Assembly: GCA_026874595.1 (NCBI GenBank)
Contig: CM049315.1
Location: 69,697,916-69,761,915 of the forward strand
DNA: 64,000 nucleotides
Source: Sipunculus nudus
Lineage: Eukaryota > Annelida > Sipuncula > Golfingiida > Sipunculidae
Reading direction: 5' to 3'
The first letter of the stretch is position 1; the number at the start of each line of letters is the position of its first letter. Of the stretch, positions 1 to 64,000 are shown in pieces. A program made the translations under genes and the position numbers. The notes beneath the pieces are model-generated. The model was not told the origin of the DNA, ran no database searches, and saw only the letters and a list, made by a program, of their open reading frames with translations.

Positions 1-1260
1 GGGAGGTAAGAATCATGAGATTTGCATATTCTGGGACTCATTCATGCCAAGTACAGGGCGTGTGCATATATAAGCATATATATTTTTTTTATATTTATCT
101 TCTAGTCGTTAATCATATGCTTATTAATTCTCACAGTATTATTTTTCTTAATTGTGCTGCATGTAAGTTGTTAAACATTCAAATTCCTCTTTGGCAATAA
201 ATGATATCTTATCTTATATGATGACTTGATTATACAAATAGATTTATACACATAAAAGTGGGCAGTTAGTCTGAGAAAGTTCTGATTTATATGTTTGAGT
301 CATTCCTAAAAAATAAATACGATCTAAATAATAATATGATTAATTTATATCATAGATTGCCTTCAGGACATTTAAATGTAATAATATGTTTAGTCCTTTA
401 CTTTTACAAGGTAAATTGGTCTCTAATCACCATTATTTCTTTCTTTCTATCCAGACGTCCATGCCATGGCTTTCCGAAGTCTATGTCCAGTTCATCAGGT
501 TCGTCGTCTGTGAAAGAAAACCCAAGAAGCAGCACGCCAATCGACGGGAGGACAGATATATCTGCTACACCAGATGAGACGCTGTCGTCTGTTGAAATGG
601 CGCCAAACCAGGACGAAACATTGTCGTCTGGCTCTGGCTGTAACAGTTTCCCTTTACCGTCACCAAGGATGCTCTGCCAAGTATTCGTCCACGGTATCGG
701 TTGGGGAACTCAGTGGTCAAACAAGGCAGTGTCTGTTCAGTTCGATGACGGGTCAGAACTCTCACTGCAACCCAACCCCATGCATGGTCATCAAGTACAC
801 GTGTCCAAAAGGAAACGCATAAAGGTGTGTATACTTAATGCCACTTAAACAACATTTTGTATTTTAATGCTACAACATACAAAGTATGTATTCCAAGTGA
901 AACATGTATAAATTTCGGATTTTGATCTGGGTAAGGAGCCTACTTTTTAAACTTTAAATATGTTTTACTTTATAATATTAAATCGGGCTTAGTAGATGTC
1001 ACGAATTTAAAATGATAGTAATTATTAAAGGATAATGAAAATATAAATTTACTCAGAATATAACTTCATGTAATGTTCGGCCGGAGTCTGAGTCGCCAAC
1101 AGGAAAGAAACTGCAGAGGACGGGGGTCCAATGGGACCATGCATGTCCATCGACTGGTAAAGGGCAGCAAGAAATCTACAAATACAGAACCTGTGGAGAC
1201 TGAACAGTGGGAGCCGAGAAACCGAACAGAATAGTGGGATCCAGCAAAAGACTACTTTCA
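1..1260 (+). pseudogene. PLK4-like polo-box unit D, 3' part, truncated by window edge
   Basis: The first five bases match the end of exon 5 of unit C (34181-34186) and are followed by the same GTAAGA donor. Exon 6 runs 455-824 and encodes the Ser-rich linker and PB3 (GIGWGTQWSNK, then FDDGSELSLQ). Compared with unit C it has a 4-base CATG insertion near 780 that shifts the frame. In the original frame a TCA codon has become TAA just before the exon 6 donor. The last exon is missing: the sequence jumps near 1080 from intron 6 to DNA that in unit C lies beyond the stop codon. The rest of this copy lies to the left of the window. With three independent lesions I call it a pseudogene; the open reading frame covering 291-848 is the shifted remnant. 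Confidence 0.85.
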
Positions 1261-2761
1261 GGAAATGAGCACATGCACATGGACTGATTCAAAGCCTATG
1301 GAGAGAGTAATATGCATGTTACTCATTGTCTTATGATGATGATGATGATAAAAAACCGAGGTTACGGGCGAACGTAGTGTTTATTTGCTGTAAAAGTCCT
1401 TCAAGTTCTACCGCCATTTATTACAATAACAGTCAAATGTTTAAAAGTAATATCAGGCATTTGACTAAATTTGCTATACATGTGCGGCTTGCAGGCACAT
1501 AAAATATGTTAACGTATTGGTGATAAATATTGGAAATAAAGTTATGTGTATACAGGAGTTTAATGATTCTATCGCATGTATTGAGAGAGGGAAAGAGAGA
1601 GATAGAGGGAGAGTGAGAGAGAAATACGTACCTAAGATAGACAAAAAGACAGAGACAACAGACAACTCTTCTCTTTAATAAGAAGCCACAGCCCCATAAA
1701 CTTTCAAAGGTAAACGTCTTGGCTTGACTGAATCCCCCTTGACCCCTGACCCTGAAACGATCATTTCACAACCTTCTCCATATATCGGTAATAGATTGGT
1801 GAATATCAAGTGGACGAAAGAAAATTATGAACAAAATGATACATTTTTACATTCAGTCGATATGTGTGCACAGATAGCTTTGGTATATTGAGTATATATT
1901 TAGTCGATACAACGGATAATTGAATAGATACCAGTAATGATTTAAATTGTGTTGGTGAATTCGTTTTGCTTATGTTTACTTACTTTTGCGTTACCTATAC
2001 CTGTGTCGTCTCTTGATTATCTTGTCCATTTAGCTGTGCTCCCCCTCCCCCGACAGAAGGTACCCGGTCCCTGTATGCAAATAAATGATTATTAAATAAG
2101 ATCCGTTTATTTTAATAAAAGTATCTATATATGTTACACTAATATAACAGACCATCAATCTAAATTTAAATGAAGCTATTTTTTTATCATATTTCGCCGT
2201 GCCTTTTCTGTAGTTTTCCTCACTTGAAATTCTACTTCGAAATCCAGGTGGCAGTCAGGTGGTCACCAAACAAGAATGGTTTCACTCCCAAGGATTATAA
2301 TCAAAGGAGGTGTTGGTGAGGCTAACAAGGAGAAACAAGATTCGACTTCACAGGGAGTTAAACGAAACCATTGGTTCAAGTATTTTCTAATTTAATATCC
2401 AGAGAGGTCCTTGCAAAATCTTGATTTTGATATCTTTAAATTATTTTATGGCGATATAACTAATTAAATGGTAGGCCACATCAGCAACCTGTATGTGCTA
2501 CTAGTCTATCACCAGAGTCCACCACTAGGTTAATTAAATCATCATATTACGGTGAACAAGGTCTTCTAGGAAAGGAAAACAACTGCACATTTAATAAATC
2601 TCATCTGTTCTTACTATTTGTAACTCTGTTGTGGTAATCAGTATAGTCCATTCCATTTAAACCAGACAGCTTCACCCAATGAGTGCAACAAGATGTTGCA
2701 CGAAACTACGTAGTAGTAAAACTGTCTGAAAAAAACTTGATCACTGTATATTTATACAATG

Positions 2762-2763
<2 letters not shown>

Positions 2764-2805
<42 letters not shown>
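2764..2805. repeat. (TA)n microsatellite
   Basis: About 42 bases of pure TA dinucleotide repeat. The short open frame on the minus strand here (a run of Tyr-Ile) is an artefact of the repeat. Confidence 0.95.
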
Positions 2806-2807
<2 letters not shown>

Positions 2808-3299
2808 AATGTGTGTGTACGTTTTAAGCAACAGTCACAAAGGTTAACGAATCTGCCGACACGAATATTGATAGATATAATCATCCTGAAATGGAGAGAA
2901 TACAGAAAATAACATATATAGCAGAAGCAAGACAAATATTTAAATATATCTATTACAGAAACTATCCTTGACTGACTAGCCGACGGGGTTTACTTTCATC
3001 GTCCTTCGGAAGGGTGGGGGATGGGGGGACATGAATACACCTCTACGAGGACGAAACAAATTGTTGAACTTGCAATGTGAAAACGACAGGCGGAAGGTAG
3101 TAAGATATGGTATTCACGACGTATCGTTCATTAATATCAATCTGCCGAACATTTGTGAAGCCTAAAAATGACGTCATAAGTTCATCACAATCAGTTACGT
3201 CCGAACGTTCAGCTTGCACGGTGCTTAGCAACGTCATTGTATACAGCAGGTACCTAAACAAACCAATGGTCATATGGGGGGGGGGCTGTAATCACGAGA

Positions 3300-6200
3300 A
3301 TTAGTTTATTGGCTATCGGTTGCGACACTGATATTAAAATTGTCTCTGTTTAGCTTATGTTTCGTTAAGGTCGACAAAATAAATTAACTTTCACAGCTGA
3401 AGCTGTGGGTTGCATGCAAAAGGAAAGAAAGATTTATGGAATTTCAACATAAACATTCTTTTTCTTATTGCTATATGAAACGGAATTAAAATGTATTGTC
3501 GTTCTTACTTATTGAATAATGACGCCATGCAAAATCAGTTAGTTGCCCAATCTTATTTCAATACACAAGGTCTGGTTTGTAATAAAATTATTCTTTAAGT
3601 ATTCCTCTTTGTTTGCAAATCCAGTTCTGAATCTTAATAGAAAGCCTGCATATTAGGGTGCATATTAAAGATTTTATTTACTTTAGGGTACTAAAACGCT
3701 ATAATATAATATATAAAATATGACAGCTCGCGGACTTGGAACCTCTGGTCTATTCTGGACTTGGTTAAGAAATAATTTATCATGAATTTTTTTGTCAGAA
3801 AGCCCGCAGAAGATAATGTATGTTTCAGATAAATCATGGAGGGGCGAGCGTACGTCATTTGCGGTCGGGTTGAGAGTACTGATTCTGAGATCCACCTGTA
3901 TGTCTTAGCTGCGTGGCCGTGTTCCTACTTTACCCACATGCATTATTTTTCATTAAACCGAAGCGCATCCAGGGGAGGGGTCAAGGGGGTTTGGAACCCC
4001 TCCCTTTTTTTTCATTCGCTGAAAGCTTTTTTTAAGGTTTTCAGACAACTATTTGCGGCCTGGCCCCACCCCCTTTTTTTTCCTATATTCTGGATCCGCC
4101 CCTGTTAACGGTAATGAGACAGGCTTGTGTCTTAAAGATATTTATCGATGTATAGGTGGCGCATTGTGTCTATACTTTTACACAAGCCTTTGTAGAGGTG
4201 GGAACAGCAAGGAACAGGTTAAAAATTCACATGTCAGGTCGGGGAAAATCTAAATGTTGCTACATATTTGTGATCTGAGCCTGACAGACACATTACCGGG
4301 ATATCATTCAAAACCAGAGAGTAGTCAGGACCACAGATTCCGCCAAGATCTTCATCAAACTGTGCTGAGTTTTTCATAGAAAATGTGTTGCACGGTTTAC
4401 CAACTTAACTGCATGGTTGGATCTCAGATCAGTTTTAGAACAATGGCGCCAAAGTAAATGACCATGGGTCTCGGGTGGGATAGAGAAATCTCATGGTGGT
4501 GCTCAGGATCGTCTTCAAAAGTTAAAAGATTGTTTCTTGTGTTTCACCCTATTCCTATTTTGTATTGAAGATGCTGATATTGACAGAACAAACAAATAAC
4601 GAACCAGGGAAGTAAAACATGAATATATATATATATACATCCTAAGTCTGTGAATATTAGCGGCCACATATGCAAGTCCACAGTTAAATAACCTTTGACA
4701 AAAATCGTAAAGACTGCGTGAAAGGTAACGGAGAAAGAAGGGCGGGGGGGATTTCATGTATAAACAAGCTGTATGTAATGCTTTTTGACCCCGCTATTAT
4801 CATATACATGTATAAATATTTTTGAGAGACCACTTAGTTTTCATGTGATAGCTTTGTCTGTTCGAATCTACCCTATTCATAATACCCTGAACAAAAATTT
4901 CATATTCTTTTATCATGCAAGTCCTTTTAATACGTCACGCCCATAGGAGGCTGGATGGATGAGTGAGTTGAAAAGGGGGGTCATTATGGATATCATAATA
5001 CAAGAAATGAATTATCCGGGTCATAATACCCTGAAATCCATGTATTGGTTTTCCCTCTATGTCAAATCTTAAAGTAATTATAGTATTTTTGTTGGCGATC
5101 GTTTACATCCCAAAACAGACGAATAATCCATATTAAAATGATGCTGATGGCAATATGATACTGCTGGTAGCCTGCAGCCGTATACCTAAGATATGCTGAT
5201 AAATTTGTGCCAAGACCTGACATATTATTTGCAAACACATACAACTTTTACATTTGCGATCGAACAAGGTGCCATTGTTTTTAAATGAACTCTAATAATG
5301 CTAATTTAATTCCATCAAACTATATGAAATTTCGTTTGAGTTGCAAATATCTGGCCTCGCGTGACATAACTGAAAATCAAAAGCGTGGATAACGGCAGTT
5401 TCGCTCTTATTGTTTCATTATGAAGGTCATACATAGAAAGGGTTTTATTTCTTATAACGTGTATCAGCTGTTTTCCAGGACTTAGATCATCTACATCTGT
5501 ACTTAAGTGTATATTTTTTAATTCCATCTGGAGAATGCTATGGAACACACGTACAAACCAAATCCTGTGTTCAGTATATTCATTTTTTTTTTCAAATGGC
5601 AAAACAGCTACTTTGAAAATGGTGGTCATTATGCCTACAATACCAAAACATGATTTCTCTGGGTCACAATACTCAAGAATCCATATATTGGATGACCCTC
5701 TATGTCAAATGTTAAGGTAATTATGATAATTTTGCTATTTTCTTAATATTTTGGAGGCCATTTTGTTTGATGCTAATTTGCTAAATTGCCCAAAGCTGAC
5801 AGCTGGCCAACCAACATATTTTTCACACCTGATATTACGCTCCTGAGGCAGAGGAAATCTTGCGCTTCTAAAGAAGCTATTGATTTTCCCGCTGCCTGCT
5901 TTGATTGTTTATGATGCACATGGGCCTGTCTGCTGAAAAAAACTGCTGAAGTGACTACCAGCTAACCAAATGAAAGTCAACAAACACTCGGCAGGCATCA
6001 GGCTCCGCCCAGAAACCTCGCGTTGGGCCATTCTCTCTGAGCCTATGGCCTGTTCAAACGGTCGCCGAGGCAATGAGCTGTCACTCAAAGCGAAATGAAC
6101 AACATTGGCTTCGTGTATTCCTCGCTTGGTTGGTAAACCGTTTTGTCTTCCAGCACAGGGTCTCATCTGATTGGACTAAATACAGTGCACCCCTCTGGTG

Positions 6201-8840
6201 TAGAGATTCAGGATACAAGGTCAAAACAAACAGCGCTTACGACATAGGTAGTTGGCCTATGTGTAAAGCGCTGTGTAAAGAGCGTAACCTAATATGTGGG
6301 TTAACAAAATCCACCAAAAAATTAAAAAAAAAAAAAAAAATGAGTAATGTCCCAATAACTAGATTAGCTGTTGTAAAACGAAAGTTAACATCTTATATTA
6401 GTAAATATTTAGTAATATAAAAATCAGGGAATAATGAAACAGCAAGCGTAACCTCTTTCCGAGAGCATAAAGACACATCATTCGACCTGAAACTAAAACA
6501 CCAATCTTTTGTAAATTCAAAGCCACAGCTTGGTTTTTTTTTCTTTATTTGTCGTTTTAGTTGTTCTTTATGTTATTTTGTGCAGGCGTACATAATTATA
6601 TCTCCACCGGGAAGCATATTGCATTTGTCGTCGTTAGTTGGTTTGGTTTTTTGGTTGCTTAGCAACTTAACTGAAAAAGTAATTTCAGTTTGTTTAAATA
6701 ATTGATAATTATCATGAGATGATAATTGTGAGAGCAGTGTGTTTATCCGATCGCATGGTAGCAGCCTTTCATCGGCATATAGGGACCTCGTGCTGGCCCA
6801 AACAGCTGAGCTTTGATGCGACCATAGAGTCGGTGACCTGTGACACTCGGTCCATTTGGCTTGCATTGATATATTTCCTTTATAACACAAACCTGGCGGA
6901 GGTATGCATGTAGTCTCTGACCACTTTTCTGTTTTTAATTTCAAATGATCTTCATATGTACACATACTTTGTTTACATTTTTGCCATAGATATTGTGTAT
7001 CCTCAACGATCAGACGGAGTGAAACCGTGAATTAAAAAAAAAAACAGTGTTTACGTTAAAGATGTGACGACAGGGCCTTATCATATACACCGTATGTTAT
7101 TATGCTGTCAATTATTTTGCACAAAATTTTACGAAAGTACTTTTCATTATTCCGTAAGATGCTGAATAAAAATTGTTGTTTACCATATGATGATTATTTT
7201 TTGTTTAATCTTTTTTTGAGGGAAAATTAAGGAAGAACATAAAAAAACTGTAGCTGTTTCGAGTGTATGCTCACCATATATTTATAATAAACCTAAACTC
7301 AAACTAATATTTGTTATTTTCTCGGATAATGCAACAGCATTTCGAGTAACTTGGTGATGCTTAACGCTGATTGGTACTGTAGTTTTTCAGACATATGAAA
7401 ATTACAGAAATAAACATGGTTTAACTGTTATAATTCTTGATATGCAACTCAAAATATTCTAGAGACTCACAAAATTAATTCTTGAATATTTTAAGCAATT
7501 CTTCACATTCATGTATGGAGTTGACCTTGATTGTAAGTGCATACAGGTGTGTCAAGGCACCTGAAATAAACCATTCGCCCCTTGTCAGTTTCATCGCCAC
7601 AGCTGCTCGTGATCACCATGTCAATATCAATTTCAGACTCTGAGATGTTAATTCCCCTGCCCCCTGTGTCTGAATGCCATTCGTTATGGTTCAATTTATC
7701 TTAAAGATTTTAGTTTTAAATATCTTACACAAATGCTACAGACTTTACCTTTTGTTTGTCAAAATAATGGCTTATCATAATTCTTATGACATAACAACTA
7801 AATAGATAACAAAACCAGTCGAAACTAGGATTCTGCATTTGATATCTAATGAATGCAAGCCTCCGCCATTGACTTATTTGGCCCATTTTCCCAGGTTTAT
7901 TCGTGCATGAGTGACTTTACGTTTATGAATAATATTTGATGACGTTCCTGGATCCGGATCATGGTCAGGATTGACATCAAAATTCAATCGATTTTTCATA
8001 GGCCCATTTCCGAAATGCCCTGACAGTTTATGAAATTCCGTTCAGGATGTCGTGAGTTATGTTGTGAACAAACACACACACACAAACACAGCAACAGGAA
8101 TGAACGCATACCACCCTGGCCAACGTTATTATCAAATAAATAGATAATGCCTGGGATTAGTTTTAGCATTTTGTGAAACATCAGATATCACAGATGCACA
8201 CGAAAAACCAAAAATGCGTACGAAAGAATTTTAGAATGGTTACCTGGTGGCCATCTGAGATTTTTTGTGCTGCCTCTTATGTTCGGTAAGGCAAATCCTT
8301 TTGGTACTAAGAAAACTCATGCTGGAAGACGTTTCATGGTTGCTTGCCAAGGTTGTGTTATATGCCCTATACCGGTGACATTAGATATCTTGACAGTCGT
8401 GAGTATTAATATACTCTCATATGTCAATCAAGTGTTATAAAAGCAGTTTTGCACTGTCATATGAATTTTAATAACTTATTTAAAGCTACCTTTTTCACGG
8501 ATATATTAAGGCTTTTCTTAATTTTCAATGTGTCTCAGCTTTAAATACAGTGTGTTGGGATTAAGCGCTGTACAAAATAAATACATTTATATTCACATTT
8601 TGACTGTTACTTGGTAAATTATTTAGAAGAAATAATTATTATCAATTAATTATTCTTGATGAAAGTTTGGCATGCACAGACACTTGCCTTGGTCAGGTGC
8701 GAACCCAAACTTCATATTTTACTGGCGAACGGCACCGCCAACTTTTTTAGTAAATGATATACGTGATAAACTTTGTGTGTGTTTAAATAAACTCTTTATT
8801 CTAACATCTGTCGCCTGAATCAAATGATAAACAACAGAAA
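3300..8840. other. Intergenic, no supported gene
   Basis: No open frame in this stretch has recognisable domain content, splice structure or a paralogue in the window. It contains a possible MITE remnant at 3960-4110 (CCAGGGGAGGGG near one end, GGATCCGCCCCTG at the other, with pyrimidine-rich interior) and a 120-bp interspersed duplicate (4975-5095 and 5617-5740). A patch at about 7860-8130 resembles 31000-31290 (CCCATTTTCCCAGGTT, then GTTATGTTGTGAAC followed by an AC-rich run). Confidence 0.6.
4975..5740. repeat. Pair of direct repeats about 120 bp long, 640 bp apart
   Basis: 4975-5095 and 5617-5740 share the order GGTCATTATG, then GGGTCATAATACCCTGAA versus GGGTCACAATACTCAAGAA, then TCCATGTATTGG versus TCCATATATTGG, then CCCTCTATGTCAAAT and TTAAGGTAATTAT-like ends. 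This looks like two copies of a dispersed repeat; no coding potential is seen. Confidence 0.65.
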
Positions 8841-8894
8841 TATGCTGAACACTTATTGGCTGCCGTTCGCTCGGAATTTAGGTGTAGCAGTTAT

Positions 8895-9420
8895 AGTTTG
8901 TGCCTTATTAATAGCCAGATTGCTTCATTTGAAGATCTCAAAAATTGAGAATAAAATGCGTAAAAAATTTCGAAAAATACAGGTGGCGCCATAAGTCTGC
9001 AGGAACTGATGAAACACTCATGATCCATATGCTTGCAAATAATCAGTGCGATTATATACATCAGTTATTCAGATACTGGAGCATTTGTATCAATTTTTTA
9101 ATTTTTCTTGGGTAACCTACGAGCCCTATAGCTCGGAGGATATGGGTAACAGAGACCTAATTTCAGGTTCCCATGGAGATTTTCCAAGGACCTCTCTGGA
9201 TGTCAAGAGAGAAGATTCTGGGTCCAATAGTTACAGTTTGTGTTCTGTTAACGGACGACCGTTTAATTTGAAGGTCCCCCCCCAAAAAAAAAAGAAACAA
9301 AAATGCGTAAAATTTCGAAAAACAAAGACGGCGCCATAAGTCTGCAGAAACTGATGAAACACTCCATGATTCATATGCATGCAAAGAATCATGGTGATTA
9401 ATGCATTAGTTATTCAGAGA
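8895..9420. repeat. Tandem duplication, unit about 330 bp
   Basis: 8895-9085 and 9225-9420 are similar: AGTTATAGTTTGTG versus AGTTACAGTTTGTG, AAAATGCGTAAAAAATTTCG versus AAAATGCGTAAAATTTCG, GGCGCCATAAGTCTGCAG in both, CTGATGAAACACTC in both, and a shared GTTATTCAGA end. The second copy runs directly into the PLK4-like exon scrap at 9416. Confidence 0.75.
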
Positions 9421-9584
9421 TGTGATGAAGATCAGCTCTGATGGTCACGTGATCCTAGTCTATCAGCTCCAGTGTGACAATACGACTGTTAGTGACACTC
9501 CAGCCAGCCCTGCAGCACGCTCTGGACGTACAGTCGCGACAGGCTGCCCGAGAAATACTGGAAGAGGTACCAGCATGCGGCAAG
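9416..9584 (+). pseudogene. PLK4-like unit E, isolated exon 3 fragment (cryptic polo box)
   Basis: Similar to the second half of exon 3 in units A, B and C: GTGATGAAGATCAG, then GATGGTCACGTGAT, and near the end TACCAGCATGCGGCAAGGTG with the normal donor position. The frame is broken in the middle: bases are missing where the others encode GSVREYS, so the N- and C-terminal parts are in different frames. There is no exon 4 downstream. Instead, within 20 bases the sequence enters DNA matching the 3' flank of unit A (17505 onward). It is a relic of a unit whose exons 4-7 were deleted. Confidence 0.85.
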
Positions 9585-9589
9585 GTGAT

Positions 9590-10740
9590 TCTCCGACATC
9601 CGCTTTAAATTTTGCACTCAGAGCGACAACTACAATCCAGATTTCATAAGGGAGCTGAAATACGACAGGGGATGTACTCCGAGGTCTGTCTCAAGGCAGG
9701 ATCTGCGGGGAAAGTCTGGTGACCATTAGATCCGTATCATACAAGTAGAAGCCGGAAGAACGGTCCGGGGATGACCGCGCCCTCATCCGTAAATTATAGT
9801 AGGATTTAGATTTAAAGAGGAGCCACACAGACTGCTACACTAGACAGACTCCGTCTTCTTTGGAACTCAAACGGGGATCGAGCAGCGTGAACAGCGAGAC
9901 TCGGGGGGGGGGGGGTCTTAGTGATCTTCTCTCATGTAAATGAAGGGTGACTGTAGTTGAAAACACAACATGGATCAACATGGATAAAAACTGAGCGGGA
10001 CCGCTGTTATGGAATACCATATGTACATACGAAAACTTTGATGGTACAGATGGACCGGCGGCTGTTGTTATGCTCGATCTGTGTTTATTAAAAATGGAAA
10101 ATTTAAAAAGAACGAGATTCTGGTATGTGTCGTTTACAAATATTAGATGTACTTTATACACTTCTAAACATACGCTATATGAATGGTATTCAATGATTAA
10201 TATTTTGAATGATTATTAAAAAAAAGGTTCACCAATTATTTAACTTAAACATTTATTTTTTTTATCCTTTTTTACAATTTATTTTCAATTATGCACGGCA
10301 GAATCTTGCAATGCTAATAAAACGTATGTATGTTGTACTTTTAATGTATTTATGGTAAACTCAAAGATAATATTAACTTTGAGAGAGAGGGGGGGGGGGG
10401 GAAACAAACAGACAGATGGACAGATAAAAGAGGTCTTGGGATATTTTTTTTAAACTCCGACCACTTGAAAAATGTGAATGGACTGTGGGTGTTCACATCG
10501 AAAGCGGCATATGAAGACCTATTTGATGTTGATTATAACAAGATTCAGGGAATATGTTACAAAGATAATGAAATTACGTAAGGAATTCTCGGATGGTTAC
10601 TTTGTTCGCATATTAGACTTGGTAGGTCTTAAGTTTCCTAATGAAATCTCTCTGGAAAGATATTACGGCAGTTGGTGGAACAGTTCTTGTATTAGCAGGC
10701 ACGGTCGGACGAACGGACAGACGGGAAAATATTATTATTA
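9590..10740. repeat. Duplicate of the 3' flank of unit A (17505-18620)
   Basis: Matches 17505-18620 in order: CGACATCCGCTTTA, GACAGGGGATGTACT, GGTGACCATTAGATCCGTAT, GGGGATGACCGCGCCCTCAT, TTTAGATTTAAAGAGGA, GGAATACCATATGTACATAC, a GA-rich patch, TTTGATGTTGATTATAACAA and TTAGACTTG..GGTCTTAAGTTTC. The region is non-coding. It shows that E and A descend from the same unit type. Confidence 0.85.
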
Positions 10741-10741
10741 A

Positions 10742-13123
10742 GCATCTGAAAGAAAGTGAGAGACTAAAAAGATATAACTGATTTTGAAAGAAACAATATC
10801 GAAATGAGATCCTTAAACTAATTTTCGCATATATATATATAAGACCACACGAAAAAAGAAGTAGAAACGTTGTAGTGCTCTATACCTGGTTTTTTATTTT
10901 ATTTAAGGTGTTCAACCAATGGTAAATCAAAAGCAGAATATGGGTTATATTACATCTACTCTTGATACGCTTGTTGTACTAATACACACGTCAAGTTAAC
11001 TGGCAGGTTTCGATATGGTGAATCCCGTTTTCTTGTTTAGCTGTCCAGTTTCTAACATACGGAGACCCTGTTATGAAGATAAAGTAATCAGGACATACAA
11101 CTTTCAGGAGACCTTAAAATTTGCTGAGCACCCCTCCTATTCAAAGAAGGTTCCCTGATGATTTTGAAAATGCTTAACACGTAAGCATATATAATATCAA
11201 TGTGAACATTTTACAATATAAATAATAATACAGTTTTTAACATATATATGCATTTCCCATTTTACAAAGATTTATATGGAAACATTAAAGAAACAATGTA
11301 AAAATTATATGAAATATAAAATTAATTTACTTACTTTACTGGAAATATCTCAGCTTGTGTTAATCATGAATGTGACTTTAGCGTGATCTGCCGTTGTAAT
11401 TTCTTGGTATTGAACCGAAGATGTTTGGTAGCAGCTAATATTTTAAATTGTCAAGGTTGTGGCCTTCCAGTCAGAAACCCCTCCATTGCAACACTCTGAT
11501 GGACAAAAAAATAAACGAACTAGCCGCAAACCCGCATAATTCGAGCATTATTTTTATTTTTAAAAAGTTATCTATTATCAGTTGATATTGAAAAAGGTTT
11601 TTCATCAGTTAGAATGGTCTTCGAGCATTTAACTTTGGACCAACTCTATTTCATTTTGTTTAACATATTCGGCTGAATTATTAACAGAACTGCAAATTAT
11701 AAAAAAACAAGTAATGTTGGTTATGTAATTTCGCAAAATACGAAAATGTGTATTCTATCCTTTGTTATTCTTAAAATTTTTCATAATAGTTTCGAAGTCA
11801 TTCCTTCTTAAATATACCAGTCAACCCGTTCCTCGGATATTACACACACACGCCATCTCAAACACACGCACACATACACGAAAAACCGAGAATACAGTGT
11901 TCCGGCGTAGCTTCACCATGGAAAACTAGTTCGGTCCGCTCTGTCTGCGACCCCTCTGGGACTGGGCCGAACCGGGAAAGATTGTCATGGACTCTTCAGT
12001 CTCGTCCGCTCTGTGTGCGGCCTGCTGACACTAGCCGTGAATCCTCCACACTATATATATTAGACTGATAGCTCATGACGTTGAGTCACGACATCAGTCA
12101 CAAAGAATTACTTCATTCGCAACAGTCATCCATCTAATTGCATCGATATCGCTGGAAAGAACTAGCGATCTTGTAAGAATATGCTACGAGAGAGGAATAT
12201 ATTTGAATGTAAAAGTTAAGGGGTTAACCCCATCTCCAAATTATCCGTTGTCATTTCATGTGCCTCACATGACTCGGCTGTCATTCCTTCATAACTCGCG
12301 GGGTAATTACATGTATGTAATTCGACACATTTGCGGAGAGATTAACCAGTATACTGAGAGATACATCGGGGGAACTTTAAGAACTTTGAAAGAGTTCCTA
12401 GATAGCACACAAACTTGTTTATTAAGTGACAACATATTTTAGGCCTCGAGGCGTTGTCAAATTAAAGGAAAATATTTATTATTCTCTCTCTTCGAGATTT
12501 TCGGTGCGATTATTTATATATGACCAGTCCTACCCCTGTGACATGTCTTCTATCAGAGAGAAACCTTTCATTTACGATTAGCCATTACATTAGGGAGATA
12601 TGTTTCATCTTTTCCGACAGTGACCCGTCTGTTCTTTTTTCATTAATCAGGTCAGTAATAACGCCGAAGACAATGATTAACGTTAATCAGATCAGTCAAA
12701 CAGGGCGAGCTTGACCAATTGATTGATCTGAGAGTAATTAAGATCTTAAGTATATAAGTAGTAATCAAGATTATGAGATCATCAGATCATTATAATTATA
12801 AGTCTAAGTGGGTTATAAGAAGGAATCTATCACATTACTATAGACTGATTTAAGTTGACCATATAGTTTTGTCTTCTGATCGAGTCATACGTTTTCCATT
12901 GAGTTCAATATCAATTAAGTCTAAAATCAATCCTCAATCAATCCTTGAAATAAATTAATTTTACTGATGGGTTAATATTTACCAAGAGAAATCCTTACAC
13001 ATTTGAGATATATTTTATCATATTATTACATCATCATATTATATGTATATGAAACAAAAAAAAATAAAGATTATCCAATTATGAGTACAAGACTCAAGGT
13101 GCAGCATCTGTCAAAATGATGAG

Positions 13124-13170
<47 letters not shown>

Positions 13171-14050
13171 TTGAAAGGGCTTTTATGTGCATGTAAAATG
13201 TCAAATTTAGTAATGTAATTGATACTTTAATTATAGCCTGACGCAGGTAAGATAAAATATTGATGATAAAATATTGTCTTTTTCCTCTACATTAGACGAA
13301 CTGTAACCGTGATAATTTAGATCGTGACGTCACGCGTGGGTGAGACCACATCTTCGTGGTCAAATTGAAATAGTACGCTTTCCGTCCGCACTCTACGTCG
13401 CTTTACAAAAGCTTAAATCGGTTTATTCAATCAAAAGTGTCTATGCTGTCCGCACCTAGTTCATAATCTGATTTACTGTGCTGCAAAAAAAAGTTATATT
13501 TCGTAGGAAGGATTGGATCAAATGGCAGGGAAACTCATTTCACGCAGACTAGAAGCGGATTTGCCTGTACGCACTAGGAACCGTTTTCCTGAAAACCGGA
13601 TTAAAGTAAACAGGACTACTGTAGACCGCCTTTAAAGCGTCGAAAACTCATTTATCCGGCCTCATGGATTTCTTGTCATTGGATATTCGTTGGTATAAAC
13701 TTCATACTATATATTTAATCTTGCAGTAAATTTGTATGCTTGCAGCGAGTTTGATTTCAACTGGTATTGCGCCGTTTTACGTTTTCTACCACACTGTGAT
13801 GTCCTGCATTGAATTCATAAACTGAGTTGTATAGATTGGTATGTTAAATTATATACAAATATCGGTTTATTTCTCCTAAATTCTTCTCACAATAGATTAA
13901 TACATCCTGATTAATACGCTTATCAATGGCCCATAAGAGAAATGTCTTAATTAAGAACAAGGATAATTTATATAATGCACGACTAATGATGTTATAATCG
14001 GCTACCCGCCGGTGATTACACGTCACGGTCTGGTGACCAGGATGATCAAT
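10742..14050. other. Intergenic between units E and A
   Basis: No gene supported. It holds a GA microsatellite at 13126-13169 and an internal repeat around 11930-12030 (GGTCCGCTCTGTCTGCG and CGTCCGCTCTGTGTGCGG). A stretch at 12640-12720 is rich in GATTAA and AATCAGGTCA motifs, resembling DNA upstream of units B and C, and could be a decayed 5' flank. Confidence 0.5.
13126..13169. repeat. (GA)n microsatellite
   Basis: About 44 bases of GA dinucleotide with one break. Confidence 0.9.
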
Positions 14051-14060
14051 CATGAATGGA

Positions 14061-14110
14061 CAGGTCCTGTGGGACGTGGTAAATCACGTGACCCTGTGAA
14101 CGATATAAAT
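14061..14110 (+). promoter_or_regulatory. Promoter-like block of unit A (conserved box plus TATA)
   Basis: CAGGTC, five bases, GGACGTGGTAAATCACGT at 14061-14089, then TATAAAT at 14104-14110, 142 bases before the first ATG. The same box and spacing occur upstream of units B and C, so it is probably the core promoter of this family. CACGTG here is also an E-box. Confidence 0.6.
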
Positions 14111-14251
14111 ACAAGCTGGATTCCATGGAAGTCATTAGTCGTTCACTGTGACTCTCTTGACACTGTGACACCGCATTATCTCTGCAGTAATCATTATTTT
14201 AGAATCTCAAAAGTTGCAAGCTAGAAAAATAATATACCATTGAAAACTAAA

Positions 14252-17200
14252 ATGGGTGCTTTCAGCATGGTACGTATCAATTAGAAGATTTTACAATCTT
14301 TCCACATTTATCTCGTTTTATTACATATGCGGAAATTAATTTTACTATAATCAAGAATTTAGCACATAAAATAATAAATATCGTTATTTCTTTTCAGCTC
14401 GATCATCCAAGTGAAGACGACAATACGAAGAATATAGAAGAATGTCAGAATACCCAGTCTACAGGTAATACTGAGAAAGACACCGGGGAGAGTTTTATTC
14501 AGAGTGACCAGAAGAAGGTGAGCGTCAAGTCTCTGACTGAGGTCACAGATGATCACGTGACGGGCTATTGTGCCATTTCTCTTCTGAACACCTCGCGTCT
14601 AAAGCCTACACGTCAGAAAATAAGAAATACAATGGTAAGCGAACAATAAAATCAAAATGGATAAATATCAATATAAGTTCTTTCTTTTTTTTATTTCAAG
14701 ATATAATATTTGAATATATGTAAATGAATTCCGTACAACTTTGTTTTACAATTTTATTCTAAAACAGATGACGATCACAGACGACGGCAGCGTGTACTTG
14801 GAGATCCTCAGAAATAAACAGAACCTGGATACCGTGAGAGCTGTGATGAAGATCAGCCCTGATGGTCACGTGATTCAGGTCTATCAGCCCAAGTGTGACA
14901 ACACGACAGTCAGTGACAGTCCAGCCAGCCCTGCAACAGGCTCAGTCAGGAAGTACAGCCACGACAGGCTGCCCCAGAAACACTGGAAGAAGTACCAGCA
15001 TGCGGCAAGGTGATTATGTTCAAAATAACGATAAAAGAATAAAATTATAGTATATTTAACGGACCTTACATTAAGTTAAGCAAATTTATTTCTTATAGAT
15101 GAATTCGTTTAAAGATGTTTTTCTTTGTGCTTTATGATTCATTTGCTATATAAATTCATTTGTACTTAATGTTACAGATTTGTTGAGCTTGTCAAGTCGA
15201 GAGCACCAAAAGTTACCATGTACACGGACCAGGCCAAGTGTATGCTGATGGAGAACGACAGCTGTGACTTTGAGGCGGCGTTTATGACGGAGCCAAGGTC
15301 CGCTGTAGTCATGACATCACGAGCATCACCTTTGGCGACGGAAGGTCTTTTACATTGGGGTCCGTATCCAGTTACCAACAAATGATTCCAAGAAACCGGA
15401 AGCTGTACCGGTATTCAATGCAGGTAAAACCAAAACAATGTATCAATTATATTTACACAATATGACCATATTTTTATTTTGTATTGAAAGGTTAATTACA
15501 GTTGTTAGAGTTGGAAAACATAAAATATATAGCACAAGATAGCAGGTGAACATTATATGATTTTAAAAAGAGTAAATTTTAATTCTATTGACTGAATATA
15601 AGATTCAATATTTCACAAAATGTAAGAATGGAACTATGAAGTAACGTACTAAACAAATTTTACTCTTTTTCCATCAGTGCCGGGAGAGATGTCTTAAGTT
15701 CGTGCATGTGCTGACCTCTAGTGGGAGAGAAGAAACCATCAGACCAGGCGGACAGTGCTTCCCAGTGGTAATTGGAAGGTGAGTTGATTAACTGATAAAA
15801 TTGTGATTGGGTCGTTTATATCTACATTGACTTCATAAATTCCATCATATATATAAATTAGTTTTTTTTTCACGCTCGCCCTTTTCATTCTTCAAATAAA
15901 GACTTGATTGGTGTACTTTTAGTTAAACCATCATAATTAGGTATTCATTATTTTCTCCTAAAATTGTAGGCGTCCTGGCAGTGATCACATCAGTCATTCA
16001 AAAGGGAAACTGTCACCGATCATAGAAAAATCGTCAAGTCCAGTGTCTTCACCACGAAATAATAACAACACCGAGGCCGCCATGCTTTACCAAACCAGCA
16101 ACGATACTTCGCGTGGCTATCTGGGGCCACATTCTTTGTCACAATTACCCTCTCCAAGAAGTAGCACGCCAGTAGACTGTCCGTCGATTCCGTCTGCCCT
16201 GAGAGAGATGACCGCGCTTGACCAAGATGACCGCGCAGTGCAATCCCAGGTGGCGCTAAGAACCAAACAGTCGTCTGCTGCACCCAGGGACGCGGCGTCT
16301 GCTTCCTTCACGTCAAACCAGGGGACGCCACCAGTTTCACCAACGTCTGTTTCTCCACGCCTCAACGAACGACGGGCCGCGGTGCCAACAATCTTGTGTA
16401 AAATTTTCGTCTCTGGCATTGGCTGGGGAACTAAGTGGTCCAACAAGGAAGTAGTGATCAAGTTCAATGACGGCTCAGAACTGTCTGTCCTACCAGATCC
16501 CAAGGTCATCAAGTACAAGTGTCCTCAAGGATTCCGCGCCAGGTACGTTTAGGCCTTCTAATTAAGCTTATATGTTAGACAAGACGCAGAGTAAAAGAGA
16601 TTAAAAGGAATATTTGTATATTAAATGTCATTTGCCTTTACTTCCCATTGGCCTGAGGGTGGGTCCGAAAGCCGACAGTGCCTGGATACGATATGGTTAC
16701 CTGAATTTATCAAAAAGGTTCATATTTTTTAATCAAACTATCATGCATATTATGAACCGTAAACAGTAAAGATCATTACTGAACATTAAGTTACACAAGA
16801 CTCCAGTGAGACTATGCAAATACAGTACATCCAGGATAGCGAATGTTGTTGATTTCATCACGGTGCTTAGGGCGTTTGACCAGTACACTCCAACGGGCTG
16901 ATACGGAGACACAGGGCCGACATAACTCGTAATAAATAGACCGTTATATATTTCGGCATCTAGTGCGATGTACCGGTATCCGGCTGATAACATGCTTTTA
17001 TCTTGAGATCGGTTAATGAAACAAAATTTCATATATCGGTTAAACACAACAACCTGATACAAGGTTCATTTAAAGTAAAAATGGAACATTAATATGTTAT
17101 AACATGGAACAAAATGTTACTTATATAGCGTTCAATATTGGTTAATGACAAAGTGATGCTAGAGCCGTTATGGTTAATGATTATGATTGCTTGTTTTCGT

Positions 17201-17302
17201 TCCAGTTACACAGAGGAAGACCTTATCCCCTCGGAGGTAAAAGAGAAACTTGATGCGGCGCCAGAGGTCGTTGACAGACTTGAAGCATCGCTGAAGTCTT
17301 GA
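14252..17302 (+). CDS. PLK4-like: PLK4-like polo-box protein, unit A, frameshifted (7 exons, no kinase domain)
   Basis: Exons inferred from GT-AG borders and comparison with unit C: 14252-14269, 14398-14634, 14768-15009, 15178-15423, 15678-15778, 15970-16542, 17206-17302 (TGA). Exon 2 ends with RLKPTRQKIRN, as at the start of the PLK4 cryptic polo box. Exons 3-5 carry PB1-PB2 (YLEILRNKQ, LPQKHWKKYQHAA, KVTMYTDQAKCMLMEND, FPVVIGR). Exon 6 has a long Ser/Thr/Pro-rich linker and PB3 (GIGWGTKWSNKEV, KFNDGSELSV). In PLK4 these domains mediate dimerisation and binding to centriolar CEP152/CEP192 and STIL. There is no kinase domain. Exon 4 is one base short near 15278: GCGTTTATGAC where B and C have GCGTTTTATGAC, which breaks the frame; everything after it is open in the expected frame. 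With that base the gene would encode about 504 aa. It is either a young pseudogene, a polymorphic null or a sequencing error. Confidence 0.85.
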
Positions 17303-18305
17303 ACCAGAATAAACAAAACCGGGGTGTTTGATACAGAGAAGCCTAGAGGAGTGGCCTCAGTTCTGCACAGATGACAAAAGAATTCAGAACTTTGGGGCAC
17401 CAAGTACTTTTCCACTGTGAATGAAAGGAGGCGGTATTTCGATTAAATGAGGCAAGTGGAGTGAGCCGCTTACTCAGGGGGTGTTTTGTTCACTGTGTAC
17501 TTCTCCGACATGTGAGCTGCGACATCCGCTTTATAATCTGTACTAAGATCGACAGGGGATGTACTTCGAGGTCTGTCTTAAGTCGTGATCTGCGGAGAAA
17601 GTCAGGTGACCATTAGATCCGTATCTTCCAAGTAAAAGCCGGAGGAACACTCCGGGGATGACCGCGCCCTCATCCGTAAATTATAGTTCTATTTAGATTT
17701 AAAGAGGAACCTTACAGACTGCTGCACCAGACAGACTCTGTCTTCTTAACTCAAACGGGGATCTAGCAGCGTGAACGAACAGGGGTGTGAGTGACCTTCT
17801 CTGATGTAAATGAAGGGTGACAGTAGTTTAAACACAACATGGATCCAGTATGGTAAAAAACAGAGCTGAGCCGCTGTTATGGAATACCATATGTACATAC
17901 AAAAACTTAGCTAGTACAGATAGACCCGGCAGCTGTTGTTATGCTCTTTGTTTATGAAATGGGAAAATTGAAAAAAAGTACGAGCTTCTTGTATGGGACT
18001 TTTGTTCTACGAAAAAAAAAACAAAAAAAAAAAAAAACAGTTGGACTGGTTTACAAATATAAAATGTACTTTACACACTTCTAAACAGACTATTAAATGA
18101 ATGGTATTCAATGATTTATCTTTTGAAAGATTGTTTGAAAATTTTTATCAGCAATGATTTAGCTTTCAACACTTATTTTTTTCATTTGTTTACATTTGTT
18201 AATTACTCATTTAAGAAATTTGCAATGCTTATAAAACGTGTGGCATGCATATATATTGTTCACGTTTAGCTTATTTATAATAAACCCAAAGATAATATGT
18301 ATTAC

Positions 18306-18307
<2 letters not shown>

Positions 18308-18352
<45 letters not shown>
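18308..18352. repeat. (GA)n microsatellite
   Basis: Pure GA run of about 45 bases, in the same place as the imperfect G-rich run at 10382-10401 of the duplicated flank. Confidence 0.95.
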
Positions 18353-18353
<1 letters not shown>

Positions 18354-19051
18354 GGACATATCAAAGAGGTCTCGGGACATTTTATCAAACTTCGACCACT
18401 TGAAAAAATGTAAATGGGCTATGTGTCCTACATCGAAAGCGGCATGTGAAGCCGTATTTGATGTTGATTATAACAAGGTCAGGGTAAATGCTAAAAGATA
18501 ATGAAACTCCACGAAAGGATGGTTACCTGGTTCGCATATTAGACTTGTTTGGTCTTAAGTTTCAAAGGGAAGGTCCTCCCACAGGATGCTAATCCTCGGT
18601 TAAGATTTCACGGCAGTTTTTAAATGTAATACTCGGAATGAAATAACTGATATGTTGAAGTCTTATGTTAAACTTTGCATTTGACCGGGTTCCGTGGTCT
18701 CGACAGCACACAGCTCCTAAGAGCACAGATCACGAGTTTGAGTACCGGTATTACCAGAGGAGCCGTGAGATTGTTCGCGGTCGACCCAAAACAGGGTCTG
18801 GTGCTCTGCAGTTGTTCTGCAGCTGTTTATAAATACCCTTATATTCAACTGATAAATTTGAAAGTAATAAACTGCAGATAAATTAAATAAAATCTAATTG
18901 CTAATTAATAAATATAAATATGAGACACGAAAATAAATCACGTCAATTGGGAAATTAGATAAAATGAGAGATATTGCAGCTCACCGGGGGGCCGCGCGCC
19001 GAAGGCACCCCCTCTGAATCCGAAACTGATAGCAATGGCAATTTAATGCAA

Positions 19052-19055
<4 letters not shown>

Positions 19056-19100
<45 letters not shown>
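19056..19100. repeat. (TA)n microsatellite
   Basis: About 45 bases of TA repeat. Confidence 0.95.
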
Positions 19101-19109
<9 letters not shown>

Positions 19110-20611
19110 TATTGTTGGATTAAATGAAATTCCGAAAGGACGGCGACTACTGGACGCGACCGCCTTTCTTTATGTATACAAACTATGTTTCATAGATATA
19201 TAAAATAGAACAGCTAGGACATAGCTAGAGCGAAGGGTAAAAAACCGGAAATGGAAACAATTTAAAAATACATATATAAAGGAAAAGCATTGCTGAAGCA
19301 CATAATATCAATTTTATCAAACTTTAACTTCACTAACAATTATTTCAGTATGTTTTTAATGTACCCTGTCTATATTTTTTTATGTACATTCAGTTAGTGT
19401 GTCAACCTTATTATGTATGATTTCATGTATAGTTGTTTTTCTATGTGTATCGTATGATGATGTAATACTATTTGTATTATGTGTTCAATAAAAAAAAACA
19501 ATAGCGGTAAACCCTTTATCCCGACATCCCACTTGCGACCTCCAAGTTTCCATTGACCGAGTTCTCCTGTTTGAGACATGATGCGCGTAGTATATGATAG
19601 ATGGCACTGCTATTGCTTCTTGCAATTTCTCGTGCAAATGCCAAATTTCTCAAACTTTATGGGAAAATGTGGAAGTAGACCTCCCAGAAGGTAATACCTT
19701 GCATTGTTACCGGCAGTTCAAGGTAAAAACGGACAAGCATGTCGAGAGGAGTTCCGTGACAAAGACGCAGTGCCACCACCGTCAGTTATCATAAGAACAA
19801 TTAACATAAAGAAATACATAAAGAAATTGTGAAATTTATATCGAGTGATTCTAAAATTTAATCACTTCTGGTTGTTCACACTCCCGATATTTGTAGCAAA
19901 TTTCATAGAAGAGTGTAGGTAGTACCACACACATAAACACAACACCCCTACGCGTCGGCAAGGGCGGCATACCTCTTTCATGGCTGTATGGATGACTGGT
20001 CATCTCACGCGTGAGTGAACTGATGCTCAAAATGCAGAAAGAACAAAGACTGTTCAAGCATAACAAGTAGTATCCAGATTAATGAATCTTTGGGCTCTTT
20101 AACTTAAATAATCAAATATGGTTTATATTTACAATATAACACCAAAATAAGAATTTTTATATAAATATAATGGTATCATAAAAAACCATTCTATTAGTAT
20201 TTACTGATATCTTGTTATTTTAAATTTTATTTCATGTATTGTTCTTAAAATTCTTCGTGGCTAAGCTGATCTGTTACTCCAGCCGTCGTTTCGGGTGTCG
20301 TACCTTTAAAATTGTCAGCACTCTTGCTGTCCTATTGTTAACATTTTCATTACTCTAGTCGGTGTATTTATGATAAGCAAATTGAAGATAAAGGCTCAGA
20401 AAAGAAAAAGTAATGGGTTTTGAAACAATGGTACAGTGATACCATTAATCATCATAATCGTCACTGATGTCTTATCAGGTGCACTAATCACGTTAAAGAT
20501 GATTGCTCCGTCCTTGCCCGCTCCCCGTGAATGATCTGATTACTTTTAATTATATCGTACTCTATAAGTACTGCAACGATACACCCGACTGATTAGGGAA
20601 ACATGATCAAA

Positions 20612-20665
20612 CAGGTCGGGGCGGACGAGGTCAAACATGTTTCTTAACTTTAATGTGAATAAATA
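20612..20665 (+). promoter_or_regulatory. Promoter-like block of unit B (conserved box plus TATA-like)
   Basis: CAGGTC, five bases, GGACGAGGTCAAACATGT at 20612-20640, then AATAAATA at 20658-20665 at the same distance as TATAAAA in unit C. A second TATATAA lies at 20720-20727. The first ATG is at 20811. Confidence 0.55.
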
Positions 20666-20810
20666 AAGTGAACGGTCCTCAGAATCCATCAGATGTTCCC
20701 GACGAGAGCTCAGTTATGGATATATAACTACCCGCCTCAGACGTTGTAATTATGAATAACTTAATCTTAAGGTCTAGGAGAATCATTAGGCACAGAAGCA
20801 ACACACCAAA

Positions 20811-23800
20811 ATGGGAGTTCAAAATATGGTAAGTGTTTACTTTTTTTTACAAAAAAAAACCTGAACTTTCCTTAAAGCCTAGTTTACAGAACAAAGCGAT
20901 AAATCTATTAAATTATTAAAAGCATACAGATATTGATCATGAAAAAAAAATATTTTAAAATAAATTATATTTAAAGCAGTTTATATAAATTTGAATACAT
21001 TAATCGAAGAGTAGTTTTTCGGTTTACATTTACATAGGGAAAGATTCCGCTGTTTTGATATAATCCCGCAGCCTGTTTTACACCCTTGATACCGTTGATA
21101 ATATATAATTTTATTTATTTCGTTAACAGAAAATAAATGTGTCGGGTTAACTTATGACATAATTATGTACATATACTATTTAAAAACGTGACATCTGAAT
21201 TATTCCATTATATCATACAATCATAATTTTCTTTTTATATTTTATTCAGGTGTCCAGTTACAGCCAGGGAGAAGGGTGTTCCTCCTCAGTGAATGACGTC
21301 TCATATGGTCAATTGTCCGACTCCTCCTCTAACGTCTTTTCGCCTGGAGCCTTTACGTCAGAAAATTCGCAGTCTTGTGGTAAATTCTTGCTTCCATTGC
21401 ATTTTAAATGTAGTAGTGCTAATTAAAAGCCTGTATCTGGCACATTACAAGAGCCTCAGACATTAATCAAATTTTAACTCATTTATCGATATAATATTTG
21501 TAAAATATATGTAGATAGAGGTTTGGTTCTTTATTCAAATTGGAAAAATAAAAACTATAGATAATTGATAAAATGGGATTGTTACTGTGAATCACATCTA
21601 TATATTTACATTTTTTCCCTTTACAGATGACGATCGCAGACGACGGCAGCGTGTACTTGGAGATCCTCAGAACTAAACAGGACCTGGAGATCGTGAGAGA
21701 TGTGATGAAGATCAGCTCTGATGGTCACGTGATCCAAGTCTATCAGCCCCAATGTGAGAACACGACAGTCAGTTAGAGTCCAACCAGACCTGCAGCAGGC
21801 TCCGTCGGGGAGTACAGCTACGACAGGCTGCCTCAGAAATGCTGGAAGAAGTACCAGCATGCGGCAAGATTATTATGTTTAAAATAACGGTAAAAGAATA
21901 CAGTTATAGTATAATTAATCGACCTTACATTAAGTAAAGGATTTCTTTTGTAAATCAATTCGTTAGAAACATTTATTTATTTTCTTTGTGTATTCGGGTT
22001 CACGTGCAATGTAAATTTATTTGTGATCAATGTTTTAGATTTGTTGAACTGGTCAAGTCGAGAACACCAAAAGTGACCATGTACACGGACCAGGCCAATT
22101 GTTTGTTGATGGAGAACGACAACTGTGACTTTGAGGCGGCGTTTTATGACGGCGCTAAGGTCTACAGTAGCTTTGACGTCACAATCATCACTCAGAGTGA
22201 CGGGGGTTCTATCACACTGGAGACTGAAACCAGCTCCCAACAACTGGACACGAAGAACAGGGAGATCTACAGTTATGCGGTGAAGGTAAAATTATAAATT
22301 CATTTAGACTGAACTTGATGATTAATCTTGAACCTTTTGAAATTGCAATATACTTAAAAATGTTCTTCTTTATTAAAAAAATTGACGTAACAATTAAGGG
22401 AATTATATATACATGTTTATTACATATTATTTAATATAGTATTGCATTTGCAAGCTGGTTTAACTTTTCATTTAAAACAATTAAAAAAGGGTGAGCCTGA
22501 ACTTTCTAATCTTTACTTTTTTTATTCTTTCCAGTTTCGACAGAAATGTCTGAACTTCGTCTCCCTGATGACGATGGGGATGATGATGATGATGATAACC
22601 TTTATTTCCTCCAAGAATGAAGATAGACAATAATTTTTTATAATAATTAAACGATGCACTTTTCACGTACAACATTTGGCAAAAAGTCAAGGTCACACCC
22701 GACATAAACATAATGTTAATTTAAAGATGCTAAAACGCCGACTGTTCCCTTAATGTGATTTCTAATGCGTAAATTATTGTTGTCTTCATTGGAGACAAAT
22801 ACTACAAACGGATAATATTAATATACGCAAATCCGGAGTTAATACGCATCCTCAGACTAATCAACTTGTCTCTTTATTGTTGCAGCCGCATTCCTGCCAA
22901 CTGTCCTTCTAATCCGAGGTATAATGCCCTGGCTTCACGTGTTCCGTCTCCTCGGACAGAGTCGTCGAACTTGGAAAAGAAAGCATCACCACAAACCAGT
23001 TGTTCAGCGAGATCATCTTTGTCCTCTAATCCACCTACAAACATGGGGACGTCTCCGGAATCCCCGCCAAACCAGGGGGCGCCACCTTCACCATCGTCTG
23101 CTTCACCTTCGCCAAGCAGTAACAACTGGTCCCTTGCAGAACTAACGGTCCTGTGTAAAATATATTTTCCCGGAATCGGCCTTGGCACTCATTGGTCTAA
23201 CAAGGAAGTGTCTGTCCAGTTCACTGACGGTTCAAAACTTAAACTTAAACCCAGTCCCTTGGTCATCAAGTACACGCGTCCTAATGGACTTTTGGCTAGG
23301 TACGTATATATGCTTTACCCAAATGTACTTCTGTTTGATAACATAACAAACTCTACAATCGACCTTTGACCTTACGCTATTCCCTGCCTTGGAATAGCCG
23401 TGACGTCACGTGAATGCAGGCCGCAATTACGCAGGAGGCGGTCCACTATAATTTAGCAGCGCCAGGACATGGTCCACTGTCTCAAATAGTAGAGAAGATA
23501 TCTCCACAATTCTGACTAAGTCTTGGGTTAAGGTGGACGACTCAAGGCGGTTTTTGTTTTTGGTGAAGTAGGCAGACAATAACTTCAGTGTGACCGATAC
23601 ATGGGCTGGTCAACACAGAATGCAAGGTTGAATGTGTTTATTTTACACAGTATGATCATTGCATTAATGCAGACTTGATTGGCCTACTGAGATGAACATA
23701 ATAAATACGTTATAAAAAAATGTGTCATGTTCTTTATGCGACATTGTATAAGTAACGATTTATGCTTATCCGTACATCCAGCTACATGAAAGAGTACGGT

Positions 23801-23860
23801 GAAATCACAGACAGCAAGACCCTGTCCATGTGCCGCACACGGCAAAAGCAGTTACTGTGA
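20811..23860 (+). pseudogene. PLK4-like polo-box unit B, multiply disrupted
   Basis: Exon positions by comparison with C: 20811-20828 (MGVQNM), 21250-21379, 21611-21622 onward to about 21867 for exon 3, 22039-22285, exon 5 from 22535, 22886-23299, 23782-23860 (TGA). Exon 2 is 130 bases and carries a net 8-base loss near 21317 relative to C, so its start and its RLEPLRQKIR end are in different frames. Exon 3 has an in-frame TAG at 21774 and its donor is AT instead of GT after GCGGCAAG. Exon 5 begins FRQKCLNFVSLMT but then becomes a GATGATGATGATGAT run (22573 onward) and lacks the FPxVIGR end. Exon 4 (TMYTDQANCLLMENDN, AAFYDGAKV) and exon 6 (PB3: GIGLGTHWSNKEVSVQF) remain open and well preserved, so fragments could still be transcribed, but a full product is not possible. 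Confidence 0.85.
22566..22598 (+). repeat. Short (GAT)n repeat inside exon 5 of unit B
   Basis: ATGACGATGGGGATGATGAT and further GAT triplets replace the coding sequence that in unit C encodes MTSMDDLEGSRSDV. This is likely replication slippage in an existing GATGAC context. Confidence 0.7.
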
Positions 23861-24655
23861 TTAATTTAAAATGTAAAATAAATATAAATCTATCCTTAAA
23901 AATCAAATAAATGTCTTTAAGTAATTATTTTGCCTTTCATATTTAATTTGCGCGAGAGAGAGAAAAAAAAAAAAAATAAGACTTAGTCAGTTGTCAAGAA
24001 ACTTTGTTACAGCAATTTTAATTGATTCCAAAAAATGAAGTACTGTAAATTCTGTAAAACACAGGCTACACACGCCACCCGTTGTCATGAATATAAACAA
24101 CTCACAGCGAATGGCCGTATGAGGTCAACTGTGTAACAGTGCACAGGTATCCCCCCCCCCCCCCCCGCCCGCTTCTTTTCAGTTGACCTTACCGGTGTCA
24201 GTATTTTACTTTCGTCACAGCATGTTGCGTCTGTGTGTTTAATCATAAGATACTTTTGTAGGCATTGTCCGTGACGGTTGGTCACCTTGAAAAGGTTAGC
24301 AAATCCATATATGAACTGACCACTGAGCTGTGAAACAAATACCACAAACAATCAGGGAAAAAAGAGGATGACTGCGTTCACTACTTTTTTTTTAATTGTG
24401 ACCAAACTAATTTATCATTGAACCTGCCGAATATTTGATTAAATTAAAGTCGATTTTATTCGTGTAGTTATCATTTGCGTTAACACCTCATCTGTGTAAC
24501 TTGGGTCCTCTTCAGCTCCTTCTTTGCACCGAACCAACTGAAGATAATCGAAATAGAAAATCATAAAAGTAATACTTTTTTGCATTGACACCGGTGAGAA
24601 ATTACATCATTGGTTTAACTCCGACAGGTAGCGTAGGTATCATGATTGTCACCGA
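23861..24655. other. 3' flank of unit B, no gene
   Basis: AATAAA at 23879-23884, about 20 bases after the stop, could be the old polyadenylation signal. A poly-C run lies at about 24151-24167. No gene seen. Confidence 0.6.
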
Positions 24656-25546
24656 TGGCAAGATAGTGGTGGGCCGATCATCGAGTTTTATCGAAAGTCA
24701 GTCGGTTTGCTGCCACTTTCAAGCGCTCGATTATCAAAGGCAACTATCGATTACATCATAATAATGATGTTTTCTTTCCAGAATGCCCTTATGTTATAGG
24801 CAAAAATGATTCTTCTATTTTGTACCACATTCTGCGCTTCATATAATGAGTCTGTGTTCCCAAATAACTTCCATATGTAACTGAGTATGACACGGTAGAT
24901 GCGTGAACGGAGGACTGCAGGGAGCTGCAGAATTAGCGGAGAGTTTTCTAACGTAATGTACATTGCAAAATATGGGCGGGAAGGCGTTAAAATACTCCAT
25001 AAATTCTCCAGGTCTATGCCAATTTGTGAGATTATCTTAGAAATAATCTATTCAACCGATGTCAGGTCCCGCTGTTTAGGCCGTCCTTAAAAATTCTTTG
25101 TTGGGGCTAACCCGGTCGGTCGCGTATTTGGATTTCAGCTGGAATTTCTTTTGGACTAGTCTGCATTTTTTTGTATGATCTGCCCCAAGCGCACCTGGGC
25201 CGTAAAATCTGCCTTCATGTGCCAGAAAAACAACCCCTTTTTAGGCCTAACATTCTTAGATGCTCTTAAATTCCATTATGAAAGATATTACCCGACGTTG
25301 CCGATCGTTAAATTTGATCCTTAAAATTAGTCTGATTGTGTCTTTATACGTGGAAGGATCGTTACACTCGTGCGCGAGAAGAAAATACTTGCCGGGGAAA
25401 CGCAGGTACAGTTTCACAGATAATTGCATATTTCTTTGATAATTGCATACATTTGTCAGAACCGATTAATAATCGATCATCAGTCGGTTTGCTCAAACCG
25501 ATGATCGATTATGATAAAGGAACCGTCTCCCACCACTATGGCAAGA
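24656..25546. mobile_element. Non-autonomous hAT-type element with 8-bp target duplication
   Basis: The element spans 24664-25538 (875 bp). It starts TAGTGGTGGG and ends CCCACCACTA, a perfect 10-bp terminal inverted repeat. It is flanked on both sides by TGGCAAGA (24656-24663 and 25539-25546), an 8-bp target duplication typical of hAT transposons. Subterminal regions hold ATCGATTA-rich palindromes, including a hairpin at 25470-25512 with loop GCTC. No transposase is visible, so it would depend on an enzyme supplied elsewhere. Confidence 0.88.
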
Positions 25547-27240
25547 TGATTCTGTTTTTCCGGTAGTAATAAAAGGTTAAAATTAACAGGCACAACAGAC
25601 CGAATGGATCTGAATGAACATTTCGTGGATGGTAACGGTAACACCCAAGGATTTTATCGCACCAGGGTAATGTTTTACTTGAGGTCAGGTCAGCGGGTTC
25701 CCTTTGAGTTTTGACATGTGAGGGGAGCATGATAGTAAGTATGGTACCAAGACGTAAATCTAGCAATAAACCTTGTTCTCATTCTTTCAGAATAAAAATG
25801 CATTCTCCATGTTTTATTTGTATCTAACAGGGTAAAAAATAATAAATTTTTATTGAGATTTTAGGCACGAGGTTTTCATGGACTGATTTCACTTCGGAGT
25901 TGAAAATGTCCACTCAAATATTGATAGCTTTTAACAAACCATTCTACCCTTGTGTTTGTTTGGGGAAATATATTGAAAAAATACCGGCTTTTTATAGTTT
26001 ATAATAGTTAACCCACAAATGTGTTACATGGCAGCTAGTATAATGTAATTTATGGAATACGTTTTCTTGACCCTAAAGGAATCTTCACCATTGCGAGATC
26101 GATCTCGATGTTATTCATCTCGGTTAAACTTTAGTGTAAATATCCGTAGTTGGTAAAGCTGCATTATGTACAGGTGTCAACTGATTGAAACCGCATTTGT
26201 TCTGGTAGACAGAACTGACTTGTGATGCAGCAATAGATTTGTGAACCGTAACACATAAGCTTGCATCGATATAATTCCTTCGCTTATATACTACACACCA
26301 AAGTGCAGGATTTAGGTAACGTTCCTTATTTGGGAATCACAAATGTTGGCGGAGGTGTATGAGGTCTGTATGTGTTCTCTGTTTAAATCTGAATGGATAT
26401 TTTACAGCATCTGCACGTACGAACGAACAGCACTCTCCAGAGTCCGAGGACGTTAGCCCGTTTTTTTGCATAAGTAGTTTTAGGTATTAAACCTATGACG
26501 TTGTATTATGCAATAACACAATGTATTTTCCAGAAACACTTTGTTTCTTAAAATTCATGGCAATAAATAACAAAAATTAATTATTATAATGTAATGAAAC
26601 ATGGTATATTTATTCTTTAAGGAGCATTTAAGTCTCAAAAGTGCGGTTACGCAATCTTGACTCTCTCATGTCGAAAAATCTTCCTGGAACGCTGAACGCA
26701 TGTTCTCCCTGTCCTGAGGAGGCTTTTAGTGATAGATAATTTTATCAAAAATTGGCAGGGGCAGAGAATGGCCGTTGACCATTTTTTATAATTTATGCGA
26801 GCCCTATTGTTCTCTTCCAGTGCTAGTTCTGCCAAGAAGGCTGTGATCTCAGGTCACAGAGGAAGGATCTCTCAATTAAATAAGTCGAGCGATACCAGGT
26901 GACAAGCGTACTATGTGTATGTTACGTGCCACTGATCGTGCCCATTGGCAGTTTATTTCCGCTTGTGTAAAGGAGTAGACAAACAATCTTAGAACAAAAT
27001 ATTGACAGAGACTAAAATAAATAAAGGAAATAAACACTCATTAATATTTAATATACATCATCAATTTCAACATACCTGATCCCTTATATTTCCCTTTAAG
27101 ATGGTACAGCTCTGAACATCGATGGGATGCGTGCCTTATTAGACTACATTTTCCCGTAAGACCTCAAAGTAGGACCTTTTCAGTAACATCTCAAAGGAAA
27201 GGCCCTATGAGTCCAATAGAATAATAGTATATAGCCCATG

Positions 27241-27475
27241 GGGGCCGGGACAGTCGAGGGGTAAAACGCTTGGCTCTCTCTGCTGGCGACCTGGGTTTCA
27301 TCTCTGGCGTGGCCATGAGAGTGGGTTGTAGTTGCCCATCAAAGGCCGTTGTTTTTTTCCGAGCTCTCCGGTTTCCTCCATCTATACAGTCTGCCGAACG
27401 CCAAAATCTGAGCCATTGAGAGTGCCGCGATTAGTTATAATAACTATTTGTACACTCCATGTAAAATAAATCAGT
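27241..27475 (+). mobile_element. tRNA-derived SINE-like repeat
   Basis: The head resembles a tRNA gene: an A-box-like part (AGTCGAGGGGTAAAACGCTTGG) split around 27252-27273 and a B-box-like part (GACCTGGGTTTCATCTC) at 27288-27304. A conserved tail follows (GAGAGTGGGTTGTAGTTGCC, then CTCTCCGGTTTCCTCCATCT). This arrangement is familiar to me from dispersed repeats in bivalve genomes. It ends in an A/T-rich stretch near 27475. No target duplication could be fixed. Confidence 0.6.
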
Positions 27476-30400
27476 TTATATTTGCTGCTACGTCATTTGC
27501 TTAAATTTGCGGAAACAAATTCCGTGTGCATGTGAAGTTTAACCTTCTCAGGTCTTATGGTTAAAGTAGGTGTGTTTCAATGTGTCAAACAGCTTCTGGG
27601 CGACTAAATCCTGCATCTTTGCAACTCTAACTCGGAAAACATAGGCGACAGTGATATTAGTCTCATCCGACTGTACACTTCGCTTACATGGTCTTTTTTG
27701 CTCTGTAAATTCTTGTAGCTTTCCTCGGGCCCCTGGGTGCATACCACCAAAGGGTCACAACAGACGATAGAAGGTTATTCGTTGTACATTTGCCTGCCGC
27801 CCATGACCAGTTCCAATTTGCTCTTTGTTGGGGAGAGTTGCCCCTTTAGTAGGGGCGGGTATTAATACTTACTCAATGAGTTAACCCCCTCAACATATGT
27901 ACCTGGTGGAAATAAGTGTGAAAACAAAATTTTTTTTTAAATTTTTAATGTAGTGTAACCCCCCTGTACATGGCCTCTGAAAATTATGAGGTCGTAAAAA
28001 AACATGAAAATCATCATAAATCCAATTCCAATAAGGATACCAGGCTAACAAGGGTTGATTAGTTTATTACTATACCAATATTTTGGTTCCATTGTTTGTG
28101 TATGGACTTTGTCAAGTTCCCCAGAGTACAAAACTGTCAAATAATTTTTTTCTCCTTTTTTGGGGGGTTAATATACCTGTTTATCTTTCTTCAGCCACGT
28201 TTTTACTAGATCTCACATGTGGCTGATTTAAAAAAAAACTGACCTCTGTGTATAATATTAGTCTGATATGACAGAGTTGCACCTGATATTTACTTTGGAC
28301 CTTGACCAGATTTCCATGGTCATAGACTCCATATCTGATTCCCAATTATCACTCAGTTGGGAGCGTGAAGGGAGATTCCAGTGATCGCTAAGAGTGATTG
28401 CAAACTTCTAGTTTTTTTTTTTTTTTTATTTGCGAACATGTGAATCACCATATTTATAATATTTTGGGAAGATATTCCTTTATATAACTAACATTATTTT
28501 GTTTTACTTGGTATTTTTTTCTATATTTTGCTTTTTATTAAAGAAAAAATATATATTTAGGATATATTTTGTCAAAATGTAATGAAAAATCAATATATGC
28601 AAGTAATGATATGCAATTATTATCAAGATTTAAGTTTAATACTTGAAAATTCGCATCAAATAAAAGCAAAATTTAAACATATATTTTGGTAAAAAAAAAC
28701 TTACAAGAATACCTTTCTATCAACAAAAACAACAATTACATAATATAGACGATGTGAGGCGTGTTAACCAAAACTTTCTGTGCTTATCCGTCCAATATGT
28801 GAGATTTCTTTTTAAAATGGCTGAAAATATTTCTGTTAGAATCTTCATGTACATACCTCTCTAAAGTTGTGGTTCACTGATATCTGCATAAAAACAAATT
28901 TTGCTCTTGGGATATAGATATGTTATCACTGTCGTCCGAAATTCACAAAAGCTTGATACATTTATGATGAAATGAATGAAAACAAGATATACAGTTTTAA
29001 TCTCACTCACATAATAAAAACATATGATGTACGTTTAACTTAAACATCTTTGTCAATAAATGTATGATGTTATTGCTAAAGTTAGGAATCTCACTCACAA
29101 ATTGACCATTAAACTTTCATAAAAAAATGTTTAAAGATACTAAATGAACAGATGGTTCTAACGAAGCTAGCACCATCTCTAAAGATATCCAAGATTAACA
29201 TGTGCAACAAATAATAAGAAAATCCATGCAATATTTATGGAGAAATCATGTAAATTTTACTTGGAATAGACAATGAAAAGGGAAATTTCCCATCTGATAT
29301 TCCCTTAATAAGCATTATTTTGCCTAATTTTGTTAAAACTTTGAATGATGACCATAAAATGGGTATGCCGGATGAATTTTGTTTTCAAAGTCAGATAAAT
29401 AACTGCAGAGTTTCAAATGTCAGTTGAATGTAAAATGTGAATCTCTACGTAAATCAAAGAATACTCACTACAAAAAAATATTAATTATAGATGGCTCATG
29501 TGCAAAAGATAAATTTATCTAAGATGGATAAGCATAGCAAATTTCAAAGCAATTAATGGATTAATTATTGAAAATTGGAATTCCTAATAAACTTCAAATG
29601 AAAAAGATTATTGTGACACTTGGGCAAACTATGTTCCAATTTAGGATTGATAACAGAAATGTATATGTATATTATATTTATCATTTTCAATTTATGACCC
29701 TTTAATCAATTCAAGTGCAGCAAGGATTAAGACTCTGATGAAACTGGCTGTCAAGGTGTTTACAATCACATAGCTCATAGATTATAGGTCATTATTATTT
29801 AATTTAAGGTTTCCTACAGGGTTCACCAGGACTTGTTTGGAGGCATGATCTCCCTCAAGAATTATCTTGTACTTTGACCTAGTTTTTTATGTTACCATAT
29901 TTCTTTGCCATATTCTTCAGCTGAAAGAAACAGATTATCATTATTACTTCATACAGACAGAGACCTTCACACAAATAAAACTGGTGTGGGATTTTGTGAG
30001 GGAGATGCTGTCCATTTATTTTATAGTTACAATTTAAAAGGTGTTTCCATCTGCAATGGTATGGGCATCAATTAATACAGGAAAGAAATGTTCCAAAAGG
30101 GCGCCCTGAACCTGTGATTCTTTATCCGTAGCACGTAAAGTCAATATTTACAAGCGGAATATATTTTGTGTATTTTTCTGTTTGAAAGATTTACTATTGT
30201 AAACACATTCACTGCAAGACTAGGCTATTTAACAAAATTATGGACTAACAAATCCATGTCTTCATGATAAATCTTTACAGGAAGGCAGTAATCGTAATAT
30301 GTTAGGCAAATGTAGATTTTGTTGAGCCCATTACTTTTCAGACAGCATTTCCCACATTTCCCAAAATTTTTAACAGCAGTGCGTTGAACATCTTATTCAG

Positions 30401-31230
30401 AGTCTGAAGTTATACGCCACCTTTTATGCAGCAGTATACCAGTATATGTTTTGATAATATCAATATCACATATGACTTTAAAGCTATACGTTATTTCCTG
30501 ATTTGTATGATTTATTCACATTTTGAGGGAAAGCTATGGCCATACACTAATTATGTCAATGAACTATGGTAAAAATACATCAATACCAGTTAATATGATC
30601 ATGTCAGTACATTTGGAACAACTTCAAACAATTTTAAAACCCAATTTATAAAGGAGTTGAAGAGTCTATGAAAAAGACGGAAAAAAATAATATTTTATGC
30701 AAACTTCAGAGGGGGTGTACAGGGGGGTTACACTTGAAAGAAAATTTGGCAAACAATTCTTTTTCAAGGTTTTATACGCAGGTACCTAAATTCAGGGGGT
30801 TAGAGTTTTGGATTTCCCAAATTTGTAAAATATTACCCCTCCATCCCTACCTTTAGTAAACGCGGGATGCCGTCAGAACGGGACGCGAACCCACAACCTT
30901 GTAGTCTTCACACATTCAGAAAGGTTAACACTTTACAGCTAAAAAAGTACATTTTCAGGAATACAGGCCTGTATACAGCCTTGATAAGGGGTACTCCGCA
31001 ATCTGTGTTTCATTCATTAATTTACCCCATTTTCCCAGGTTCATTGGTGCTTAAGATCTCTAGCATTCCCTTATTCTGCCCATATTCCAATGTGCTTAGG
31101 CGACTGCACATTTGTGAATATTCCTGGAAATTATAACCTTAATCGATTGTTCAATTCATGAGGAGGTCTGAGAAAATCCTGCGATTTCGTTTATGATTGA
31201 GCGTGTTATGTTGTGAACTGAAACGTGAAT

Positions 31231-31251
31231 ACACACACACACACACACACA
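31231..31251. repeat. (AC)n microsatellite
   Basis: Ten AC repeats within a patch that also resembles about 8000-8130. Confidence 0.85.
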
Positions 31252-32130
31252 AGAACGGGAAGGAGCGCATACACTCCAGACATAGGAAATTACTCAACGT
31301 TTCTCTGTGGGCTGATAATCAAAAAATCCTACATAAATCAGCTATCTTGCAATAAAAGGGAATGAAAATTAATAACGGCCTTGGCTTAGCCCGCCTCAGT
31401 AATGTACACGTTTATTTACATTAAAATGGAGCGAAATAACAAAACTAACAAAATTACATCTTGTTGTTTCAACTATAAATATTATGAAATGTTGTATATT
31501 TAAAATGGTTGATTTTGACACTTCCCGTCAAAACCACAGAGTATATATTTCGGGGTATAATGAATTTCACTTTCGTAATATATCATCAATGAGAAATGAG
31601 ATGACACCGTATCAACAGATTATACATTCATTGAATAAAAGATACCCTGCATATGATTTTTTTTTAAATATAAAAGTATTGTGAAACAAGTAAAGGTATA
31701 AAGAAGTGTGATAAAGTATAAAAAATATATTTTAAATCTCAATTTTCTAAACTATGAATTAATGTTTGCAATAATACATACACATGTATAGATTATATAA
31801 TCATATTTCAAATCAATATCAAATATAATATTACGTGAAATGATTATAGTACATGAAGACATGAATTAAAACAGGACTGTGTCCTATTTTTTTATTATAC
31901 TGGTTCTTTTAAATAATATATACTATATCATTATTATCATGACTGTCATAGTGATCGTCATGTGACTTAATTAGATATATCACATTTTACTTCCCACTAA
32001 TTACGTCCAGGTTTGCTCCTCCGCCTATACTCGTCCTGGGGTCAGCACTGATTAATATTAATCAAAGTTACTCGACCAGTCACTCCTCGTTGACTCAGGT
32101 GATCACGTGACCTGATTAATCGAACAAGAA

Positions 32131-32188
32131 CGGGCAGGTCAGGGTAGGACGAGGTTAAACACGTTTATTAAGTTTAACATGTATAAAA
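32131..32188 (+). promoter_or_regulatory. Promoter-like block of unit C (conserved box plus TATA)
   Basis: CAGGTC, six bases, GGACGAGGTTAAACACGT at 32135-32164, then TATAAAA at 32182-32188, 96 bases before the ATG. Just upstream lies ATCACGTGACCTGATTAATC (32102-32121), with an E-box and a GATTA-type homeodomain motif. The intact gene carries the best TATA box of the three units. Confidence 0.65.
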
Positions 32189-32283
32189 ACGAAAGTCCAT
32201 CTGTTGTTCTCGATAATTCTGCTACAGCCGTTACAAGGTCAAAATATATCAAGGTCATATCTTAATACCTCAAGGGAAAAAGA

Positions 32284-35200
32284 ATGAAAGTCCAAAATAT
32301 GGTAAAGGCTCTCAGTGATTATGTTTATATAGACTGTGAATTTATTTCAGTTTGGCCATTAAAAGAATCACTATTGTACTTAATTGTTTTAATACAACAT
32401 TTCGGGACTACAAATCCCAGCCAATACACTTACACTTCATTTTCCACCATGAAAACTGATCACAGTTTTTTTATGTCAAATTTAGCTTTAATTCTGAAAT
32501 TAAATACATTAAGAAGAGAAATTAAAAGTGCGTCTAAATTAACGTATAATAATATATAATTTGAGTATACATAATCGCTAGATATGAGTGACTAAACCGA
32601 TATCCGACGCATGTCAAAATACTGGTATCCTAAACTCACTTCAAACCTTCATGTTTTAGGTATACAGTCACAGTCAAGGAGAAGGGCGTTCATCCTCAGC
32701 CGATGACGTCACCAGTGGTCACGTGGTCGGTTGTCCTACTCCTCCTCTCACGTCTTTTCGTCTGAAGCCTTATCGCCAGAAAATACGTAACGTCGTGGTA
32801 AGTTACCGTTATTTATTATTCCAGCGACGAAGATAAACCTAAAGTGACATAATAATTGCAGAATTTAATCTATAACTTTTTTAAATAATACAGTTATTGA
32901 TATCTTTGTGAAACAATTCAAATCAATTGCAGATCAAACTACTAACAGACAACCGAATCAAACCGATAAATAGAAAACTGTGAAATATATAATATTATTA
33001 TGTAGTCCTTCCTTACTTTTCACTTATATTTAACTGAGGAGGGAGGTATATGGTAGGAATTAAATACAAGAGATCACTTATTATTCATTTCCATTCTACA
33101 ACAGATGACGATCACAGACGACTGCAACGTGTACTTGGAGATCCTTAGAACTAAACAGGACCTGGAGATCGTGAGAGAAGTGATGAAGATTAGCCCTGAT
33201 GGTCACGTGATACAGGTCTATCAGCCCAAGTGGGACAACACGACGGTCAGTGACAGTCCAGCAAGCCCTGCAGCAGGCTCCGTCAGGGAGTACAGTCACG
33301 ACAGGCTGCCCCAAAAATATTGGAAAAAGTACCAGCATGCGGCAAGGTAAGTACGGTGATCCTGTGACATTCTTTTTTTTTGTGTTTTCATTTTATATAA
33401 ATCTTGTGTTTTGAAATAGAAAAAAATACTTGTTTTTCAAATTGTTTAACTGTTTTAACCTCCGTTCAACTTATTGAACTGCGTTTACATTTTGCTCCAT
33501 TATATATCATGAAAAATTAAGAATAAGGTATTTGACATGTCGTGAAATATAAGATATTAAGTACAAATTATTAGTCTTTTTTCTCAAAATATAAATTGTT
33601 GTTTCCATTTCTTACAGATTTGTCGAAGTGGTCAAGTCCAAGACTCCAAAAGTGACCATGTACACGGACCAGGCAAAGTGTATGCTGATGGAGAACGACA
33701 ACTATGACTTTCAGGCGGCGTTTTATGACGGAGCCCAGGTCCGTTGTTGTCATGACGTCACGAGCATCACCAAGAGCGACGGGATTTCTGTCAAGTTTGA
33801 TTCTGAATCAGGCTCTGAAAACTTGGATCATAAAACCAGACAACACCTCTCACACGCATTGAAGGTAAATATTCATAAACATATTTTACATCAATTTTAC
33901 ATTAAGATCTTTGTATATTGCACATTCAATTATATTTTATGTGATATATAATAACAGCTATCCAAGAGTGTTTGGTCGTATAGATAAAATAATATTAAAG
34001 AAGGTCAAACATATAAAAAAAAAGACTCAAGGAATTCATGTTGCAAACAAACAGTTTTTGTATTTAAATATCTGTATTATTTCAGTTTCGTCAGAAATGT
34101 TTAGACTTCGTGTACCTGATGACGTCAATGGACGATCTTGAAGGATCAAGATCAGATGTGACCTGCTTCCCTGCAGTCATCGGGAGGTAAGAATCATGAG
34201 ATTTTCGTATTCTGGGAATCATTCATGCCAAGTACAAGGCTTGTGCTTAATAAGCATATATAATGTTTTCATATATATCTTCTAGTCGGTAATCATATTC
34301 TTATTAATTCTCACAGTATTATTTTTTTTAATTGTGCTGCATGTCAGTTGTTAAACATTCAAATTCCTCTTTGGCTATAAATGATATCTTATATAGTGAC
34401 TTTATAAATAGATTTATACACCAAAATGGGGGCCGTTAGTCTGAGAAAGTTCTGATTTATATGTTTGGGTCATTCCTAAAAAAAATAGATAGATCTAAAT
34501 AATAATATGATAAATTTATATGATAGATTGCCTTCAGAACAATTAAATGCAATAATATGTTTAGTCCTTTACTTTTACAAGGTTAATTTGTCTCTAATCA
34601 CCATTATTTCTTTCTATCTATCCAGACGTCCATGCCATGGGATTCCGAAGTCTACGGCCAGTTCATCAGGTTCGTCGTCTGTGAAAGAAAACCTAAGAAG
34701 CAGCACGCCAATCGACGGGAGGACAGATATATCTGCAAAACCAGATGAGACGCTGTCGTCTGTTGAAATGGCGCCAAACCAGGATGAAACATTGTCGTCT
34801 GCCTCTGGCTGTAACAGTTTCCCTTTACCGTCACCAAGGATGCTCTGCCAAGTTAACGTCCCCGGTATCGGCTGGGGAACTCAGTGGTCAAACAAGGAAG
34901 TGTCTGTTCAGTTCGATGACGGGTCAGAACTCTCACTTCAACCCAACCCCATGGTCATCAAGTACACGTGTCCAAAAGGAAACGCATCAAGGTGTGTATA
35001 CTTAATGCCACTTGAACAACTGAATGGTAAAATCAAGAAAGGGACATTTTTAATGCAACAAAATACAAAGTATGAATAAATTCCGAATTTTGGTCTGGGT
35101 AAGGGTACTTTTTAAACTTTAAATAAGTTTTATTTTATCATATTAAATCAGGCTTAGTAGAAGTCACGATTTTTTTAAATCATAGTAACAAATAAAGAAT

Positions 35201-35371
35201 AATGAAAATATAAATTTACTCAGAATATAACTTTCTGACAGTATTTTATTTGTTTGTGTTTGTACATATTTCAGTTTCAAGGAAAATGATCATATCCCTT
35301 TAAAAGTGAGACAGAAAATGGACGCTCTACCAGCAGTTCTTCACAAACTGAGAGAAGCACAGACGCCTTGA
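32284..35371 (+). CDS. PLK4-like: Kinase-less PLK4-like polo-box protein, unit C, intact (7 exons, 402 aa)
   Basis: Exons with GT-AG borders and matching phases: 32284-32301, 32660-32797, 33105-33346, 33618-33864, 34086-34186, 34626-34991, 35275-35371 (TGA). The total is 1209 bases with no stop. Residues 40-50 are RLKPYRQKIRN, which in PLK4 leads into the cryptic polo box. Residues about 53-250 are PB1-PB2 (LEILRTKQDLEIVREVMKIS, LPQKYWKKYQHAA, FVEVVKSKTPKVTMYTDQAK, AAFYDGAQV, FPAVIGR). Residues 250-320 are a Ser-rich acidic linker with a repeated DETLSS. Residues about 321-390 are PB3 (GIGWGTQWSNKEV, FDDGSELSLQ, then a helix with LKVRQKMDALPAVL). Full PLK4 has an N-terminal kinase; here the gene starts from its own short exon and TATA promoter and has no kinase or DSGxxS-type degron. 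It could bind PLK4 partners or PLK4 itself at centrioles without phosphorylating; that role is inference. Confidence 0.9.
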
Positions 35372-37090
35372 GCGGGATTTCAACAAGATTCATATGGAGC
35401 TAACACACGGATGGCTCCAGATTATCTGTAAGAACCGCAGACCTCATCACTTGGAGTTCACAGAGGTGCTCACAAAGGTACACGACACGTCTGTAGGATG
35501 GACCATGCATCTCCATCGATTGGTAAAGGGCACCAAGAACTCTACAAATACAGAGACTTTGGAGACTGAAAAGAGGGAGCCGAGAAACCGAGCGGAATAG
35601 TATGATGCAGCCAAAGACTACTTTCGGGAAATGAGCACATACACATGGATTGATTCAAAGCATGTGGAGAGAATGCGATATGCATGTTTATCATTTTCTT
35701 ATGATGATGATGATGATAAAAAACCGAGGTTACCTCGGTGAACCTAGTGTTTGTGATTATTTGCTGTAAAAGTCTTACAAGTTCTACCGCCATTTGTTAC
35801 AATAACAGTCAAGTGTTTAAATGTAATGTCAGGCATTTGAATAAATTTGCTGTACATGTGCGGCTTGCAGGCACATAAAATATCTACACATATTGGTAAT
35901 AAATACTGGTAATAAAGTTCTGTGTATAAAAGAGTTTACTGATTCTGTCGCATGTATTGAGAGAGAAAAAACGAGAGATAGAGGGAGAGTGGGGGAGAAA
36001 TACGTACTTAAGAGAGACAGACAGACAGAGACAACAGACAACTCTTCTCTTTAATAAGAAACCACATCCCCATAAAACTTTCAAAGGTAAACGTCCCGGT
36101 TTGACTGAATCCCAAACAGCATCTATGTTGACCCCTGACCTTGGAACGATCATCTCACAATTTTTTTCATATACTGGTAATAGGCTGGTGAATATAAAGA
36201 ATATATCAAGTGGGTTGAAAAGTTTATGAACAAAATGGTAAATTTTACATTCAGTCGATATGTGTGCACAGATAGGTACGATATATTGAGTATAGTGAGT
36301 CGATACAAACGGTTAATTGAATTCATACCGGTAATGATTTGAATTGTGCGAGTGGATTCGTTTATTTTCTGTTTATTTACTTGTGCGTTACCCATACCTG
36401 TTTCTCTTAGCTATCTGGTCCATTTAGATGTGAACGGGTTTTGACTAACAAAATGGTAGGCCACATCAAAAAGCTGGATGTGCTACTGGTCACTCACTAG
36501 GGGCCACTAATAGGTTAATTAAATCATCATGTTACGGTGAACAATGTCTTCTGGAAAAGGAAAATAATTGGACATTTTTTTTTTTAATTCTGCTTATTGC
36601 AAATTTTATCTCTATGATGATAACCAACATCTTGGTGCAGTCACTTGTTATCGCGTCTAAGATGTGACCAGGGGCGTTTGTTATATTTTCTTTTTTTTTG
36701 GGGGGGGGGGGGGGCGTTGGATAGCTCAAGAAAGGTACTCTCCCCACGATGTTTCATATATATATATATATCTGAAGCAAGACAACTATATAGATATATC
36801 TATAACAAACTTGACTGACCAGCCGATGGGGTTTACTTCCATCGTCCTTCAGAAGGGTGGGGGGAGGGGAACATGAATACACCCTCTATAGAACGAGAAA
36901 AATTGTTGAACTTGCACTGTAAAAACGACATGCGAAAGGTAGTAAGTCAATCTGTATCATATAAGGCATTCACGACGTATAATTAATTAATTCCAATCTG
37001 CGTCATGAGTTCATCACCCCAGTAACGTCCGTACATTCAGCAATCACGGTGTTTAGCAACGCCATTGTTGTCACCAACGTTACCGACGTA
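34181..37090. repeat. Segmental duplication partner of 1-3290
   Basis: Contains exon 6 and exon 7 of unit C plus about 1.7 kb of 3' flank; details are under the partner. Unlike the copy at the left edge, this one keeps the last exon. Confidence 0.85.
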
Positions 37091-37459
37091 ATCATTTTAT
37101 TTCATAATTCCTGGGAAGTCGGATGTGATATCGTGTTTACTATTGCTAAACCTGTACACTTTTGAGTATTAATTCGGCTTGCACTATTCCTTTTTTGTCA
37201 AACCAACATTTTTTCTCGGCCTAAGCTTCAAAAGGAAGAATCCTGACAGGATTTTTTTGGCAACACGTCGGATTTTCCTGGAGACTTGGGTGTTTCTATA
37301 ATATTATTCATCTGTTCGATAAAATGATTTTATAAATAGTTTCAAATACAGTTTCTTTATACATTATATTTTCTAATGAAACATATAACAAGGCACGTCC
37401 AATATCGATTTTAAAAGTTTATTGTTTTTATATAAGTCATCGCAATATACCGATTATAA

Positions 37460-38467
37460 TGGTCGGGTTGTAAAGCGTTGCTGCTACAGTGGAAGGGTCC
37501 TTTCGAAGTTTTCAATGACTGCGATTACCGGATAAAGGTAAAAGGTAAGGTAAAAACATTTCACATAAACTTGTTGAATGGTACCTCACAAGACCGCCAG
37601 GTGATTCCGAGCAAAGTGCTATGGGGTTATTTGATTTGCCCTGTGATAGTACCATTTTGGCTGGATTACAATCTACGGATGTTATATGTCAGATCAAAGT
37701 TAGGATAGGACAAAGGATGTTGATATTGGTAATGAAAAGGTTATTGTTCCAATGCCAAGTCTTAATCACACACAAGGACCTGAGCAGGTAAATATATGTG
37801 ATAAACTTTCCTTATAAACAGGTATGAAAGAACATTTACAGATGTACCAAAACGGACAAAAGTCCTTGAATGTGATCTCCAGCTCACTTCTCACCTTCCT
37901 CTTAGGTCTAAACCTTACAACGTACCTCACGCCATGAAAGAAACCATGGATTAGGAGATAAGTGATATGATATCTCTAGGGGTGATCGAAAGATCTAATT
38001 CAAGATATTCAGCACCTGCGGTCATGGTTCGAAAGCCCGACAATTCGGTTCGCTTTTGCATTGATTTCCGAAAATTGAATCGTGTTATCATGTTCGATCC
38101 GGAACCAATGCCAAAACCTGAACATATGTTTGCCGAATTGAGAAATAGTAGATTTTTTTTTCCATAATTGATCTACCAAAAGGATATTGACAGATCCCCA
38201 TGACTGACGGGTCTAAAGAGTTGACATCCTTTGTAACCCCGAATACATAATATCATTTTAACTTCATGCCATTTTCGGGTTTGTTGTGGCAGGCACAGTA
38301 TTCTGGTGAATGATGCGCAAATTGTTTGCTCATGTTCTGAGGTGACTTATTACATCGATGATGTCCTGTGTAACACTGAACACTGGCCAGACCATGTAAA
38401 ACTCTTTGAGAAGGTATTTGGCATACTCCAGTCTGCTAATTAAGCGGCAAAACCAAAGAAATGTTTC
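37460..38467 (+). mobile_element. Ty3/gypsy (Gmr1-like) element, 5' part: integrase C-terminus then reverse transcriptase
   Basis: 37478 onward encodes an integrase C-terminal GPY/F-type module (QWKGPFEV, then YRIKVKGKVKTFHINLLN). About 400 bases further a reverse transcriptase begins (GVIERSNSRYSAPAVMVRKP, then VRFCIDFRKLN). The YIDD catalytic motif is encoded at 38351-38362. There is a stop before the RT and frameshifts or short losses around 38155-38300, so it is inactive. Nothing of gag, protease or the integrase core is seen to the left: the element is 5'-truncated. Integrase upstream of RT is the order known for Gmr1-type elements, not for ordinary Ty3/gypsy. The element is interrupted at 38467 by a LINE. 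Confidence 0.8.
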
Positions 38468-38864
38468 TTTTTTTTTTCTTTTTTTTTTTCTTTCTTTCTC
38501 CTTGTGATGTCTCAGAATATTAATTTTATTTTTTAAAGACTTTTCTGTCATCATCGACATCATTAAAAAGAAATCACAAGGTTACATTGCAGATCACAAT
38601 ATTTACAAATACAAAATATACAAAATGTGTAAGTTACAAAAAACATTCACATCTTAACTACTTATGTATATGGTTCCAGAAACCTCAAATTTAACCATGA
38701 CTTATGTAGGTAACATGTCTGTCAGAAGTTATGAATTATAATAGAAGAGGCTATATAATCACGTGTTCTAGTGAAGTTTGACATAAATTAGGGTACATGG
38801 ATAAAAAAATATTTAGTTAAAGCCCTTTTTCCCAATAAGCGGGAGTATCGGTTTCCATTTTTTC

Positions 38865-41450
38865 TCATATAAAACATTTATTAGCTTTTTGTGCGACTTT
38901 ACTTTCCAGGCACTCAATATTAATGAGTTTTTTTATGAATAAGTTCAAAGATGGAGGCACCAAGTTTAATCTATTACTAAAGACAATGAATTTGTACAAC
39001 AACAAAATTAAATTTATAATGTTCTGGTGTTCAGCTTCACCTACACCCATATACGTTATTTTTGGGCTTAGAACTGGCATTGTTATTTTTCCCTTTTCAG
39101 CCCAACACTTTATTCTTAAATAAAACGTGACTGATATATGACACTCACAGAATAAGTGATGAACAGATTCATTGGAAATAAAACAATAAGAACACCTCTT
39201 TGTATTAACGATGTTCCATTTATATAGATTCACATTTACTGCAAGTATATTATGTAGAAATCTGAAGTGAAACTGTCTGAGGTACATGTCCAAGGTTGTT
39301 CTGTAAACAAGAGCAACAGCCTGTTGCAAATTAAAAAAATCGTATTTGTTTAGCAGTTTTTCTCCATTTGTAGGTACTAAAACTATCTTCGTTAAAATTC
39401 TGTCGTATATACTCCTGAATGAAACGTTCTTCAAATCTAAAATAACATCTTTGAAAGCAATTACATTACGCTCTTGTACTAACATATCCCTAGATGTTAT
39501 ACCTTGGTCATCAATCATATTCACCCATTTTTTGGGGATAGCTTTTCGCAATGCCATCCAGTGTATGTAAAAGTTACAATAATTTCTACGGTCCTTCGAC
39601 ATGATTTCACTTAATTTCCTTTTTTCACCACTTGTATTATACAAATCATATATATATTTTATACCAAGTTCATCAAAATATCGAAAGTAAACCGACTTGC
39701 CTCCAATCTTAATATATTTATTATTCCAGAGTTGTTGCGATAAAACAGTTTTAACCAGAACAGGTTCTCCTGAGGTAAAGGACTGCCATATGTGAAAACT
39801 GCGCCTATAAAAATCCGGTAGTCCTCCTCTGAATACTACAGGGTCAGTATTACTACCAATATTTCTTATGCCACCAAACGCTTTTAAATAAAAGTTAGGT
39901 ATTACAGAGTATTTTTCGGTATTCTCAGAAATGATTTTCGTAATCCACATTAATCTTTGTGTTTCTATGGTCGTTTCAAGATCAGGCATCCTGATACCCC
40001 CATTATCATAACCACTAATCATGACATTATATTTTATTTTCGGTTTTCTCCCGTTCCATATAAAATCTGTCATCACGTCTTTTACTGATTTGATGAATTC
40101 TTTCGGTGGTTCTAAAACATTGGTTATATAAGTAAGTTTTGAAATACCTAAAGACTTTAAAATCGTATTTCTACCAAATATAGTCAAGGAACGTTGTTTC
40201 CATATGTTTAGAAGTGTTCTCATTTTTCCAAGCACTCTATTGAAATTTAACATGTTCGATAAGTTCTTGTCATAAGTATACCATAATCCAAGGATTTTCA
40301 ATGCATCTGTTGTCAAGTCAACCCATTTGAAACCGTCTAAGGTTTCATTAATAACATACTTTGCCATCCATGCGGCTTCACATTTATCCTGATTCACTTG
40401 GACTGATGATAATCTCGTGAATTTCTTCAAAACAGTACATAAAACATTCATGGAATTTATGTCTTTTAGAAAATACGTGGTATCATCCGCAAATATACAT
40501 TGTTTTATCTCGTTCCCGTTAATAGTAATTCCTTTTATATCAACAGATTGGCGTACCATTATTGCCAATATTTCAATAGCTAATACAAACAGGTACGGCG
40601 CTAGAGGATCCCCTTGTCTAGTCCCCTTTGCCACTTTTATGTAACCCGTTGTATAACCGTTATTTATAATACAGCTTTGAATATCTGTGTGGAGGAGTTT
40701 GACCCATCCGATACAACTTTCTCCAAAGCCAAACTTTTCTAACACACTGAACAAATAATTATGACCAATCGAATCGAATGCAGCTGCAAAATCCACTGCG
40801 AACAGTATATGTGGCTTATTTTCTTTGATACAGTAGTTAACAATATCACTAATTATTCTATTTGTTTCATTTATATTCCGACCGGGCACAAAGGCTGTCT
40901 GATCCGTATTTATTATATTAGGGAGAACTGCTCTGATACGGTTCGCCATAACTTTACTTATTATTTTACAGTCTACATTGACCAAACTGATAGGTCTCCA
41001 AGATGATAGTAAGCGATTATCTTTACCTGTTTTTTCAATTAAGGTCACAACTGCTTGCCTTTGACAAGGAGTGAGTTTCCCTTCCTTAAAGCATTTATTT
41101 AAGCATAGAACTAAATCACTACCGATCAAATCAAAGAATTTCAAGTAGAACTCTTTCGGTAGTCCATCGTTTCCAGGAGATTTATTATTTTTCATTTGCT
41201 TAAGAACATGTAAAATCTCGTTTTGCGAGACAGGACCCTCGCAGCTGGCTACCTCATCTGGAGTTAATTTTGGGATGTTCATACTTGATAACAATTCATG
41301 ACACTCTTCCTTAGATAGACAGTTATTACTCTTATATTTATTTTCATAAAATCTTCTTAGTTCAGCCAATATTAATTTTTGGTCACTGATCTCTTTCTCA
41401 TTACATAACAATTTTCGTATTGTGGATTTAGTTTTATTTCTTTTTTCCAA
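38865..41450 (-). pseudogene. LINE ORF2, reverse transcriptase and C-terminal zinc motif (861 aa open)
   Basis: Open for 861 residues. RT motifs in order: NNKSPGNDGLPKEFY (near 90), SWRPISLVNVDCKIISK, TAFVPGRNI, VDFAAAFDSI, KGTRQGDPLAPYLF and FADDTTYFL, whose DD is the catalytic pair. A Cys/His motif near residue 750 (CSYC...HHLFCEC) resembles the C-terminal CCHC of L1/Tx1-like LINEs. No RNase H. Upstream frameshifts mean a full ORF2 is not made from this copy. Confidence 0.9.
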
Positions 41451-41493
41451 GTTAAAAAATATTTCGTGTTACGTTCTCCATGTTCAAACCAAT

Positions 41494-42063
41494 TCAAACT
41501 CTGGATCTTATTATATGACCATCTGTTATTCTATCATAGTAGGACTCAAGTTCCCGTTGGATTATTTCACATTCATGCAAGGAAGATACACTTTGAGCTT
41601 CTGTCAATCGTTTTTCCAGTATGTGTAATTTCTGTTTTTCTTTCTGGCGTTTCCTTTTAGAGAAGCAGATAGAAAATTCTCTAATTTTAAATTTAAGATA
41701 TTCCCACCATTTTGTAATGTTTTCAATGTTTTCATATTCTTTTTTCCATCTTTCGATATTCTGTCGTAGTTCTAATACATAATTTGTATCGTCAAGTAGC
41801 GATACATTTAACTTCCAGTGGGACGGACCATGTTTAACCATATGGGACGAAGAAAAATTACATTTAACAGCGCAGTGATCAGTTGATATTGATGGAAAAA
41901 TATCCACTTGGTTTACTTGACTGTTTAAATTGCTTGATATAAAGATATAATCGAGCCTCCTTTTCATACTGGGACTCATACTACTCCAAGTAAACTTCTC
42001 CTTTGTCGGATTCCTTACCCTCCAAATGTCTATTAAACTATACATCTGCATAATATTGTTCAT
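41494..42063 (-). pseudogene. LINE ORF2, end of endonuclease and linker
   Basis: Contains TWSSMSPSMKRRLDYIFIS and STDHCAVKCNF, the C-terminal endonuclease motifs (RLDYI and a T-D-H version of the SDH motif), then a charged coiled segment. It ends at a TGA near 41494; two frame changes separate it from the RT piece that follows. Confidence 0.85.
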
Positions 42064-42109
42064 TGTTTGAATAGACTTAACCTTCGGGTGATAATTTCCA
42101 CCTTCTGTA

Positions 42110-42580
42110 TCAGATCGAGTGAAACAAAAAATGGAAATCTCCGCCCCAGATTATTTTAATATCATTACCAAGTTCAAAATTCGTAATTTTTTCAGAAATG
42201 CCATTTAAATATGCAACTTGACCATTTTCAGTGTTTGGTGCATACGTATTAATAAATAAGAATTGTTGACCATTTAAATTCGCTCTCAAGAAGAGACTTC
42301 GTCCCTCCTGATCATTCTCCACAATAATATCCGTACAGTCTAAGTATTTACCGACAAGTATGGCAACTCCTTTAGACTGGTTTGTACCATGAGAATAACA
42401 AATAACTCCCTGCCATTCCTTTCTCCACGAATATTCATCACTTTTTACACTGTGGACTTCTTGTAAAAAAATAATACTATTATCTCCACCATGATCAAGT
42501 AACCATTGGAGTATCTTCCTCCTTTTCCTGTACCCTCGCAACCCTCTTACATTTAGGGTAATAACTGAGAAACCAGACAT
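42110..42580 (-). pseudogene. LINE ORF2, apurinic-type endonuclease N-terminal part
   Basis: 156 residues with AP-endonuclease motifs: LNVRGLR near residue 10, FLQEVH near 40, GVAILVGKY, NTYAPN, and GGDFH near the end where active enzymes have GGDFN. The frame ends early because of a one-base shift near 42117; the continuation (SDTEGGNY) lies in another frame. It would nick target DNA in an active element; this copy looks dead. Confidence 0.85.
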
Positions 42581-42680
42581 AAATAATTACTGATGAAGAT
42601 AAAGTAGTCCCCCTGCATATCTGCTTTGTCTTTATGTTCTCTTAATAAGATTGAACTATTTTTTACTAAAGAAATGTTTC

Positions 42681-43595
42681 CTTGGTTACACAAACCTTGG
42701 TTTTCTTGGCCATAAAATAGGAATAGGCAGGCTTGGAACTGACCCAGTCTTACACGAGAAAATCAGTAATGCAAAACGACCAACCACCAAGAAAGAGGTT
42801 AGGTCTTTCTAAGGTTTGACGGGTTATTACCGTAAATTTATCCCCCATTATGCTGAAGTGGCCGTGCCCTTAACAGACTTAACCAAGAAGGGACAGAGTA
42901 ATAAGGTTACCTGGGGACAAGCTCAGGAGAGAGCATTTCAAACTCTCAAAGGTTTGTTGGTGAAACCACCAGTCTTGCGACTCCCCGACTTCTCAAAATG
43001 TTTCATTCTGAGAACTGATGCTTCCGATAATGGAATTGGAGCGATTTTCATGCAAGAGCATGAAGGGATGTTGCATCCAGTGGTTTTTGCGAGCCGTAAG
43101 CTTGTTCAAAGAGAGGAAAATTTCTCGGTCATTGAAAGAGAAGCATTGTCCATTGTCTGGGCAGTTAAAAATTCGATATGTATTTGTTTGGAAGACAGTT
43201 TGTGATTCAGAAACTGCCTTCATTCAGAAAGCCAAGTGCTTGAACAAACGCATAATGCGATAGGCAATACTCTTACAGGAGTATCAGTATACTGTTGAGT
43301 CTGTGCCTAGGAGATCGGATTGTGCGGGCTGATTTCCTCAGCCGCGTCCCAGCCTTAGGCTAAGTTCATTTAAATTTATAAGCTGAGTGGCATATACATC
43401 CCAGTGGCATTAAATGACAGATTGTGACGAGACACGATCCCTGTATGCTATATTTCTATCTATAGTTTTCAATTTTACCAGACATCAGCTATCAACCTCT
43501 CATAAGTTTTGTGAGTAAACTGTTGGATTACAGGATTTATTTTGTCAACTTTTTCTTATAAAAAAAACTGAGCATTTTTTTTAAGGGGGAAGTGA
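42681..43595 (+). mobile_element. Ty3/gypsy (Gmr1-like) element, 3' part: end of RT and RNase H, then internal 3' end
   Basis: Continues the RT across the LINE: KPKKC before the insertion and LGYTNLGFLGH after it. The RT/RNase H connection follows (TGYYRKFIPHYAEVAVPLTD), then RNase H (FILRTDASDNGIGAIFMQ, SVIEREALSIVWAV). One frameshift lies at about 43170, and a DFLSR-type end occurs near 43335. There is no integrase after RNase H; only about 225 bases lead to a purine-rich tract (AAGGGGGAAG, 43583-43592) and the LTR. Confidence 0.82.
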
Positions 43596-44821
43596 TGTCA
43601 CAAAGTGCCTTGTGACTGTACAACTTTTCAGGTTTTGATTTGAGACAGTGTGGCATGCGTGATGTCAAACGGCCTTTCAGACCCCCAACTCCTTTTTTTT
43701 TATTTTATTTCTTTAAGCAATACCCGGGGATTACCCTTTGGAATTCATTCAGGCAGAACCTTCATTTAGTGAGTGTTCTGTTCTGGTTCGAATTGTTAAG
43801 CTTTGTGGATAAGCCGTTGTTGTTACAGTAACTTTTAAAAGACCACAATTAGCTGTCCATACTGGTTATTGGGTAGGAAATTTGTGGAGGCAAACCTTGA
43901 CCAGTGAAAATTCAGTTGACCAGAGATCCCTAGAGGGCAGGGGACCGGTGATACTGAGCTGGAGAATGACTAAAAGCCTAAATGGCAGGTCTCTCTAAAA
44001 CTGATGATAAGCCAACTCTGAGAACACTGAAACTAGGTGAATATAGAGGTACCTCATGAACTCTTAAATATTATTTGTTATTTGCCTAAGACGATCCTTC
44101 TTCCCAGTACAGCCCAGGATGGTTTGGTGCTGTGTGTGTGAACACATAGGTATACACTGTCATGACAACTATATTGTGGTTCCTGATGGTATGACACAAC
44201 TGGCAGGATACACATGGTGAGTCTCCTGTAATAAGTTCCCACACCAAACTAGTAGAGAGCATTTATTGTGGTCTGCTGAGTAAACTTTGTGAAGTTTAAG
44301 TATAACTTGTGTGAAACAAAACCAGATGTTATTGTGATTGTTTAGCCAATAATCCAAGGGGAATCCATTAAGTATTTTCTATTAATCTCCTAGAAACTAC
44401 ATTTTTTTGTCAATCCTAATAAAAAGGCATAATATTTCTCCTTCTCTAGAGCTGTATTTCTTTTTTTTTCTTCATTCTAGTAAAATAACGCATTTCTTTG
44501 GTTCATAGGCATGAGTCTTGGTACATGTGCCCCATAGAGAGCTGCCACTAAAGCGCAAATCCTCCCCAACTTGGTGACTTATTTGAAGGATGTCTCTTCT
44601 GATGTCCGGTTTTACTTTACATTTGGGACAATTATGAACATTCTAGCTTAACTTGGATTATATCCCACTCAGCATTTATATATACCCTTCTTGTACGTAG
44701 TAAATAAATTTATTGTTATATTCTTCAAGGCGTTTGGTATCAATGTATGTGTATGTGTCTAGTCATATGTGTCCATGCTGAAAGAATTCTGGGCAAGGCC
44801 CGACCCAGTCTGACCTTGACA
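43596..44821 (+). repeat. 3' LTR of the gypsy element
   Basis: Begins TGTCA right after the polypurine tract and ends TGACA, 1226 bp, with AATAAA at 44701-44706 as a possible polyadenylation signal. The last 80 bases recur inverted at 61046-61130, which supports the 3' border. No 5' LTR remains in the window. Confidence 0.7.
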
Positions 44822-46000
44822 CTGAGCTCCTACTATTAATGCACATAGACCTTGACCCAAGTGATTCTAACGCAGAACCGACTCACGTAAGATTGAATCA
44901 ACTCCCATTGGTCGGTTCATCTCTGGGAAGGGGAACGTGCACTGGCGAGGGTATTTATATAATGAATATAAAAGAGCTGACCAAAGACAGTTCAGCCGAT
45001 CTCACAGAAATTCTAAAATAACTGATAGCGGCCCGTGAGTCATGGTGCAAGTCATAATAGAACACCCTTTCTAAGGGTGGGATAAAAATATTTGCTGTGT
45101 GGTAGTTATTGACATAATAGGCTAAAACACTTGTTACGAGAATAACGCCATGAAAGTCATCCGGACATGAGCGTCATAACATTTTGTTATCCTTGGAAAA
45201 GTATAAAACAAGAATAATTATTAATACCAGACAGAAGTGTGTAGACTGATAGGAACTTATAGAATTCCGAAATTATTAATTGAAAATAAGGTTTACACTT
45301 ACCAGTTGTCCTCCATGTATCACGGCAGATATTGATACAGAGTGACCGCATCTGTCCCAAAATCGCTCCAGTGATTTCTCAGCAAGAGACCACTCTTAAT
45401 TTACCCCATTCGCATAAATCTTAACAAAACTAACGATCTGCGCATTCATATTTCTGGTCAAAGTTATAAATTCATTGCAGAAACAAACTTTCCAAGTAAA
45501 AACATCCTCCTTATTAATAACTGTTGCATGAATGTAAGGAAATCATCCGTGAATGTAAAATTTATTATTTTTCCCAACAGAATCACGTCACTTTATGTTT
45601 TACTTCGGAAAAATAACAGTTCGACAAGCAGATGAAAATGAAAAAGCACTGTTAGAAATGGAGCGCACATTTGCATGTATACTAGAATTGATGCGAACCC
45701 AACAGATTGTACTACCACCCCAACGTCTTCAGTAAATTGTAATTTGAAGTTTGGGTGTATTATAAATAACTATATGATTTCAAGAGACTGAGACGATGGG
45801 TACAAGTTATATTTCATCACAACATATTTTCAGTGTATTTCAATAATAATTCTAGAAGGAATATACTATTTGCACATTGATTTCGTGATATACATTATCG
45901 AACTCCTTCTATTTGTCCACTCTAAGCCAATATTTGCAGGGTATCGTCTCACGGCTGAGTTTGTACAGGATGCTTGAAACAATGCAGGCGCAGTATTGCC
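44822..46000. other. Intergenic
   Basis: No coding region, RNA gene or clear repeat recognised between the LTR and the minisatellite. Confidence 0.55.
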
Positions 46001-46019
46001 AGGCTAGTTTTAACTCTGA

Positions 46020-46490
46020 GTTAAATACCCTGGATTCGATACCCAGAAAACAGTTCCTTAGACTCCATACCCAGAACATGGTCCCTGGATTCGACACCCA
46101 ATAAACAGTTCCTTGACTCCATACCCACAACACAGTCCCTGGACTCGATACCCATAAGCAGTCCCTGGATTCTATACCCAGAAACTGTCCCTAGGATCCA
46201 TATCCAGAAAACTGTCCCTAGACTCGAACCCCCTCCCCCCCCCCCCCCCCCCAAAAAAAAAAACAGTCCCTGGAATCGATACTAAGAAAACAGTCCCTGG
46301 ACTCGGTACCCAGAAAAACAGTCTCTTGACTTGATACCCAGAACACAGTCCCTGGACTTGATAGCCAGAAAACGGTTCCTAGACTCAATACCCAGAAACA
46401 GTCCCTAGACTAGATACTCAGAAAATAGCCCCTGGACTCGATACCCAAAAAACAGTCCTTGGACTCGATACTGAGAAACAGTGCTATAGG
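46020..46490. repeat. Minisatellite, unit about 26 bp
   Basis: About 17 imperfect copies of CAGTCCCTGGACTCGATACC followed by CAGAAA. The array is split by a poly-C/poly-A tract at 46221-46263. Open frames in it on either strand are repeat artefacts. Confidence 0.9.
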
Positions 46491-46769
46491 AAGAAGGTCA
46501 AGTGGAGGAGTTAGACAATAATTGTGCGTAAAGAGTGAACTTTATTTTTAAGGTTTCGTTCAATTGAATTACTGGCGAAGGTATTCGCCATATCAGTTGG
46601 TTCTAGTTCCATCTATGTTACTCAAATTATATAGATACCTGTATAACATTTTAAACATTACTGACAACACACGGATTCGACTCAATCGAACAATGCTGGC
46701 GAAATGGTTTATATCAATGAGTCACAATATTTAAAATGACCTTTGAAAAGTCTTGTCCTCGGTATTTAA

Positions 46770-47414
46770 TTAATTCAATAACAGTTGGCAGCCATACAGT
46801 TCAAAACGTGTACAGATCACACCAATATCATTGATACATTTGTAGGACTCTACCAAAACGCGCAAATAGCGTGCTCTCACTTGAATCGGCAAGGCAACCT
46901 TTACTTTTGTTGTAGCGTCCATGTTACCATCAAACACCTGAAAATACAAATCCAAAATTAATGTCATATCAAATAATATTAGGAGTCAAGAGTAGCACGA
47001 GAAACCTGAATTTTTCTTATTATGCGAATGGAGTTATGTACAACCTAAACATCAGGAGAATTTTAAAACCTATATTCAATAATTATGGACAGCTAGTTGT
47101 GGTAAGTGTGATAAGGACCATTTATTTGAATATATATTGTACAAGAGAGAGTTACAGAAAGTGTACAGAACAGAATAGCATTGGCGTTTCAATGTTTCAT
47201 TTTGTCTCTTTTCAACTTAAATACCGACAGTCCTTCAAGAAAGTCCTCAAGTCAGTACTTAAAGAAAAGTTGATCATGCATAAATAATACTTGTCCCTGT
47301 GTTAAGCTTCACATTCATTCCTTTTACGTGCTTGTGCCAGGCTAATGCGGTGAGGGAAATGCCGATTTATTTTATGCGGTCGCGGATAAGATGTATTATG
47401 CATGGGTAATATAC

Positions 47415-47452
<38 letters not shown>

Positions 47453-50400
47453 TATTTATTGATTATGTCTAAATCTATCAGTTTTTGAGCGAAGAACCTG
47501 GTTTCTTCCCGTGGCATATTCTGTTAAGCGCGAATAATTTTGGGAAACCTCTTGAGTGACGAATGCAATAAAGCTGAATACCTCGTCCGACCCTATGCGT
47601 GTGCCGACGAGTCGCTACGTGATTTGACACAAATTGTGTCGTATGACAGGTCGGACATGCACCGCATTCCCATAAAGGAATGGTCCTTCACAACCACAGC
47701 CGCGTGAAAGAAATCGTACTTTAGACAAATTGTTCAATGACGTGCGTCTTTTACACTTTACATGTTCATCAAAAGTCATCTCTAATTATGCGTGTAATGT
47801 ACCCATCCTCTACTTCGGTCAATAAGACCCTCCTGTAAAAATACTTCCAGAACAAGCTTGTGCGAGGTAATATAACAATGCCCAATCTTTTTTTTTTGTG
47901 GTATGACATGTCCAAAGAAAACCTTGTTTGTAGAGATTATTATAAAAATAGAGCCACACCATGTGCTGAACATTGACATTTGAAGTGAACTTCACCTTCC
48001 ATTTAACTCTTATTTTATATACAAGGCAAATATTTTATTCGCCGTTATCATTGTATAAAAGTATATCCTAGGGGCTGAATAACACATTATATGGGACAAA
48101 ACATTTTCTTGTTGTGAACAATATTTTGCAAGGGAGGTTTGCTATTGATGACCACGTTTGAAGGAGTCATTATAAATAATATTCTGTTCAAGATATGTTT
48201 TACGGTTTGCTGTCAACATATAAATTCATTAGTCTACAAATTGTCGACGCAATTTCAGGTGTAGATTTAGGAATTTTTCCAAGTGTGTCGGAATTTTTCT
48301 GGGGACAGACCTTACATCCAGATAATATATGTAATATACTATTATATACACATAATTTTGACATACATTTAACATATATAAAATTTGAGCACGCATTGAT
48401 GGGGGTCTGGGGAACCTCCCTCAAAAGGGTTGTAAACTAGAAAGCGAAGAATTCCCATGCAAAACGAAACTAAATAGATTTATCAGTTGCGACTTTTTTG
48501 CCAAAATTATTAATAACTCTAATAAAATATATAATAGAAAACAAAATACAATATTTTGATAAAGGGTTAGATGGTTAGATACAGTGACACATAAAATGTT
48601 ATGGTTTAATAAAAACCTGCATCTTTGGGTGGTATCCAATCATCTTTTCAGATCGTAATATCCATCCACCTCCTCCCCCCCCCCCCCCCCCCCGCCCCCA
48701 CCTCCGCTTGGATCTGCTCCAGGGAATTTATCTTTTGCTTCACAAAAATGTTGTTAGGTGATTAAGCAGTTAACTTAGTTTTTGATAATGTACTGATGAA
48801 CTAATTCACTTAATGTACATGTATGTGTCAATACCTTTGTCTTTCCATCAATCCTGTATGTAATCCAGCTGATTCCGTCGTCACCATAATTAAGAACAAA
48901 ACGGTCGATCCAGTATTTGCGGAAGGAATAATCCAAACCCTGTTATGTATATATAAATGTGTTTACAATTACCATAAAACCTGAGGATTGTATTCCGTTC
49001 CATCACTTTTAAACCGTTACATACACACATTTACACAGAAATAAATACGATGGAGTTTTAAACAAAAAAGTATAACACAAACACATAACTGAAGCTCTGT
49101 CAAGCTATTATGTATTATGTAATGTCATGTAATCCCACGAAAGAAGGTGAAACACATGGAGTCCATATAATCCACACAAAATACTAATATATAGAGACCC
49201 TGAATTGTTCACTGACCTCCTTAGTATATGGAAATTATTATTTATTATTTTTATTTTTTGACGTTTCTACGCCCACGTGTAATAAAATGCAGGAAAGACT
49301 CATGCGCCTGTTCGCGAAATAATTTGAGTCCTAGGTGTTGGTCGCAAGTATAAACAAGCCGAGATCTTCCAAGGATAATACCACGTGATTAATGCACACT
49401 GCTCCGGCAGAATGAGCCTGATGTGTATGTTTTTCTCCTACGTCTAATCCTATCACCAGGTTATATTGCTTTGTCTGAAAACAAGAGTTGCCGGAAGCAG
49501 TTCCCTCGGATTTCAGTCACCTCTGGGTATTTCTCTAAGCAGAAAAGCTAACAGAAGATTTCTGCTGGTGAATGTCTCTAACCACATAACAAACCAAAAT
49601 GCACGATGGACTCACAGCGTCCGTGTCTCTGCGGTACATAGTAATTTTGCCTCCCTGTCAGGTTTATGAGCACCTTTATAAAATGGCGGTGAACGTGCGT
49701 TTTGATTAAATAACATAATTGCTTTATTATAAATAACGGGTTCTTTACTACGTTGTGTAAAACAATTCCAATAATATAAGACAACAACAAAACGAGCTGG
49801 TAGCCATTAGGCACGCTAGGCGCCACTTTTCTCCCTGAACTTCATGTTTTAAGCACTAGATGGCACTATTTTAGGACCAGACAATAAAGCCGCTGCTTGA
49901 TTTTTACATTGAAATTTAACAGCAAATTAAAAGAAGGACTTTGAAAACTGACACGTTCCCCTGTGACCTTCACCCTTAGCAACATGTCATCCTGGTTAGA
50001 AACATGCTCTCATCTCTTCGTTATAGTGCACTTGGATAATATGTTTCATTATCTTATTCGAACAAGAAAATGAGTAAAATGTCGTGGTTAAGGGTTTGTT
50101 AGCTAGGTTACGTTTGTTTATGTTGTCAAAGGAGGAGCAATTAGTAATTCCAGGCAGGGCACCAACAGAAAGTCTACAACGCTCTCCGCTCTCTCTGGTA
50201 ACAGAGACGGATACTGCGTTTACAGTACCTCTGACTGTCGTTCACTATGTGAATAAAAGGAAAATTTTACTTTTTCTTAATTCTTTTCTGTAACACTTGC
50301 AGCCTTGGATATGCTGGCACTGTTATGATATCTAGTAAATCATCCATCGAAATTTGACAAAAAAACACATCGACTTGTCTATGAACGATTGATCTTTTGT

Positions 50401-50939
50401 AGAATTGCCTGCAGTGGATTAAAACTAATCCCTAAACTGTCAACGTAACAACCACGAAGCACCACACGAAAACCATAACTTCCATACACCATTACTATCA
50501 TTATTAAATTTACTAACACCTCAGAACTGAATGGTGACATTCAGATATGGCTAGTTTTACCTGTATCGCAATCTGCTGTATCACTCGTGGCTGGCCTAAG
50601 TCGACCTGCCACCACTCTTTTCCAGGTAATGCTATGTACCCTTTGTCCGTGCACCACGCTTTACAACTCTCACAGATCCTGCCATTTGCCGCATCCCACG
50701 GACTGATGTATTCATTGCTGGCTTTGAAAGCAGAGTTGGGGATTATATCTAGGTCGCCTATTCCGAGCGAAGGGGGAGGGTTCCCACATACTTCAGATGC
50801 TGTAATGATTGACCAAAATATAACCTCTGAGTGGTTGAATGAACTTGGTATTTCGTAATATTATCGGTTGGACAGTATGTGCTTTAAATTTCATTAGTCC
50901 GAGTGTATAGTTCTATTCTTTTAAAATGACAGACAAAAT

Positions 50940-50984
<45 letters not shown>

Positions 50985-52341
50985 ACACAACTGTTATGAG
51001 TTGAAGACAGCTAACCGCCGGGGCAAGACATTCCTACCAGATGAGCACCATCTAGCAGAAAGAAGTAGAAATACTCCACTTCTTGGAGTTTATGCAAGGA
51101 CGCAGACTGAGTGGCTTATTTGTTTCAGCTTTACCTGTGAGATTTATTTAGCGACATTAAGTGACACTCTAATGTATGTTCGTTTAATTGTGTATGCGGA
51201 AATTAGAGTCTATAATCAAGAATGTACACACCTATGCCGCCTGAACCAGCTAATACCTGAAAAATGGAACGTTCTAGGTTTAGGTGGAAAAAGGTAACGA
51301 AGTCCTGTATTTTTATTATTATCCCTAACTGCATATAAAATAAATAAAATATTCATTTTAAATTAATATTTTTCTATATTAATTTCTCTGTTTATAATAT
51401 TAAAAGGTATAACATCATGAATCAAACATTTGTATTTTCAGTAGTGATAAATGAAAATATTCTAAAATGGTACAGACCTAACAATAATATAAAAGTGGTC
51501 CGAGAGAAACATATATTTGTATCAACAAAATTTTTGAAATTATTTGAAACATTACCTATCGGATATATTCAGACAAGAAGATTCCTCTGTTAGATAGAAC
51601 ACATGGTATCCGTTTAGGACAGGTTTGCTCACCCCGGTAGAAATTTGACACTTAAACTGGCTATGCTTATTAGTTATATTATGAGTACTAGTAAAATGTT
51701 CTTCATAAGGTAAAGATTAACGAGGCGTGGGTCATACAAAACATTGCGGGGCGAAGCCGAGAGAATGCCATAATTGGCACAGGCCGAGTAAAACTTTACG
51801 ATTTGCGCAACATTACATTATGCCATAACTGATTTGTCCCCCATGCGCCGCGTCAAGGTCGAAAATCATTTCTATCAGCTGGTTTGTTGAATTACTCCCA
51901 CAAATAATCTAGCCTCAAATTTCTCTAGCTTTTGGAGCTTGATACTTGCTTCTGTTTATGAATTTTACATTTGTGTACAAATGATCATCCAAATACTGGA
52001 TATCCACAAATACTGTAGACTTCATGAATGCAATATTTAAGAAAACTGGCTTTCAGAAGAGAAAATATAAGTCGATAAGTATCGTGCTGACTGGCGTACC
52101 CTGTAAATATACGAAAACATCGATCCACAGCTGTCGAAATATGAATATCAATTAACCAAAAATAAGGATCAATATATTGCTCCTTCTTTTTAAAATGATC
52201 AATCATATATACTTAAATGTAACCGAATCCTTTCTCTTAGTTTCCCTTCACCTGGTCTGCATTATGTGTATGTGTTGCCGTTTGCGTTTTCCCTATGTAC
52301 TTTATGTTACTGGAATATAGCAGAATAAAGCCCCCTCCACT

Positions 52342-52378
<37 letters not shown>

Positions 52379-52710
52379 TTAATACTTACTTTAACATATA
52401 TTATCTCCGCTCCGTCAAACGATTTCCTGTAACTCCGATACAGTTTGCAGATGTTTGAATCTCGATGGTAGACTCCACCGGAACACCAATCATTACTGCT
52501 GCAAGCCGCTAGACAACAGAATTTGTTAACTGCCGTCGAAATTAGAGCCGCATTTTGCAGATAAACTGTTTTTCTTCGAAAGTTTTCTGAGAAGATGGGA
52601 GAACAACAGCAGCTTAACGTATATTCACTTAAAATCAGGGATAAGACGACAACGGGGAATATGATTATTGACGATTCAAACATTTTGAGAACAGAGTTAA
52701 CTTTATGCAC
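46770..52710 (-). CDS. Secreted PAN/apple plus F5/8 type C (discoidin) domain protein, copy 1
   Basis: Exons on the minus strand: 52710-52390, 50799-50561, 48939-48835, 46937-46770 (TAA). Exon 1 encodes a hydrophobic signal sequence (second Met at 52683: MFESSIIIFPVVVLSLIL) and a Cys-rich PAN/apple-like domain (CCLAACSSNDWCSGGVYH, CKLYRSY). The other exons make one F5/8 type C domain: SLGIGDLDIIPNSAFKAS, WWQVDLGQPRVIQQIAIQ, YWIDRFVLNYGDDGISW, VFDGNMDATTKVKVALPI, ARYLRVLVESY, FELYGC. Exon 1 ends in phase 0 and the 50799 exon needs one more base, so a small exon is missing from my model; copy 2 has a 25-base candidate at 58711-58735. The family is typically secreted and binds carbohydrate or cell surfaces; in molluscs such proteins are often linked to immunity or adhesion, which is inference here. 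Which Met starts is uncertain. Confidence 0.82.
47418..47449. repeat. (TA)n microsatellite
   Basis: About 32 bases of TA within intron 3 of the PAN-discoidin gene. Confidence 0.9.
48674..48697. repeat. Poly-C tract
   Basis: A C-rich homopolymer tract with one interruption in an intron of the PAN-discoidin gene. Confidence 0.85.
50942..50979. repeat. (TA)n microsatellite
   Basis: About 38 bases of TA in intron 1 of the PAN-discoidin gene. Confidence 0.9.
52348..52375. repeat. (CT)n microsatellite
   Basis: Lies just after the exon 1 donor of the PAN-discoidin gene; the apparent Arg-Glu repeat tail of the long open frame comes from it and is intronic. Confidence 0.9.
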
Positions 52711-52879
52711 GGCGCTCTCCGTGACACAGATGTTGCAGCGAATGGCACCGGTATGGTATTATCGACAATCTATTCCCACAAACACAGTCGCCGTATCCTC
52801 AACCAGCTTGTGTATATACATATTCACAGCAAAAGCCCAACGAGCTGAAAGCAGGATTAAGGATCTGCCGAAGATATGA

Positions 52880-55800
52880 CTGACAGGTACTTCATTAATA
52901 AGTAGCACAGATCAGTTTCAACAATCTTGCTTGCCATTACAATTGAGACAGCTATCTTTTTTGTCAAGGTGTAGGACGTTTATCGACATTTAAATGGTTG
53001 CCTAAGTTACAGTCTCTGTGAACAGAAAGGTAGATAATTATACTGTCATTTTAAAACCTTTTTACAAACGTTTGCAAATGCAAGTGACATTATCTTAGTT
53101 AAAATGAACGGACCATGGTCATTACTTTTTGCCGATATTAGCATGTGACTTGAACCTGAGATGAAATCTCGATAGTGTTTCAGGTTCCGTTAACTGCCCG
53201 TGCATTCTTATATATTTCTATATCATTTGTGACCAATCACAAAAGTGAAAAGAGACAAAAAACAACATATGTGTGCTCCTCTGGTGCTTTTTTTCCGAAC
53301 CAAAGGGAGTCTCACGAAGTAAATGATTGACGCTTCTAAGTTATAAAGATGAAATTTCGGGAAAAAAAATTATAGTATTAGGCTTTATAAATAATTTAAT
53401 AATGTGTCATCCTTTCAAGTACTTTAACAGGTTACCATTCCTGGTGTGAACGGTGAGAGGTAAGTCAATGTCGGCAAGATTTGGTATAAATTTGTGGTAG
53501 TAGCTGGTAAAGCTTGTAAAAAAGTCTGGTTAATAATATCCATAATTCGGCCGCCAACATGATCACAAGTAGATTTATTTTGTAAACCGAAGAACAGATG
53601 TAAGGAGGCGTCGCGCGATTTGGAATTTTAAGAATTTTAAGGGGTTCTGCCCAAGTTTACCTGTAAAGATGTACACCTGAATACACGCCTCAATAAACAT
53701 AAAAGAATACATGTGAACACACAAACCAAACCGTCTCTATGGTAACGAGTCATTTTTTGTATCGCGTACAAGTTCTCTACCGCCAAGTATGTATTCATGC
53801 GGTCAGTAATTCAACAAACATGCAGAGGCAATAGCCAAAATGCTGAGTTCAAACAGTTTTTTTTTTTTCTCGCACGTGGCAGGGTTTGTTTGAAGTTATA
53901 CTAAAACAGCTAACGATTCCTCTGATTAATGTGAAGACACGTACAGCATACTTGTAGGCCATGATACGTTGTCAAATATGACAAAATATTTGGAACCTCA
54001 TAGCGCTTAACAGTGCGATCTTCGTTGAGGATGTAACGGCACTCTGACACTAGTTGGCGTTCACCCGTTTAGCATTTGTTACTCATTAAAGAAAAACAGT
54101 TACCCGATTTATGAAAATCCTTTAGTGATATCAAGTTTGCTGAAGTGTTTAACGTTTGTTTAGCTTGTAAACATTTCTTCTTTTTATTTTCGTGTTTAAG
54201 TCACAAAGTCACCTGTACGGTCTTGTATAAGCTACATGTTATTTCTTATGGCGACCCATACCTGAGTAAAGACAGTTGCATGACTCCGCTTTTACTTAGA
54301 TCGCCACGCCCACGTGTATCGGCCACACTGTTTTAAGTAATATAGTTTCTCTCTTTACAGTCTTCCGCAATATGGCGTGGGTCATTTCAAATTAATCATT
54401 TGAAATTAATATTGGATGGCACATTTGCACTGTTACAATTGACCGGTCCTTTTTTGTTGACTGAAACCACGGTAACAGTTAACCTGAAAAGCACGTGTTC
54501 AAATATCATTCGCCTCTCTGTAACCGTCTGCTAGGAAAAATAATTAGGAAAATGTTAGTAAGATTACTTTCATTCAGATATGCAGGCAATCATAGATACG
54601 TATTTTTATTAACTCTTCATGCAATATCTTCTATAACCACAGTGGCTAAGTCTGACATCATGTGAACCTGTTCTTTACCAGTCTCTGGAACCTTCCTCAT
54701 GCTTATTTACAGTCACTTTGCGGAGCTGTTTATAAAATAAAACTTAGAACTCTATGTCTGTCGTTCAGAAATAAGCTGCACATTACTGCATACCTTAATG
54801 AAAGCACGTTTTTGAACAATTGTGAAGTAATTTTATCATCCACCATTTGCCATGGGAGCTTTTAACCTTGAACTTTCTTTTAGTTGTGAGATGTTAACGT
54901 TTCCAATGATGTGAATTATGAAAGATCCTAGCCCATTGGCCAAATATCACGACATTTCACGTGTTTCATTTTCTTCCATTCGGTCTTATGGTCAGTTATA
55001 AGCAAGCATGTTTGAATAAAGATGATAAACACAGACATAGAGCAAGTTTTTCTTAGACACGCCTCATCATTTGTTAGACCCACCCTACCTGAAGTTTTGT
55101 CGCTAGATTCGCCTTAACACTTTGTTTTGATATTAAACTACATATTTAATGGACATGACCGGGTTATCTGCGAATGCTGAGACCTGTGATATACTGTACT
55201 CCACTTCAATGTTAAAATTCTTGATTGTCACAGGAAACAGATAATCCAACATATTCTTGCCAAACAAAATTTAAAATATATATCATGAACAGAAAAGTAA
55301 CATTACTGAACATAACTGCATTACTTAAGAATTTGAATTTAAAATTTTGATTGGGCCTAAAACCAACATAAATGTGTCTGTACTTTGATAGATCTACTAT
55401 TGCTCTTCTTACTGGGCAGGCTTTATGTACGACACTTTGTCTGACTTGAAAAATTGTTCATCGGAAGCCACACCTTAAAGAAAACGTTGCAAATATTTAA
55501 AAGAAAATAATTTAAATTTGAATTGGACCTTAAACCAATATGTATGTCCCCGTACTCTGATGGAACTACTACTGATGTGGTTTAATATATTATTCCTTGC
55601 ACTATTTCAGCTATAAAATACAAGTATTATTTTATAGATATAATTTTTATTTTTCTATTATAACATGATTATCACTATTAAAGTATTTCAACCTTGTCCA
55701 GGGTCACACGATAACGCTTCCCTTACCAGTGTCCAAGGAAAAAGGCTGTCCTTTTTTATGGCGCACTCATCGTATTGGCACTCATGTACTCAACAAAACA

Positions 55801-55975
55801 CGAAACAGTGGCTAAGCAACAACGAATATAGTAAAAATTACAAAATTCAAATCAACCTACCAGATAGCGTTCCCATCCTGTTATTAATTACATGAAATAC
55901 ACTGGTTGCACACAAAATAATACTTTAGTTAAAAACAGAGTCCGATTAAACAGTATCTTGACGTCCTTAACTGGC
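52880..55975. other. 5' flank of PAN-discoidin copy 1 and intergenic
   Basis: 53740-54060 is similar to 60020-60360 (ATTCAACAAACA, TTTTCTCGC, GCTAACGATT, TGTAGGCCATGA, GTAATGACACTCTGGCGCTAG-like ends), so the duplication that gave two genes included this upstream DNA. No gene seen in the rest. Confidence 0.65.
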
Positions 55976-55984
55976 AATAATGGA

Positions 55985-56205
55985 CACTGAGTGGCGGCAC
56001 TGGACCCCTACTGCCGGCACCGGACACCGACATGAGGTACTGGACCCCATCTGGTGGCACATGTCCCCGACTCGCGGTTCTGGACCCCGACAGGCGGCAC
56101 TGGACGCCGATTGGCGGTAGTTAACCCCAACTTGCGGTACTGGTTCTCGATTGCCAGCATTAGTCCCCGACTGGCGGTATTTGTTCCCATCTGGCGGCAG
56201 GCTGG
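55985..56205. repeat. Minisatellite, unit about 22 bp
   Basis: About ten diverged copies of GACTGGCGGCACTGGACCCC. It lies between the two PAN-discoidin copies. Confidence 0.85.
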
Positions 56206-56790
56206 CTTCTGGACAACAAAGACTGAATGACCACTAAGCGACCCTATATAAATACCCTACTATCCTGGAAGCTCATCTATATTCATGAGCACGCTAAAAA
56301 CCAATACGGCTGAGAACAATACACGCTTGCTGCCACAGCGCTCGACACAACAATAGCCTAACATGGAGCAACGGGAACCCCTATTAAATACCCCCTGTTG
56401 TCTCACAACACATATCTCTGGCCAGCGCCCGACTGTCCTCTCAACAAATACAAAGATACAGCTTAACCCAGGAATAATGTAAAAATGATCAAACAAAACG
56501 ACAAGTTTCACTTCGTGGCATCCAGCAATGATGCAACCAAATTATTGATTATTATCACACAAGTTTTACCTACAATCGCAACAATATTACAAATTTAGAG
56601 AAAGATATATTATTTTTAAATAAAACGTTTTTGAAAAATAAGCGGGATTCATACCGTGACACGAAAGACACGTCTGCAAACATTAAAAATATAGAATATT
56701 AAACTGAATGATTTAATTATATAGTCTTTTGTTTGTGTTTACTTCTTAAGGCAAAGTCGGCCTACGTTCTTCTCTGTTTAGCCAACAGAA

Positions 56791-59240
56791 TCAGGGTCTG
56801 CATCCATTCAGCTCAAAACTAGCACAGGTTATCTCACCCACTTTATTAACATTCCTGAAGGACTCTACCCTCACGCGTAGATAACGTGTTACTATGGAAA
56901 TCGGCAGGGTGACTGTTTCTATGGTGGTCGCATCTTTGTTACCATCAAATACCTTAAAAAAGAAGGATGTCCGCAGTTAATGTCATTTTAAGAATACATA
57001 ATACTTCAAAAGCCTCTGCGACAGAACCAGTGACAGTGGTACACATTCTTTTACAGCCTCTCACACGTTAACAACATATCATTTAATTTTGTATAAATCC
57101 GGATCTCCTTGACGCGTAATATGTTGACCATGCTCGTCAATATATAAGACAACATAATGTTAAAACTTGGATATTTCAGTGGTTGGTGCCGAAAGATATA
57201 GGGCTACGCAATATGCAAATATCAAGTACGATTGCATGAATTGAAAGCATTAATTTTGCTTCAAATTCTAATTAAAGTTATTGTAGATCTCAAGGACCGA
57301 TGAATGTTATTCACGAAACGTTTATTAGCCAGGCAATCATAAATTTTAAGAGTAATGGAGTAGTATTTTCCTATGTGAATGTTAATGTATCTCTCTTCTT
57401 TAAACTTTCTTTAAACATACTAGTATATCTAAGATTATTTATTTACTCTGTAAACAACATATAATGTTTTGCTGTGTCGCCTTTTGTCCTGGTCACGAGG
57501 CCTATGGACAGATTACTAGGATTCTTTGCATTGTGTATTCACTATTTCCCCAGCGCTTAACCGTGTATGGCAGGTCTAATCACTTGGTTGTTTGATGTCA
57601 CTTTAGGAGGAACCTATATTGTAGCCACAGTCAGCGAAAGTAGTTTATAAATTTACTGTCCACTTATAACTCGAGGAAAAGTCAATACTACCTTATTAAT
57701 GTTCTCAGAAGTAGAAAAATCTCTAAGAATGGGCTTCTTATTTCACCTAGTGTTCTCACCTTTTTCATTCCACCAATGCTGTACGTGGTCCAACTGAACT
57801 CGTGTTCAAAATATTCAAGGCTGAATTGGTTCACCTATTACCGGTGTCTGTAATAAGCCAGACCCTGTGGTGCAGAAATGAAAACAGTTACAATAATTAT
57901 AAGCTCTGTATTTCGGTATGTGACATAAGAATCCAATCCTTTTAAGGCAATTATACAATATGATATATTCAACCATTTAATGCGGTTAAATTATAAACGG
58001 CTTTAGATGGCATTTTATTTGGTGTTAAGGTAACATCCAGGTAACCTGCCAAATAAACACCGTTCTCTTTATAGTACGTTTTTTGACTGTTTACTTTTAT
58101 CGAGACCCTCTGAATGACGTGTGTCTGATCAAGGGCACGCATCCCAATCACTACGAATCCTCCCATTCGGAGCTGCATACGGCCTGAGGTCGGTACTACT
58201 TGCCTGAAAGGCGGAGTCAGGGATAATGCCGGGGTCGCCAATTCCGAGGGCCGAGGGGTAGGCCCCACAATTAGGTGCTTAAATGATTAACAGACGGGCA
58301 ACACCTGGTGAGTTGTAAAAATCTGACATTAAATAGTTTAAGCTAAATTCTCGTAAGACCGGCTAGAGTGATACAACATTCGCACCAGAACTCCACCTAG
58401 CGGAGACATATAGCACTCTGATGAAGCTTGTATAGACATCAACAGGCGAAATGTCAACACAAACAACTAGGTTTAATGTATAGACCGATTTCAGCCATAT
58501 CAACACAAATAACACTGTTGGAGGGCCATCCTGACAAGCGTAATCAAGGTAGCTGTTTGGATGTCATATTTGCTCCAGGGACAGAGTAGTGGTTTTCCGA
58601 GTAACGAGATCGAGCCACCAGCGTGAAAGTCAGATGAGGATTTACTGTATTTTTACATAGAAAAAAAGAATGCAATGTTTCTGTTTGAAAATGTGTACAC
58701 ATACCTTTCTCACTTGGTTTCGACTTCAGCTGCAAAAAAAAAGTTAAAAAAATGAGTATGTGCTGAAGACATATTTTATAGGTATCGAGGAATAAAGTCT
58801 AGAATATAATTTGTGTTTATTGAAGTTTAAAATGTTTCATCTTTGTTCAGTATTTAAACTATAATGGCGAAGACTTTCTACTTTTTTATTCATAGGAACC
58901 TTGTGAAAAGAATTTTATGATTATCTGTTTTTCAGCTGCAAACACACACTTACTTTGACATATATCCTCACCGCCCCACCATCTATGTTGACGGTTAAAC
59001 TCTAAAAAGTTTGCAGGTGTTTGAATGCTGATGGTACGCTCCTCCTGAACACCAAGCATTTCCGCCGCAAGCAGCCAAGCACATGTTCATTTTTTCCTGC
59101 CGTCGTTAACACAGCCACAGAAGGCAGTTTTACTAATTCCCTTCGAAAGTTTTCTCTGGAGATGTTGACTAGCCGTGACAACCCGACTCAGTAGGATATC
59201 GGATAATTTGGCTGGTAATGGCAGTGTCACACAGCACTTA
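56791..59240 (-). pseudogene. PAN plus F5/8 type C protein, copy 2, disrupted
   Basis: Recognisable pieces on the minus strand: PAN exon from about 59160 to 58950 (ends RIYVK with GTAAGT), 25-base exon 58735-58711 (LKSKPSEK), discoidin N-terminal exon from about 58272 (CGAYPSALGIGDPGIIPDSA, then GRIRSDWDA), middle exon about 57838-57760 (FSWTTYSIGGMKK), last exon 56952-56791 (VFDGNKDATTIETVTLPI, YLRVRVESF, FELNGC, TGA). The PAN exon has at least two frameshifts (near 59095 and 59000). The discoidin N-terminal exon has lost the segment holding WWQVDLG and changes frame near 58135. The last exon is clean. The region upstream of the PAN domain, where a signal peptide should be, is occupied by an inserted inverted-repeat element. 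Confidence 0.8.
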
Positions 59241-59872
59241 CGGATAAATTGCGCATAAACTACGCATAAAATATGAGGCGTACGCCGAAATACGCAATAC
59301 ATGCGTAATTCATAAGTTTTTCATGCGCATTTTATTCGTCGCTATGCGCAGCGAGTGGGGGGGGGGGGGGTTGGGCATACGCGGACACGGGCATACGCGG
59401 ACATACGCGAAAACGGTTTTGAGCTGCACAAAATGTTTCATCTTTTTGGACTTACGCGATCTATGCGTAATTTACGTAGGTTATACGCAGATCTTACGCA
59501 AATGATGCGTAATTCATACGCGCATGTGCGTGATACATACGCGATCTATACGCGGAGCATGCGCTATTCATTCGTGCTTTGCGTGAATCATGCGTGGATC
59601 ATACGCAGTTCTTTCGTGATTGTGTGTGTTTCATCCGTGGGAATTATCTAGGAATTTGGCTTTTCCATGGATATGCGTAATTTCACGCAGTTTATTCGTA
59701 TTTCATGCGTAGTTTATGCGTCGTTCTTGCGTGATTCATCTGTCATAATTTCATGCATAACTCCGAAAATTTATATTTTTTTCCACGTATGTCCGCGTAT
59801 AAATCCAGATTTTTCAATTTTATGCGTACATTATGTGCAATTTATGCGTCAACGGCTGTGTGACACGGCCTT
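59215..59872. mobile_element. TACGC-rich element with terminal inverted repeats
   Basis: The left end GGCAGTGTCACACAGC (59219 onward) mirrors the right end GCTGTGTGACACGGCC (ending about 59869). The match continues inward through ATAAATTGCGCATA at left and TGTGCAATTTATGCGT at right. The interior is packed with TACGC, GCGTA and ATGCGT motifs on both strands, unlike the AT-rich surroundings, plus a poly-G tract at 59357-59370. No transposase is seen. The target duplication is unclear (GTAA on one side, TTAA on the other). Confidence 0.75.
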
Positions 59873-60019
59873 AAGCCTACTCGAGTCGAGATCAAGTTAT
59901 ATCTAAGAATGTATCGCAGTGGTCTTGCATCAGGTTGCATTCATATCGTGGTAAACGGCCCATAATCTCAATATTATGCTAAAAATAATGAATTTACACA
60001 ATAGTATACATGTGAGCTC

Positions 60020-60360
60020 AAAACCCAAACTGAAACACCGTCTCCATGGACACGGGTCATTTCCTGTATCACCTGCAAGCTGCCTGCGTCCTGTAACCCG
60101 TGCGAGCCATGCTTGTTTTCATGCGCTCATAAATTCAACAAACACACCAAAGGGTTACCAATGTGCTGGGTTAAAACGGAACTTTTCTCGCTCATGTTTG
60201 GTATTATTTGAAAGTACACCGAAAATGCTAACGATTGGTCTGGTTTATTTTGATTGACAGTTTACCTGTAGGCCATGAAACATTGTCAGAAATGACGAAA
60301 ATATTTGCATCTTCATTAATGCGTTCCTCAGATATAGATGTAATGACACTCTGGCGCTAG
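60020..60360. repeat. Duplicate of 53740-54060 (upstream flank of PAN-discoidin genes)
   Basis: Alignable over about 300 bases with the flank of copy 1; see the entry covering 52880-55975. It marks the 5' edge of the duplicated unit. Confidence 0.75.
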
Positions 60361-61045
60361 TAATCTGGTCGTAATGCCAGAGGGTCGATATGACGCTAGA
60401 TGTTGACGAGACATCCACTCAACGTATTAACACATAGAATAAAAAATAAGACGATCAGTTGACCTAAGGTCATAAATGATTCAATCATCGCGAAAAAAAA
60501 CTGTACAGATTCCTTCGATGGGAACCTCACTAACCGTGAATGTCTGTCATTAAGGATAGGTGTTTCGCTGACTCTGCAAATGGACCGTTAGTTTACTATC
60601 GATTATGTATCGATGCGTGCATAATGGGTTATCTCTGGAAGCTACATTTAAAATAAAATAAGCATTTATATCAATACACAACATTATTACAAACACCTAT
60701 CGGCCTGAGAGGCTGCACGTCAACCACAGACAGATATAAATGACTCTATTGTTACTCATATATTATGCGCATGCCATACTTTATTGAACTCGTAAACAAT
60801 CAAATATGCCCTACCTTATACTCCTGATTATAAAGCTACAGTCTGTTTACGTGAATTGCTTATCTTGACGTTCGTTTGGAAAATGTGACTTATTTGCTTG
60901 CCCCTAGTCATCTGTGTGGAGAATCATTGATTGGGGACTGTCGAGTCGACTGGCACATAACATTCCATTTTAACCGTCAATCATTGACAAATGGTTTTTA
61001 TTGACACCCCCCTCCCCCCCCCCCATTTGTCTGTCTGATTGTGTG

Positions 61046-61130
61046 TGTCAAGGTCAGACTCCAGGTCGAACCTTGCCCAGAATTCTTTCAGCTTGGACAC
61101 TTTTAACCAGACATACATACATTGAGCCCA
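61046..61130 (-). repeat. Inverted fragment of the gypsy LTR 3' end
   Basis: Reverse complement of about 44740-44821: TGTCAAGGTCAGACT, CTTGCCCAGAATTCTTTCAG and CATACATACATTG occur in the same order. Probably a remnant of a second insertion of the same family in opposite orientation. Confidence 0.8.
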
Positions 61131-61379
61131 AAAGCATAAGTAAGTGTAAAGACAAACATTAACTATATACAAGACTAATATATATATAATACGCAGTGGC
61201 ATATTGTCTCAGGCAAATTAGAGTATCTAAAATATCCAAACTGTAAAAGTAAGTTTTGACAACATAAATCAAAAGCGAGAACCCTAAAAGCAGTCACCAA
61301 GTGCGTGGGTTTGTGCTCTTGTGATTACTCTCTACAGTGCAAATGTATCAAGGCTCATGCCTACCCCTACCAAAATTCA

Positions 61380-61800
61380 GCAGTTTTGCAGCATATTTGA
61401 AGCAGTTTTTATGTAGATAGCCAGAGCAGTGTTTCCAGCAGATCTGCATCAGTTATTCAGCACAGTTACAGCATATGCTGTTTATGTACTCCAAGACCTA
61501 TGGATCATATGCTGAAAGTCTGCTACACACTTACCATGCATATACCGGGTATTGCGCAGCAGATTTTGAGCAGCGGTTTCAGCACAAATTGAGTGGTTCC
61601 AATTATCTAAATTAGTGCTCCAATGGAGCAGGCCTATTTGCATATCAGAAGCAGATATTGAGCAGAACTTTGGCAGAACCTGAGCAGTATGCTCTCCTGG
61701 CACAGACATGTGCTCTGCTGGAGCAGTGCTCTCGTACAGCAGTGCTCTCCTGGAGCAATCATCTGTGCTTTCCTCGAGCAGTGCTCCCCTGGAGCAGACC
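61380..61800. repeat. Degenerate GCAG/GGAGCAGTGCTCT repeat region
   Basis: 61380-61640 has irregular AGCAG motifs and 61690-61800 has about six near-copies of TGGAGCAGTGCTCTC with palindromic GAGCAGTGCTC cores. The open frames on both strands are repeat artefacts. Confidence 0.6.
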
Positions 61801-64000
61801 CGTGTTTATTGATGTTCACTTCACATTGCCCTTCCATCTTCTTATTAGTGTATTTATATGAGGGCCTACTTAGCAGTATTCTCTTTTACGCCAATTTCCA
61901 AAGAAATGAAAAACACATACCTTTCAATGTGTATGACAGAATTTTATTAATTATATACAGTTAATATAAGCTTATTCTTTTTCTTGCCTCTTGATAGATG
62001 AGGATCAACATCAATACATTTTTCATTCTCCCAGCCAAGTTTTCCACTGTCATGCATAAAGGGAAAGCCTAATAAATGATTAAAACAGCAGTTCAAACTA
62101 TCAGTGACTGGAATCTTTATTAAATAGTTGCGCCACTGAAAAAAGTCTCTAGCTTCAGAAATTCTCATGTTCAATGGGTAAACATATTTCCTAATTTTTT
62201 ACAAAGTGCGTTTTGTTTGGGCCGATAACATCAAGAATGTATGCAATACTGACCTAATTTCTGGCATGTACGTAGCAAATGTATAGAAAAATATGTATAT
62301 TAAAACTGATAAAAAAAAGATCAGTGGTGTTGACATTAGGCAGTCTTGAAGTGCAACAATGGGTTTTTAATGAAAAATTGAGTTTTTTCCTTAATATCTT
62401 TGTGAAACAAAGACCTAGTGACCCAATTTTTGGTATGGAAGGAGATTTTTGGGTACATTCACCTGTATGCAATATTTGGACTCGTTGGTCCAATGGTTTC
62501 AAAACGTACCCTGTTAAGGGCCTGCCAGCCGAATGGACAACGGACAAAGGACCATGACTATAGCTCAGATGACTTATAGTCAGCTGAGCTAAAAGCCTTT
62601 CTTTAGTGGAATATTCTGTCAAATATTACAATACACAATGTTCAAAGGTGTGCTTGACTACTATCAATGGTCTAAAAGCAGTCTAAATATAGTTTACATT
62701 CAGTAAAGTATGACCATAATTTTTTAATAAAAAAAAAATCAAAAATCAATCTAAATTAAAAATGTGATTTAAAATCCGATTTCTTTATTCAACAACCCCG
62801 GTAAGAAATATCTAATATTGAAAATGAGAGAGATTGGTATTGCACACAAAAGATTTGTTTAAACAGGATATTATTTTCCTTCTTGTTTGTAGGTGGACAC
62901 AAATTCAGAAAAAAAACATTGCCTTAATGGCCAGAATTACAATATGCTCTGAACAACTTTGTCCCCTTAAACTCATGAGATAGAGGATAGAAAGCATGAC
63001 TGTAAATTTTTAAATGTCTGGCCCTAAGCCTAAGCCAGGTTTTTAGTGTCTTGCAAACAGAAATGAAGAATTGTTTTTTAATTGGGAGATTGTAAAATTC
63101 AGATCAGAGGCTTTTGATCAAACCTTGAATTTGAATTATGTTTGGAACTCAAGCCCGTGGCTCTTTTCTCTTATTAACGCTATAATCTGTTTCCTTCCCC
63201 CACAACTCCCCCGCCCCCTTCCCGATTTCAAAATGTCCTACTTGAGCATGCACAAGAGAAGCGTCTAGGCAGACCATCAGAGTGCGACCATCAGATTTAC
63301 TGTTTTACAGATCTCCAGAACATGTTGACCAGCCCATCATATTAAAATATTTACAATTAAAGATCTACCTAAATTCGATACTATCAGACATGCTAAGAAA
63401 GTGGAGAACTTACATTTTCGTGTGCCTTGGTTGACAATATGTCCTCCTTTCCTGTTACCGGTACCAGCTTTGTGCTTTGTTTTAAACAGCATGGGCCACG
63501 GTTTATAGGTTAGTCAAGTTCGAGATGAGGCAGTGTTGATGTGTATCATGTATCCAAACACAGGAGTTGAAGTCAAGTGGCATTAACCGGGGCAGCAATG
63601 GACCCCTCTGCTCAGCACAATTACACCGGAATACTGGATCTATTTTTTCTGCCTAACAATGCCTAACTCAAACTGTAAATATAATGTTTTCAATCTCTCA
63701 ATCTTTATTCAGCAATCGAGGAAAAGGTCTAATGATTGTGTCCCTGTGTTAGCCAAAATAATACAAAATTTAAACCCTGATTGTCGTTATATTGGGCCAT
63801 TATCTTTACCAAAATAGTTAAATAGGGCGATTTAGAAAAAGGTGGTCGGGACTTAGGGGAGGGGGGCGGGGCTAAGTAGGCCCTAATTATCGTGGTTCAT
63901 TTCAGCAATCCTTCAGCGTACTGGTGTGCTCTAAATATGCTGTCCCAACTTGTAAAGAATTAATTTAATTGCACTGTATATTGTCTATGTAAGAGCAGCA

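Follow-up and report, generated by a model that had tools for sequence, protein, structure and literature searches.

Our sequence analysis indicates that the genome of Sipunculus nudus, the one genome examined, holds a genuine multigene family of kinase-free proteins derived from the polo-like kinase PLK4, and that this family is in continuing decay, by birth and death of its members. The conclusion is drawn from four properties taken together, namely domains of the PLK4 type, absence of the kinase, first exons of the family's own, and purifying selection. PLK4 is the enzyme that controls centriole copying, and its dose decides the number of centrioles; both kinase targeting and partner binding reside in its C-terminal half. 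A genome with one PLK4 kinase locus, one STIL locus and a multiplied polo-box half constitutes a natural experiment on kinase-free polo boxes, and makes testable both the tuning of centriole number by decoys and the tolerance of PLK4 to many competitors for the same partners. In the open-licence literature, no kinase-free PLK4 polo-box family was found.

The window (the whole stretch of 64,000 nucleotides that was analysed, C10:69697916-69761915) lies inside a cluster of PLK4 C-terminal units on contig C10 and contains five units on the same strand, D, E, A, B and C, as the first-pass annotation had described (Table 1). That annotation also held that they carry only the C-terminal part of PLK4. 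They are indeed PLK4-type and kinase-free, but E is a fragment of the PB1 exon and D starts outside the window, its exons 1-4, which contain a stop codon, lying at -1846 to -291 in window numbering. Unit B shows further damage, with shifts in exons 2 and 4 and a decayed exon 5. Since D has a stop and a shift, A a frameshift, and B stops and shifts, and E is a fragment, one of the five window units is intact. With four of the five broken, the description "array of genes" holds for the whole cluster, in which 14 of the 33 units read are complete, and not for the window.

Table 1 Features of the kinase-free PLK4-type units in the window (window numbering)
Feature	Position	Strand	Description
Unit D, 3' part (subfamily C)	1..848	+	end of exon 5, PB3 exon and flank; frameshift at ~786; broken
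Unit E	9410..9590 (approx.)	+	PB1-exon fragment with frameshift; remainder of gene not recognised
Unit A (subfamily A)	14252..17290	+	exon 1 MGAFSM at 14252-14269; six introns detected; PB2 exon frameshifted at ~15278; broken
Unit B (subfamily B)	20811..23303	+	exon 1 MGVQNM at 20811-20828; in-frame TAG at 21774; broken
Unit C	32284..35371	+	sole intact window unit; 7 exons, 402 aa, PB1-PB2, linker and PB3; TGA stop at 35369-35371
Unit C upstream stretch	31970..32283	+	alignable to C-type copies of both C10 and C16; TATAAAA at 32182
Unit C exon 1	32284..32301	+	MKVQNM, then GT donor; shared by other C-type copies
Unit C exon 2	32660..32797	+	RLKPYRQK stretch at its end
Unit C exon 3	33105..33346	+	most of PB1; exon homogenised between subfamilies
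Unit C exon 4	33618..33864	+	most of PB2
Unit C exon 5	34086..34186	+	end of PB1-PB2 module
Unit C exon 6	34626..34991	+	linker and PB3 sheet
Unit C exon 7	35275..35371	+	PB3 helix and stop
Homogenised PB1 exon	33105-33346, 14768-15009, ~21627-21865	+	silent sites alike; other exons and introns diverged

Protein searches with the product of unit C bore out its assignment to PLK4. The best matches among solved structures (PDB) were to PLK4 PB1-PB2 (1.6e-44) and PLK4 PB3 (3.2e-12), and the Pfam profiles Plk4_PB1 and Plk4_PB2 (PF18190, PF18409) matched at 3.3e-32 and 2.5e-29, far above cut-off. Two other profiles remained below their cut-offs, POLO_box (19.2 bits, cut-off 23) and C5orf34_C (19.1 bits, cut-off 27). 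Polo boxes of the PLK1/2/3/5 type were rejected on this pattern; genome-wide, the POLO_box profile, which is of the PLK1/2/3 kind, matched on contigs C14 and C4 only. The precedent first proposed, PLK5, is a real polo-box-only protein (PMC7113694), but the family in the window belongs with PLK4. Four of the C-type introns match PLK4 in position and phase, and the intron before PB1 is missing from PLK4. PLK4 retrocopies were likewise rejected, as each of 16 intact copies has six introns, four of them at PLK4 positions.

A complete PLK4 gene, expected to lie elsewhere in the genome, was located as a single minus-strand locus near C10:70114-70121 kb, some 350 kb past the window and on the strand opposite to the window units. 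It contains the kinase motifs VAIK, HRDL, DFGL and GTPNY together with the PB1-PB2 module and PB3. When its kinase part was used as the query, 84 matches resulted (150 of 294 first-look candidates scored); five were PLK4's own exons, and none of the 84 fell inside the arrays, the window included. The window was also free of kinase motifs, as had been noted, and the 150 kb of C10:69996001-70146000 outside the PLK4 locus gave only isolated short motif hits. Because the complete PLK4 is a separate locus, the units are not pieces of full kinases, in agreement with the first reading; full kinases cut by the window were rejected, there being one kinase locus only, apart from the units. The STIL_N profile matched three stretches at one locus only, on C4, and the SAS-6_N profile gave no match in a search of short exons that had no control. 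Egg_lysin and molluscan haemocyanin likewise had no match, in searches whose controls also stayed silent.

We then consider the extent of the family. Across the genome (1.43 Gb, 153 contigs), the Plk4_PB1 profile yielded at least 48 matches, 42 on C10 and 6 on C16, and the Plk4_PB2 profile at least 50 (43 and 7, respectively). PLK4 itself excluded, PLK4 C-terminal units, with a content of PB1-PB2, linker and PB3, occupy at least 51 places, 47 with PB1 and 4 with PB2 only; fragment E is additional. The units on C10 span 68.45-70.04 Mb, minus-strand ones first and plus-strand ones after, and those on C16 lie at 58.97-59.03 Mb, plus one at 39.6 Mb.

Part of this number may reflect very recent events. 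Eight pairs of matches on C10 are separated by two near-constant offsets (~393.0 and 473.7-473.9 kb), blocks of units are repeated (68.59-68.63 against 68.98-69.02 Mb, and 68.83-68.93 against 69.31-69.40 Mb), and the two locus pairs that were read are 99.6% and 99.9% identical across 3.3 kb. The repeated blocks may represent recent segmental duplication or unmerged haplotypes, and given the near-identical pairs and constant offsets the count of units is possibly inflated by about eight through recent or assembly duplication. It is highly improbable, nevertheless, that unmerged haplotypes in the assembly account for a large share of the copies: the eight pairs and their offsets favour this explanation, but it covers only about 8 of the 51 units, the remainder differ far beyond the level of alleles, and the family comprises three subfamilies on two chromosomes.

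Other sequences were observed in the window and in the assembly. Pieces of a LINE-type retroelement, with endonuclease-like and reverse transcriptase reading frames, lie at 38865-42586 of the window (minus strand), and a fragment of a retroelement polyprotein with an RNase H domain lies at 42813-43205 (plus strand). Exons at 50513-52758 (minus strand) match a PAN domain, barely above cut-off, and, weakly, the F5/8 type C domain; they likely belong to a gene for a secreted lectin-like protein within the array. The assembly, moreover, seems to hold a bacterial companion, perhaps as several strains or pieces. Of 11 COX1 matches, a weak one is on C5 and nine near-equal ones are on eight contigs (C60, C61, C62, C66, C72, C74, C75 and C89); the two that were read, on C61 and C123, are both bacterial in type, and the relatives of the gene on C61, a contig of 2.17 Mb, are bacterial and at most 58% identical among the best 80 of 282.

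Thirty-three units were read as DNA, comprising 32 of the 51 places and fragment E; these are the ones that were retrieved, not a random sample. Fourteen are complete genes, with start, seven exons, stop and no defect. The first ATG of exon 1 is missing in c69917491 and c68475943m, which keep an in-frame ATG at the end of the exon, and no defect was seen in c69021155m and c69560466m over partial coverage. Fifteen units are broken, including c69386906m and four window units (D, E, A and B); c69935363 was scored as broken because neither exon 1 nor exon 2 was recognised, over a stretch that stops short of its 3' end. With a disrupted frame or relaxed selection as the mark of an unprocessed pseudogene, 15 of the 33 units look like pseudogenes, 14 do not, and four stand in between. 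One broken unit, c69386906m (C10:69383801-69388657), is a close relative of unit C whose frame is open to exon 6; exon 7, encoding the PB3 helix, was not found, and sequence from downstream of exon 7 comes next, which points to a deletion.

Gene models were made with a small custom aligner, whose results are approximate for the variable linker and for decayed copies (E, B, c70042229 and C16_39612189). All 106 introns in the 18 unbroken copies have GT-AG borders, a pattern partly built in, since the aligner permits only GT or GC donors and AG acceptors. Neither the selection counts nor the residue counts include the two partially covered copies, c69021155m and c69560466m; the codon comparisons omit E, c69935363 and c68597750m, and c69021155m is absent from the exon comparison too.

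Three subfamilies can be distinguished, each with its own six-codon exon 1, MGAFSM in A, MGVQNM in B and MKV[QLK]NM in C. The first-pass annotation had credited three window units with a first exon of their own and a promoter-like block. The exons are present in A, B and C, while the blocks amount to conserved stretches upstream, in which visual inspection picked out AT-rich boxes; these resemble a TATA box in units A and C and less so in unit B. The conserved stretches are putative promoters. In the B-type pair c70015920/c69929903, identity is 0.93 over the 250 upstream bases and 0.73-0.89 in the introns. Between unit C and two C16 copies, identity is 0.74-0.75 upstream, with 43% gaps, 0.68-0.74 in intron 1 and 0.53-0.66 in the other introns, so in that comparison the upstream stretch is no better conserved than intron 1.

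The intact copies appear to be constrained at the protein level. A codon model fitted to 16 intact copies over 302 codons (PB1-PB2 and PB3) gave an omega of 0.331 (lnL -5099.5); on the same tree, setting omega to 1 and kappa to 2 gave an lnL of -5206.2, a loss of 107 log units. These fits place the 16 intact copies under purifying selection, and an array of pseudogenes alone was rejected on the omega of this intact set. Median pairwise omega was 0.26 among 47 intact pairs (dS 0.05-0.5) and 0.32 among 72 intact-broken pairs. Broken-copy medians reached 0.49 in D and 0.52 in B, with 0.33 in A and 0.47 in c70001360 (one pair each); the remaining eight broken copies had values of 0.22-0.33, not clearly different from the intact ones, as is expected if their breakage is recent.

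We consider it very improbable that the units are functionless, decaying partial duplications whose open frames belong to recent copies still unbroken. Such decay would agree with the breakage of 15 of 33 units (four of five in the window), with C10 blocks up to 99.9% identical, and with the pairwise omega of most broken copies, not clearly apart from that of intact pairs. For the intact copies, however, it is contradicted by the fitted omega and the log units lost at omega 1. Nor does it agree with the more diverged comparisons: pairs of C with C16 and C with B (dS 0.41-0.68) have omega of 0.20-0.23, and unit C and the B-type copy c70015920 have kept their frames although their introns are only 0.48-0.51 identical (exons, 0.63-0.90).

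The PB1 exon follows a different course from the rest of the gene. At 4-fold-degenerate sites of exon 3, differences between the C10 subfamilies A, B and C are 0.11-0.13, compared with 0.13 within subfamilies and with 0.35-0.92 between subfamilies in the other five exon stretches. The shared stretch stops about 30 bases into the introns. Trees made without exon 3 separate the subfamilies, whereas exon 3 alone gives a compressed, partly mixed tree; the nearest exon-3 neighbour is in another subfamily for 3 of 29 copies, against 0 of 29 for the remaining sequence. With only three such copies, exchange does not appear to be constant. Exon 3 of the C16 copies differs from that of the C10 subfamilies by 0.20-0.24, and between C and C16 exon 3 is no lower than the other exons (0.18-0.29). 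The simplest reading of this homogenisation would be gene conversion of one exon; it may instead reflect selection on the DNA letters themselves.

Residues with known roles in PLK4 were compared across the copies, with positions taken from the literature. The ten PB3 positions through which human PLK4 contacts STIL (PMC4530586) are hydrophobic in 160 of 160 cells (16 copies), against 372 of 1152 for the other PB3 positions; some of them also pack the fold, so this conservation fits binding and is not proof of it. The four phospho-acceptor positions of the cryptic polo box, CPB (PMC6823436, PMC10914751), carry S or T in every one of the 16 copies. The CPB of the copies has a pI of 8.2-9.5, compared with 8.85 for the genome's own PLK4 and 9.1 given for human PLK4 (PMC10914751). 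K711 and N717 are kept, and Y705 is M both in the copies and in the own PLK4. V758, one of four PB2-tip positions that matter for clustering of human PLK4, is not kept, being S, F or Y. The degron motif DSGxx[ST] was found in none of 18 unbroken copies, while the own PLK4 has DSGCDS. PB1, PB2 and PB3 of the copies are only 47-60% identical to those of the own PLK4, and the linker and PB2 vary most between copies.

As the simplest history, we infer one founder, a kinase-less derivative of PLK4, followed by amplification through tandem and segmental duplication; C10 carries the three subfamilies, in the region of the complete PLK4, and C16 an offshoot. In the reading that we judge most likely, tentatively and at somewhat short of an even chance, the products of this founder-amplified family would be kinase-free partners or decoys of PLK4 that restrain PLK4-STIL assembly; the kept interface residues and phospho-acceptors, the CPB pI and the absent degron lead us to it. 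The PB1-PB2 module would dock on receptors of the Cep152/Cep192 type and might pair with PLK4, PB3 would bind STIL, and PLK4 may phosphorylate the copies at the kept sites. Having neither kinase nor degron, the copies are predicted to be stable proteins that restrain or buffer PLK4-STIL assembly, thereby setting the number of centrioles or basal bodies in their cells of expression. The earlier suggestion that such proteins compete with or anchor PLK4 is plausible and agrees with the kept interface residues.

The family could also be real and constrained, with its polo boxes recruited to another scaffold or process and not to centriolar PLK4 regulation. PLK5 and KKT20 illustrate that kinase-free polo boxes can take other jobs (PMC7113694, PMC4821238), and the variable linker and PB2 and the altered V758 point the same way. 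The STIL-facing residues, the phospho-acceptors and the basic CPB are all kept, however, and we regard this possibility as rather unlikely. A further alternative has the opposite outcome: the products might pair with PLK4, shield it from trans-autophosphorylation and degradation, and so raise the number of centrioles. PLK4 works as a dimer, trans-autophosphorylation of its degron precedes its degradation, and a kinase-dead form is able to pair with wild-type PLK4 (PMC10914751, PMC7431843); the copies keep the PB1-PB2 module without kinase and degron. Only about half of their PB1-PB2 residues are identical to the own PLK4, however, and pairing is a prediction, which leaves such protection improbable in our estimate, although the present evidence does not tell restraint of PLK4 apart from its protection.

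Returning to the favoured role as partners or decoys, a more specific version, which we hold to be unlikely and offer as speculation, treats the copies as fast-turning kinase-free decoys. Conversion of PB1 would then reflect a partner shared by all copies, and the diverging PB2, linker and PB3 would reflect partners of each subfamily; centriole or basal-body number would be set by tissue or in gametes, perhaps in a conflict over centriole inheritance.

Among known systems, the family is closest to PLK4 (SAK, ZYG-1) itself, with which it shares the order of PB1-PB2 cryptic polo box and PB3, intron positions, STIL-facing residues and phospho-acceptors, and from which it differs in the absence of kinase and degron motif, in its own first exon and one extra intron, and in its many copies. 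PLK5 is PLK2/3-like, with two canonical polo boxes; it is a single gene, not derived from PLK4, and has no PB3 of the PLK4 kind. Its human form nonetheless resembles the family in being a polo-box protein that lacks a kinase domain (PMC7113694). Kinetoplastid KKT20 also lacks a kinase; it is a divergent polo-box protein for which descent from a polo-like kinase has been proposed. It is, however, a trypanosome kinetochore protein with a Cys-rich region (PMC4821238), very distant, and neither a PLK4 tail nor an array. Lineage-specific duplication of polo kinases, with some copies partial, is also described for Drosophila pseudoobscura and Daphnia pulex (PMC11708218, PMC2680839); the Drosophila pseudoobscura copy, however, keeps its kinase, and the partial copies of Daphnia pulex are of the PLK1 type and were judged to be pseudogenes or remnants.
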